Of a DNA stretch of 64,000 nt, positions 1-64,000 are shown piece by piece. Each line of letters starts with the position of its first letter. Position 1 is the first letter of the stretch. Both the position numbers and the translations under genes were made by a program. The DNA lies in contig CAWUHX010000244.1 of NCBI GenBank assembly GCA_963922205.1, positions 248,001 to 312,000 of the forward strand. Direction: 5' to 3'. The notes beneath the pieces were generated by a model, which had not been told where the DNA came from, did not search any database, and saw only the letters and a program-made list of their open reading frames with translations. Source of the DNA: Romanomermis culicivorax. Lineage: Eukaryota > Nematoda > Enoplea > Mermithida > Mermithidae.

Positions 1-418
1 AAGTCCTCGACAATGCATGTTTCTTAAATGGCCATTTTCTACGAAACATTAACCGTAAATGACTTTTCTTGGCTCAAAAACGTTTTCTACTAAAAAAATT
101 GACGCCGTTGTCTCTGGTTCCAAAATCACTTTTTTCTGCCTAGCAATTGACATTCTTGATAAACTTTTGCTCAAAAATGACTATTTTCTAGTTATTTTTA
201 GGAAAGGGTCATCGATTGCCCGAATCTTTAACGGGGTGAGGTCGCTGACGGACAAAAATTTTGAATTTTTCGCCAAAAAAAAGTTCTAAAATAGTAATTT
301 CGGCCCAAGAAATGTGGAAACCGACATTTTTAACCACTTTATTTTTAAAAATCACCATTTTCGACCAAAAAATCTACATTTTTCAGTTTTGAGCACCAAG
401 TCGGAAAAATGAACTTAC
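1..418 (-). other. NOP14 intron, left edge of window
   Basis: AT-rich DNA following the GTAAGT donor at 418-413. A short open frame on the plus strand (59-289) has no recognisable content. I see no NOP14-like acidic or HEAT-like sequence on the minus strand here, so this is read as intron running off the edge. Confidence 0.6.
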
Positions 419-1680
419 CGTCGTCACTCTGATCCGCTTTCCGCCCAATAGAATCGAAACGACAATTAGAATCAATATCATCGGGATTAAAGTGCGTTAC
501 GGGCGTAGCGAAATTTTCCTCCTCCAAAACCATTCGTTTCCGTTTTTCTCTTTCCAAACTTTCTATCCTAGATTTCTCTTGTTCGGCGATTTCTTTTTCG
601 CTTTTTTTGGCGTCTTGCGCCGGCGCCGTTCGCCTTTCGAACGTCAATTCTCGTACTAAAGAATCGAAATCGCTACTTTTTTCCACGTTGTTTTTTTGTT
701 CTTGATCTTTATTTTTCGGGAAACTGATCAAATTCGCTTGCAAAAGTTGACGCCATTGATCGTCCAATTGCTCCGTTAAAGCGTGTTGTTCTTCTTTTAA
801 AGATTGTTTTTCGTGTTTCAATAGTTTACTTTTGGAGATCATTTCTTCGATGACTTGTTTTCGTGATTTAACATTATTTTCGTCGCCTTGAAATGTAAAA
901 AAATGCTATGTAAATTCAAATTTGGTAATAAAAATACGCAAATTTAGTTTAAATTAGATTTTCCTTTTTTTTAATAACCAAAAATCAATTTTTTCCAAAA
1001 CCTACCTCCTCCAAAATTCAAATTTGCGTTCATTTTTTCATCTTCATCGTCCGAAGCTTGCCCGTCGACGCCTCGTAATTCAAATTTTTCTATATCGGCC
1101 AAATTTTGACCATAATGCGTCAATTGTTCGCTAGCTAAACCGTCGCCGTAGTCGTCGTTTTCGTCGTTCAAATTAAATTTTTCTTTAGCGTAACGTTTGC
1201 GACGTTCGGCGGCTAGACGTTTGAAAATTTTTTCTTCTTTGCTAATTTGCGACGAATTTTCGCCTAAACGGCGATCGACGAAACTATTGGCTTTGAAAAA
1301 CGTCCGACTTTCGCCGCCTAACGTTTTTTTTGCGATTTTCGAACGCGCGAGTTTTAGTTTCGATGGGTTTTCCGGAAGAACTTTTGGATTTTTTGCGGCC
1401 CATAACCTAAAATTTAGGGAAGAGTATAGAATTCTCGGGGAAGGACACTGATAAAAACGCAAATTTTCGTGAAAATCAAGCATTTCTTTTTCTATCCATA
1501 TATACTCAAATAGCGTATCTCAATTTTGATCGAATTATAAACGATTAAAGCTTTCTTTCGACTTACATGATGCTTCTCTTTCGTAAATTTTTGCTCAAAT
1601 TTGCTCACTATCGACGGCTGTCGAATTTTGCGCAATTTCGAAGCGGCTAATTTTTCGGATAAATTCTTCTTTTTGACCAT
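419..1680 (-). CDS. NOP14: NOP14 nucleolar protein, N-terminal part (continues past left edge)
   Basis: NOP14 is a nucleolar SSU-processome component needed for 18S rRNA processing and 40S assembly. Exons read on the minus strand are 1680-1567, 1406-1006 and 886-419, about 327 codons. Introns (1407-1566, 887-1005) have GT..AG ends and compatible phases. Family landmarks appear in order: FEQKFTKEKHHVMGRK (exon 1/2 junction), NSFVDRRLGE, LTHYGQNLADIEKFE, the FGGG box across the exon 2/3 junction, then KSRKQVIEEMISKSK and LTEQLDDQWRQLL. Exon 2 needs a one-base shift at an 8-A run (1324-1331); with seven A's the reading frame and the exon 3 phase both fit. The third intron starts with GTAAGT at 418 and no further exon is visible, so the C-terminal half lies outside. 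The ATG at 1680 is chosen because a TTTCAG acceptor sits nine bases before it. Confidence 0.93.
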
Positions 1681-1689
1681 TTCTTTGAT

Positions 1690-1700
1690 CTGAAACAGGA
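1690..1700 (-). promoter_or_regulatory. Probable spliced-leader trans-splice acceptor of NOP14
   Basis: The minus strand reads CCTGTTTCAG ending at 1690, nine bases before the NOP14 ATG. There is no room for a separate upstream NOP14 exon before the DCTN3 stop at 1855. In nematodes such a site in a gene-to-gene gap is normally used for trans-splicing of downstream operon genes. Confidence 0.65.
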
Positions 1701-1796
1701 AAACATTTCAATGTATAAGCGATGGAGACCTTTTTGGTAAAAAATAGACGACAAGGAATACAAATCATGATAATTAAGAGAATCGAATCAAAAAGA

Positions 1797-1802
1797 TTTA
1801 TT
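1797..1802 (-). terminator. Poly(A) signal of DCTN3
   Basis: AATAAA on the minus strand, 53 bases after the DCTN3 stop codon and about 107 bases before the NOP14 trans-splice acceptor. This matches the usual poly(A)-to-acceptor spacing inside nematode operons. Confidence 0.6.
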
Positions 1803-1854
1803 TTAAGCTTAAAATAAAATAAATAAAGCAAACAATATCATTAATGTACATGTT

Positions 1855-3663
1855 TCACGGATTTTTACTCTTTTCCAACTTCGATAGGACATGATCCCAA
1901 ACTATAAACTGTTTGTTGATCAACCTGATCATTTCGTTGTACTTAAGAACTAGATCGTTTATTTCTTCGACACTTCTAAAATAGTACTTTAAACAATATT
2001 TTTTACTGATTTACTGTTTTTTTGTTTTTAATCTTACTTTTTATTGTTTTACTTTTAGTTTGTTTTTTCACCGCTTTATTTTCTTTTTATTTTCTTGTTT
2101 GGTTTTTGATTTGTTTTGTATTCCGTAGATCTTTTGTTGCATTGTATTTTCATCATTTAACTTTTCCATCTTACTTTTTATTCGTTTTGTTTTCTTTTCA
2201 CTTTACCTTTTGTTTTATTTCGTTTGAAATTGGGTTATTTTTATATTGTTCTTTTTTAATTTTATTCGTTTTGTTTTTTTTTGTTTTGCTATTCTGTTGT
2301 ATTTTATGCTTGTTTTGTTTTTTCATTTTTTGTTTTATTTCAATCGTTTTGTTTTCTTTTCGCGTTGTTTTTGTAGAATTTTATTTTCATTATTTTACTT
2401 TTTCATTTTGTTATTTCTGCTTCGTTCTTCTGCCTTATTGCGTTCGTGTAGTTTTTTTCTTGTTTTTCTCTCGTGGTATTTTATTTATATCATTTCACTT
2501 TTTCATTTCGTTGGTTATTGTTTTGTTTACATGATTCCGCTTTGTTTTTTTTATTGTCTCATTTTTCCAGTTTGCTTTTGGTTTCGTTTCATTTTCCGTT
2601 CTATTTCGTCTATTTTTTAAATTATATTCTTGTTTTTCTGTTGTCTTATTCTTATCGTCCCATTTTTCATTTTGTTTTAATGCGTTTGTTTTCTTTCCGT
2701 TTTTGTTGTTTTATTTCGTTTGGAATTGTTTTATTGCTTTTAATGTTTTGTTGTTCTACATTCTCATTTTGTATTGTCTTTTATCTGATTTGTTTCATAT
2801 TTTATTCCGTTATTTCCACTTATTTAATTCCAAATTGTTCTTTTGTTTTCCTGTTTTACCTCCATTGTTTTATTTTTTCATTTTATTCTCTTTTTTCAAT
2901 CGTTTGATTTATTTTTTCTTCTTTATTTAATGTTTTATTGTGTTTTTTCATTATATTTTCATTATTTTCCTTTTCCATTTTGTTTTGCTTCGCTGTTTTG
3001 ATTTTTTTAAAATGGCGCTAGCGTTTCTCATCGTTTCATTTACTTTTTCATCTTGTTTTCTTTTTCTTTTGTTTTGCTTCGTTTTGTTTTTAGACTACCG
3101 CCTCTTTGGATATTTTACTTTTTAACAGTCAAGCGCTGTTCTATTTGTTTGAAATTCAACGCTTCGAGTTGTTTCATCAAGTGGGGAGTATTTCGTAAAT
3201 GTTCCGAATCTAAAACCGGTAGGAGATTATTTAGGGCCTCCAATTGCGCACATCTTTCTTGCATTTCGGACCAACGAAGTTCTACGACGCGATATTTTTC
3301 AGGCGCGCTGGGCTGAAAAATAAACAAAATCAAAGGACTCTAGAAGAAGAAAGCAATTTACTTTTTTACTTCATCCAGCGTCGCCAGCGATGTATTTAAA
3401 TCGGAGCTTTTGAGAAAGGCTTCTTTGATCTGATTTTCAAGTGAAAAGATATATAGATATGAAAAAAATATTTGAATATTCAAATGTACCTTATCACGAT
3501 TCGAGCTTATAACGTGCAATTTTTCGTACAAAGTCGACAAACATTCGTTTAGCGAAGTGGTATCCGACGATAGAGCCGATTTTTCGTCTTGTTCGGGTAT
3601 CGATTGTATTAATTTTTCTAATTTCTCTATTCGTTCTTCGATTAATTGGAGCGACGACGACAT
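1855..3663 (-). CDS. DCTN3: Dynactin subunit 3 (p22/p24), complete
   Basis: DCTN3 is the small coiled-coil subunit of the dynactin shoulder/arm, which tethers p150Glued and dynamitin and supports dynein cargo transport and spindle function. Four exons: 3663-3490, 3429-3370, 3312-3119 and 1975-1855. They join in phase to give 182 residues (human protein 186). Diagnostic stretches are SLQLIEERIEKLEKLI near the N-terminus, VISSNRDK, LEALNNLLPVLDSEHL (human has VNALVPMLDSAHI), and LINKQFIVWDHVL near the C-terminus (human LLSKQFVQWDELL). The GTG-initiated frame at 3672 was rejected for the ATG at 3663, which matches the family N-terminus. A TTATCAG acceptor ends at 3686, 22 bases upstream. Intron 3 (1976-3118) is 1143 bases of T-rich low-complexity DNA. 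The last exon is short and was found from its similarity. NOP14 follows on the same strand. Confidence 0.93.
1976..3118 (-). repeat. T-rich low-complexity intron 3 of DCTN3
   Basis: Plus strand is almost pure T with interspersed TTTTG, TTTCATTTT and TTTCG motifs, so the intron is A-rich in the transcript. Long plus-strand open frames here encode only Phe/Leu/Ser/Cys-rich sequence and are artefacts of composition. Similar tracts recur at 12721-13320, 56520-57060, 57800-58530 and 61620-62160. Confidence 0.8.
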
Positions 3664-6080
3664 TTCATCCACTTTGGAAATATTTCTGATAAGTGAAAAT
3701 CAATGACTGCAGAGTTAAATGATATTCTTCAGTAGCCGGGAAAAAATTTAGAGAATTTCAGTTGAATAAAGCTAATGAAAATCTGAATGGGCAAAGTTAA
3801 ACTTAGCAGCTGGAAAGCAGAAAGTTGAATAGCAAGATGTTTTTTGACTTTTTCCAACTATTTCTTGAATCTGCCTAAATATCATTGCAATCATTGAGTG
3901 CGAAAAATGTAACAATATGATCAAGAAAAAAATTGAAATCCCGATTGATATCGAAAAAAGTTAAATAATAAATAATTCGGGATTGAACCTTAATTCTAAT
4001 ATTAATTCACAGAATTCTAGTAAAAAAATTCCGTTTTGCGCCGTTTTTCATAATAAAATCCAAATTTTGAAATTTTCATTTTCTAGGACGCACAAGAATG
4101 CATCTCTTGGTCAACAACGACTAATTGTTGTTTCCACATCATATAATCTATAAAATTTTGACACAAATTTTTTGTCGGGGCAAAGCCTATATTTTTTTCC
4201 GCACGGATATTCTCGCTATTTGACGAAAGTGGTAAAAAAACTTTTGACTATAGTGGCAAAAAAACGAAAAAAATTTTGTCGATTTTTTTAATTAAAAATG
4301 CTTAGAGTCGCAGAAATGCTTTATTTATGCTTTTTTGAGCTTATACGAACATTCTCATGCTTCTGCAGTCATTAATTTACCAAAAATAGAGAATGAAATT
4401 TTTGACATTTAGGTCAGGTAGTGAAATTAATACAATACCAAAGAAATAACAAAAACTGAAGCAAAAAATCCGAAATTGCCTAGAAATTCTACTATTGACA
4501 TCTCAGCTAAAGTAGTCAGCGAAAGTAAAGAATTATGAACTGCATTTTTTTAGAAAAAATACGGAAATTTTTTGGATTGATATACTCTAGAACGCTGGAG
4601 AATGAATTTTCTTAAGACTTTATCACATGATTTAGAGTTCAAACCTTCAGTCTATAATGATGCACAAGCTTGAAAAATGAGCTGATATTTTCAATCAGCT
4701 ATCAGCTAGAAAATAATATTGAAGTCAACGGTGTTTCATAGAGTCGAGCGAAACAGCAAAACTTATACATAAGTAAAATTCGGGCGATCCGCGCCGGAAT
4801 TTTTTTTTGGATTCTGATATTCTAGAACGCTGGAAGGAAAAGAATCTTTCCAACATTTACTTCCTGGGTAAGCGGCGTAATAAAGCAGTCAATTCAATTA
4901 TTTTCCATGCTCGGACAAAGTGCAGATGTCATGTTGAAAGCAGGCAACTAAAACTCAATTATCAAGTAACCAAAAATTTGGATTTTCCAACCAGCAATAA
5001 CTTTTTTCACTGTATCAAAATAATATTTTAATCATTTTCCAATTGCAAAAAGATTGTATTCCCAAAAATTAAAAACTTTTAAAGATGACAAAAAGATTCA
5101 GTATAAGAATAATGGACAAAATCTTGATTGACGTCGTCAAATATACTAAGATACAATATCAAAAATCGTCAGATAAGGAAATGAGATGAGACATTCTAGT
5201 CGGTGCAACTCTAAATGTTAATTAACAGGTGCAGTAGATATTCTAACGGTCGCACCTATAAGCTGGATTATAGATAATTACTACCGGCGCGAAGAGCCAG
5301 AAAATTAAGAAATTATAGTCGAAAATTTGTAAATTTTCGGCCGAAACATTGTACCAAACATTTCTCTATTTGAGTTGACACAAACGCTCACAATTTTTTC
5401 TGCTATTCCAAATTTATTTGTGCAAAAAAACTGTTTTGACACAGAAAAACACTGCTTACAGGTATGCCGAAAATCCAAAAAAAATCGAAAAAAGCCGACA
5501 ATTTCGAAAATTTTCCCAAAAAAGGCCGGAAAAGCCACTTTTTCCAAATTTTTTCCAGTTGGATGGACGTTCCGACGACATAGGTATGGCACCGTTTTTC
5601 CTCAAATGAGGTCTTTTTGGAGAAGAAAATTTCGGGGAATTCAAAACCGAAAGGACACAAATTTTTCCTAATTTTCTATTTGAATGAATCAAGCACAAAA
5701 AGTAAGGATTTCAGTTTTGAATCAGGATGTGACTGAATCAACAGAGAATATTCGGAATTCATTTCTATTTATCATTCATTGATAGCGTATAAACTTTGCT
5801 GCAACGATGCTGATACACTGTTCGAAAAGAACTCGTTCGCGCTCGGATCAAATACGAATAGATAATATTATGTTCATTGAATCGGCGCCAAGCGCCGGAA
5901 ATTTTTTTGCATTTTCCGCCCTGAATCGTCTGAAAATGAAGGAAATTTAATGTTTGAACAGCCAAAAATTTTGTGCCAATTGGCACAAACGCTCAAATTT
6001 TTTTGTGCCATTCCATTTTTTTGTGCCAAGAACCATGCTTTGGCACAAAAAAAACACTGAATTCAGAATGCTTTAAAAAG
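3664..6080. other. Intergenic AT-rich DNA upstream of the DCTN3-NOP14 pair
   Basis: No gene found. It holds scattered, decayed pieces of the hairpin-ended repeat family: the motif around GAACGCTGGA at 4590-4600 and 4826-4836, and GCGCCGGAA at 4790-4800 and 5890-5900. Presumably it also contains the operon promoter, but no confident core-promoter motif is visible. Confidence 0.5.
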
Positions 6081-6084
6081 CTCA

Positions 6085-6985
6085 AAAACACTTGAATTGA
6101 ATAAAGTGTTTATGAGCATTTTCAAGCAAAAAAACGAGGATTTTAAGACGAAAAAAAATTTTTCCAGATGTGAAAAAAAATTTGACCTCCTGCCACATTT
6201 GTGGAAAAAAGTTCGTGGAAAAAAAACATTGTGCCCATGATAAATGCTTTAAAAAATGTGGAAAATTTTTGGAAATGCGGAAAAAATATTGGATTCGGTT
6301 CTCATGTGGGAAAAATCTTCGGGCAATAGGACGGTGAGTGTAGTCATGAATATGATTGGTCGAAAAAATTTACTGAAGTCAAGTCATACCGTATCAATTT
6401 TTTCAGTTTTTTCTGAAAAATTTTCTAACTTAGTCTTTGGCTTGAGCTTACGTCTAGGAAGGAAAGCAGGAAACTACATTTTTTCTGACCAATCAAATTC
6501 TTGATGACACATGCTTTTCGATTAATCAAATTAAGTTCATTGATGGCATGGCAGTTCTTGTTCGACAATCGGCGCGGCACCGCCGCCGGCAGCACAGCAA
6601 TGCTTTACTGAAATAGGGTATACTTGAGACAAAGCATTAGGGAGCGAGATCTGTCATCAATTTGATTTGTGGAAAAATTTCATACGTTCAATTTGATTGG
6701 TCGAAAAGTTGTAGTCTACTCCTTCCTAAGCGTGAGTCCAAGCCTAAGCTGAGGCCTAAGCATAAACCTAAGCCTGAGCCAGAAAATTGGCCAGAAACAA
6801 CTGTAAAAATCAATAAATTTTTTCGACCAATCAAAATGATGACAGATCCACTGTTTTTTTTCCACGAACTTCTTTCCACAAATATGGAAAGGGGTCAAAT
6901 TTTTTTTCACATGTGGAAAAAATTTTTTTCGTCTTAAAATCCTCGTTTCTTTGCTTGAAAATGCTCACAGACGCTTTATCGCACT
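6085..6985. repeat. ~900-bp foldback (inverted-repeat) element with degenerate telomere-like core
   Basis: The left arm (about 6085-6490) is the reverse complement of the right arm (about 6700-6985). Matching landmarks are GAGCATTTTCAAGCAAAAAA at 6115 against its complement at 6947, ATTGGTCGAAAAAATTTA at 6356 against 6815, and the TGTGGAAAAAA motif on both arms. The inner right arm (6727-6783) holds imperfect CCTAAG units, with the complementary form at 6428-6456. Confidence 0.7.
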
Positions 6986-7019
6986 GTTTTATAGCTTTTT
7001 CAAGCCTTCCGGTGTTTTT

Positions 7020-7690
7020 AGGGAAGTGAATTCATTAAAATTGAAGAAAAAATTAAAAAGCTCGACTGCCTAATCTACAAGCATTGTGGAATAAGTTTTC
7101 TAGCAAACTATCCAAGAGCATAATTGACTTTGAATTGCATGAGAAATCGATGGTCAAGTCCTCTATGATGACAAGTGAAAGCCCATAAAAGATGGTACTT
7201 TCCGGCGCAGAGCGCCGGAAAATTTTTTGGTATTGACATTCTGGGACGCTGGAAAATCAATTTTCGGAACATTTATTTCAAGAATTATATTCCAATTTTG
7301 TGTTCAAAAGTCGTAATTTCTAGAATTTTACTCGACAAATTTTAAAATCTGTAATTGATTTGTAAACTCTCTTGGTCGAAAATATATGAGTAAGAAGAGT
7401 ATAAATTTCCGAAAGATATTTCCATGAAACTTTTGAATTGATTTTACGTTAGCAAAGAAATAATCGCATCAAAAAGCATAGAGACTTGATCTTTCTCAAA
7501 AGGAAAAAATGCGAATCTTCCTTAAATATCATGATAAATTATTGAAGATTACCAATTAAAACATGAGTACGTTTAAGATGATGAAAACTATTATAAATTA
7601 TAAGTGATAAATAAAGGTAGACATGATAAAAGCCGTGCCTTGAGCTACTTAATAAATAATGATGATTATTAAAGTTATAACCGGCGCGAA
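7020..7690 (+). repeat. Hairpin-containing repeat R, copy 1 (inverted relative to copies 2 and 3)
   Basis: Reverse-complement copy of the unit at 10740-11770. Shared segments include the palindrome CCGGCGCAGAGCGCCGG at 7202, the CGTAATTTCTAGAATTTTA block and the stretch ending in AAAGTTATAACCGGCGC. No coding capacity recognised. Confidence 0.75.
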
Positions 7691-10600
7691 GCACTGTTTT
7701 TTTCCCCAAATCATGCTTTTTCGGGAAAAAAATTCGGAAAGGGGAAAAAAATTTTGGGCTCTTTCCCCATTTGGGGAAGAAAATTTTGGGGATCGGATAC
7801 AGAAAAGATGCATTTTGGTGCATTTTATAAGGTCATAATCTCAAAATTTTCCGGCGCTTCGCGCCGATTATAACTTTAATAATCATTATTATGCATTACT
7901 TAGCTCATGGCGCGGCTTTTAGCACGTCTACCTTCATTTATCATATAATCTATAAAAGTTTTCATCATCTTGAACGTATTATCTCATGTTTTCATTGGTC
8001 ATCTTCAATATTTTATCATGGTATTTAATGAAGATTCACATTTTTTCCTTTTGAGAAAGATCAATACGTCAAGTCTCTAAGCTTTTTGATGCGATTATTT
8101 CTTTTCTAACGTAAAATCAATTCAAACGCTTCTTGGAAATGTCTTTCGGAAATTTATACTCTGCTTACTCATATATTTTCGACCTAGTATGAGAGTTTAA
8201 GGTATTACTGCGTCTGGTTCACACCCGTCACCCACCCTATAGCGTTAGCAACGTAAAAGGTACCTACAGTAAACGTAGTAGCATGTCGACGTCATACAAC
8301 AAACGGAAATACTTGCGCATCGCGTTGTTGGCGCGCGAAATTCAAACCAGCTATTTGGTTACGCATCGCGATTTCGGACGCGATGAGGAAAATTAAGTCA
8401 ACCTTTGACCCGAGTGACCTAAACACTATCTTTACGAGTATAATGCTGGAAAATCAGCCCATTAACTGGCAATTTGAATGTTATCTAATATTCACTCAAG
8501 ATTGGTGCCCAGAGGTCATCCGAGTGACCAGACCAGCTGACACCACTGGTCAATCAACTCGGCACACCTTTTCTTTGGTGGAGAATTAGCCTATAACTTC
8601 CGTTTTGTGGCTAGTGATCATCCAAGTGACCACACCTGGTGAATGGCCAGTGGTCACTCAAATCAAAAGACCCTTTTTCTTATGGTTAGCACTACAAACA
8701 CACAAAATAATATTGAATAAAAGCTGACTATGATTTACTTGTAATTATTTTGGTGACTCGACTGATGTGTATTTGCATTTTTGCTCATCATCTATCGCGT
8801 TTTTAAAGTTTTTCTTATCTAATTTGTTTGTCTCTATTTCATTTATACTTGCTTATTTTTTTTTTGAAATGCTTATTTGCTATCTTTTTTTTCAAATTTT
8901 CAACACATTTTCCACCGCTCATAAATTTCAACTTTTATTCAAATAAACATGCTAAATTGAAAAATTTATCACAATTGTTTACTGTGGGTATGCTTGCCTA
9001 ATCTCACGTATGATTTGGCAAAATGGATGAGTAGGGTACGATGAGTATGCGTAGCAGTACGATATAATTCTCCAGCATAATTCTGTTTCGGACATGAAGG
9101 TGGATTTCCCAGCTGTCCAACCCCAGGTAAGTTCGGTAAGCTATCGCAAAATTGTTGGCAGATTCTTCTGAGATGCAAATAGTGGCAATTTCTATAATAT
9201 TAGGGTCTGTGCCCTGCAGAGCCATTTTGATGATATAGACAGCAAACAAAAGCAAAAACAGCAGAAAAAGACAACAATAAACTAGAACTGTGAAGTTTCT
9301 GCAGTAAATGAGCAACAATAGTTTAATTTTTAGGCTTACACGCTTATTCGTTTGAACACCATCAAAAACTCAAGAGACCTGTCATATATACAGTAACCGA
9401 TTTTAAACCAATAAACTTCAAAATGAATCGGAGTAATCAGGTGACCTGAGGGAGTGGTCACTCGGATGACCCTGGTTATCCGCCAAAAAAAGGCTTGCCG
9501 AGTTGATTGGCGACTGGTCACTCAGATAATCTGGTCACTTGTATGACCCGCAGTCTGCTTTTATTCAAAATAATAGTGTATTTTTAGTACCATTCATAAG
9601 AGAAAACGTCTTTTGATTTGAGTGACCACTGGCCACTCGTCAGGTGCGGTCACTTGAATGATCACTAGCCACAAAATGGAAGTTATAGGCTAATTCTCCA
9701 CCAAAGAAAAGATGTGCCGAGTTGATTGACGAGTGGTCAGTCAGCTGGTCAGGTCACTCGGATGACCCCTGGGCTCCAAGCTAGAGTTAATACTAGATAA
9801 CATTCAAATTGCCAGTTAATGGGCTGATTATCCATCAAAAAAATGTTCATTGATTTGAGTGACCATAAGGTCACTCGGTTGACCACTGGTCATTCGCAGG
9901 ATAACTGGCCCCAAACTCGATTTAACACAGCACAACATAGTATTTACCTTGTTCTTTATTCTTCAGAATATAACGCAAGCATTATACTCGTAAAGATAGT
10001 GTTTAGGTCACTCGGGTCGAAGGTTGACTAAATTTTCTTCATTGCGTCCGAAATCGCGATGCGTAACCGAATAGCTGGTTTGAATTTCGCGCGCCAACAA
10101 CGCGATGCGCAAGTATTTGCGTTTGTTGTATAACGTCAACATGCTACTACGTTTACTGTAGGTACCTTTTACGTTGCCAACGCTATAGGGTGGGTGTGAA
10201 CCAGACGCAGTAATACCGAGTTTACAAATAAATTATACTGGTTTTAAAATTTTTTAGGTAAAATTCTAGAAATTACGACTTTTGAACACAAAATTCAAAT
10301 CTAATTCTTGAAATAAATGTTCGGAAAATTGATTTTCCAACGTCGCAGAATATGAATACCCAAAAAATTTTTCCGGCGCTTCGCGCCGGAAAGATTAACA
10401 TCCATTTTGGGTTCTCACTTGTCATCATAGAGAACCTAACCATCGATTTCTCATGTAATTCTCAAAGTCATTATGCTTTTGGATAGTTTACTTGAAAATT
10501 TGTTCCAATGCTTGTAGATTAAACTTTGAACTCGAAAATTTCAATTTTTTCCTCAATTTTAATAAATTAACGGGTCTAAAAACACCAGGAGGCTTGAAAA

Positions 10601-10740
10601 GGCTCAAAAACACATAAATAAAGCGTCTGTGAGCATTTTTAAGTGAAAAAAACGACTCCGGGAAAATGGGGAAAAAAATTTTGACCCCTTCCCCCATTTG
10701 GGGAAAAGGCCCGGGGGAAAAAAAAGCAGTGGCGCGAAGC
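7690..10740 (-). repeat. Repeat R, copy 2, split by a 2.0-kb insertion
   Basis: About 1.03 kb of repeat R (7690-8200 plus 10218-10740) interrupted by the element at 8201-10217. It is a tandem neighbour of copy 3 with high identity, starting at CACTGTTTTTTTCCCCAAAT and containing CCGGCGCTTCGCGCCGG at 10375. Confidence 0.8.
8201..10217. mobile_element. 2.0-kb non-autonomous DNA transposon with long terminal inverted repeats
   Basis: Ends are GGTATTACTGCGTCTGGTTC and its complement. The inverted repeats run about 490 bp on the left (8201-8690) and about 625 bp on the right (9590-10217). They contain subrepeats of the type GTCACTCGGATGACC. Target-site duplication is GAGTTTAA (8193-8200) and GAGTTTAC (10218-10225). 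Tandem copy 3 of repeat R has the undisturbed site GAGAGTTTACAAATAAATT at 11246. The AT-rich centre (8690-9590) has no transposase. Eight-base duplication fits hAT- or P-like elements; the long arms also recall MULEs. Confidence 0.85.
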
Positions 10741-11770
10741 CACTGTTTTTTTTCCCCAAATCGTGCTTTTTCGGGAAAAAAATTCGGAAAGGGGAAAAAA
10801 TTTTTGGGCTCTTTCCCCATTTGGGGAAGAAAATTTTGGGGATCGGATACAGAAAAGATGCATTTTGGTGCATTTTAGAATGTCATAATCTCAAAATTTT
10901 CCGGCGCTTCGCGCCGTTTATTACTTTAATAATCATTATTATGCATTACTTAGCTCAGGCGCGGCTTTTAGCACGTCTACCTTCATTTATCATATAAACT
11001 ATAATAGTTTTCATCATCTTGAACATATTATCTCATGTTTTCATTGGTAATCTTCAATATTTTATCATGATATTTAATGAAGATTCGCATTTTTTCCTTT
11101 TGAGAAAGATCAGTACGTCAAGTCTCTAAGCTTTTTGATGCGATTATTTCTTTTCTAACGTAAAATCAACTCAAACGCTTCATGGAAATATCTTTCGGAA
11201 TCGGAAATTTATATCCTGCATACTCATATATTTTCGACCAAGCATGAGAGTTTACAAATAAATTATACTGGTTTTAAAATTTTTCAAGTAAAATTCTAGA
11301 AATTACGACTTCTGAACACAAAATTCAAATCTAATTCTTGAAATAAATGTTCGGAAAATTGATTTTCCAGCGTCGCAGAATATCAATACCCAAAAAATTT
11401 TTCCGGCGCTTCGCGCCGGAAAGATTAACATTCATTTTGGGTTCTCACTTGTCATCATAGAGAACTTAACCATCAATTTCTCATGTAATTCTCAAAGTCA
11501 TTATGCTTTTGGATAGTTTGCTTGAAAATTTGTTCCAATGCTTGTAGATTAAATTTTGAACTCGAAAATTTCAATTTTTTCCTCAATTTTAATGAATTAA
11601 CGGGTCTAAAAACACCAGGAGGCTTGAAAAGGCTCAAAAACACCTAAATAAAGCGTCTGTGAGCATTTTTAAGCGAAAAAAACGACTCCGGGAAAATGGA
11701 GAAAAAAATTTTGACCCCTTTCCCCATTTGGGGAAAAGGCCCGGGGGAAAAAAAACAGTGCGCGAAGCGC
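10740..11770 (-). repeat. Repeat R, copy 3 (uninterrupted)
   Basis: Intact tandem copy of the unit that is split in copy 2, with the same internal hairpins (GCTTCGC-centred palindromes at 10900 and 11402) and the same boundary sequence around CAGTG. It is followed by related sequence to about 11900 ending in TGTGGAAAAAAACAGTGGAC. Confidence 0.8.
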
Positions 11771-11899
11771 CGGAAAATTTTGAGATTTGAACCTCCTAAA
11801 ATGCACCAAAATGCATCTTTTCAATATGAAAACCTCAAATTTTTCTTCCACAATTGTGGAAAGACCTCAAAAATTTTTTCCACATTATAGTGCAAATGT

Positions 11900-14460
11900 G
11901 GAAAAAAACAGTGGACAGATCTCGCTTCGCAATGCTTTGCTTTCTATACGTGAGTCTTGACATACAGTACATGAGTGTAGTAACCACAAGCTGAAGTGCC
12001 TGCAGTAGCTTGGCATTCAAACATATAGAATAGCCACATAGATTTAGCGATCACGCAACAAATGAATCAAACCGAAACATGTGAACAACTTGTCTTCCAA
12101 CTGCAATAATTACTGGAAAGAAACCAACAACAATACAGAAATTTTTTATAAAAAAGACGGCAATCTTGATAAACCGCAGCAGAGTACATCGATTTCGTTT
12201 GAATAAACATGCAAACGGGGTGAAAAAAGATGTTGTCACGATAAGAGCGAAACGCAAAAGAGCGAATACCCCAAGAGCTTTTTTCAATGAACAAATTTAA
12301 TTAGAGGTGTAACAGGGTGTGCAAAATAGAAAATTTTACACAACTCTTCAACAGTGTCAGAAAACGTCAGAAAATACGTCAGAAAACCCGCATAACAGAC
12401 CAAAATATGCAAGGGATAGTGTTATGTTATCAATACAGGATATCTAAATTTGATACATCCATGTGTTTTGGTATCAAAATATCAAAATCAAAAATGGTTA
12501 TGATATCACGTACCAATATCAAACTGCCCGAATATCAAAAATCAGTTTTTTATACGTTGATATCGCAGTGATTTTTTCGAATTCAGTATGATGTAATATT
12601 AATTTTTCATGTCTCCATTTGTCAATATTTGCAAATCTGATAAAGCTATATTTTCGCTAATTTAAGTTAAAAATTTTTGACTGAGCTGGTTTTATCTCAC
12701 TCACAAGTTTTTGCATTTTTTTGAAACTGTTGTGTTTGTTTTTATTCACATGCATTCTTATTGTTATATATGACTCCATTTTGTGTTTTTCGTTCTGTTT
12801 TCTATTTCTTATTTCGCATCATTCTTTTTATTTTCTCTTCTGCGTTTCTTTTTATCACATTTCTTTTCCCATTCTGTTTTTATTTCCTCGTCCTTATTTT
12901 CTGTTCTTTTTTCTTCTTTCTCTAAAATATTTTATTTTCGTATCAGAAATCAGTTTTTTTTGATATTTTGATACCACGCTAATCTTGGTTTGTCATTCAA
13001 ATTTTTTATGATGTATATTCATTTTTTATGTCTTCATCATACTCGAAAATAATGTTTTCGTCCTTTTCACTAGATCCTTTTGTTAATTTATTGTGAACAT
13101 GTCTTAAAAACTCTTGACTGAGGTGATTGTGCCTGACTTGTATATAAGAGTTTTTGCATTTTTTTGAAACGTTTGGTGTTTTTTTTGTTCTGCATGCTTT
13201 TATTGACATACATGATTTGAATTTATATTTCCTTTTTGTGTTTTTTGTTGTATTTGTTATAATTATTTCATTTTCTATTTGCTTCAGTCTTTTCTTTTCT
13301 CTTGTCTGTGTCTCTTTCTATCCCATAGAAAAGAATAGCAACAATAAAGAGCAAAAAATGGAACAGTAAAGAAGAAAACGAGGGTGGAGAAAGAAAAAAA
13401 GAAAAGTTGAAGGAAGGATTGACATTTTGAGAACAGCACATTTAGTGGTTTTAAAGAGTTGCCCGTGTGACTAAACTCCGTATAATATATGTCATCAACT
13501 AACACATGACATCAAACTATCGAATTTCTAGAACTGATCATGACAAAAGTATACGTGTATGAAAAACAATTCGAAAATTTTCAACTTTTAATAAAAAATT
13601 ATAATGCAACAGTTTCAATCTAACTCATTTGCATAAAAGTTTTGTCGAAAATTTTGTTTATTATGTGTAACATGACGCAATTTAGACACATTTCGTTTTT
13701 CTGCGTTTGGGTCTTTAGGTGTGAGACCGAAAAAACAACTGTGGTTTACAGTGCGAGGTAGAGATTATTTGAAAATCGTCTCGAAAACGAAAAATCCCTC
13801 GAATCTTTCAAATTTTGATTGAGTTTCCTGCCCCATTCCAGTTTTTTAGATAACCATTAGGCATATATTCAGGCGAAAAATCAACAACGTAAACATAAAT
13901 AATAATCACGATAATGGAATTTTCCGACATGACGGGAAAATTTAAATTACAAGAGAAAGTAAGAAAATTCAAAACAGATCGAGGATCACATATTACATAA
14001 GCGTACATTCCTGGAATTTTACAGCGCAAAATAAAATGTGTAAAACGTATACATAATTACACAATTGTACACCATTAATTTTGAAATAATCGATGCAGCG
14101 ATCTCCACGAAAGTTAGTTCAATATGGGAAAAGCTAGTAAGCTTATTACTGTAATCAATAAAATAATTTTTTCTTCAATGAACGCCAAACAGAGCAGCTG
14201 AAAATTTTCTTCGAAATTAACAAAATTTTTCGAGTATCGTCTGAGTTCTGTCCAAATCGACAGTAAATAAGCATGATACTTTTTCAATGATTTTGGCCAT
14301 TTCCATTCTCATGAAAAAATGCAGCGTTTCTCTACAGTGTAAAAATTTCAACCGAGTGAAAATTGCGAATCGAATCGAACATACTTTTTTTGGTTTTCGC
14401 TGCGTCTAACATTTTTAATTAGATGGGCTGTAGGAGAAAGATTCGGTCTTTCATGGTCGA
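11900..14460. other. Intergenic: AT-rich with T-rich and polypurine tracts
   Basis: No gene recognised. 12420-12570 and 12940-12975 hold repeated GATATC/ATATCAAAA motifs, 12721-13320 is T-rich, and 13325-13430 is A/G-rich. The remainder to 14460 is unique-looking AT-rich DNA downstream of the BNIP3-like gene. Confidence 0.5.
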
Positions 14461-17400
14461 CTAAATGTCTGCTATGGCCAGTTTACGACATATCCAATAG
14501 CTGAAATGAGAAAAGCAGAGCGCGTATATAAAATGTAAAAAAATTAGTACTCTAGAATACATGAACATCATGCTGAACCGGGCTGTGTGAAAGGAGTTTT
14601 TCATTGCATCATGCGAAATGTAAATTCCTTTTTAACTGTCTCTGCGAATGGGATATGCAGCTCCATCAAAATCTTTGTAAATGATGAAAATGAAATGAAA
14701 GTCATTATTCGCGGTTATTCTAAGCTAATCCGCCATAATTTTTGAGTAAAAAACTGTAAAAGCCTTTTGTAAACAATTTTTATGTATTAATTTTTTTCAT
14801 TCTTTCAGAATTTCAAATTCAAAAATTCAAAATTTGAAAAGCCGAGATAATATTCTGAAATTTAAGGGAAAAAAATTTCGACACAAAGATCGAATTATCT
14901 AGTTACATCGCAGAATTTAGAAACCTCCCGAATCTTACCCGATGCACAACGAAAGAATGTTGCTGACCAAGAAAAAGGAGAAAACTTCGACCGAAAACCA
15001 ATCGCTGCGGATTATTTTCGTATGACGAACGCTCAAGGTATAGCCGGTCGGGTAGTAGCAGCGAACGGTGCCACCCGGCGTTTGGATCGGGCTGTTCGGC
15101 GGCGTGGTCATCGTACCGCCCGGATGGCGAAAACGATGCGACCTAAAAAGTAAACATTTTGATTTTGTAAAGCATACATGTGATTGGGGGTGGGGGAACC
15201 CCAGTGCGATGGGAACCCCCAGAAATCGTCGACCATATGGCTAGCTATTGGGCGACCCGCCAGGATTTTCCAATCCTGCGGCTGGCCGTATGGTAACCGT
15301 ACGGAGTCAAATACTTTTGGTCGGAAATATAATGAAAAATGTCCGTTTTTTGAACTAAATGGCCAAAAACGTCAAATTTCTCGGCGCTTTGAAACAAAAT
15401 TACTATTTTTTCAACCGTTTTTCGAACTTTTTTGGAGAAAAAATTGAATTTTTCTTCTTTCACATACCCCTTCCCCAAGATTTTGGGGAATTAGTGACCC
15501 CGGGCCCGAAAAAAGTCGTTCGACGCCCCCCAGACCTCGGGAGCCCGCTACATGTATGCTGTAAAGTGGAGCGTGTTGTCGTAAGAAGCCAGAAAATTTT
15601 CACTTGTAAACTGACCTATAACGCATTTAATAGCTCACAGAAAATGGTGTAATGTTACGAAAAATTTTCCCCCTCCGAAGGTCTTCCGCATACAAAAATT
15701 TGCATAAATGCGATGAACGATAGAACCTTGGCAGTTTTCAAGATGGTCTATCGAATGCATGTTTCATTATCAAATGTGCTTTAGTAGTTGCCAATATAAT
15801 GTATGGGTGAATTTTATGTAATGTACAACATTTTGTAAATTTTAGTGTAAACAATCTCCAGAGGGAAAAATAGTTATTAGTGTAACATACTGTAGGCTAA
15901 ATAATATGCGCAATTTCAAAATTTACATTTCGAAACTTTCCCTCGTTAAATTGGAATAAAAATTTCAAAAATTCTAAATTTAGCTCTTCGAGAAAAAATC
16001 TGAACTATTTTTGGTTGGCTGTTGAGCGCTTTTTTAAACGCGAATTTTTTTCTATAAAATGAAGGTGGAATTTCGCTTTTCTTTTATTCAAAACCCAAAC
16101 TTTCGCCCTAAACGCAGAAAAAACGCATGAAGATTGGGAGCGCAGAGATAAGAACTTTTTCCATTCTACTTTCCAACATATCTCGATTTTCTCGAAAGCC
16201 CCTATAATGGCGCATGTTTCATGTTAATTATAGGAAGTATTTCACGTGACACGCCTTTCAGTCGACGTTCGCTAGAGAAAAATCCATAAGAAAAAGCTGT
16301 AGGCTAACGAAGCACATGACGCGTGACGTGGTTGTTTATATATATCCATGAATGTCTGGAACATTGCCAACTGTCGCGGCAAACTGAGACGGCTTAGAAT
16401 TGATAAGCTCAAGTGTAGAAGAACGTATGATATGCTTACATATTGGATGTAACGAGAAATCGATCCTTTCTGAAATTTAATGCGGCGACAAACTCGATTC
16501 AAAAGTTGATTTTATTCATGCTTTAATGAGTATACCATCAAAATTAAGAAATGGTTCAACTCATTGTTTAAAAATTCTCCTTAAAAATCATTAACGTTCG
16601 CAGAGTACATTTTTCACATTTTAAACCTCTGGTTTTTGAATCTTATTGTGTCAAAAAAATTTTAAATTGATAATTTTTCTCAATTTCTTGGTCATAAAGT
16701 ATCATTTTTAACAACTATGTACCCCACATGTCTGATTTTTTGTGCGCTAAAAAACTTATCACTGTTTCGAAACGTCAAAACAAAATTTTAGTTTTTAAAA
16801 TGTTATATGGATGTATTATTCGATGCGAAACTAATTTTTTTCCGTAGCGTCGGCTAAACATGCGAAATTACGTTATCAGCAATCATGTTTAGTAGGAAAT
16901 CGACGAGCCAGACATAATAAGGGGCATGCGTTATTTGTTTTCAAGAGAAAAATATTTCCTAATAATTTGATGCAATTCTTCGGAAAAATCTCTATTTTTG
17001 CACAATGCTACCATTTTTGATAGGTTTTAAAACCAATCACGATATTACGTCAGACCAGGGTTTTTTTTTGACCTACGAGTCACAAGCCAAGTGGCTTGTT
17101 GACCTAAAATTCTACAAGCCATTCCAAATTTTTACAAGCCAATTTTATAATATCAGTATATGTGAATCAATTCCAATGCTAGGTTATTTTTTAAAGAAAT
17201 GTATTGAGCATAATGGCAATCGATCAAAAAAGAGATGTCATTCAACATTTATTCAATGACATTTTAGAGCCGTTAATTCATTAAAATTCTGGAAACATTT
17301 GAAATTTTTGAGTTTGATCGAAGTCGAATCTACAAGCATTGTGGAACAAATTTTCCAGCAAACTATCCAAGAACATAATAACTTTGAATTACACGAGAAA

Positions 17401-20400
17401 TCGGCGGTTAAATCCTCTATGATGACAAGTGAGAGCTCAAAAAAGCTATTAATCTTTCCTGTCTGAAACGCCGGAAAATTTTTTTGGGTATTGACATTCT
17501 GCGATGCTGAAAAATCAATTTTCCAAACACTTATTTGAAGAATTAGATTCAAATTTTCTGTTCAAAAGTCGTAATTTCTAGAATTTTATGTTTGAAAAAT
17601 TTTAAAACCATTAATTTATTCTCACACTCTCATGAACTTGGCCGAAAAGATATGAGTAAGAAGAGTAGAAATTTCCGAAAACTACTTCCACGAAGCTTTT
17701 GAATTGATTTTACATTAAGAAAGGAATAATCGCTTCAAAAAGTTTACAGACTTGACGTATTGATCTTTCTCAAAAAGTGTATCAAGGGAAAAATGTGAAT
17801 CTTCATTAAATATCAAGATGAAATATTGAAGATTACCAATTAAAACATGAGATAATACGTTTAGGATGATTAAAACTATTAAAGATTAAATGATAAGTGA
17901 AGGTAGACATGTTAGAAGCGGCGCCTGAGCTAGGAAATAAATTATAATGCTCATTAAAGTTATAACCGGCGCGAAGCGCCGTAAAATTTTGAGATTATGA
18001 CCTTCTAAAATGCACCAAAATGCATCTTTTCTGTATCCGATATGATCAAACACATGACTCAAAAAATTCTGACAAGCCATTTTGGCTTGTTGGACAAAAA
18101 TTCTACAAGCCATTTTGTCAGTCCAACAAGCCATGGCTTGTAAAATGCTAAAAAAAAAACTATGCGTCAGACATACATGTAACGGAGCCCTGAGGTCTGG
18201 GGGGGGGGGGGGTCGGGCGACTTTTTTTGGGGCCAGGGGTCATTGATTCCCAAAATTTTAGGGGGAGGGATCTCTGAAGGAAAAAAATTTGATTTTTTTC
18301 GGTAAATAGTCAGAAAAACGGTTCAAAAAATACTAATTTTTGCCTTAAAAAACTGTAAAAAATGTATTTATGGCGCGGGAACGCCGAGAAAATCAACATT
18401 TTTGATTATTTTTTTGTCCAAAAATTGACATTTTTCAGTATTACTCCAACCAAAAGTATGGGGGTCAGAGGTCCCCAAGGTCAGATTTTTCAAGTAGGGG
18501 TAAAGTTGAAAATTTTCGGGGTTGTGTAGCTAAATGCCCATTAACCGCGTCATTTTGTCTCAAAATTAGGGAACTAGTGATCAATTTTTAGGACTTTGGG
18601 CACGGGTAATACCCCCCTCATACCCCTACCCATGGGGTAGTCTGATGGGGGGTCCCTCACAGGGCTAGCCATAAGATTGGAAAATCTTGAGGGTCGCCTA
18701 ATGGGTAGCTATATGGCTGACAATGTTTCCGGGGGGCTGCTGTAGCACTTGCCCCCAATTAGATGTATGATGTCAGACTGTGATTATTTTCATCATCGGC
18801 CCTAGCGACTTCATCCTCCGATACAAAAAAACACTGAAAATGTCTATTTTGTTGTAGAATGTTGACAAAAAATGATAAAAATGTTCATTTTTTCGGCGTT
18901 TCGTAGATACAAATCTTCCGGTTTTTTAGTCAACAATGACAATTTTCCAACCAAGGTTCTCAGGCGAGGCGAATGATATCTATTTTGAGCTAAAATGTGC
19001 TGATGTTTTCAGTCACCTAAAAAGTTCGGCTAAATAGCTAGACAACCCAAGAATCAGCTGGAAATCAATCACTTTTCACAAATTTAAGCAAAAATCATAT
19101 GAATTTCGGCCTGAAACCACGCAAAAAGTTCGAAAATCGGCCAACTGAACAAAAATTTGAAGTCACCAACTAGCAAGAATTTATGAGATTTATTGGTTAC
19201 TGGTAAAAAGTTGACAAGAAATGACCTTATTTCGACTGGTTTCAGACGTTAATAAAGATTTTTCAATAATTTTCGAACTTCGGAGTCGAAAAAAACTGAA
19301 GATGTCAGTTTTCTGAAAGGAAGTTAAAAAGATATGGTCACAAATGCCTATTTTTCGGCCTTTTGAGCTAACAATTTTTGCGTTTTTCTTTTTCGATCAT
19401 TTTCGAGCTCTTTAAACGAAAAAAATTTAATGCGTCCATTCTGACGTAAAAAGTTGAAAACAAACGGCCAGAATCAGAAATTTCATAACTTTCAACGTTT
19501 TGCGCCATGGATACCAATTTCTGTGGGTTTTAGACAAAAATGACAATTTTTCAACCATTTTTGAACTATTCTTCTTATGGAAAATTGACAAGAAATGACG
19601 AAAACGCCTATTTGTTCTGTTCTTGGCGCCATAGATTCGAAGTTTAATAGTTTATAGTGACCACTTTTTCGAGCTTTTTGTCGAACATCAGCTAGAAATT
19701 TAACAATAAGTGCTCAGCAAAACGTAATTTTTAGCGTTCCGCGCCGCAATTTTTGTGGTTTTTAGACAAAAGCGGTAATTTTTCAACCGTTTTACTGGTT
19801 TTCTATGCAAAAAATGATAAACTTCACTTATCCGATGACCCTCAGACTCTAAATTTTGGCCAAGTACATATTATACATATTCTCACTTCGGAGGTAGCGC
19901 TTCGGGCCTGCTGCTCCAATCCCACAACCAATCGGTGGCCGACGTTTGAGAAGGCGACGGTCGAATGTGGCTAACCAATTTGAATTTTACGGCCTCCAAA
20001 GTTGGCCGCGTTTCTTGCATTCGATTTTGGCTTCGTACGCTTTTGGGGCTAGAAAATTATGCGTCTTAAAAGAATGTGAATTACTGTAGCCCTAGTGTAT
20101 TGTATACCTCGGTTTTGCGGACGTAAACGACAAAACATTGGCCGTGGTATCGAGAAGTTCCATCGATGCTCTGGAACTATCGTTGCTGTAAGGATCGCAA
20201 ATGTCAACCCAGCTATCTGAAGAGTTGAAATAAAAAAAATTTCGCAAAATTATATTCACACAATTTTTTACATTTAAATTTTACAAATTTTTTTCACATT
20301 CTTATTTTTGTCTCATTTTCGACTTATTCCACTCAACTTCTTTCTATTAACTGGCTAAAAATTTTTCCATCTTCACCTTGCATGGCATCTTCCAAAAGTC

Positions 20401-20419
20401 TCGATCGCGTTGTAGACAT
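14461..20419 (-). CDS. BNIP3: BNIP3/NIX-family mitophagy receptor (DCT-1-like), complete
   Basis: BNIP3-family proteins sit in the outer mitochondrial membrane by a C-terminal helix and bind LC3/GABARAP through an N-terminal WxxL/I motif to drive mitophagy; the C. elegans member is DCT-1. Five exons: 20419-20377, 20216-20108, 20048-19887, 15142-14939 and 14500-14461. All have GT/AG borders and matching phases and give 185 residues (human 194). Landmarks are DSWVDI at residues 15-20 (the SWVEL LIR region), [16 protein letters not shown] (human [16 protein letters not shown]) followed by HRFRHPGG, then [20 protein letters not shown] leading into the membrane helix and SLCIGYWICRKL at the end. 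In the helix the human H173/A176/G180/G184 positions become N/S/G/C, so the classic GxxxG pair is altered. Intron 3 (15143-19886) is 4.7 kb and full of transposons. Confidence 0.94.
15173..15558. mobile_element. CATACATG-ended MITE (GTCGAC subfamily), copy 1
   Basis: Ends CATACATG and CATGTATG, G-run just inside the left end, core with AGAAATCGTCGACCATATGG. Flanking duplication TTGTAAAG / CTGTAAAG (7 of 8). It lies in BNIP3 intron 3 only 30 bases from the exon 4 acceptor, leaving the pyrimidine tract intact. Related copies: 18172-18769 (inverted) and 42816-43259. Confidence 0.8.
17056..18164. mobile_element. hAT-like non-autonomous element in BNIP3 intron 3
   Basis: Starts CAGGGTTTTTTTTTGACC and ends, read inward, CATAGTTTTTTTTTAGC. 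Both subterminal regions carry CAAGCC/GGCTTG repeats in inverted order. A perfect 8-bp duplication CGTCAGAC flanks it (17048-17055 and 18165-18172). The interior is a copy of repeat R (about 17270-18045). CAGGG ends plus 8-bp duplications are typical of hAT elements. Confidence 0.8.
17270..18045 (+). repeat. Repeat R, copy 4, inside the hAT-like element
   Basis: Same orientation and content as copy 1 (7020-7690): the CTATGATGACAAGTGAGAGC block, the ACGCCGGAAAATTTT end motif at 17468 and the palindrome CCGGCGCGAAGCGCCG at 17967. It then extends into the ATGCACCAAAATGCATC block also seen at 7815, 10865 and 11800. Confidence 0.75.
18172..18769. mobile_element. CATACATG-ended MITE (GTCGAC subfamily), copy 2, inverted
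   Basis: Ends CATACATG and GATGTATG. Flanks GCGTCAGA and ATGTCAGA share six of eight bases. G-run at 18199-18213. It shares the GGGTAGTCTGATGGGG / GGCTAGCCATA and dense G/C blocks with 15173-15558 in reverse orientation, and sits directly against the hAT-like element. Confidence 0.75.
18770..19886 (-). other. Remainder of BNIP3 intron 3
   Basis: AT-rich sequence with repeated short motifs (TTGACAAGAAATGAC, TTTCGGC, AATTTTTCAACC) suggesting old decayed repeats. No coding exon was found that fits the phases of exons 3 and 4. The 15559-17055 part of the same intron is likewise featureless. Confidence 0.5.
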
Positions 20420-22572
20420 TTTCGATACCAACTAATTAATAGCGCTATAATAATATCAAAAAAAACTTTGTTTATAAGTCTTGCGACCACCTAGAACGAA
20501 AAAAATTTGTAGGCATAAATCATATTGTGCTCACGAGACCGACTAAAAACCAGTTCTGATCAATAGAAAAAAGTAGTCATGTACATAATTTCAAAACTTG
20601 AATTCCGCAACTTGAATTATGATAATTTAGAATAGAAACCTGACCCCATACAATGAATATAGCATAACATATAATTCGTTTTACAAGAGGCTCATTTAGA
20701 AGGAAAATGGAAAAAAAATTTAAAAAAGTCACGCAAAATACGCATTGGATTCCTGAGCTAGATCATTTTGACAATCATGAACAGAAGCAGTTTCCAGGAA
20801 AATCCAACGTTTCTTCAGAAATGTAATACTAAAATTTAAATCGAACTCGAATCTCATAGATAGGGGCATTCTTCATTCAAAACTCGACTTTTGGGTCCTA
20901 TTTACGTTTGAATCTGTCAGTTTTTCTAGAATCTGCAAAAGCTGTTCCATGAAAAAATGCGTAGTTCTGCACAAAGGTATATTTCTATACAAACCAGCCA
21001 GTCTTCCAATAATTAAAAATTCGTGAAATCTTGATATATAATATCAAATCCAAACGACTACTAACTAACAAATTAAAACTAGATAAAAATCGGTACGAAA
21101 TAGATGAATAATTTTTTCATAAATATACACGAACAAATAAACACAAATTTTCCAATTTTTTTATATGGATACACGATGAACAATAATGGAATTGGATTCT
21201 AGGCCTAAAGTCATGGCAAATCATTTAATCTAAATACCTGGTGGAATATAAGGTGAAAAATGTGAAGCAATAAGAATTGAAACGATAATTTGTCCAAAGA
21301 AATCTACAATACTCAACTCACCAGGAATTTTTGGGATATACAATGGGAGGTCAATAGGTATTCAAGGGAAAAATACCACTTTCAGGGTAAAAAGTTAGAG
21401 AAGTTCCTTAAATTTGTACAAATTCCCGTTTTTGACAGTTTATGTTAAAAAATCATTTTTTTAACCAAAAAAATTGTCATTTTAAATTAACGAGCATTAC
21501 ACCACTTTCGAATATAGCCGATTTATTGTAAGAGCGATGTTCCTCGAGCATAATAGATTGTAACTTTAAATTTTTTTTTGTAGGTAAGATTTACGAATCA
21601 TAGATACTAGATAGAGAGCAATCTCAACCCTAAAAATAATATTGTTTTCAGGGCTGAGACTGATCTGCATGTTCTCTGAAATCTATTTTCCTGTAATTTA
21701 TTCGAGAGAAGTAAGGTTCAAATTTTCCGTATAAAGCAATTTTTTATCATCACTTTACAAATTCGAGAAATACTTATTCTTAAATGAAAAATTTTTAAAA
21801 CTGCAAATCAAAAATATAAATTCCTGAAAACGATGTTTTTGAACTCAATATTGAGAAGAATAGTTAAAAATGCTAAGAAACTCATGTTCAAGGAATTCAA
21901 GAACTTTAAAACCAGGAAAAACGTTTTGTAGACATTAGTCACAATTGCCATATTTTTTTGCTAAATATTCGAACAAAATATCGCAGATTGATTATAAAAA
22001 TATGAGACTAGAAAACGTTACTTTTCCAGCGGCCCAGAATATCAAAATGCAGAAAAAATTTGACGCTTAGCATTGGAATTTTCACTTATAGATTTTGATA
22101 TTTCGCTCGACTTTATGGAACATCGTTGATTTCAAGCTGATTTTTAGCTGGTTAGCTGATTGAAAAGATCCGCATATTAATCAAGCCTGAAAATCATTAA
22201 ACCGGAAAAATCGAATTTTAAATCATGAAATTTCATTTCATTTGATAATCTGCCTCCAAAGTCAAAAATCTTCAATTTTCCTTCATATTTCTGATAAATT
22301 ACCGGCTGCAATTCGTTTAGAAAACGTCAAAAAAGCATAAATAAAGCATACAGTGGAATTTTTAAACGAAAAAACGGCATGACGAAAATGAAGAGAGAAA
22401 AAAATTTTGACAAAAAATAATAAGCACTGAAGATAGTGAATTGTCGAAGGATAAAAAACAGTGAATTGCCAACACTTGCGCCAGCACTGAATCATACATC
22501 AAATTATCAATACTGCAATTACAATCGGCACGAACGTACAAAATATTCCGAGGTTTTGACAGTCTTTTCATG
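20420..22572. other. Intergenic, upstream of BNIP3-like gene
   Basis: AT-rich and without a recognisable gene. A decayed hairpin-family end motif lies at 22024-22075 (CCAGCGGCCCAGAATATC). It presumably includes the BNIP3-like promoter; I see no clear trans-splice acceptor near the 20419 ATG. Confidence 0.5.
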
Positions 22573-22580
22573 CTGGAAAC

Positions 22581-22819
22581 CATACATGCACATAGGGGGT
22601 AAGAGGGTAAACCCCCTTACCTAAGACCCTGACCACCCCCTGGCCCAAAAATATCGTCAAACACCCGCCCCTGAACTTTTTCCGAGACATGATTTTGTGC
22701 ATATTTTGTATGAAAAACAAGCTTACAGAATTTTTTTGTCTTTGCTCACCAAACCCCTACTCACCTGGATAAAAATTTCAAGGACCGCCCCCCTGAAAAA
22801 TTCTTGCCGTGCATGTCGG
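22581..22819. mobile_element. CATACATGCAC-ended MITE
   Basis: Left end CATACATGCACAT, right end GTGCATGTCGG, with G/C-rich blocks inside both ends. Flanks CTGGAAAC and CCTGAAAC match at six of eight positions. Belongs to the same end-type as 28756-29165 and 47900-48312 but with a different interior. Confidence 0.6.
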
Positions 22820-23776
22820 CCTGAAACTTCAAAAATCTTTTTGCCAGACCTAAATTTTTTCCATTTACAAAGTTAGGAACAAGCATATTATCTTCCAGCA
22901 GAAAATCTCAAATTTGCTAAATTGGGCTTTTTCGAGCGTTTTAACGCTTAGGAGAGCCAACTGGCACATTTTAAAAGTGCGGAAGAAGACTTAATGAAAA
23001 ATTGCATTATTTTAACAGTCAAAAATGACGCCGAATTTGATCTCGGTCAGTAAACCCGAAGTAGCATCATACCTGTAATTGGGGGGCCGGAGGGGAGGTT
23101 CACGGGAGACCGCGTCAACTTGGCCAACCCTATAATCAACCCCGGAAGAATTCGGAAAAAAAGTGACTTTTTTGGGGGAAATCCTCAACTGTTTCGACCT
23201 CTCCCCACCGTTTTTTTTCCTCAAATGAGGTCTTTTGGGGAAAAAAATTTCGAAATGAGGAAAAAATTTGGGTATGGTTCTCATTGTGGAAAAAATTTTG
23301 GGGAATTCAAAACCGAAAAGATGCGTTTTGGTGGACTTAAAAGGATCAAAATCTCAAAATTTTCCGACACTTCGCGCCGGTCATGGGTATAATCTTAACT
23401 ATTTTCTATCAGGCACAGCCGTTAGCATATCTGCTTCGACTTACTAGTTAATGCTCAACGGTTTCTATCAATCAAGTTAACTCGTTTCATTTTCTAATCG
23501 TTGACAGTCAATTATGTCGCCCAAAATTGAGATTTTTCATCAATTCTTTCAATTTTTTCTCTCGATGCTTGGAATTTTTTAAACGTTTGCAACCTGAACT
23601 TTTGCTTTTATTGAAGACGGAAATTGAAGACATCATTCTAGACTGCGATTTTAGAACTTCTGTTCATGAATATCTGTTGGAGAGATTTATTTTCCAGCGT
23701 TTTAGAATATAAAAACCCGAAAATTTGAAACAAACGTAATTTGAAACATCAGTTTGATTTTAATTTATTTCTCAAC

Positions 23777-23972
23777 CATACCTGTACTTGGGGGGGGGGG
23801 GGGGTTTGGGAAGGGACCGGCCAACCCTGTACCCAAAATCATCCACCCCCCCCCCAGTTTGGAAAAAATTAAAAAAATTTGCAAAAAAGTGTATGTTTTT
23901 TGGCCTTTTTTGGGAAAAATTTCGACTTTTTTCTACCCCCCACTCCAACTGGTCGGAGGTCTTACAGGTATG
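23777..23972. mobile_element. CATACCTGTA-ended MITE, copy 1
   Basis: CATACCTGTACTTGGGG at the left and GGTCTTACAGGTATG at the right. Perfect 8-bp duplication TTCTCAAC (23769-23776 and 23973-23980). The empty site is preserved in the inverted partner around 33385-33405, where the minus strand reads TTATTTCCCAACGTTATGAA. Confidence 0.92.
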
Positions 23973-24275
23973 TTCTCAACGTTGTGAAGGTTCATTTTCC
24001 AGTGTTTTAGAAAGTGAAAATCCAAAAATTTTTCCGGCGCTCCGCGGGCCCGCGATGGTCCAAGAACTAAATAAAATTAGATGATTCTGAATGAATGAAG
24101 AATGAAGAAGATTTATTACCTGTCAGGCGAAATATAACACAAGAAAAGAAAAAAAAGGTTTAAAACGAGAGAACAAATGATTAAAATGAAATAAGAAAAC
24201 GAAGAAAAGTTTCGAAAACTCAATCGACGGCTACTTCAAAACGACAAATACAATATTTTCTAATGGGAACCACAC

Positions 24276-24486
24276 CAAACCTGTACTTGGGGGCGGGGGT
24301 TGGGGGCCCCCCCCCCCCCAACTTGGCCAACCCTGTGCCCAAAATCATTTACCCCCCAACCCCCCCCCCCCAGTTGGGAAAAAATTAAAAAAATTTGGCA
24401 AAAAGTGTGTTTTTTGGCCTTTTTTGGGAAAAATTTCGACTTTTTTCTACCCCCCCCCCCAACTGGTCGGAGGTCTTACAGGTATG
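24276..24486. mobile_element. CATACCTGTA-ended MITE, copy 2
   Basis: Left end CAAACCTGTACTTGGGG (one base off), right end GGTCTTACAGGTATG. Perfect duplication AACCACAC (24268-24275 and 24487-24494). Interior is nearly the same as 23777-23972. Confidence 0.9.
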
Positions 24487-24815
24487 AACCACACAAATGT
24501 TAATAGCGGAAAAATTCTTGAGAACTCTTTCGCTAACATGCTTTCCCCGCTCCTGTAGAACACCAATATATTCTTCATGAGCTAATTTTAACTAACATAA
24601 TCAGAATTTTCTCAATTTTTTCCTCATTTTTGAAGGTTTCTGACTCCACTCCAAAAACAACAAACAAAATGCTTGGGTATGCTCCTAAAATGCATCCGTA
24701 GTTACATCATAAACGTTTTAAAAGCCGAGGAAAATTTTTGGAAAATGAGAAAAAAAATTTTGGGTCCGGTTTTCATGTAGAAAAAATCTTAGAGGAAAAA
24801 AACGGTGCCACACTG

Positions 24816-25284
24816 CCACTCTCCCAGCTGGTCACTGGACGAACCTTTTACTTGTATGAAATGAATGGCATAAATCTGGACTCATTCGATTGGTTATGAT
24901 GCAAGCCGCAAAAATAGAGCGAGCACCGAGGATGTACGACAATGGCTTAACACAAAAAACTCAAGAACAGAAAACGATGTTCGACGTCGCCGCGGGATGC
25001 CATGCGATATCTATAAGTACTTAGTCAGCTGCTCGAGGCTACAGTAAAGTTGAGTCTCTGTATGAATCAACTAGTAAACACTCAACCGTGTGTGTTTCTA
25101 GCAAATATAGACAAAGTTGACTCCTAGGAAACTATTAACACGCAACATTCGGAGACGCTAAATCAAGTTAACATTGTAACGCTCAACGTAAACATGCAAA
25201 TAATGCGCAATTAAATACAACAAATGTATACAAAAACTTAACAACATGGATATGGCACGTCAAATATGACTTTTTTCCCGACCG
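24816..25284. other. Intergenic, downstream of the 320-residue gene
   Basis: AT-rich, moderately complex DNA with no repeat or gene recognised; holds the 3' untranslated region of the gene ending at 25285. Confidence 0.5.
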
Positions 25285-27062
25285 CTATTCGATCAAATTC
25301 TCATTCGATAACAATTGGGCCAAAAATTCCGTCGTTTCGGCCAAAATTTCGTGCTGCTACAGAAAAAAAAGATTCATCTAAAAAATATTACTACCATGGA
25401 AAAAAGATTTCGAAGTTGAGAGATTGGATGCTAAATTCTTACGCTATTATGGCACATCTTTCAATGGAAAAATGACAAGTTATGTTTTATTTACCATCTC
25501 TTCTAATTCTATCTGTTCCTGCAACTCGTAATGTCGTTCATAAAATTCTTCCATTGACGAACATTCGTATATGGGCGGATTTTCGAAAAAATTTTTCACA
25601 AACGTTTCTCTAACATGAAAAAATTTTCAAAATGTATGGTTGAGACAAAGGGGAAAAAATAACAATTTACGTTTCAGTGATTACAATTTGAAAATTACGC
25701 GTTGATTCGCAAAATTCTTCAAAATCGTGAATGCCATTCCAATGTTTTTCGTAATGTTGTTCGAAACATTGTTTCAATTTTTTGATCTGATTAAATAACG
25801 ATCGGAGATGACCGGGTGTAAGACCGAAAAATGTTATTTTCGATTCCTGAAAAGATGTACGAGTTAAGCAGTATCGTAGGAAAGAGACGGATGAAAAAAT
25901 TTTAAAATTATATTTGTGATCTCATGAATTTTTGACCTTTTCATCGATCGTATGTCGATTCATCGAATGTCCCTATTCCTCGAACGTCCCAATACACCGA
26001 AAGTCCCGATTCTTCAAATAGTGCTTAAGATTTTATCTACAAAGTCCTGTTTTAACAAAAATCCCGATTCTTCGAAATTTTTTTTTTCAAAAAATCCCGT
26101 TTCCTCGAAAATGATAAATGTGCAGGTTTAAATTTACGATTTTAAGAATAAGCCTAAGCCGAGTCTTCATATCATCATATATGGTAATCTTGAAATTATA
26201 GTATTTAGGATCAAATTTACAGACGTTTCAAGAAAATCGATCTGTTTGTGTACGCACTTCCGATGAGGTGGGACTTCTGACGCACCAATATTCGATGAAT
26301 CATAAATTTTATCTTCTTTTTGAAGAATCGGGAAAGCAAATTCATGATGCACTAAAGCATGTTTCGAGGAATCGGGAATTTTATCCACTTCTGGGGGAAT
26401 CGAGACTTTCGAGGAATCGGGACTTTCGAGGAAATGGGACGTTCGAGGAATAGGGATACAACCTTTTGATCGTCACAATTCGTTGTAGAACTGAATTGCG
26501 AGCTCGGCACAATGGTTTTTGGGCTTTCAGATACAATTTCCGGCGTCGGAACGTCTTTTTCGGACGACGGATTTTCCTTGTCGATCGACGATTCCGTATT
26601 TTCTCGATCATACGAGCTGCTGCTCAAATCTTCAATTTTAGGTTTTTTGGCCGTTGGCGATTTCATCGGAGGATCAACGGTCGATAATTTTCGGCGAACG
26701 ATTCCGCCGTCGGGTAATAGCGACGAAAGGCGGGCGCCTTTACGAACGCTACTCGAAACGCTGCCGCTTCCGCCGTCGACGGTCGGCGAATTTGCGGAAT
26801 AAGCCACCGACGATTCTACGTCGTTGTCGTCGTCGTCTTCGAGTTTGATGCGACGTTTATCGGCCAATTTTCGAACAGTCTGCAAACTTGATAATGAAGA
26901 AATAGAATCGACGTCGACGGCGGGCGGTTTTTTGTTCGGAACGAAATTTTGTTGCACAGAAACCGTCGACGTAGTTTTTTTGGACGTTTCGTTCGGCGTA
27001 CTGTTGTAACTAAGGACGCTCGAACTGGACTTCGCCGATTTGCTTATGCTACACTTGACCAT
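25285..27062 (-). CDS. Unrecognised 320-residue nuclear-type protein with acidic/Ser-rich N-terminus and helical C-terminus
   Basis: Four exons: 27062-26463, 25846-25671, 25609-25495 and 25356-25285. All borders are GT/AG and phases fit (0, 2, 0), giving 320 residues and a TAG stop. Residues 1-200 are low-complexity: Ser-rich, with basic patches resembling nuclear localisation signals (KKPKIED, DKRRIKLEDDDDND) and many SP/TP sites. Residues 201-320 look folded and helical: TFFGLTPGHLRSLFNQIKKL, then HYEKHWNGIHDFEEF, then a Glu/Gln-rich heptad-like tail (HYELQEQIELEEMQHEIL). FFGLTP followed by helices faintly recalls the FFGFTP start of the kinetochore protein Mis12, but the position in the chain differs and I do not assign it. 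A TTTCAG acceptor ends at 27092, 29 bases before the ATG. Codon use (TCG, GTC, GCC) matches the other real genes. Confidence 0.78.
25965..26458. mobile_element. Foldback element in intron 1 of the 320-residue gene
   Basis: CCCTATTCCTCGAACGTCCC at 25972-25991 is the exact complement of 26438-26457. Inside it the arms carry repeated CGAGGAATCGGGAC-like units on both sides. The right end lies about 4 bases inside the intron from the exon 1 donor. Related GGGAATCGGGAC units occur at 55285-55410. Confidence 0.75.
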
Positions 27063-27090
27063 ATTTTATATATTTCGAAGATAGATCGTC

Positions 27091-27097
27091 GCTGAAA
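27091..27097 (-). promoter_or_regulatory. Candidate trans-splice acceptor of the 320-residue gene
   Basis: The minus strand reads TTTTATTTCAG ending at 27092, with the ATG 29 bases on. No upstream exon was found, so spliced-leader addition is likely, though a 5' UTR intron is possible. Confidence 0.5.
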
Positions 27098-27327
27098 TAA
27101 AAGTTAGCAATAAATTTCGTGAGACAACTTATCTACCACTCGAGAAGAAATGTCAAAAATGTATACTTTCTCTAGACTTTCTCAAGGTGGAAATTTTTTC
27201 GTAAGCCCACTTATGCTCGCCTAAAAAGTGACTTTACATTTTTTCATGAATAATACTCGAACAGTCATTATTTAAGTATCCGAATACTGATATTTCTGTG
27301 ATCAGTCAGAAGTGGAGAGTTACAGAC

Positions 27328-27625
27328 CGTATATACCTGTAAGACCACAGTTTGGTTATTGGGCGGGGGAGGGTAAGCTCAAAATTCGGGGGTAAGGCGT
27401 ACACAACCACTCCCAAAATTCTTTGCATGGAATCAAAAATTACCTAAAAACTTCCTAAATTTTCATCACAAAGTTTAAACAATGTTATTTTTGCCGAATT
27501 TTTTCGAGTTGGGGTGTTGGGTGTAACGGAAGTTATTGGGATATCTTAACATGAACGTTACAGGATCCGAGCGGGTTGTGGGGTGCGGGAGTCTCTCTCA
27601 AGCCCCCTAATTAACTACAGGAATG
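27328..27625. mobile_element. CATACCTGTA-type MITE, diverged copy
   Basis: Begins CGTATACCTGTAAGACC, ends CTACAGGAATG, with a G-run near the left end. Flanks TTACAGAC and TAACAGAC match at seven of eight bases. Confidence 0.7.
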
Positions 27626-27751
27626 TAACAGACTGCATCTGATGTACACATCCTCTCTTCTAGCACGAAACACCGGATTTCGATACTCTAGAACGCCGGA
27701 AAATGAATCTTCCTAGCATTTATTCCAATATTTAAGGTTTAGTACTCTGCG

Positions 27752-27851
27752 NNNNNNNNNNNNNNNNNNNNNNNNNNNNNNNNNNNNNNNNNNNNNNNNN
27801 NNNNNNNNNNNNNNNNNNNNNNNNNNNNNNNNNNNNNNNNNNNNNNNNNNN
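27752..27851. other. Assembly gap of 100 Ns
   Basis: Exactly 100 N characters, the conventional placeholder for a gap of unknown size, so distances across it are unreliable. A hairpin-family end motif (TCTAGAACGCCGGAAAATGA) sits at 27688-27707, just before it. Confidence 0.99.
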
Positions 27852-28143
27852 ATGAAGGTTGTTTAATAAAAGAATAGATGTCGAAATAAAGAGAGTAGCT
27901 GGCGCAGGTTTTAAAATGCATTACCTCAATTTTATGTTATTGGTTAATGGTAATCGCAGAGCATTGCAATGTTCGAAAATATAATTATAACAATTTTAAT
28001 TAGAATATTGATCAAATACATTAATAAATCACAATAATAGTTTTCGACTTTGATAATTTTTTTAAAGTTATCTGTAACATTTCACTTACTCGTGGAATTA
28101 AGTCACAAGTTGTTTTTTGTGATCTCCTACTGTGACACGTCAA

Positions 28144-28365
28144 TTAGTTGGAGGAAAAGGAGTCGTACAGGCAATGTCGAGAACTGTTTCTCTCAAAAAT
28201 TAATGCATCATGCCTTGGGACAAAATTATAGAATAGGAGTAGCCACAATGCTTCAGTTTCTCCATCAATTAGCTGAGATATACGCTGCGTCTGGATCGTA
28301 TTTATCACATCTGCTAGAATGTCGTTGTCTGTAACGCATTTTAGTCTATAGTATTCGGATGTCAA
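28144..28365 (-). other. Isolated open frame, possible exon, unknown
   Basis: A 73-codon open frame on the minus strand with non-repetitive content (ILADVINTIQTQRISQL, ETEALWLLLFYNF). I found no convincing neighbouring exons. It could be part of a repeat or a decayed gene; a weak call. Confidence 0.2.
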
Positions 28366-28625
28366 AAACCATTAGCTTTTTTAATTTGATCACAGCAAAC
28401 GTTGCCTCTATACAGGCCTGAAAGATAGGTATAAAGTAAACCAAGACTCGTTGACGTTGACATTCAACTCTTCTTTTATTTCAGCATGGAGATTATAAGC
28501 TTACGACATTATCGCTGTACAGTATAAACTAAGCAAGAAAAAGCCATTCCGATCTGTATAATCCGACTCTGGGAGCTCTTAACTCTATAAAGCCCTGCCA
28601 GAAGAAAACAGCAGAAAAAGTCTTT
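28360..28625. repeat. Repeat shared with 53600-53915
   Basis: Both segments contain GCCTGAAAG/GCATGAAAG, CGTTGAC, CTTACGACATTATC or CTTATGACATTATC, a run of GTACAG/GTACACGC, and TTTTAACTCTCTAAAGC-type sequence in the same order. The element type is unknown. Confidence 0.5.
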
Positions 28626-28755
28626 TGATTATTCAGTTGGGAACCAAATGAAATTAATTTTGTTGAAAAGCCGAGAATGACATGTAATTGTAGTGAGTAA
28701 GGGAATAAAAATTTCTTCAACAATCATTCCAACATATTGCTGGCCATATGGTGAC

Positions 28756-29165
28756 CGTACATGCACGTGGGATAGGGTTTGGGGGAGGGTTGACCCCCAG
28801 CAGATTATTGAACCCCAGCAGATTCTTGCTGACCCCCAGCAGATTTTACGCCCCCAGCAATAATTGAGAAATTGATGAACAAAAATGAGCAAGAGAGAAG
28901 AGAAAGTCGTCATAAAAATGGAAATGATGCTGTAGTTTAACAATTTTTCTAAACAAGGCATACTTGATCCCAAAGGAGAAACATTATAACTTTAAAAGTG
29001 CATTCTAAGATACTTATTCTACAAATCTGACTAATATAGTTGTAAGAATATGCTGTTCGGACGTTAGAATACCTTTCTTTTCGTTATCATAAACGAAAAA
29101 AAATTTTGTGTTCCACCCCCTGTTCTGGCTGACCCTCAGCAGAATTTCTATGCTGTGCATGTATG
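28756..29165. mobile_element. CATACATGCAC-ended MITE with CCCCCAGCAGATT repeats, copy 1
   Basis: Near-identical in layout to 47900-48312: left end CGTACATGCACGTGGG, three CCCCAGCAGATT units, a GAGAAAGTCGTCATAAAAAT block, right end GCTGTGCATGTATG. Flanks ATGGTGAC and ATGCTGAT match at six of eight. Confidence 0.8.
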
Positions 29166-29796
29166 ATGCTGATCCTTAAAAATTTGCCACTGTACGGCTC
29201 AAGTCTGAAAATATTAGTATATTAGTAGAAACAGCAACTTTTGGTAAAGTTTTCTTGATGATTGGGAAATATTTGTTGAACAATTTTTCAATTTCCAACT
29301 CCCCATATTCTTGGCAACATATGACACCCCTCTATAAAGTCCCACAGCCGACCTGCAATCATTGTTCAATGATACAGGCGGTAGTCATTTTTTTCATACA
29401 TGATTCCTCTTTGATGATCTGGTGGTAGATGACAGTACCCCTAGCTTCCATTTTAGTTTCCCCGTGAGAATACTAGTGTAACATCTTCTTGTCACATTAT
29501 CATCTCTGGCGGATGGGTAGAACTAAAATGCCAATTAGTTCAGGCAACTTGTTCCTATCACTTGCGTCTTCGATAAAAGCTAGGCATGCTCCACGACATA
29601 GATCCAGGATCTTGTGGCTATTACCCGCGTACTATAACCGACCGAGCAACAGGGAAGGTGCCCTCACATTGCACAAGATCATAGTTGACGTGGTTGCTGT
29701 GACCACTTGCACCAATTCTGATTATGGATGCAGATCGTAGATTAGTACCTAAAATGTGGATAAAGACCATGGAGTCTTATCACTGAAATAAGTCAA

Positions 29797-30265
29797 AGCC
29801 TAAGCCTAAGCCTAAGCCTAAGCCTAAGCCTAAGCCTAAGCCTAAGCCTAAGCCTAAGCCTAAGCCTAAGCCTAAGCCTAAGCCTAAGCCTAAGCCTAAG
29901 CCTAAGCCTAAGCCTAAGCCTAAGCCTAAGCCTAAGCCTAAGCCTAAGCCTAAGCCTAAGCCTAAGCCTAAGCCTAAGCCTAAGCCTAAGCCTAAGCCTA
30001 AGCCTAAGCCTAAGCCTAAGCCTAAGCCTAAGCCTAAGCCTAAGCCTAAGCCTAAGCCTAAGCCTAAGCCTAAGCCTAAGCCTAAGCCTAAGCCTAAGCC
30101 TAAGCCTAAGCCTAAGCCTAAGCCTAAGCCTAAGCCTAAGCCTAAGCCGAAGCCTAAGCCTAAGCCTAAGCCTAAGCCTAAGCCTAAGCCTAAGCCTAAG
30201 CCTAAGCCTAAGCCTAAGCCTAAGCCTGTGCCTAAGTCTAAGCCTAAGCCTAAGCCTAAGCTCAA
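29797..30265. repeat. Interstitial telomeric array, CCTAAG x about 77
   Basis: Almost pure tandem of CCTAAG, equal to the nematode telomere unit TTAGGC on the minus strand. Rare variants are seen at about 30147 (CCGAAG) and 30226 (CCTGTG), and it decays at the right edge. Ordinary unique sequence lies on both sides, so it is internal and not a chromosome end. Confidence 0.97.
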
Positions 30266-31184
30266 GTCCAAGCAACTTGTGAATAACACTAACCGTTTCA
30301 ACGTTATGAAATTTTGTTATATTTCATGTTTGTTTTATGAGGAACAAAATAACATTTCAGAGCAACCGCGTTTATATTTTTTATTTATTAATGTTCCTCG
30401 AGAAACCGATAAGCTTGTTCGAAAAATCCGGTATGTTGATCATCCCTAATCAATAGTAAACACAGCTAGCCTCTACAAACGGATCAAATAAGAAACCGCG
30501 AAAATACTTAAGTTGGCCTTGGTTAGCAAACAACATGCGTCCATAAAACCGATAAACAGAACCTCGTGGTTAGTCCGGATCAAACCTGATAAGAATCTTA
30601 TGAAGAGGAGAAGACTTTTCTCGATAAGAATCAGTCTTTGATTTTTTGATTTGGATTTTAGTTTATTACAAGAATAAATGTGACAAAGAATCCGCACAAA
30701 GGTTAAAGCCCACTAATTTAACAAACTTTTGAAAATCCTCAGTTATTTTGAAAAATGTCAAGAGCAAAAAATTAACTAGGATCCCTCAACAACAATTTTC
30801 GGGAAGTTCAGTCGAAATGAGAGTTGACCGGATGGGAAAAAAATGTGTAGTTGGCAAAACGAGAATTAGTTACTTTAGTCGAATAAAAAACACAATGTAT
30901 TTGTTGGAATTATTGATGCATGTGATCTACTGATAAATTCGGGGTACTGACACACAATGGAAGTTTCTAGCTTTAGTAGTTTCTACAATACGATACTAAT
31001 TTGTCAATTGAAAAAGCACATAGTGTACTTTTGTGATAAAAATGTCAATTATGATTAGTTTAGAATATTTTGATCTTCCTTAGATTAATTATAATCAAGC
31101 TGATTGTAATAAACTTATATGAAAATTTCAGTACAAAGAGGGCTTACAGGGAGTTTGTGTAACATGTTTTTTGCCTGAATACAC
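30266..31184. other. Unannotated AT-rich DNA
   Basis: No gene or clear repeat boundary. Short open frames (such as 30473-30697 minus) lack recognisable content. Confidence 0.4.
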
Positions 31185-31935
31185 GTAGCTGGCGCATCAG
31201 AAAAATAATGCTCGATGAGGGTCTCGAACCTTTGACCTTGTACATTTAAGGTAGATGTGCTATCCAACTGCGCTAACCAAGCCACGTGAATGGTTCAGAA
31301 ATTGTGGTTGTAGTAGTGGTGGTGAGTGGCGGGGCATACCACATAATCAACTGCCAGATGCATCACTAAACATTCCTCCTCCCTTCGCCTCTTTGACGAG
31401 TAAAGGTCCCTCCCTAGTATGATCACTAATGTCTTATGCCCAAATCCAGTGGCCAGTGTGTCAGAAAAAATGCTCAGTGAGGGGCTCGAACCCTTGACCT
31501 TGCGCATACAAGGCAGACACACTATCCAACTGCACTAATCAAGCCACATAGATGACTCAGAAATTGTAATTGTAGTGATGGTGGTGAGTGTGGGGCATGC
31601 CATGTGAGTAACAGCCGAATGCACCACCACAACATTTTTCCCACTTCGAGGAGAATGGCTCTGGATCGTCACCAATTTTCTATACCCTAATCCACATGGC
31701 CAGCATCAGAAAAATAAGGCTGGGTGAAGGGGCCTGAGCCCTCGACCTTCTGCATACAAGGCATACGAGCCAAATACGCTATCCAACTGTACCAACTGGG
31801 CCATGTGGATGCTTCGGAAATTGTGGTTGTAACGGTGGTTGTGAGTGTGGGTCACGCTGCGGAATTAACAGCTGGATGCATGACTACAACAAAGATTACT
31901 CCATTTGTTGCTACATATCAAATGCAATATAGAAT
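31185..31935 (-). repeat. Three tandem tRNA-derived SINE copies (family 1)
   Basis: Units start near 31189, 31452 and 31698, about 250 bp each. On the minus strand each contains a tRNA-like head with an A-box (TAGCGCAGTTGGATAGC), a CCTT..AAGG anticodon-stem remnant, a B-box (GGTTCGAGACCC or GGTTCGAGCCC) and a tail through GAGCATTTTTTCTGA. A conserved body follows (CACAACCACAATTTCTGA in the minus sense). Stems are imperfect, so these are not functional tRNAs. Further copies: 57120-57560 on the plus strand. Confidence 0.8.
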
Positions 31936-32395
31936 ATGATAATCTTCAGCAAGAGCTGGTTACAGCTGCTGACTAATGAATGAACTAATAAATATGCTGA
32001 TGGAACAAAACGGATCAGCATATGCTCACATTTTAGACTTCTATTTCCTTATGTCAGGACACTTTAGAATGCATGATATTATTGTGTGTGGCAAATATAC
32101 ATAATGCAATATGGTTATAGCCGCAACTGCACCTGTCCCATTAATTGTTAGAAAAGTTACAGTACCTATACAGTGAAGATTATTTGAAAAGGACTCTTTT
32201 ATAGTTGATAGTCTGATTTGTGGAGTGGAGAATTTGTATCAAATACAGTTTCCATGCCAGATAATATATTGGAGGATAGCATCTATCGTCTATGAAGCAG
32301 ACTGATAAAACACTTTAATAGCATTTGAAATTCAATTTTAATAGTTGTGAACCAGCTTTAATAGTTGTTTTATCCCTCAATCATTACTTAACAAA

Positions 32396-32700
32396 ATGAC
32401 TATTAAATCCATTAACAGCTGCAATAAATGTGGTGGCATTATTGATGAAGTGAATTTAGTTTTCGAAAATCAAGTTGAAATAGAAATCTATACACTGGAA
32501 AAAAAATCCTGCTTATTTCCTATTCTTCCAAAAAATGTATTCTCAAACTTTTTTTTGTTCAGGTTTGGGTTCTGTTTGGGATGGACTTACAGTAGCAGGC
32601 ATTCGATCGATGCAAATTGTGAAAGTGGGGAGAAGGCGTCATTACATTGGCACGACTGCCTTTATAAAGCAATATGTGGCAGGTTATGATCATTTTCTCA
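32396..32700 (+). other. Possible exon pair or decayed coding DNA, unknown
   Basis: An open frame beginning MTIKSINSCNKCGGIIDEV is followed by a TTGTTCAG acceptor near 32562 and a stretch reading GSVWDGLTVAGIRSMQIVKV that ends in GGCAG followed by GTTATG. The frames are open, but I recognise no family and cannot connect them to other exons. Confidence 0.25.
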
Positions 32701-32964
32701 TAATTCATGTTTATTTTTTGTGAGCCGTCTGACTGCCATATTTTTCTTATTGTCTTTTTAGGCCAATAAAGTGGGATGGCTGATCGTTGTTTGTTTATCG
32801 ATTGTTTAGTCGCAATCGACTTTTGGGCCACATATATTCTGCAGCAGCAGCATCTCACATTCCCGACTTTTATGAGAGCCATTGGGTAAGGTTCTCTGGA
32901 GTACTCTGGTAGTTTTTCAGGTGCAAGCTGTTGGATTCCAGTTGCTGAATAGCGACTGAAGCAC

Positions 32965-34240
32965 CGTTTTTTTTTCCTCGAAGATTTTTTCCACATGAGA
33001 ACTGGACCCAAAATTTTTTCCTCATTTTTCTAAAATTTTCCACATTTTTAAAAACGCTTATAATGTGGCTACGGATGCTTTTTTATGCATTTTAGGAGCA
33101 TACCCAGGCATTTTGTTGTATTTGTAGTCAGAAACCTGCAGAAATGAGGAAAAAAATTGAGAAAATTCTGGTTATGTTAGTCAAAATGAGCTCATGAAGA
33201 ACATATTGGTGTTCTATAGGAGCGAATAAAGCAAGTTAACGATAAATTTCTCATGAATTTATCTGCTATCAACAGTTCTGTGACTATGATTAGAATCATC
33301 TAATTATATTTAGTTCTTGGTCCGGCGCGGAGCGCGGGAAAAATTTTTTGATTTTCACTTTCTAAAACGCTGGAAAATGAACCTTCATAACGTTGGGAAA
33401 TAAATTAAAATCAGACTGACGATGTGTAATTTGCTTCCCATTCCGGCGCGAAGCACCGGAAAAATTTTCGGGTTTTTGTATTCTAAAACGCTGAAAAATA
33501 AATCTCTCCAACAGATAATTCGTGAACAAATGTTTTAAAATCGCGTTCTAGAGTAATGTCTTCAATTTCCACCTTCAATAAACGCAAAAGTTCAGATTGC
33601 AAACGTTTAAAAAATCTTAATCATCGAGAGAAAAAATTTAGAGACCTGATGAACATACCTGTAAGACCTCCAACCAGTTGGGGGGGGGGGGGGGGGGTAA
33701 ATTCGAAATTTGGGGGGGGGGGGTAGGAAAAAGTCGAAATTTTTCCCAAAAAAGGCCAAAAAACATACACTTTTTTGAAAATTTTTTTAATTTTTTCCAA
33801 ACTGGGGGGGGGGGAGTTGGGGGGGGGATGATTTTGGATGCAGGGTTGGCCGAGTTGGGGGGGGGGGGCCCTCCCCCAACTCCCCCAAGTACAGGTATGC
33901 TGATGAAAAATCTCTATTTTCGGCGACATAATTAACTGTAAACGATTAGAAAATGAAACGAGCTAACTTGATTGACAGAAACTGTTGAGCATTAATTAGT
34001 AAATCGAAGTAGATATGCTAACGGCCGCGCCTGATAGAATATAGTTATAATTATATCCAATACCGGCGCGAAGCGCCGAAAAATTTTGAGATTTTGACCT
34101 TTCAAAGTCCACCAAACGCATCTTTTCGGTTTAGAGTTCCCCAAAATTTTTTCCACAATGAGAACCATACCCAAAATTTTTTTCCTCATTTCGAAATTTT
34201 TTTCCTCAAAAGACCCCATTTGAGGAAAAAAACGGTGGAC
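32965..34240 (-). repeat. Right member of the inverted duplication (partner 23205-24815)
   Basis: Reverse-complement counterpart of 23205-24815, including palindromic tips (CCGGCGCGGAGCGCGGG at 33321, CCGGCGCGAAGCACCGG at 33443, CCGGCGCGAAGCGCCG at 34063). Interrupted by the MITE at 33654-33899. It preserves the empty site of the MITE at 23777. Confidence 0.8.
33654..33899. mobile_element. CATACCTGTA-ended MITE, copy 3
   Basis: Left end CATACCTGTAAGACC, right end GTACAGGTATG, inverted relative to 23777-23972. Perfect duplication CTGATGAA (33646-33653 and 33900-33907). The empty site exists in the partner at 23533-23545 (minus strand AATTGATGAAAAATCTC). Confidence 0.93.
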
Positions 34241-34419
34241 TGAAGGTTGTGTTTAGCACTGCTAAGAACTGTTGCACTGTATCAGCCTTTATCAATAGGA
34301 AATTAATTTGAGTGACCTATGGTAGCTAGTTTGGTACAAGCCAATAGACTCTTTAGTCATATTGCTGACGTCTTCGGATCTAAGCAGAGAGACCTCTAAA
34401 CATAACAGTTTAGCATTAT

Positions 34420-35260
34420 GGAAAATATGAGGGTTGTTCACCTGTAAAAATGGTTACCACTTTTTGTATGTTATCACTTGAAAAAAAGTTGTTACCTTCG
34501 AATGTGATGCACAACATTTTTCGAGATGCATAACTACAAATTATGATGTAATGATTTGAAAATATCAAGATTCCATCTTGAAATAAACTAATAATATCTC
34601 GAGTTGAAAAAAGTCGAGACCGCATCTTGAGAAAATCAACATCTTATGATGGAAAAAAAATCAAAATCACAACTTGAAAACAATTGAGATCTCATCTCAA
34701 AGAAGATTAAGATCTCAGATTGAAAAAAGTGAAAAAAGTGGAGATGGCGTCTTGAAAAATCAAGATGGAAGTTTTAAAAAATCCAGAATCCCATCTTGGA
34801 AGAAATGAAGATCTCACGTTGAAAAAAAATCAAGATGATATCTTGAGAAAAATCAAGATCTCATCTTTGAAAAACTCAAGATCTCACGTTGAGAAACAGC
34901 AAGATGGCAATTTGAAAAAGATCCAGATCCCATATAGAAGAAGATCAAGATCTCATGCTATAAAAGGGCATATTGAAAAGATTAAAACAGCATCTTGAAA
35001 AAATCAAGTGTGCATCCCGAAAAAAATCAAAATGGCACTCCAAAAAATTAAGATCTCATGTTGGAAAAAAGGCAAGATCTCATGTTCAAACAAATCAAAA
35101 CAGCATTTGGGAAAAATCAAGATGGCGTTGTGGAAAAAATCAAGACTCCATTCAAGAAAAATAAAGAATCTTTGGACAGGATACCTTATCATGAAAAAAT
35201 TGAGATGTTGTCTTGAAAAAAATCAAGATGGCATGTTGAGAAAAATTTAAGATGGGTGGT
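34420..35260. repeat. Degenerate tandem array of ~30-33-bp AAAATCAAGATCTCATCTTG-type units
   Basis: Many imperfect units alternating AAGAT(C/G), (T)CTCA(T/C) and TTGAAAAA. The Lys/Ser-rich open frames over it are repeat artefacts. A related tract lies in the receptor intron at 42360-42620, and weaker similarity at 40410-40630. Confidence 0.75.
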
Positions 35261-35689
35261 AAGCACATCAAAGAGGGAAAATTTCTGAAACTAGCCAATC
35301 GAGAGTCTGAGGTTAGAGCTTATTGGGGTTCTAGACATCTTTTGTTATCAAGAGAGCTGCAAACGTGAGGTGTAATTTTGTATCAGGAATGCATGGGTAT
35401 ATTGATTTTTCATAAAAATCGTTATTTTCTGAGATTTATCAGAAAAAGGTCAAAATGGTTGTTTTTCTACCCTCGGAAAATAATCCAACTCTTTTGCCAT
35501 GATGCCAATTTGCATGGACAGTGCACATAGAAGGCCTGCACTTTCATGTTTTTGGTCAGTGTGTTTATTTCTATTGTAAAAGAACAAACGTCAGTCTGAC
35601 TGGCCAATGGCCATTTTTCATTATTGATTATGCTTTTATTGCATTTGTGTGGAATTAGTACCCCAAATTAGTATCCCCCTAACACGAGA

Positions 35690-36085
35690 GGTTAGAACCC
35701 TGGTCTCAGGAATACCAATTTGCATGCAGGTCTACATTCTCAAATTCAATGTCACCCACCATCTGGACAAGTATTGGTCATCTCACAGCAGAGGTTAGAA
35801 CCTGATCTCAGGAATACCACCCTGTGTGCAAGTCTACATTCCCAAATTCAACGTCGCCCACGGTCTGGACAAGTACTGATCATCTTACAGCAGAGGTTAG
35901 AACCCCCGTGTCAGGAATATCACCCTCCCTACAAGTCTACATTCCCAAATTCAATGTTGCCTGCTCTCTGGACAAGTATTGCTTATCTCACAGCAGAGAT
36001 TAAAACCCGTGTCTCAGGAATACCACCCTGCATGCAAGTCTACATTCCCAAATTCTACATTCCCAAATTCACCGCAGAAAGACAG
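35690..36085. repeat. Tandem repeat, ~102-bp unit, about 3.7 copies
   Basis: CTCAGGAATACCA recurs near 35704, 35806, 35910 (as TCAGGAATATCA) and 36012. Each is followed by AAGTCTACATTCCCAAATTC and CTGGACAAGTA. The open frames across it (35720-36091) reflect the repeat. Confidence 0.85.
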
Positions 36086-36087
36086 AA

Positions 36088-36281
36088 GTAATGATGATAA
36101 ATCATTGTCAGTTTTTAATATATTTTTCGATAACTTAGTGCTGGCCTCCAATAAACCTTTCACCAGCAGTTTAGTATTGAATTTACATAAATTATTAGTG
36201 GTGTACCCACATTCTTCTACTATTAACCATATTTTTCGAGATATTATTTATTATTTAGATTCGATTTTCAGTCTGGAGTGA
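36088..36281 (+). other. Possible exon, unknown helical protein fragment
   Basis: Open frame reading LSVFNIFFDNLVLASNKPF and LVLNLHKLLVVYPHSS. It ends at a stop just after a TTTTCAG. The composition is coding-like, but no family is recognised and no partner exon can be proven. Confidence 0.25.
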
Positions 36282-36967
36282 AGGGCCAAAGGCCCATGCG
36301 CGCCACTTGCTGATGCCAAGCACAGGAAGACAACAGGCATCCTGCAAGTAAGTTCACTCCTGAGGAGGACACTTTCTCTCCAAGGAGACTTTGAGGGTTC
36401 ATTGTGAGGCCCCTCAATTGAAGGTTAGTTAATAATTGTTGTTGCCAGGTCTGGGCAACCGGACTGTTGTGTGATCTCCGAGGCCTGGTCAAGGAATTAG
36501 CTCTAACAGGTCAGTTCAGACCAGAGTATATCTTTTCTTGAACCCTCAAGAAAAGACCTGCACAACACAAAAACGTTCTACAGACCTTTGGTATCTGCTA
36601 ACATTAAGCACTCTTTTCCATTGTACAAATCTATTTTGGGTGATCATAGACGAAATTTGATGCTAGAAAAATGTCATTTTCATATCATTTTATCTTCTAT
36701 GTTGATTGTAATAAAATTAGCCATGTTGAATGAATAAATTTTTTGCACCTAATTGAAAAATTTTTTCCCTAATTTTCAGCACATTATCTGCTAATTTTTT
36801 GTTTCTAAAAATCCGGTCTCTAATTACTATAAGCATTTACAATGGTATTAAATTTAATTACCATTACATGGAAAATTTTTAAAAAGGTTATTTGAGTGTC
36901 AATCAATTTACAATGTCAATATTATTCCTACTATTTTGTTTACATGGGAAAATGTTTTTTCAATTTT

Positions 36968-37379
36968 TGCAGGTACACCTGTAGATAATTTTCTGCCCAA
37001 AAGGCAGGATTTACAAGATTATACAGTCGTTTAAATGAGGTGCTCTTTGGGTGCTTTTGCTGCATTGTGGAGGCCACATTCCCCAGACTAGATTCTGCCT
37101 GACAAGCATGACTAGTTTGGCTATCTACCTAATACATGGAACAGGCCCACTTCCTCATTCACCATACCTTTTCACCAAGATGCAACAGGGCTGAATAGAC
37201 TCGACAAGCAGTGTTCCAAGCTTGACCATGTGATTTAATATCCATCACATAAAGATAGAAGACTTTGTCTGCCTACGGCTGCTACCAAAAACTCAATTTC
37301 GGGTTACACCTGGAACCGAACTTTGTTCATGAGACTATTAGTTGGTGGCAATAACCGCTAGACTAAGATGACCCTTAAC
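36968..37379 (-). repeat. tRNA-derived SINE family 2, copy 1
   Basis: Aligns along its length with 45368-45733 (shared GTGGAGGCCACATTCC, CTTCTGCCTGACAAGCA, CTAGACTAAGA). On the minus strand it begins with a tRNA-like A-box (TTAGTCTAGCGGTTATTGCC) and a weak B-box (GGTTCCAGGTGT). Confidence 0.65.
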
Positions 37380-38122
37380 ATGGAAAAGTAACACGTCTTA
37401 ATCATTGCTTCAGTATGAGATTGTAGAAAATTAAAATTTTCAAATCTGTATGATAAACTGATTTGTATTTATCATGCCATATTTTCCACTACGCATGGTT
37501 GCCATCTTGTTTCATTAATGTGATCACCATTACAACTACAAAAGAGATAAGAGTGGAAATTTGATTGAAAAAAGTTACGCTATTGTTTGTGTATGTATCT
37601 GAAAAACATGATGTTAAACTTTTTTAACAAAAGTAATTCCCAGTAAGAAAATTACAAGCTTAAAATTTTATAGGTTACACAGTGCTAAAAAAATCAAAAA
37701 TACACGGTGCAACGCAATTATAGTTACATTCCGAAAGTCTACTCTTATGTATGCTAGAAAAAAACATACTATTTTGTAGAAAATTCAATTCTGCATCGTA
37801 CAGCATGTAAACTAGGAGTCTGCTTACATCTTTTAAATTTAAACAAAGTCCATCAAAATTATGCGTTTTTTCATTTTACAAGTAAAGCATGTGTTTTGAT
37901 TCTGATCAAGCCCGCCCAGTGTACAGAATTCGGCAGACAGCGTTTAATGGCACAAAATTGACGGGTGTTGATTTTATACCCAAAAAAATGGGTCACAACT
38001 AAGTTAAATCAATCATAAATTTTGTCACAAGAAATTGGATGAAAAAACGATAGAAATGTTTGACTGATTTTTCAAGTGCTGGACGACCAGATGGCTCATC
38101 TTAAGAATCGGATTCACTTTTC

Positions 38123-38347
38123 TGGCCTGGAAACAGTCCAGATTTAAACCCAACTGGAAATCTTGGAGAAATTGTGAAAGACTAAGTTGAAATGCTCATG
38201 CACATGGAATCTAATATTATAAAAAAATTGAATATGGTATTAAATGAATTGGAATATGATACAGGGTTATTTGAAAGTCTGTTACACTCAATGCCAGTGT
38301 GTTTGGAGCAGGTCCGAAAAGCTGCAGGTGGCCATAGGGAGTTTTAA
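38123..38347 (+). pseudogene. Tc1/mariner transposase C-terminal remnant
   Basis: Frame reads WPGNSPDLNPTGNLGEIVKD, an in-frame stop, then about 50 residues to LLHSMPVCLEQVRKAAGGH and a stop. The WPGNSPDLNPIENLW signature and SMPxRxxxVxxAxGGxTKY tail are hallmarks of the IS630/Tc1 DDE domain. The catalytic Glu of the signature is replaced (PIEN becomes PTGN) and a stop follows, so this copy is dead. Upstream sequence from about 37900 is probably the same element but frame-broken. Confidence 0.88.
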
Positions 38348-38932
38348 ATTTATCCAAACTTTCGAAACTGAAGAATTGAGAGTGTGTTTTGTTTCTGATG
38401 AATAAAAATTTTACTGCTTATTACTGCGTTCCTAAAAAGTCATCCATTAACGCCGAATTGAATTCTTTACAACATGGTGTGATTGATTTTTCCCTAGCAT
38501 ATCTAAAAGTAGACTTTTGGAACGCATGGAACGTCAAACCCAGTAGTTTTTTGAAGAAATGTAGGGTGCATGACGACATGTATGCTGATGTGTGTTCAGT
38601 GTAGAAATGATTTTGGACTTTCATAATGTTAGTGCAGTGTGAACAAATCTTACTTTCTTCTTCAAGTGTGAATTGAAAAATAAATAGTTGACTAAAATTT
38701 ATAGATGCAGAGTTAATAATGTCGAAAACGGATTTTTGCAAAAATGAAGCTTGTGTGATGATATATATGCTGCATAGGTTTGAATATGCGATACGTATCA
38801 TATAGGTGTGCATATGCATAATTGGTATGCATGATCACATATGCATGATGATAGGAGAACTAGAGCACTGTAAAACTATAGAGGACAGCTTTCAAATTTT
38901 AAAAACAATTTTTTCCATTTTCAGAGTTTTAG

Positions 38933-39296
38933 ACGGTGGAAACCAATAGTAAGCTAAAAATTACAAAGACAGAAAGATTATCTATAGATCATCAATTCCA
39001 TGCACTAGGTATAATCTATTCTATCCTGCAAAGAAGTTCCCCTATTGCCATTATTGAACAATGCAATCAACATTTTCAAATTCCCGAGAAAGTTTTTAGG
39101 AGGATGGAGTTTATGCCAAGACTAATTTCTTATATCATAAAGAGGAATGGAATTGTCTTCAAGGTTGCAACAGGTGTTGGGTGTACACGAATTTAAAGGC
39201 ACACTCCAAGTTGCCATCAAGAGACATCCGCTACAGCAAGGTAGCCTTCACACTACTTTTAGACAGACTCTACATGAACTATATAGAATTTGCACA
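38933..39296 (+). other. Possible frameshifted exon, unknown protein
   Basis: After a TTTTAG acceptor (ends 38932) the frame runs through LSIDHQFHALGIIYSIL and VFRRMEFMPRLISYIIKRNG. It then continues best in another frame (RDIRYSKVAFTLLLDRLYMN) up to CACA followed by a GTAAGA donor at 39297. The one-base frame change suggests a decayed or mis-sequenced exon. Family unknown. Confidence 0.3.
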
Positions 39297-39399
39297 GTAA
39301 GAAACGCTCTTCAGCAAGCACTCTCAGAAAAAGTGTGGATTCCAAAAAAAGTTGTGAAAAGTAAAATTTATCTTTTATACTGAATACTCTACTTGAAAA

Positions 39400-40883
39400 T
39401 CAATATCTTTTAAGTCAGAATGGAAAATTATGGCTGTAATTTAGTTTATACTTGGTAACAGTTTCATTACATCAAATCCTGAAATGATTATAAATGAGTA
39501 AAATTACAGAACAAATGTCAGAGGGTCAATTCCTCTGACCTTTGGTCCTCTATTTATTATATTTTTATTTTCTACAGCTCTTTGTTGTTAAAGTAGCTCC
39601 AATTTTTATTAAGTAAACAAACCGATAAAATGGTTTGTGCCACATATTTTTGGTCCAAAACAAATAAATGGTAGGCGCAAAAGTTTTGCATACTACTTGC
39701 AAGTTGATGTTAGGCGCATCGCAGTGTATTTTTTCATTCTTATTAATTCTTCTTATTATTCTTCGTCGTTTTTTTTATTGGTGGAGAAACGTCTCCTTTT
39801 GAACATTTTGTGTCATCCTATCCGGAGGATCGGACGCTTTGTGAATATTTGCCGTGACTCGGAGAGGAATGTGGTCGAAATCACCGCTTAGGTTTATTGT
39901 GTATTTTTGGTTTCACGTCGCGGATTAGCTTTGAGAGCGCCTACGCAGCCTGAGGAGTTTTCGATGCTCAATTTTGGTCAAGATAGTTAGTGAGTTGTTG
40001 TTTTGGAGTCAGGTAGATTTGTTTCCTCTTTTGACAAGTTTCAGCTTAGGCCGCGGATTAAGATATCCTAAAGTCCCTGTGGCTCTGTGCACAGGGACAA
40101 ACAGAAGGATCTGCTAAGCAGGGAGGAGTCAGGCGTTTGTGTCCACATATTTTGGCATTTTGCATATTCGTTTCCCACTTACTTTTGCTGTTGTATTTTA
40201 CTGCACTTTCCATTAGCTCAAAATAAATATCTTCGTACATCAAGTCTCAAACACCTGCAGTAGGATTGTAATTAGTACCGGGTTAGCGTCAGGGGCCCTA
40301 CCAGATTGGATCTCCCAAGAACCACAGCTAGGTAGCTGAGGGCATACGAGCACTTCAATACAATACAAATAGGAGATAAGGATGAAGTATGTAAAGATAA
40401 AAGTTATGCATAGATGACCTCAAGATCTGAAGTTGTTTTGAGGGAGAAACATGACAAAACTATTTTTAAAAATCTCAACTTTCGTTCTCAAACACATCCC
40501 AAAAGTTAAAAAAATATTGGGATTGAGAGATCTCTTACGGCCAACATGTTTCATGTATCCTGAGTGAACATTGCAAAAATCTCTTAATATTGCTGAAAAT
40601 TTCTTAAGATTTCTACACCTTTTTTCGATAACCACATTGATTTTTTGTATCAGATGCTCACCTTAGGATTGATTTCTTGGTTCTGATTCCAGGATTTGGA
40701 AAATATTCCCCTGGGAAATTTTAGAACTTTTGTGCATTCAACAAAGTGCAGAGACAAACACAATTTGTTACTCTTATTTATTCCACAACGTTGTACAGAA
40801 TGTAAATACAGATTCCATGAGAGAAATGTTCTCGACCATGAGACGTGTGGTTGAATTTTTTCGTCATTTTGTCAACGTTGTAT
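39400..40883. other. Unannotated DNA downstream of the receptor gene
   Basis: AT-rich with two GC-richer patches (39780-40030, 40070-40330). The patches carry no recognised gene, tRNA or repeat boundary. 40410-40630 resembles the 34420-35260 tandem repeat weakly. Confidence 0.4.
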
Positions 40884-43800
40884 TCATGCAATTCTTGACA
40901 CATTTTCGTCGATTTTTGTACACATCATGAATGAATATACGTGCTGCCTCAATGTTCTGAAAAGATGAGAAAGTAATGAATGAGATGACAAAATAAAATT
41001 CAAGAGAATGGTTGTGCTGGCGTTTTGGCTACAGTAATTCTTGTACGATCGACTGCCGTCATAAGGGATAATATTAGTCATAGTATTGTAATAATTAGTA
41101 TCAGTATTTGTCACGACAGTGATATTAGTAATAGTATTTTTATAGTATTAATAATAGTATTAGCATTAGTTTTTGTCGTCGTATAGTGATAATAGTGGTT
41201 GAAGTAGTATAGTGATAATATTGATAGTAGCAGCAATAGTAGTAGTAGTACTTGTAGTAGAATTTGCGCAAAAAAATGTCCATAAATATAGGTTGCTCTT
41301 CTCTGCCTAGCTTGTGCCTCTTTGTGTTCCATTTCCTGTTTAGATAGATATCATAGTTATCAATATCAGCAGTGTTAGTAATAGTAGTCCCATAGTATTA
41401 GTAGCAGTAGAAGTAGTAGTAGTAGTGGTAGTGATAGTAGTGGTAGCATTAGTAACACTAACAGTGCTGACATGTTACAGCAAGGCACAACTTACCTGAG
41501 ATTAACCTATAAGTTACATACCTGTTTAGCATACAGTAGATCATAGGATTGATGCTGGCGTTCATTAGCCATGTAAAATCCAACCACAAATAACACCATA
41601 TGGAACGGTGGCTTCTGGGTGTAAAAATGTTAAGCACAACATATGTGGCGATCACGCCCATGAAACACGTGCCCGTAATTAAGCCTTGCAAGAACAGTTT
41701 CACTTCTTGCTTGCACAAACGGCTATTGTCCACCATTGTAACAGAATGGCGAACTTTGCGCAACCAGAATAAAATTCGCAAATTGTAAAAACCGATGAAA
41801 ACGAATGAAAAATAACTCTGCGACATGGTCAAAATCAGCAACAATTTGCCTAATAAACCAGTTTCGATGTCGTTGCCCCAGGAAAGGATTTCTGGTGACC
41901 ATCTGAAAAATGGATAAAAAAAGCATGATTTTGATGTCAGCTTATTTGAGAAGATATGTATTTTTATTTCAGACCAATTATCAGACGCTAGCGTACATTA
42001 GCAGCGGGGAATGTGTGCCAAACTTTAAACAAAAATAACTCCATCAAAGAACCAAAAAACTTTGATTATTTTCCGAAATTATTGTATTTTAGGTGACAAA
42101 AGGGCATTTTGAATGTTTTTCTGAGAAATTTCAGTAAATGAAATTTTCTATGGAAACCAATACACCTATCGGATTTCATGTGCAAAATAAATTCCAAAAT
42201 AAATAAAAATGTGAAAGACCTCCACAGAAGCCAAGGGCACTTTCCTCCAGTAAGCCGTAAGCTTAGAAATCCACTTTGAGGGCTGCTGGTATACTTAAAC
42301 ATAGGAGGCGGAGCAACGCCTTCGATAAGCTAATTTCAGAAATTTCCATCCTTCGATATGCCACCTATCTTAAATTTTTTTCTAGATGAGATGTTGTCGT
42401 TTTTCAAAGTTAATTGAGATAGGATATTGATTTTTTACAATATCACACATTGATTTTTTTCCAATATGCCATCTCGATTATTGAAAAGGAAGTCCAACGT
42501 CGAAAAAATTTGCATCTCGATTTTTTTGGCGATACATCTTGAAATTTTTGTGATTTGCAAAATGTTGCGCATCATTTTCGAAGGTAATGATTTTTTCAAG
42601 TGGCCCTTCTTGTATTTCATACCATCCCAATCTATAATACTAGATGACGTATGTCCATTTTTTATGAAGGATGATAGATACACCTATGGAACATACTTGG
42701 AAACCTATGCTAATGATGCTGAGGAAACGTGGCTGAAGAATTGCAAATTTGTGCCATAGTTTATGTCACAGTTACAAAAAGCGGTTCACACCAATGTGCA
42801 GTGAAAGCTTACTTCCATACATGTAATTGGGGGGAAGTGCTATGGGAACCCCCCCCCCCCAGAAATCGTCGACCATATGGCTAGCCATTGGGCGACCCCC
42901 CCCCCTGGATTTTCCAATCCTATGGCTAGCCATATGGTAGCCCTAGGGACCCCCATAGTTTTAGTCGGAAAAATACTGAAAAATGTCATTTTTTCCATGA
43001 AAAATGTCAATTTTTGAACAAAAAATGGTCAAAAACGTCAATTTTCTCGGCGCTTCGCGCCATAAGTACATATTTTATCATTTTTTAGACAAAAATTACT
43101 ACTTTTTAAACCGTTTTTCGGACATTTTTCATGGAAAAAATCGAATTTTTTTCCTTCAGGGACCCCTCCCCCCAAAATTTTGGGAATTACTGACACCCGG
43201 CCCCAAAAAAGTGCTCCAACCCCCCCTCCCCCAGAGCTCGGAGCTTCGTTACATGTATGCCAACAAGTAGTGGTTTATGTGCAATGGGCTATTTGTGGTC
43301 AATTTATTACTAAGAGAAGAAATGGGCTACAGCTATTGTTTATGTAGTCTGTTTTTCCAAATGCAACATTTTTGAAAACAACTGCAATGCGTACAAAGTG
43401 TGTTGCCACGCAACTCTGTAATTTACTGTAGCCTGGAATAGCAATGTGGCTTTGAGTTTGTTCTGATTCGGTTCAATTTATGCTTTCTATTTGGTACCGT
43501 CCCAACACCGCCACTTTCTTGTCCCAACTTTCGCAATCTTTCGAAAAGTTTATTTTTTGTAACACGTTAAACTTAACCAAATGTGCTTATCAGATCTATG
43601 AATGAACAATATTTTAAGATATAAGTAATAATTTTTCCGTGTCAATTTATCATATTTATTCATCAATTCCGAATGCAAATTTCAACATTGTTTGACAAAC
43701 GTTTAGAACTTTTCTTCCGGAACAGAAAACACAAATCGGGATCATTACGCACTGCAATTATCACTAAATTACTCTTTAATTCATGATTCATAAAATTTTC

Positions 43801-46727
43801 AATAGGACAAAAGTCACCCATGATTTGATTACACAAATTCGAATCAATTGACAACAAGAAATGAAAACAGACACATATATTTGTATTTTAATGTGCAAAG
43901 CACACAGTTATTTTGGTAATATGCTAATGAAGTAAATTCCCAGTCTCACGCTCGTTGTTCTATTTTTGGTTATTTGGGTAAAATCGTTTGTATAGCTAAG
44001 TACGACTATACAAACGAAGATTATATAGATATACCATGTATTTATTGCTTTAATGATAATATCAGTTTTTGCCATCCTACGAATTAGCAATGTCATGTTG
44101 TTAAGTTACAAAAAAACTTTGTTACAAAAAACAAACTTTTTGAAAGATTGCGAAAGTTAGGACAAGAAAGTGGCGGAGTTGGGACGGTGGCGGTGTTAGG
44201 GCACGAAAGTGGCGGAGTTGGGACGGTGGCGGTGTTGGTACGGTGGCGTAGTTGGGGCACGGTCATCTATTTATTGGTATTAAGAATAGTATGTAAGTAA
44301 ATTTGATTTCAGATTAATTTAACCGGGTGAATGCCAGTTTTTGACTATCGGAAATTGAATATGATGTCTATTTTGCATGAATTCCAGGACAGAAAAGTGG
44401 AAAATTCATTTAGTGAACAGGAGGAAAAAATGTACTTCAAAGACGTAAGTAGCAGTCAGAAATTAATGCTATACAATGAACAGCTAGCATTTGACGATCT
44501 GTTAAATTCCACATATGATATTCCATATCCATTCATTTCGGCTGCTATTATTAGTGAAGCAAAGTATTTTGTGAATGATTGCACGCAAACTGTTGTAGCA
44601 GCAACAGAAACTTTTTGAATTCAAGATGGAAAAGGCAGCATTTTTGTTCAAGTTGGGACTCTTTTTTTGGCTAGAATTTCTAGAATTGTTCAAGCTACTT
44701 TGTTCCACAAATAATTTGATACTACAAAAATTAAGTCAAAAACTATTATTCCTGATATCCATTCTTCTCTTCCAACACAGAAATGCGACAATAGAACCAT
44801 TGATTTGAAATGAAAATTGAAATTCGTGCAGCATTCAGCACTCAAGTTTTGAGCTGAAAATTAGAATATTAGACATTCGGTGATGCTTTGTTGCAACTTC
44901 ATTTATGTTAGGTACAAACAGAATAAACTTAGGTCAAAATTTCGCAAATTTAAATTTTCCTAAATAGAATTGCATGAATTGCAACTAGCAGGAAATGCAA
45001 AAAATATGAACTTCTGATTCTACTAGCTCAATCTCATCTTTTCACTCCCTTTTAATTTTCAGCAATAAAAACGGACACTTTTGCCGAAAATCCTCACCGT
45101 TTGCCTACTTGTGAAGCTATCCAATGCCTGAACTACATTCTCATTTGACGCTGATTCCAGAATGGACAGGAAAACACATTATTTCGTCAAATTCTGCGAT
45201 TTCTAGCAAACAATCCACTTATAGGTTTGGGATACCAAACTGTTGCCTTACAATTTCTGCCTGAGGGATTGTCATTGGAGGTCACATTCAATAGAGACTA
45301 AAGATATTGGAGTAACTCTCATTTAGTTATATTAACCCGCTCACTATTGTTTTATTCAGATTCTTGCAGGCAGACCTGTACCCATTTTTCTATAACCAGA
45401 AAGGCAGACTTTACAGGACTATACAATCACAAAAGTGCACACTCTTTGAGAGCTTTTGCCACATAGTGGAGGCCACATTCCACAGGCTAGCTTCTGCCTG
45501 ACAAGCAGGACTTGTTCGGGTACATCACATTGTCAAGATGAAAAGGGGCAGAAAAGACTATGACAAGCAGCTTCTCGAGCATGCCTACACAATTAATCAA
45601 CCCTGTAACAATGAAAAACTGCGTCTGCTCAGGCCAGCTACCGAAAAATTGATTGCGGGCTACATTCAGAGTCAAACCTGGTTCTCGAGACTAGTAGTTG
45701 GAAGTTAGAACCACTAGACTAAGACGACCCACTATTTACCATTCTAACATATGCATATGTTGGTAATATTATGGAAGATGTTGCAGAAAAACAAACTTGC
45801 TGGACAAATAAACAGATTCAAATATAGTAGTGAGTTGATGGAACTTATGACTTATGTACTCACTGATCTGCTCATGCAAGAACGTTTTTTTTTAACTGAA
45901 CCGATGGTTGAGTTTTGAGAGTTTGGTTTCAAATTAATTAACATCTTCCAGATTTTTTGTGTGAATGATGAAAATTCATCGCGGATGTCACAATAGGAAT
46001 CTATGCCATTTTGCACTGATTATTTCTTCCATCAAAAAAAGTTGAACTGAAATTTCTACCAATGTACTAAGCAATAGGAACTCTGCCTATATATAATCTC
46101 AGCTGCCACTGAAGCACCTGAAAATGGTAGACTGGCATTGTCAAAGCGGTCAACAGTTTCAGTTCATTCTCATTTTCAAACTTATAAGTTTACCTTGCCC
46201 AAATTTCTGTATGGAACAAATTATCACCTGGTGAGACTTCCACTATCCGGATTATAGAACTGCACGGAATAAACACTTCCCATCACCAACCACGAACAAA
46301 TAATGTAGATTCGAATTTTAGCTTGTGAAAAGTAATCTTCCAGTTTATCGTTGCCGCATAAAGTGATGTAACGACTGTAGACTATACAACATAGGAAACA
46401 GCAACCCGGGTGCCAGCCGAAATTCAACGTGAATGCAAAAAAATCGTGCAAAATGGGGCATTGATTTGGCAATCGTGGAAAAAGAATGAAAACCGCAGTA
46501 CCAATTGAAACGCATACCAAAACGATGATATCAGCCAGGGCCAATTGTACCATGAATACGTAGGTCGGACTTTTGTACCGTTTACTGTACCTAGTTTTTA
46601 TATAGGCTATCAAGGCATTAAAAAATATTCCCGGGATGCCGATCGATAGAGCCATGGATAGGAGTACATAGCGAGGAAGCGAATCAACGCCAGAATCGTC
46701 GAATGATGATGTGAAGTTCCTGTCCAT
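40884..46727 (-). CDS. Rhodopsin-like seven-transmembrane receptor (orphan, nematode serpentine type), complete
   Basis: Three exons: 46727-46228, 41902-41522 and 40956-40884, introns of 4325 and 565 bases, both phase 2, giving 317 residues. The N-terminus is short with an NFT glycosylation site. TM1 is around residues 21-43, and TM2 carries VQLALADIIVLV with the conserved Asp. TM3 follows QCPILHDFF and ends in VYSRYI, so the E/DRY arginine is kept but the acid is Ser. TM4 contains CSWLVMG. TM5 lies around LLLILTMSQSYFSFVF, TM6 around GLITGTCFMGVIATYVV without a CWxP motif, and TM7 ends NASINPMIYCMLN (NPxxY). The tail is RTLRQHVYSFMMCTK, resembling the helix-8 and palmitoyl-Cys region. The TM3-start Cys is present but no partner Cys is seen in loop 2. 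Ligand unknown; chemoreceptor or peptide receptor both possible. A TTTTTAG acceptor ends at 46745, 18 bases before the ATG. Confidence 0.88.
42816..43259. mobile_element. CATACATG-ended MITE (GTCGAC subfamily), copy 3, in receptor intron 1
   Basis: Left CATACATGTAATTGGGG, right TTACATGTATG, core AGAAATCGTCGACCATATGG and GGATTTTCCAATCC shared with 15173-15558. A hairpin-family piece (CGGCGCTTCGCGCC) is at 43047. No clear duplication is left (CTTACTTC against CCAACAAG). Confidence 0.75.
43490..44275. mobile_element. Minisatellite-tipped inverted-repeat element, copy 1
   Basis: The left tip reads CCAACACCGCCACTTTCTTG and the right tip its complement repeated as GTGGCGGAGTTGGGACGG units (44165-44255). 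Inside both tips come the inverted segments AACTTTCGCAATCTTTC and GAAAGATTGCGAAAGTT, then TTTTTTGTAACA and TGTTACAAAAAA. The interior matches 51490-52372 in the opposite orientation. A small open frame (43663-43857 minus) is of unknown function. Confidence 0.75.
44331..44618 (+). other. Possible 95-residue gene or exon, unknown
   Basis: ATG-initiated frame 18 bases after a GATTTCAG acceptor, complex composition (FDYRKLNMMSILHEFQD, KLMLYNEQLAFDDLLNSTYD), ending at a TGA. It lies antisense inside the receptor's first intron. No family is recognised. Confidence 0.3.
45061..45293 (+). pseudogene. Exon-like fragment with two in-frame stops, unknown
   Basis: After TTTTAATTTTCAG the frame reads TDTFAENPHRLPTCEAIQCL. 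Two stop codons follow, then the same frame continues NTLFRQILRFLANNPLIGLG and FLPEGLSLEVTFNRD to a stop. The content looks protein-derived but unidentified. Confidence 0.3.
45368..45733 (-). repeat. tRNA-derived SINE family 2, copy 2, in receptor intron 1
   Basis: Minus strand begins GTCGTCTTAGTCTAGTGG (A-box) and carries a B-box-like GGTTTGACTCT about 45 bases later. The body matches 36968-37379 in the same order. Confidence 0.65.
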
Positions 46728-46746
46728 CGTATCCAGCTCCGTATCT

Positions 46747-47380
46747 AAAAATCAAATTTCTAGAATACCTTGAGGACATGGAAAGTGAAAGTATGCAAAT
46801 CCTGGAACAAAGATAAGAAGTGTCTGACAACTGATGTTCAATATGTCGGATACAGCGTATCATGAGGCTTGTTAAAAAAAAGAATTCGATAGCTACATAA
46901 CAGGGGTCCCTCTGCTTGTCCATTTCATAAAAGGGCTACAGTTTTATATAAGTCAGGTTTCTATAGGCTATCGAATACACAATAACATAACGGCTTCAGA
47001 AATTTGTTAACTTAACTTATACTTTTTTTAAATTTCGAAAATCGATTTTTATTAACAGTTTGTAAAGCTAGCTTGGCAATCATGTGATAGTTCCGTCATG
47101 ATCAACTTCCAAAATAATAATGAGCAACAGAGCGTTTGAATTTGAATTTGAATTTGTATATAATCATCACCCTTAAATCGATGTGGTTTCAATATTTTGG
47201 ATATTCATCAGCTTGAATGTCTCTGCCTTTTATACATTTTCTGTAATTATTTATGCAATATATTGTTAAAAGTCCACATATATAAATTTTTGTAGCCTCT
47301 CTCAACTCAAAAGGATTGGAAAGTTATGATAATGTGTTGGCTGTTCTTAAAATGGCTAGTCCTGCACCGACGGACAGTCT
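46747..47380. other. Intergenic upstream of the receptor gene
   Basis: AT-rich; would hold the receptor promoter. No recognisable motifs, only a short (GAATTT)n tract near 47135-47155. Confidence 0.4.
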
Positions 47381-47394
47381 GCATACAACAATAA

Positions 47395-47850
47395 TATTGT
47401 ATGTTGTATGCACATTCCACCCATAGGATCTATACGTTGAGGCAACCTGTCCCCGCTACTGGGGGCTTCAGGAGAAGTTAGGCTCAGTCCAGGACCTGAA
47501 CCCGGGACCTTGCGGCTACCGTCCGCAAGCTCTAGCCCACTGAGCCAACCGAGCAAGGGAAAAGGCGTCCTCATTTTTCAACAATTCCTAGCTGATGTGG
47601 TTGCTGTGACCACTCTAAACATCCCTCCGCCATCGAGTTTGACTAACCATCAAGAGCCACCAGTGTTGAGGCAACCTATCCCCACTACTCAGGGCTTCAG
47701 TAAAAGATGGGCATGGTCCGGGACTTGAACCCAACACCTTGGGGCTACCGTCTGCACGCTCTAACCAAGTGAGCCAACAGGGGAAGAGTGCTCTAATTTT
47801 TGCAACAATTCATAGTTGAGGTGGTTGCTGCGACTACTCTCAACATGTGT
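47395..47850 (-). repeat. tRNA-derived SINE-like dimer (family 3)
   Basis: Two units (about 47395-47625 and 47640-47850). Each carries, on the minus strand, a tRNA-like head (TTGGCTCAGTGGGCTAGAGC A-box, CCCGGGTTCAGGTCC B-box) and, on the plus strand, the body GATGTGGTTGCTGTGACCAC. A related body fragment lies at 29640-29710. Confidence 0.6.
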
Positions 47851-47899
47851 TTAACCCAGCCATTTTTGTTGGGCCCTGGTCAGGATCGATGGTCACACC

Positions 47900-48312
47900 C
47901 ATACATGCACGTGGGGGGGGGGGGTTTGGGGGGTCTTGACCCCCAGCAGATTTTTATTGACCCCCAGCAGATTCTTGCTGACCCCCAGCAGATTTGAGTT
48001 CCTCAACAATGGTTGGGAAGATGACGAAAGAAAATTAGCAAGAGAGTAGAGAAAGTCGTCATGGAAATGGAAATGATGCCATAGTTTGACAATTTTTCTA
48101 AATAAATCATACTTGATTCCAAAAAAAGTAGCATAGAAACTTTAAAAAGTGCTGTTTAAGCAAATAATTTCACTTATCTGACTAATATAGGTTGAAGAAT
48201 ATACTGTTTGGATGTTAGAAGACTTTCGTTATCAAGAACGAAAAAAAAATTTTTGTATTCCACCCCCTGTCCTGGCTGACCCCCAGCAGAATCTCTATGC
48301 TGTGCATGTATG
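47900..48312. mobile_element. CATACATGCAC-ended MITE with CCCCCAGCAGATT repeats, copy 2
   Basis: Ends CATACATGCAC and GTGCATGTATG are exact 11-bp inverted repeats. Perfect 8-bp duplication GTCACACC (47892-47899 and 48313-48320). G-run inside the left end; interior matches 28756-29165. Confidence 0.95.
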
Positions 48313-49300
48313 GTCACACCTACCCTGATATACTGGCTAATAATGGCATAGCTCGGATACCACCAGGAAGACCTCCTACACAGGTGACTATACGTGGGGC
48401 CACTGATGTTGCACATGAGAGAGTTGTATTTTGCATACACATTTCAACCATATAGGGTTGATGTTTCGTCCTGTCCACTACCCGTCCATTTTTATTGTAC
48501 TCTGGTCAGTATGGTCACACCTATCTCGATTTTGGCCAGCAGCGGCATAGCGCCAGTGCCACTCAGGATGCCTTTCAGCAGTGATGGACATACCACGGCT
48601 CCTCTGCTAATTCAAGGGGAGGCATACTACATAGAAATTTCACCCATAGGATTGACGCTTTATTCTGTCGAGTGTGTAGTATACCACACTTTAGCTAAAC
48701 GGGCATTATTCACCATTTTATCAATTACAGTAAACTCAAAAAACATCAAACACATCAACAATAAAATGCATACTTGTTTTCCTGTTTTGTTTTTGTTTCC
48801 CTATAAATATTTGCATAAATCATTGTGTATGTTGTTTAGGTCATAAAGGCATATGTTTTTTAGTCATTACGCCTTTCGTCTAAAATAAAGGTTGTGTTTA
48901 TCTTCAAGGTGTCCTCTGTCTGACTAGCCGATTGATCAATTCAAAGGACTTACCATTCTTACCAGGCTTTCTCCACAAGCTTCCGGACTGGATCTCCCCT
49001 AACACCTCTCACCTCTGTCTCCACCCGCATCTCCTCATCGCCCAACCATCACACCTAAATCCTGCAATTGCTTCTGAAACTGGCTATTTTTGTTAAGCCT
49101 CGGTCGGAATGGTCGCCCCTATTCCGACATCAGGCAGTGGCATGACAACTCAGGCACCAGCATCGAATCCATCGCATGGCTCACTTATAGCACAATTTTA
49201 CTGTCATATTTCTACATTCGTGTTCAAGCCTGGCCCCAGCCGAATTCTGGCTGCACTAAGCACCTCTACGAAGGTTGCTTCATCAGTAATTTAGAGGTTT
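48313..49300. repeat. Tandem/dispersed GGTCACACC-starting repeat, interrupted on its left by a MITE
   Basis: The sequence TGGTCACACCTA..GGCATAGC..CCACTCAGG occurs at 48312, again at 48511, and in diverged form at 49108. The plus-strand open frame 48394-48846 lies across it and has no recognised function. Confidence 0.45.
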
Positions 49301-50327
49301 TTAGATTTTCACGGATTCTCAGAAGTACCTTGCGAAGTTCAGAGATGATTCAAACGAGTCCAACTGTTTTCGTTCCAATTTCAATGAATTTGTCTTGAAA
49401 TTTCATGGAAGAATACACTAGTAACGTATGAACTGACATGAAACAACATGTTTTCATGAAAAAATTCATGTCTCTAAAATTCTAAATAAGATGCTGTACA
49501 ACCTGTATACATAATGCTTGTATTTACAGAAGCTTACAATTTTTAAAATGTGAAATTTGAAAATGATTAAAAAATAATGCTTGAAAAGAAATGCTTAAAA
49601 AAGATGTGTCAAAAAATATGTCATCATAAATATAAACTGTTGCGTTACTGAATATTATACAAAGTTGAGGCCACTAAACAAGAAGCAGCAAACAAATCTT
49701 CAATGTTACCATTCAATTTGCTTTGCCATGTCCATTCCACTAAATAAATTATGAATTTTACGTGATATCTGTGCATTATGGTACATATCTGGGTGAAGTG
49801 TTTGATTTTTATGTTTAACTTCTCTTTCTCTTCTTGTGTTTGACCCGCTTAGAATTAAATTATGAATTTAATGTGATATCCTTATAAAATTTGTCACAAA
49901 GCATTCATTAAGAGCCAGAAGAAATTTTTAGTATCACTACTGATATGTCGCTAACCTTATTGTTGTGCTATTTTGTTGCATTATATTGTGTTATATATAA
50001 TTAAGCGTATTTTAGTTCATCAAAATGAATTCTTCGGGGAATACTTGAATCCCCTAATCAAATTAGATGAAGTTGTTGTTCAGGAAATTGCTATTGTAAC
50101 GCGATATAGCATGATTTGGATCACTGTGAGGACATAATATGAGTTGTTTTTCCATACCAATTAACGTGACAGGAAATATACATTGAATGAACATACAATT
50201 TCTCAAATCAAAATAAAAAACTACCCTCCAGGACAGGTGAACATTGATAAGCATGCATCAATAAAATCTCACGTCACTGGTGAGCATAGCATTGTTTCAG
50301 AAACATAATTTGTACATATCAATACCT
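49301..50327. other. Unannotated AT-rich DNA
   Basis: No gene or defined repeat. Short motifs such as ATGAATTTTACGTGATATC and ATGAATTTAATGTGATATC (49750, 49862) hint at a local duplication. Confidence 0.4.
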
Positions 50328-50735
50328 TAAGGCCCGTATGCCAGAAGGTGGAGTAGAATACTTCACGGAGTAGTCTAATCCGAGGAGTAGCCACTCCATG
50401 GAGTAAGCTAATCCACCGACTAGCTACTCCCCGGATTAGATTACCCCACGGATTTTTTTTCGGCATTCCAAAAAGTGGAGTAGTGGCGGAGTTCTTAATC
50501 CGTGGATTAGACAGTGGGGTGGTGGCAAAAAGACGAGAAAAAAATCGTCACATTTTTTGCAATGGATTTCTGCTGGTCATTGTGGGTTTATAGATTCCAC
50601 TACTTTTCTCTACAAGACCACTTTATCGACCTTTTCTCTGCAAGACCACACACATTGTCAACTTTATCGGTTTTTTCAGCATTCGTTGTATTGCTTTTTG
50701 CTAATCTACATAATTTGAGACTTGTTAATCATTGA

Positions 50736-50939
50736 GCAGATAAATTTGTGAAGCTTGAAATTAATTTTCTAATCGAATCCATTGAAAGTCGAAAGAATTT
50801 TATCGAAAATAAAAAGACGGACAGCTTCGGTTAATGGGACACAAAAAATTGGCATGGGTCAGCATTAGACTTCCAACAAAATCCAGAACCAAAGAGGAAT
50901 GTCGAACAACTGATGACAAAATGGAAAAGTTTGAAAAAA
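50736..50939 (+). pseudogene. Harbinger Myb/SANT-like DNA-binding protein, partial
   Basis: Frame reads FLIESIESRKNFIENKKTD, one in-frame TAA (50832-50834), then the W of WDTKNWHGSAL and RNVEQLMTKWKSLKK, ending at a GTAAGG donor. This is the layout of the Myb/SANT-like domain of Harbinger accessory proteins (IENKKTD.., W.., R..EQL..KWK.LKK). The partner protein in autonomous elements brings transposase to the nucleus and to the DNA ends. Inactive because of the stop and truncation. Confidence 0.82.
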
Positions 50940-50942
50940 GTA

Positions 50943-51170
50943 AGGTGTCAGGCTTCCATGGCGCTTCGTCGAATTTTCTAGTTCATTATGCAAAATTCCA
51001 AACAATTCACGCACTGTTGCTTAATTGAATCGATATCGTAGCCGGAAGTCAAAATCAGTATGCATTTCAAACGGATCTGATCTTCGAAAAAGAACTCGTG
51101 GAATGTTGTTTGCATGCTCGTTTTCCTCGTCCAAATTTTCCAAAAAATTTATGAAATCAACAAATTCCAT
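50943..51170 (-). pseudogene. Harbinger transposase N-terminus, truncated
   Basis: From an ATG at 51170 the frame reads PRVLFRRSDPFEMHTDFDFR then LRYRFN, an in-frame TAA (51023-51021), then ATVRELFGILHNEL and TKRHGSLTP. This matches the conserved N-terminus of HARBI1-type transposases (RFRFSK..TV..L...L, T.R...LTP). The DDE catalytic domain is missing: the frame runs directly into the complement of the Myb fragment. Confidence 0.85.
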
Positions 51171-51489
51171 AGTTATAGCACTACAAATCAGTCTTACTCT
51201 ACCGAATACACCTGGCCGGTGCACGTTTAGCAAATGACAAGAAAAAAGATTTTTCTAGTCCACTGTTTGCTCTACTCTTCTTTCTGGCATACCGAAAAAA
51301 GATAATCCACTGATTACTCCGCCGTTTAATCCGTGAATTAGCCTACTCCGATTTCTGGCCTACCGAATTATTTTAGTTTAATCTTCTCTTTACTCATCTT
51401 TCTGGAATGCCAACTGGAGATAATCCAGGGAATAATCCACCGTTTACTCTACGGACTAGGCTAGTCCGACTTCTGGCATACGGGCCTAA

Positions 51490-52372
51490 AATACTGGATC
51501 GTGCCCCAACTCCGCCACCGTCCGAACACCGCCACTGTCCCAACTCCGCCACTGTCCCAACACCGCCACCGTCCCAACTCCGCCACTGTCCCAACTCCGC
51601 CACTTTCTTGTCCTAACTTTCGCAATCTTTCAAAAAGATTGTTTTTTGTAACAAAGTTTTTTTTACTTAACAACATGACATTGCTAATTCATAGGATGGC
51701 AAAAACTGATATTATCATTAAAGCAATAAATACATGGTATATTTATATAATCTTCGTTTGTATAGTCGTACTTAACTATACAAACGATTTTACCGAAATA
51801 ACCAAAAATAGAACAACGAGCGTGAGACCGGAATTTACTTCATTAGCATATTACCAAAATAACTGTGTGCTTTGCACATTAAAATACAAATATACGGATC
51901 TGTTTTCATTTCTTGTTGTCAATTGATTCGAGTTTGTGTAATCAAATCATGGGTGACTTTAGTCCTATTGAAAATTTTATGAATCAGGAATTAAAGAGTA
52001 GAACGGGAACGATTTGATGGCCAGAATAACAGATTATTTGCGTCATTTAGTGCATCTATTGGGTTAATGTTGAAATTTGCATTCGGAGTTGATGAATAAA
52101 TATGATACATTGACACGGAAAAATTATCACTTATATCTTAAAATATTGTTCATTCATTGATCTGATAAGCACATTTGGTTAAGTTTAACGCGTTACAAAA
52201 AATAAACTTTTTAAAAGATTGCGAAAGTTGGGACAAGAAAGTGGCGGAGTTGGGACAGTGGCGGAGTTGGGACGGTGGCGGTGTTGGGACACGATAGTGG
52301 CGGAGTTGGGACGGTGGCGGAGTTGGGATGGTGGTGGTGTTCGGACGGTGGCGGTGTTGGGACGGACCCAAA
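51490..52372. mobile_element. Minisatellite-tipped inverted-repeat element, copy 2
   Basis: Same element as 43490-44275 in the opposite orientation, with tips of CCAACTCCGCCACTGTCC-type units at 51505-51610 and the complementary units at 52225-52370. It starts directly after the Harbinger TAA duplication. Open frames over the tips (Pro/Ser/Thr/His-rich) are artefacts. Confidence 0.75.
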
Positions 52373-52428
52373 TACTAAGCATCAAAAGCCTAATTTAAAT
52401 AAATTTGGGAAGCAACGAATTCACGTGT

Positions 52429-53540
52429 TTTAAAACGTGACGCGTCACTAGGACGCATGACATTAGGGCGCAGACAATAGGACGCAGGACATTAGGACGC
52501 AGAAATTTAACCCCAGAATTTGTGAAAGTCAATCTGAAGGGTATTATTCACTGTTCTGGAGGCTCGCTTAGAAGTGGGTTCAAAGAAACTGAAGAGTCTT
52601 GAATGCCTCTTCGAGTCAGTTTAAAAAGCAGTGTCAGTTCAGACATGGTGCAACGATAGAATATCTATTTATTTTTTAAAGCCATAAATACGACATTGGA
52701 AAAGTCCCAAAACGCCACATCCTGGAGTCTTATGGAAAAAGTCTTACGAGCAGTTTGTTTTGTAAAATAATAGGGAACCATAAAACTTTAGTGGGAGCCA
52801 AAAAATAACACAAAGTGCTAGAATTGTAAAAATTCATCAATATTTGTTTCTCTCATGTTAGCATTTGGACATGCAAATGGATCAGGTGTGTCACTGGATC
52901 TCGAAAAGACAAAGGCTTGATGATTTTTCTTGAGTGTCACTTTCTCCCATTAGAAAAAATTAAATCATGAACACGAAATGGTACATTATTAACACATATC
53001 TTTCATATAATAAAATTAATGCTGAGAAAAATTTCCATGCAGCAATAAATTCCATTATTTTGTCACACGATTGTATGTTTTAACATCCTCGGATGTTAAA
53101 AAAAAACATTATCCTAAGCCTAAGCCTAAGCCTAAGCCTAAGCCTAAGCCTAAGCCTAAGCCTAAGCCTAAGCCTAAGCCTAAGCCTAAGCCTAAGCCTA
53201 AGCCTAAGCCTAAGCCTAAGCCTAAGCCTAAGCCTAAGCCTAAGCCTAAGCCTAAGCCTAAGCCTAAGCCTAAGCCTAAGCCTAAGCCTAAGCCTAAGCC
53301 TAAGCCTAAGCCTAAGCCTAAGCCTAAGCCTAAGCCTAAGCCTAAGCCTAAGCCTAAGCCTAAGCCTAAGCCTAAGCCTAAGCCTAAGCCTAAGCCTAAG
53401 CCTAAACCTAAGCCTAAGCCTAAGCCTAAAAAAAAATAGTGGTGGTGAACTACTACAAAAGGTCCTCCTAATGTCCCTGCGTCCTAATGTCTGTGTCCTA
53501 ATGTCTTGGGTCCTAACGGCATAGCCCCGTTTTAAAAATG
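52429..53540. mobile_element. Foldback element carrying a telomeric-repeat array
   Basis: Inverted arms of about 75 bp. The left arm (52429-52504) contains GCATGACATTAGGGCGCAGA and GACGCAGGACATTAGGACGC; the right arm (53463-53540) contains their complements, such as CCTAATGTCCCTGCGTCCTA. Between them are about 600 bp of AT-rich DNA and the array at 53113-53429. Confidence 0.75.
53113..53429. repeat. Interstitial telomeric array, CCTAAG x about 53
   Basis: Uninterrupted CCTAAG tandem with one variant (CCTAAA at 53401), same orientation as the 29797-30265 array, ending in an A-run. Internal to an inverted-repeat element. Confidence 0.97.
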
Positions 53541-53599
53541 ACGACTAGGCATGTACACAATGATTCTGTTTCCAGGCAATTAGTTAGGAATATAAAGAA

Positions 53600-53915
53600 T
53601 GTATTTATAGAGAGGCGGCTCATTGTCTGAAACGCCTTTCAGTCAAAGAGGCACTAGAATGTCGAGAATCATTAGTTTCTAATGTCATCATAAACGAATC
53701 CCTTTAGGCATGAAAGAAGAGCCTAAAGTCGATTAAAAAGAGAGCTCTCGTTGACTTTCTACTCGTCCGTTATGTCAGTAATGGGATAAGAAACTTATGA
53801 CATTATCATTCTACTACAGCAGTACACGCATGGTACAGCAAAAGCTACGTAGGAAAGAATCATTTGGAAGCTTTTAACTCTCTAAAGCTTTCCTTGAAAA
53901 AAACTGAAAATACCA
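53600..53915. repeat. Repeat shared with 28360-28625
   Basis: Diverged copy: GCATGAAAGAAGAGCC, CTCGTTGACTTTCTACTCG, CTTATGACATTATCATTCTA, AAGCTTTTAACTCTCTAAAG. Element type unknown. Confidence 0.5.
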
Positions 53916-53938
53916 TTCATTGATATTCAGTTTGAATC

Positions 53939-54775
53939 TTCGGCACTTGTGTATAGTTCAGGGGGTACGGAATTTTTTTTTTCAAAATTTTCTCAAATTT
54001 GCATATTTCCGACCAAAATGATGATGCTGATTACGAATATGTCAATGGTTTTCCCTAAAAGCGAATATTTTGACTGAAAACAGGGTGTCCTATGGCAATT
54101 TTTTTTTCAAATTTGCATATTTTTGATTATGTTACGAGTAAATCGGTGATGCTGATCACGAATATGCCGGTGGTTCACCGTGATATCAAATATATTGATC
54201 AGGAAATATTTGCTGTGAGGTTTGAGTTTTTATCAACCTATATTTTATTGTATAAAAACCATCAGTTTACACTTTACAAACTTACAATAGTCAATAATTC
54301 ACTTCGAGTGAGTGTAGTGTGCATTATTTCGTCGCTTTTGTTGTTCTATTTTTAATATGGCCAATGTTATTTTTTTATGTTTAATCGATTTACCAAATTT
54401 CAATGGAAAAAATCGATCCTGTCATAATTCCCCAAAAAAAGCCAATTTTAGAAGCTATGCTACACAGCATCAGCAAACTACAGGCTGATAAAAATGCAAA
54501 CAACACAGTCGACATATTCGATAGTATGACATCTACTGGCATTATTCGTGATCAGCATCATCGATTTACCTGGAACATGCAATCAAAGATATACAAATCT
54601 GCAAAAAAAATTTTGTCATAGGATACCCTGTTTCCAGTCAAAATATTCGCTTTTAGGGAAAACCATTGACATATTCGTAATCAGCATCCTCATTTTAGTC
54701 AGAAATATTCAAATTTGGGACAATTTTGAAAAAAAATTCCGTACCCCCTAAACTACACAAGTGCCGAATCTTCTT
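53939..54775. mobile_element. Inverted-repeat element with ~155-bp arms
   Basis: Left arm 53939-54092 (TTCGGCACTTGTGTATAGTT, GGGGGTACGGAATTTTTTTT, AGCGAATATTTTGACTG) matches the complement of 54617-54775 almost base for base. Possible ATCT duplication at the ends. The interior holds two open frames, 54092-54355 and 54403-54621; the second begins MEKIDPVIIPQKKPILEAML, and neither is recognised. Confidence 0.75.
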
Positions 54776-55173
54776 ATGGAATACATATGTACATCCGAAC
54801 GCAAAGGTTGCTCCATAAAAATTCTACCGGGAATCGTTCGAATAATATGCCGGTGGCCTCTCCAAGATTTGCCAACACGACTTAAAGTTGAAAATATGAT
54901 TTTTTGGTAGAAAATTGCGACTTTTAAACTAAATTTTTTTCAGAAACTTATGAAAATGTGTTTTGGGTTGTGGGTGAATTCCCATTGGAGCGAATTCCCA
55001 ATCGAGCCAAAATAAGCTTGAGTGGCTTTTTGCTTCTGGGCTCTAGCATTTTTAGTGTTGTGCACATTTTATTATTCGGGTCGTGCAAGTATTTTCATAC
55101 CTCAAAATGCTTGTTTCGTGCATTTTGATTCTGAATACAGGTAAAAATCTATGCCGGGAAAGTAGTTAAAGTT

Positions 55174-55850
55174 AAGCCCAATTCAAAAACGAAATCGCCG
55201 ACTGTCGCCGATTCCTGGGATTTTATTGGCGACAATGGGTGAAAGTCGGCGACAGTCGGCGATTTATAAAATTTCATTAATCATTCAGGGAATCGAGAGA
55301 ATTTTATTTTATTCTGTATTCGGGGAATCGGGACTTTTGGAGAATAGAAACTTTCCGGGAAAACAGAACATTGGGGGGAGGGGATGTTCAGGGAATGAGG
55401 ACACAATCAAGGAAGATAACAAAATTTTTGGAAAAACGAGGGCAGTTGCAGACATTTCCCTCACTGAAAACAAAATAAGGTTGCACCTGAAAATACCCAA
55501 TTATTTCCTTCCCATACATGTGGATTGTATACACGTATATACTGAATGTTTTTGGGGTTTTACATTATTTAGGCAAAGCTAAAAAAAACGTTGTGATGTT
55601 TCCACCAATCTTGGCTTCCTATGCTTTGTAAAAGTTCGGCGACAGTCCTAAAAAAATGAATTCTATTTCCTGGACTTGATCCCCGATTCATAGGATTAAA
55701 ATCAGCTAGCAAAAATCCCAGGATTTTTTTACTTCCGAATGGTTTCGGAATAGTGGCCCATGAAATTCCCACGGAATCGGCAACAATATGCCACAATCGG
55801 CGACTGTCGGCGACAAAACTTTAGAAATTTTTCACTTCTAAATTGGGCTT
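55174..55850. mobile_element. Inverted-repeat element rich in GGCGACAGTCGGCGA units
   Basis: Ends AAGCCCAATT and AATTGGGCTT. Both subterminal regions carry repeated (T/G)CGCCGACTGTCGCCGA units. The interior (55270-55410) includes GGGAATCGGGAC-type units like the foldback in the 320-residue gene. A related tract is at 61258-61590. Confidence 0.65.
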
Positions 55851-55971
55851 CAAAAACAAATTGTACGCCATGATAGTTAGAACGAAAGCTACAAAGACTA
55901 ATGTATTTTTTCCAAACGAGCCTCGACGAAAAAATGTTCGTGCAACTAATAAACAACCTACGTATACAAAC

Positions 55972-56260
55972 CATTCATGTGAAGGGGCCACCAAGTTTTG
56001 GGGAGGGGGCCCGGACGACTTTTTAGGGGGCCGGGGGTCACTGATCCTGCAAAATTTTAGGGGAGGGGTCTCTGAAGGAAAAAAAATCGATTTTTTCTCC
56101 AAGAAAGTCCGGAAAATTGTACAAAAAATGGTAATTTTTCTATGAAAAACCGTTAAAAAGCACCAAAAAATTGACATTTTTGACCATTTTTCGTTCAAAA
56201 ATTGACATTTTTCATTAAAAAATTGACTTTTTTCTGTGTTTGTCGGACCAAAAGTGTGGG
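55972..56260. mobile_element. CATACATG-type MITE fragment (GTCGAC subfamily), decayed
   Basis: Starts CATTCATGTGAAGGGGCC and contains GGGGGCCGGGGGTCACTGAT and GGGTCTCTGAAGGAAAAAAA, matching the start of 18172-18769. The far end is not preserved. Confidence 0.6.
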
Positions 56261-56499
56261 CTTCTCGAGGCGGATTTTTAAATGAAGACTTTAAAAAATC
56301 GATCTAATGATTCAATAGACATTGACAATTTTTGGTTGGTGTTGATCACAATTTATCCCCAACCAATAGCTTCTTGATAAAATGTTGATGAATAAAAATT
56401 CATCATTGAATTTTGGTAGAGTCAGTACAAAAAACTGCAGAATAAATGGCATACAGTAACAACAGCATTAAGTAATATAATTTTATTGGCCAAAATGTA

Positions 56500-57060
56500 C
56501 AGAAGTACACGCTTTATTTCCTATTTGTTTTTCTTCTTTGTGATTTTTTGTTCATTCTTTTTTACTTTTCACCTTAGTTTTTTAATTTTATTTCTTTAAA
56601 AGACTTTTCTCTATCACACTACTCCTTTCTTTATTTTCACATTATTGTCGTTTTCTTTCTTGTCTTTTTTCTTCGTGTTTTATATTCTTTTTCTAATGCT
56701 TTCCTACATATTTCACTTATTGTGAATGTCTTCCTTTTTTTATGTTTTCTTTCTCTTGGCCTTTTGCTTTTACAGCATTTTTATGTTTATTAGTTTTTAT
56801 TAAGTATTTCAAAGATAGAACTATGTAACACTTAAGCATGCCGAAGTGTATAAGATGTATACGGAGACTATAATTATTCAAAATGACAGCTTCTTTTCAT
56901 ATTGTTTCATGTGCAAAAAATTAAGAAAAAAACCAAAGAAATGTGGTGTAAAATATTAAAAGGTAATAACCCTCATGAATAAAAACCAAAGCACAGAAAC
57001 TGAAAACTAAAGAGAAAACAAATATATACAAAGAAAAATATAAAATATAGAAGGAAAATA
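56500..57060. repeat. Low-complexity T-rich then A-rich foldback-like tract
   Basis: T-rich on the plus strand to about 56815, then A/G-rich to 57060 with partly complementary motifs, so it could fold back. Contains no coding signal. Similar paired tracts lie at 57800-58530. Confidence 0.5.
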
Positions 57061-57119
57061 TGAACAAGGTATTATTTCTCGATCGCTCGTTTCGGATCGC
57101 TCACAACTTCCCTGATACT

Positions 57120-57560
57120 GCAGACTTCCAATTGATGTAGTGGTCTGTCTGGCTGTTCATTGCGCCCCATACCTCGCACTCACCACAACCACTACTCCAA
57201 ACCATCCATGTGGCTCGATTAGGACGGTGGTTAGCATTGCCTTGTATGCAGAAGGTCGCGTGTTCTAGCCTCTCATCGAGAGCTATTTTCTGACATGCCA
57301 GCCATGTGGATTCGGGCATATGATTTTTACGACCATATCAGGGACCCCTTCATTATCAACAGGGGAGGGGTGCTGGACTGGTGTGTCTGGCTGTTCACGC
57401 AGCATGCCTCCCACTCATTACCCCAACTAAAACCAGAATTTAAGAACCATCCACGTGACTCGCTCATCAGTACAGTGAGTAGTGCATCTGCCTGGTATGC
57501 AGATGGTCCAAGGTTCGAGCCCCACACCGAGCATTATTTTTCTGACGCAACAGCCATATT
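57120..57560 (+). repeat. tRNA-derived SINE family 1, two copies
   Basis: Same family as 31185-31935, here on the plus strand. Each unit has CTGGCTGTTCA.. body, an A-box-like ACGGTGGTTAGC or GTACAGTGAGTAG, GCCTTGTATGCAGAAGGTC or GCCTGGTATGCAGATGGTC, and a B-box (GTGTTCTAGCC or GGTTCGAGCCC). They end in GAGC(T)ATTTTCTGAC. Confidence 0.75.
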
Positions 57561-57659
57561 TGGGCACACGACACAATCTCAATTTCATGTTACTGAAAAT
57601 ATCCGTAAAGAATGTTTTTCTCATGCAGCTTGACTTACTGCCCTATTGGCAGGTGCCAG

Positions 57660-58620
57660 TCTTTTTTCACGGTCTATTCCCAAGTGAGCAATTTCCAAAT
57701 GAGCGATTCTCAATTGAGTAATTCTCCATTTAATGATTACCAAGTGAGCAAACTCCCAAGAAGCGACTTCCTAATTGGGCCATTCCAAACGAGTGATCGA
57801 GAATGTTATAACACTTCCTTCATATTTTGTTTTTTTACTTTGTATTTTCCTTTGTATGCATTTTTTCTTTGATTTTCTGCGTGTGTTGCTTATTCTTTCG
57901 TTTAGGTATGTTTTTAAACTTTCATCTTTTGTTTCTGCTTTCTTTCATTTCCTTCCTTCTTGTTATCTGATTTTTCTTTTTTTGTTCATGATGCAATACA
58001 GTACAAATTGTCATTTTAAATAACCATAGTCTCCTGTACAATTCTTGTACAGTTGGGCATGCTTGATTTTTTCGTCGTTGTAGGTATGAAAATCTTCATA
58101 AAAAGCATAAACAAAAGAATGCTAGAAGAAACGAAACATCAAGATGAAGAAAACGTCAACAGAAATGAAGACTTTAAGTGACAAGAAAAAAGAAACAACA
58201 TGGAGAAAGCAGCAAGAAAGAAAGAAACAATAATGTGAAAATAAAAAAAAGATCAAAAAAGGAAGAATCAGCAGAATAGAAAAATATAAAGAAGTAAAAG
58301 CGAAAAAGTAAGATGAAAAGTAAGAATGAAGAAAAATCACAAAGGACAAGATTAAATAGGAAACAGAACGTGCCGAACTGTGTAAGAATTATACAGAGAA
58401 ATATGCTTATCAAAAGTGACAACTTGTAATCTATTGTTTCATGAGCAAAATAGAAAAAAGTAGATGAAAAGAAAACAAAAGAAAAATATATGGTAAAGAA
58501 GGAAAAAATGAAGAAAGGATTATTACATTCTCGATCGCTCATTGAAGTCATCATATTGAAAATCCGCTCACTTGGGAATTCGTTCACTTGAGAATTCGCT
58601 CACTTGAGAATTTCCCACAT
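57660..58620. mobile_element. Foldback element with CAAGTGAGCGAATT-type tips
   Basis: The left tip (57680-57795) has repeated CCAAGTGAGCAATTT units; the right tip (58560-58618) has the complement (TCGCTCACTTGAGAATTT). Between them are T-rich (57800-58020) and complementary A-rich (58100-58530) arms. Related tips occur at 62815-62910. Confidence 0.6.
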
Positions 58621-58895
58621 AAGAATACCTCTTTTTCAGCCACCGTAAAAATAAAAATGCTAATTTATCACTCTCAAGGCGGATTCATACTTCATCCGGC
58701 GTCCGGTATCCGAAAAAGACTATTTTCAGATTTTCTATCCGGCAAGTCGTCCGGCATTCCGGCACCGGATGACGTCATTTTTTTCGGATTCCCACAGAGT
58801 AGAAACAGTTTGTACTTTTCCGGATGCCGGAAAGCATATTTTGTATGCAATTTTAAAAGAACCACGTGTTTAATTGGTTTTTGCATATACAATGT

Positions 58896-59168
58896 CATAC
58901 CTGTAAGAGGCACGACCATTTGGGGGGGGGGGGGGGGGTAAACGGAAGATTTTGGGGTAGAGATCCCGAAATTTCCAAAATTTTGGGGAGGGGGGTCGAA
59001 ACGAGCCCAAAAAATCGAAAAAATTTCGAAAATTTTTCCAAAAAAGACCAAAAAAAGCCACTATTTTCCTAATTTTTTCCAATTTTTCCTACTCTGGGGG
59101 GATTGGGTATAGGGTTCACCAAATTAAGGGTGTGAGTCCCTCCAAACCCTCCCCTGATTAGAAGTATG
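58896..59168. mobile_element. CATACCTGTA-type MITE, copy 4
   Basis: Left CATACCTGTAAGAGGCACGA then a G-run, right end GATTAGAAGTATG. Perfect 8-bp duplication TACAATGT (58888-58895 and 59169-59176). Confidence 0.88.
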
Positions 59169-59699
59169 TACAATGTATGTGGGAGATATCGATTTTTAGC
59201 TATGGCGAAATTTTGTGTTTTTAATTATGACGTTCGTTTAATTTTTGATTGCTGAATATTTTGAAGGTTTTTTCCGTTCTTGAAAGCATATATGCGTAGG
59301 GTAGTCATTTAAAAGCTTTTTTATTGATACTTTTTACTTTTTTAAACTTTTTAAAAAAATTATATATTTTTTAAAACAGTTTTTTCAATGAAAACTTTTT
59401 ACTTTTTTATACAAAATATTGAACAGATTTTAAAGTATTTAGTGAAATCAAGAATAAATTGTCATCCGAGCTTTCCAGCACTGGAAGAAGTATGAATTGC
59501 CATTCAATCCCGCAATTTGCCAGACCAGCATCCTCATCCGAATTCGGATGCCAGAAGCCAAATCGCCGGATGCCAGACACTGAATGCCGGAAGCTAAAAA
59601 TTGTAACGTACCTGCTAACGCAGTACTGTAAATATATAGCATACTGTATGTGATAAACATTTATTAAATATTATTCATTTTCCTGTTTTATCGTCTCAA

Positions 59700-60510
59700 G
59701 GGTGTCTGGGATTCACACCCAAACATTCCTATAAAATTACCTGAAGTACTTTATTTTGATCCGTTCACACCCCCATAGCCCAATTAAGATGCCCCAATTA
59801 ATTTGCACAAACAGCAGCTGGTCCCCTAGAACCTACACTAAACCACGCATTCAACGGCTACCCTAATCCCCGGTAAAAATCGTAAACAACACCTGCACAC
59901 AGTAAAATAAGTAAAAGCCCGGCCAGACAGTAGTCTCAAGTGCAAAGGTAGCGACGGCCCCACAAAACATGTGTATACAGAGAAACCGATACAGGAAGCA
60001 TGCACAGAAGCACAGAGGTGTGGCTAAGCCCACCGTAGGAAACAAGCAAGACACGAAAAGCATACCATACTAGAAAAGCGTTAAAGGGCGTGACTAACTA
60101 AGCATGAAAAGCAAAGCAGGAAGTGACGATTGGCGGAAGAAGATGAACAGAAGCACGACCTCCGGCGACGCCCAGGGAGTGGCCAAAAACGTCGTATAAA
60201 AAGAGAAGCAAAGCGTGATTTTTGTCATTATTATTGTATTTCTTCATTTTTCAAACCGCACTCGTTTCGTTTTATATTTGCAAGCAGCCATTTTTACGAA
60301 AGCAGTTGAACCGAGGCCCGTTCATTATTTGCAACCAAACGGGACGTTCATTTTTGTTTACTTGACGAATCAAGCGATCGTCGAACCCACCGTGATCGTA
60401 TTATTGTCTCACCCGCGCCCCCCGTTCGGTTATAGCCGTTTCCGCCATAACGTCCAATTGGTTAAAGTAAAGTGCTTCACAAAATCTGGTCATTACATAC
60501 TTTGGTGACC
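59700..60510 (+). mobile_element. Possible solo LTR of a retrotransposon
   Basis: GC-richer block starting TGTCTGGGATTCACACCC. It has a TATA-like GTATAAAAAG at 60194 and ends near CATTACATACTTTGGTGACCG, which resembles an LTR end followed by a TTGGTGACC primer-binding region. No second LTR, gag or pol is seen in the window, so this stays tentative. Confidence 0.3.
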
Positions 60511-60519
60511 GTGAGTAGA

Positions 60520-61257
60520 AAATAGATTGAAAGCAAAATTTCAGATTACACAATTCCAAAAATTTAGAGAAGTTCAAGCCGGATTTACGCATTTTAGTTG
60601 AATTGGTTACTCCATCATTGAAAAGTGATACCTTCTTTACTTCTGAACCTGATAGAATAAGTAGTACAAATGTTTCAAGTTTCAAAGTTGAAGTCGTCGA
60701 CATAAACTAGAAAATCGGTTTGTAATTACTTCCATTGAATAGGAAAGTTCAAAAAGTTGATAATTCCTACTCACGGATAAAGTGTATTCCTGCAGTCTTG
60801 CTGGCAGAACAAAATGTTACATGTAAATTCTCGTTCTCATTTAATCCCGCAGCCTTTCAGGAGAGCATATCGCATTCTTTGACGTCAATAATCTGATATA
60901 TTATGTATGTGTCTAGAAAAACGACTTAATCAAATAATATGGGGGGAAAACCAGAACGCGACTTGATTGACTCTATGAGTGAGAAAAGTTTCCGCTAGCT
61001 TTACCTGTAAAATTGATTTAAATAATCAATGTCGAGGACTCATCAATGAAAAACAAGCTTTTACTTGCATTTAATGGAAGAAATGGCAAAATTGTCCGCA
61101 ACATGGAAATTTGATAAATTTTAATATAGTATAAATCCAAAGAATATTGATTGGATATAAACTTTTCGTCGTTGTCATATAGCTATAATCTCGAAAAATT
61201 AACCAGGATGATATCATTTGTATTGAAACTCAGAAAATGCAAAAAATCATGCTCTCT
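60520..61257. other. Unannotated DNA
   Basis: AT-rich. A minus-strand open frame from 60703 begins MSTTSTLKLETFVLLILSG and runs through GLNFSKFLELCN; it is complex in composition but unrecognised. Confidence 0.3.
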
Positions 61258-61590
61258 AGAAGTGAAATCGCTGACTATCGCCGATCCCTAGGATTGAATC
61301 GGCGATTTCCTAAGGTCTTTAAAAATAAAACCGCGTTCTATTTCACACATTTCATTCCCGATTCCTGTGATTGAAATCGGCAACATTCGTCAATTGTCGC
61401 CAACTGTCGGCTATTGTCACCGACAACCTGTGACTGTTGGCGACCAAAACCTTAGGATTTCTCTAATTCTGAATTGGTTAAATCGGCAACAGTCGCAGAG
61501 GAAATTCCCATGGAATCAGCGACAGTCGGTGATAATTGGCGACAATCGGCGACTGATGGCGACAAAAACCCTATAGGATTTTTTTGTAAA
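61258..61590. repeat. Tandem-like GCGACAGTCGGCGA repeat block
   Basis: Repeated (T)CGCCGAT and GGCGAC(A/T)(G/A)TCGG units and ATTCCCATGGAATCAGCGAC, homologous to the arms of 55174-55850. Confidence 0.6.
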
Positions 61591-61619
61591 GTTCGGGATG
61601 GTTGTGTCTTTCATCGTTG

Positions 61620-62156
61620 TAAGTGGGAAAAATCTTTATAAAAAATATAAAAATGCTGGAAGAAAGAAAACATCAAGAGAAAGGAAACGTCAAGAAAAAT
61701 GAAGGCATTAAGAATAAGTGAAAATAGGTGTAAAAATATTAGAAAAAGGAAAAAAACATGAAAAAGTGACCAGAGAGGAGAAGTAACAGAATGCAGCAAG
61801 GAAGAAAGAAAAAACAATGCGGAAAAAGAACGAAAAAGGGAAAGAATCAAGAGAATAGAAAAAGAGAAATATAAAGATGTAAAGGCAAAACTAAGATGTA
61901 AAGTATTTAAGAATGGAGAAAAAATCACAAAAGATAAAATTAAATAGGAAATTAGGCGTGCCGAATTGTATAAGAATTAGATGGGCGACAATGCTTATTA
62001 AAAATGACAACTTGTAAAGTATTGTTTCATGAGCAAATAAGAAAGAAAATAGATGACAAGAAAAAAGAAAATGAAAAAAAGCAGAGATAAAAGTTAAATT
62101 TGCAAAAACATACATAAACGGAAACATAAGCAACACACAGAACGAAAAAAAAGAAA
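61620..62156. repeat. A/G-rich low-complexity tract
   Basis: Polypurine sequence like 58100-58530. Minus-strand frames here are Phe/Leu/Ser-rich artefacts. Confidence 0.6.
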
Positions 62157-62158
62157 TA

Positions 62159-62744
62159 CAGTCGAACATGGTTAATGAACACCCCGAGCAGACCGAAATA
62201 AAAGTGTTCACTATCTGTAAGTGTTCATTATCAGAACTCCGTCAAATTCAACATAAATTTTACTTCAACATGAATCACTTATCATCATTTAAAAAATGAC
62301 GTCATTTTAGACTGTTTCAACGAAGCAATATGACTTGTATCCATAAAATCATCAATAGAATTTACAGAGGCAAGTATTTCATCAGAGGATTCCTTTGAAA
62401 ACAAGAATTTACAGAGGCAAGTATTTCATCCGAGGATTCTAGAAGTTTCTGGAAGTTTCTGTAATCGATAAAGTGTACATATTATCTGTACACATCGTGT
62501 TTACTAAGCGTAGATTAAAGCGCGTTCAATATCCGTCAACACGTGTTCATTAAACGTAGAATTTAATGTGTATCAAGATATGCAGAGATTCTACCAGGCG
62601 TGTTCATTATCCGTTAACTGTGTGCTCATTAACCGTATTATCAACATATAAGAAACTATAGGAATTGAGTTGGGACTGTGCTACTACATGTTTATTAAGG
62701 GTAAATGCTCAATATCCAGAGTGTTCATTAACCGTGTTCGACTG
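62159..62744. mobile_element. pogo/Tigger-like MITE
   Basis: Inverted ends CAGTCGAACATGGTTAATGA and its near-perfect complement (23 of the first 24 bases match), flanked by TA on both sides (62157-62158, 62745-62746). CAGTCGAAC-type ends with TA duplication are typical of pogo/Tigger elements. The interior repeats GTGTTCATTA(A/T)C many times and has no transposase. Confidence 0.85.
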
Positions 62745-62759
62745 TATATAGAAAAAATA

Positions 62760-64000
62760 TAAGGTAAAAAAAGAAAATCTCAAGAAAGTGTTATTGTATT
62801 CTTTTATCTTTCGTTCGAAATCGCCCAATTGAGAATAGATAATAATCATTTGGGAATTTACTCAATTGGGAATTCGCCCACTTGAGAATCGCCCACTTGG
62901 GAATAGGTCCATAAAACATGCCTCCAATATTCGATCTAATCATAATCAATTTTTCAAACTAGCGCGCAAACATAAGAAAAAGCTTTCGCGAATGAAAAGC
63001 CAAGCTGACACCTTTTGCTCCTGTCTGCTACAGTAACTTGGGAAAAAGATTTGACACCCAGGTGGTTTTTTGTTGTCTAGCCTTGTTTTGCGTCACAAGT
63101 CTACTTGAAAAAAATTGGCTATATTCGATCTAATGCCGCCCATTTTTTTGGAATGACACTATGAAGAAGTGGTCTTTGGAGATGAATAAGCCTACAGAAC
63201 AACTTGTTTCTTAAGTTGGAAAAAGTGTCAACTTAACTTAAAGATTGTTTTTTGTCTTACTGAACATGTTTTGTGCACTGAAAAGCTCATTTAGAAAAAT
63301 TGGACTATAGTATAGTTAACTGATGACTAGAGCACGGATTTTTAAGTGCTGCACTTAATCTTTTGTTTTGATGGAATATACTTCCCATGCTTAGAAATGC
63401 AATTATCCATGGTGTCTGATGCAAAAGAATGCTAATTAACAGCACTTAATTGCACTTCATTTAAACTTTTTGTAAAAGTTGCACCTAAATGCATAGTTTT
63501 TAATTAAAAACTTGAAAAAACATGGTTAAAAATAGTTAAAAAGTTAAAAACTTTTCAACTATTTTTAACTTTTCAACTATTTTTAACTTTTTAACTAGTT
63601 TTAACTTTTTAAAAGTTAAAAACCTTTTTTTTAAGTTAAAAACTTTTTAACTATTTTTAACTTTTTAAAAGTTAAAAACGTTTTTAGTTAAAAACTTGAA
63701 GAAACATAGTTAAAAACTTGAAAAATAAGGTTTAATGAAAGATCAACAGCGGAAAATTTTCAGTGACGCATCTGATTTTTTGAATAGATTTGCCTGCTGA
63801 AAATATACAAGCAGTCTTGGCCGAAATCCTGATCTTCAATGGTTTGTTTCTGACTCCAATCCGGAATTTAAATTTAAAACGTTGTTCACAACGTAGACGT
63901 AGAACGTTTGTTTTCTCAATATAAATTAACATTGTCTGATCGCCGTCAAAGCTTAACATTTGAAAATATTGAAATGATAAATATTGTTATGTTTAATAAG
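62760..64000. other. Right edge: AT-rich DNA with a self-complementary AGTTAAAAACTT tract
   Basis: 62815-62910 carries CCAATTGAGAAT tips like those at 57660-58620. 63500-63725 is a tandem of AGTTAAAAACTTTTTAACTA units that is self-complementary. No gene recognised to the edge. Confidence 0.5.

Follow-up and report, generated by a model that had tools for sequence, protein, structure and literature searches.

The window (the whole 64,000-nucleotide stretch of Romanomermis culicivorax DNA analyzed here, positions 248,001 to 312,000 of contig CAWUHX010000244.1) contains 12 complete or fragmentary copies from three MITE families (F1, F2, and F3) recovered by profile search, together with one copy of a fourth family (F4) recognized by eye (Table 1). 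The tips of all four families read CATAC(A/C)TG(T/C)A, and this 10-bp box (CATACMTGYA) was observed 16 times in the window vs. 0.22 times expected from shuffles. When tips up to 12 kb apart were paired, the flanks of six pairs matched at 7 or more of 8 positions, while displaced flanks gave 0–3 such pairs per shift over 11 shifts. All five 8-bp target site duplications (TSDs) that had been quoted as exact lie around paired tips and match at 8/8, and the two described as near-exact, at 15173 and 27328, match at 7/8 each. The flanks of the copies at 18172, 28756, and 22581 match at 6/8, and a duplication match is absent at 42816-43259 despite intact tips. The F2 fragment at 55972-56270 was missing from the initial annotation, in which the left tip of the copy at 24276 also had to be corrected. 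Weaker, tip-less profile matches (e.g., 200-390, 5498-5559, 18799-18952, 19284-19859, and 34039-34127) were not counted and may represent remnants of old copies or stretches of low complexity.

Table 1. CATAC-tipped elements in the window, with flanking 8-mers and the basis of each assignment
Element	Position	Strand	Flanks (match)	Ends and structure	Basis
F1 MITE, 196 bp	23777-23972	-	TSD TTCTCAAC (8/8)		tip pairing, profile match
F1 MITE, 211 bp	24276-24486	-	TSD AACCACAC (8/8)	left tip CAAACCTGTA	tip pairing, profile match
F1 MITE, 246 bp	33654-33899	+	TSD CTGATGAA (8/8)		tip pairing, profile match
F1 MITE (diverged), 273 bp	58896-59168	+	TSD TACAATGT (8/8)		tip pairing, profile match
F1 MITE, old	27328-27625	+	TSD TTACAGAC/TAACAGAC (7/8, by eye)	left tip +4 bases	profile match 27333-27625
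F1 fragment	23068-23211	-		short-spacer end only, other end not found	profile match
F2 MITE, 386 bp	15173-15558	-	TSD TTGTAAAG/CTGTAAAG (7/8)		tip pairing, profile match
F2 MITE, 444 bp	42816-43259	-	8-mers differ	both tips intact	profile match, outside the TSD pairs
F2 MITE	18172-18769	+	GCGTCAGA/ATGTCAGA (6/8, by eye)	extra sequence at ~18469-18649	two profile matches
F2 fragment	55972-56270	+		long-spacer end, degenerate tip CATTCATGTG	profile match
F3 MITE, 413 bp	47900-48312	-	TSD GTCACACC (8/8)		tip pairing, profile match
F3 MITE	28756-29165	-	ATGGTGAC/ATGCTGAT (6/8, by eye)	degenerate left tip CGTACATGCA	profile match 28757-29165
F4 MITE	22581-22819	.	CTGGAAAC/CCTGAAAC (6/8, by eye)	short-spacer end CATACATGCACATAGGGGG, long-spacer end degenerate	by eye

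Abundance and target sites

The genome-wide search for the end motifs combined with the 8-bp duplications, which the initial annotation had proposed as a check, was positive. Strict short-spacer ends (CATACMTGYANNTGGGGG) occur 9,213 times in the genome (4,646 + 4,567; reversed control 0), and perfect 8-bp TSDs were present in 26 of 35 paired elements at the sampled loci, as compared with none at 8/8 and three at ≥ 7/8 among 590 pairs with displaced flanks. The looser pattern CATACMTGYAN{0,24}TGGGGG gave 11,133 + 12,820 matches genome-wide (control 4 + 3), a total that is approximate because the counts of the two strands differ, probably through multiple starts of the variable-gap pattern. F4 is represented by a second copy at L107 (1358-1618, TSD 7/8) and by seven exact long ends genome-wide.

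The sampled loci were not random: 28 were chosen by end motif (L001-L008 and L062-L081), six were extensions (L082-L087), and the rest were chosen by transposase or THAP matches. Structural counts refer to 33 elements, i.e., the 35 pairs without L107 (F4) and the doubtful L005; one of them (L081, 3391) sits in a duplicated segment corresponding to that of another (L081, 958), and both are in the set of nine F2 copies used for the profile. The 33 elements measure 87–458 bp, the paired F1–F3 copies 172–458 bp except for a single 87-bp form, which was excluded from the family alignments used for the profiles. Their duplications are biased towards nTnnnnAn (T at position 2 in 18/33 and A at position 7 in 25/33; p = 4e−8 against a base frequency of 0.32), and a test for palindromic target sites was negative (86 vs. 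84.6).

Sixteen long-spacer ends in C1 were sampled that had no strict short-spacer partner among the matches listed; six of them closed within 1 kb with a TSD of ≥ 7/8, one closed as a nested unit of 1,796 bp, and nine stayed unclosed, as did a seventeenth (C1:292867, seen in L006). The F1 and F2 end patterns were absent from the viral_contigs set. We found no published description of the CATAC-tipped elements, and the repeat library behind PMC10879605 may hold a catalogue entry for them.

The observation of elements with shared tips and 8-bp TSDs is thus confirmed. They have the features of MITEs (short, with inverted tips, a TSD of constant length, a high copy number, and no room for a transposase gene) and are real, abundant, non-autonomous cut-and-paste transposons, ordinary in kind and unusual in the layout of their tips.

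Structure of the ends

Both ends contain a G tract, and its distance from the box is unequal, 2 nt at one end and 15–17 nt, depending on the family, at the other; the initial annotation had recognized the tract and placed it inside one end. Among 95 exact boxes at the sampled loci, the spacing was 2 nt in 34, 15 nt in 28, 16 nt in 12, and 17 nt in five, with 16 boxes showing another spacing or none. Spacings of 4–13 nt accounted for 3,321 matches, and most of the 100 listed were judged by eye to be short-spacer ends that have another G run as well, with roughly one in ten being something else. Measured as an offset, the G run starts at 26 in F1 and F4, at 27 in F2, and at 28 in F3. G-quadruplex motifs were noted at 9/33 short-spacer and 1/33 long-spacer ends (background 0.3% per 90-mer).

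The interiors of F1, F2, and F3 are unrelated: once homopolymers were collapsed, none of the six comparisons exceeded the top score among 200 shuffles (F1–F2 equaled it). Cross-matches of the profiles had hinted at homology between the interiors of F1 and F2, which was not sustained at this step.

Both the tip variants (CCTGTA, CATGTA, and CATGCA) and the long spacers (15, 16, and 17 nt) are family-specific. The initial annotation's account of MITEs with common tips, 8-bp TSDs, and unrelated interiors stands, and its further step, that one transposase mobilizes them all, is unproven, as 28 of 33 elements have one and the same tip variant at their two ends. Such a single enzyme for the four families is conceivable, if somewhat doubtful: the core of the box, the inner G tract, and the TSD length are common to F1–F4, and five of 33 elements combine unlike tips (e.g., the F1 element in L001, with one CATACATG tip), while the family-specific tip variants and long spacers, matched at both ends in the large majority, count against it. 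This pattern is compatible with a set of related transposases or with a single enzyme of broad tolerance.

Transposase loci

None of the loci viewed (54 hAT loci, most of them in part, 20 MULE, and two Merlin loci) held an autonomous element bounded by CATAC ends. The hAT loci comprised 30 loci (L009-L038), L061 with a frame of 864 aa, and 23 3′ flanks (L088-L107 and L109-L111), out of 150 scored matches and 1837 candidates in the genome. MULE transposons, which mostly make 9-bp TSDs, were viewed within 1.5 kb at 20 of 122 matches, also with a relaxed scan, and had no paired CATAC ends of their own. KDZ/Zisupton transposases gave 0 candidates, with the control genomes likewise silent. The boxes seen at transposase loci were neighboring MITEs, lone tips, or matches with 1–3 mismatches, and five stretches behind long-spacer ends that lack a nearby partner (L083-L087) contained no element with CATAC ends.

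Two candidates were rejected. At L088, a long-spacer end lies 480 bp behind a hAT domain, but the hAT element ends earlier, with TAGGG as its tip, and the 6 kb upstream are devoid of a partner tip. The 1,796-bp unit at L082, which has a perfect TSD, proved to be an F1 MITE interrupted by a LINE-like fragment (by eye), an F2 MITE, and a further piece of F1.

The hAT-coding loci L092 and L101 are 98.9% alike as far as the tip CATGGCCGTAGCCAGGAATTTTTTTCGGGGGGGGG, beyond which their flanks diverge. This is a CATGG tip, and the G run inside it starts at offset 26 in these 3′ flanks, as in F1 and F4; for comparison, of 7,365 CA dinucleotides in the window outside the annotated MITEs, one is followed by a first G run of ≥ 5 at offset 24–29. 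A CATGG-type tip is also present at a third hAT locus (L090), where the G run is broken and the offset is 31. Another locus (L032) holds a CAGGG-tipped element of 154 bp with a perfect 8-bp TSD (ACTAGGGA) and offset 26 at one end, the G run of the other end lying elsewhere.

Origin and mobilization

We hold with good confidence that the elements form four or more non-autonomous cut-and-paste families with two-part, unequally spaced ends, mobilized in trans, most likely by hAT transposases. The 8-bp TSDs and the nTnnnnAn bias are those of hAT elements, the T2/A7 bias being also compatible with the target consensus of P elements. The hAT tip rule is YARNG, from which CATAC departs in all four families, and the CATGG of the true local hAT departs from it at position 3. 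The tip-plus-G-run layout common to the MITEs and the local hAT could be convergence. For Hermes, a hAT element, PMC10368747 describes a preference for 8-bp nTnnnnAn targets and subterminal repeats that are asymmetric between its two ends.

A source among P-like transposases is suggested by layout, since 8-bp TSDs, together with a terminal repeat and an unequally spaced inner binding site, are found in P elements as well, a likeness of arrangement only. According to PMC7776569, the P element spacings are 9 and 21 bp, likened to 12/23 signals, and the TSD is 8 bp. Searches for P domains gave 0 candidates for PF21787, 0/7 for PF12017, and 0/10 for PF21789; because the control genomes also gave no match, the absence of P domains from the genome is unproved. 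No P-like frame was present within the 3.2 kb examined at two THAP matches, and the hAT-type end of L092 and L101 favors hAT over P, which makes a P-like source quite improbable. Merlin (IS1016-like) transposases, whose TSDs are 8–9 bp, are abundant in the genome (150 matches among 247 candidates for PF12762, many of them with open frames of ~300 aa), yet Merlin tips start with GG and CATAC tips do not. Two of the 150 matches were viewed: an intact 311-aa Merlin (L112) has long repeated ends, and the sole CATAC tip there belongs to an adjoining F1 MITE, while the other (L113) has no CATAC tip in the 800 bp downstream, so that Merlin appears to be a most improbable source. To our knowledge, the CATAC tip fits no known superfamily consensus; it is lacking as an own end at the hAT, MULE, and Merlin loci viewed, and P and KDZ were undetected, all of which would suit a superfamily outside Pfam, perhaps one missing from the assembly. 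We judge this improbable in view of the hAT-like target bias and the like-spaced G tract at hAT ends, and the loci viewed are a minority of the transposase copies.

Under the preferred hAT origin, one or more hAT-type transposases would act in trans and make staggered cuts of 8 bp at nTnnnnAn targets. Each end consists of two parts, an outer 10-bp box, CATAC(A/C)TG(T/C)A, at the point of cleavage and an inner (T/A)GGGG tract, separated by 2–3 nt at one end and 15–17 nt at the other. The box is the presumed site of strand cutting, the G tract a putative binding site of the transposase, and the unequal spacing may tell the two ends apart. A bolder proposal, which we consider rather unlikely, is that a hAT branch or sister lineage in this mermithid can transpose only with unlike ends (spacers of 2 vs. 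15–17 nt, with CATACMTGYA as the cutting box and the G tract as the binding site); it would be a third system with unequal spacers beside V(D)J/Transib and P, and its long spacer would have shifted by single bases from one family to the next.

These families account for an appreciable fraction of the 359-Mb genome, as the strict short-spacer ends alone indicate, and with several unrelated interiors behind a common design of the ends they offer natural replicates for the end requirements of a transposase. The bimodal spacing leads to a testable hypothesis on how unlike ends are paired, a subject of work on V(D)J recombination and P elements, and the identity of the transposase would allow the group to be classified and reveal if the four families depend on a single enzyme or on more than one.

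Comparison with known systems

Merlin/IS1016 elements resemble the CATAC elements in their TSDs of 8–9 bp and are abundant in the R. culicivorax genome, and they differ in the GG start of their tips and in the absence of own CATAC ends from the two copies viewed. Transib makes 5-bp duplications as opposed to 8-bp ones here, and no sequence match is claimed; the likeness to V(D)J signals and Transib lies in a site of two parts, set apart by a short or a long spacer, an analogy made for P in PMC7776569. P and the zebrafish P-like elements share the 8-bp TSD, a terminal repeat with an inner site at unequal spacing, and internally deleted copies, as described in PMC7776569. They differ in spacing (9/21 vs. 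2/15–17 in the CATAC elements) and in having a 31- or 13-bp repeat instead of a 10-bp box; the CATAC elements have a G tract, and P domains were undetected in the genome. From hAT elements, the CATAC families are set apart by a tip other than YARNG and by their fixed short and long spacing, and no hAT transposase was found between CATAC ends. With hAT elements such as Hermes they share the 8-bp TSD, the nTnnnnAn preference, and an asymmetry of subterminal sequence (the repeats of Hermes), and with the local hAT (L092 and L101), whose tip is CATGG, a G tract at offset 26.

Copies within the window

In the window of Romanomermis culicivorax, a mermithid nematode, the tip CATACMTGYA (the outer box) was found 16 times against 0.22 expected. 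We scanned every tip pair ≤ 12 kb apart, with ≤ 2 mismatches per tip, and obtained six pairs with flanking 8-mers agreeing at 7 or 8 positions (displaced-flank control: 0–3 pairs of ≥ 7/8 per shift, 11 shifts). All five exact 8-bp target duplications (TSDs) quoted in the initial annotation were recovered among these six, and its two near-exact ones also held (Table). Profiles derived from paired elements matched copies or fragments of the MITE families F1 (six), F2 (four) and F3 (two), weaker matches without tips being left out of the count. The minisatellite GTGGCGGAGTTGGGACG probably forms the terminus of a further repeat family.

Table. Individual features of the window
Feature	Position	Details
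Coding exons	345-1519 and 46224-46751	Nop14 exons (minus strand) and rhodopsin-type 7TM receptor exon
Unpartnered tip CATACCTGTA	5457-5466	minus strand
F1-like piece	5498-5559	near the unpartnered tip
Near-exact TSD	15173-15558	7/8, tip-pair scan
F4 family copy	22581-22819	by eye
Near-exact TSD	27328	7/8, by eye
Interstitial TTAGGC (nematode telomere repeat)	29796-30261	78 units
Interstitial TTAGGC	53113-53429	53 units
Tandem repeat	35687-36055	103-bp unit, 3.6 copies, 83%
17-bp minisatellite GTGGCGGAGTTGGGACG	51505-51604 / 52241-52365, also 44155-44256	
Inverted arms of GTGGCGGAGTTGGGACG	51553-52291	100 nt, 96%, flanking 539-bp core
Inverted arms	53975-54107 / 54604-54736	133 nt, 92% complementary, 496 nt between

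Anatomy of the ends

Behind the outer box lies a G tract, which is present at both ends and not, as previously annotated, inside one end only. For 95 exact boxes in the window and fetched loci, the distance to (T/A)GGGG was 2 nt in 34, 15 in 28, 16 in 12 and 17 in 5, while the remaining 16 had another distance or no (T/A)GGGG. Most paired elements have one short and one long end, the exceptions being those with the G tract mutated at one end. The long spacer measures 15 nt in F1 (AGACCTCCGACCAGT), 16 nt in F2 (ACGGAGCYCYGAGGTC), 17 nt in F3 (CAGCATAGARATTCTGC) and 15 nt in F4 (CGGCAAGAATTTTYC; 7 exact long ends in the genome). Tips read CCTGTA in F1, CATGTA in F2 and CATGCA in F3 and F4, with the same variant at both ends in 28 of 33 elements.

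Genome-wide abundance and age

Genome-wide counts cover 359,112,060 bases in 595 contigs, in which the window is G000:C244:248001-312000; version 2 of this genome is reported with 595 scaffolds and 359.1 Mb (PMC10879605), and the GC content as 36% (PMC3890508). The motif CATACMTGYANNTGGGGG had 4,646 + 4,567 matches (reversed control 0), and CATACMTGYAN{0,24}TGGGGG, whose variable gaps possibly count one end twice, had 11,133 + 12,820 (control 4 + 3). The search for further copies with 8-bp duplications, proposed in the initial annotation, was positive: in a non-random sample (window and fetched loci), 590 tip pairs separated by 80–700 bp yielded 35 elements whose flanks match, including 26 with perfect TSDs; once the flanks were shifted outward, no pair reached 8/8 and 3 reached ≥ 7/8. 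Nested inserts with their own perfect TSDs were seen (e.g., F2 inside a broken F1 at locus L082), and a ~2.4 kb tandem duplication at L081 (C1:2227250-2231750) carries several MITE copies in each unit. Median divergence from the family consensus, G/C runs excluded, was 4.9% for F1 (n = 18, range 0.0–22.3), 5.6% for F2 (n = 9) and 7.8% for F3 (n = 5); some copies are recent.

Which transposase?

Searches of the genome gave 150 scored hAT matches out of 1,837 candidates, 122 MULE matches, 150 Merlin matches out of 247 candidates, and two THAP matches. Among the inspected loci (54 hAT, most in part, 20 MULE and 2 Merlin) none held a transposase between CATAC ends. Three P transposase domains had 0 matches, as did KDZ, and the control genomes were also without a match. 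Merlin/IS1595 transposases are plentiful, with many intact ~300-aa frames, and one Merlin locus (L112) has long repeated ends and an adjoining F1 MITE. Open frames of 864 aa (hAT; L061, C77:1204000-1210000) and 1379-1445 aa (MULE; C226:315395, C386:82832, C10:1459607) are candidates for recently active elements.

Position 2 of the TSD is T in 18 of 33 and position 7 is A in 25 of 33 (binomial p = 4e-8 against 0.32). For the Hermes hAT transposase, a preference for 8-bp nTnnnnAn targets is described (PMC10368747). T2 and A7 are found in the P-element target consensus as well, so the bias by itself leaves the class unsettled.

At three hAT-coding loci (L090, L092, L101), where the end downstream of the dimerisation domain was compared, a related end lies ~400-415 bp behind this domain. 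L092 and L101 are 98.9% alike across 570 bp, as far as the tip CATGGCCGTAGCCAGGAATTTTTTTCGGGGGGGGG, and their flanks past it are unlike; therefore, this tip is the end of the element. The L090 tip has 1 mismatch in 16 and a broken G run. In L092 and L101 the offset of the G run is 26, as it is for the long end in F1 and in F4; F2 has 27 and F3 has 28. Of the 7,365 CA dinucleotides that the window contains apart from annotated MITEs, a single one is followed at offset 24–29 by its first run of five or more G. In L032, a 154-bp element has a perfect TSD (ACTAGGGA) and a G-run offset of 26 at one end; its tips read CAGGG, as hAT elements usually begin. Separately, a 1,123-bp element (L086, 162-1284) with tips CAGGGCCGTG and CAGAGCTGTG, a G run shortly behind the latter and a perfect 8-bp TSD (ACAGTACT) is, judging by its tips, a further hAT-like family.

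We propose that a cut-and-paste transposase, most likely hAT, would cleave at the CATAC box and insert into 8-bp nTnnnnAn sites, with the G tract as its putative binding site and the two spacings telling the two ends apart. A single enzyme for all families, as initially annotated, would be compatible with the box core, G tract and TSD length, all of which are constant, while tips and spacers differ by family and speak for several related enzymes.

Comparison with known systems

MITEs of this kind are already well known; for these particular ends and for the family-specific long spacer, no description was found in the literature searched. The EDTA annotation of the assembly, a method named in PMC10879605, may list them by some generic name. 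P elements have a like design, with spacings of 9 and 21 bp, a pair that has been compared in the literature with recombination signals of 12 and 23 bp (PMC7776569), and the subterminal repeats of Hermes are also asymmetric in arrangement (PMC10368747).
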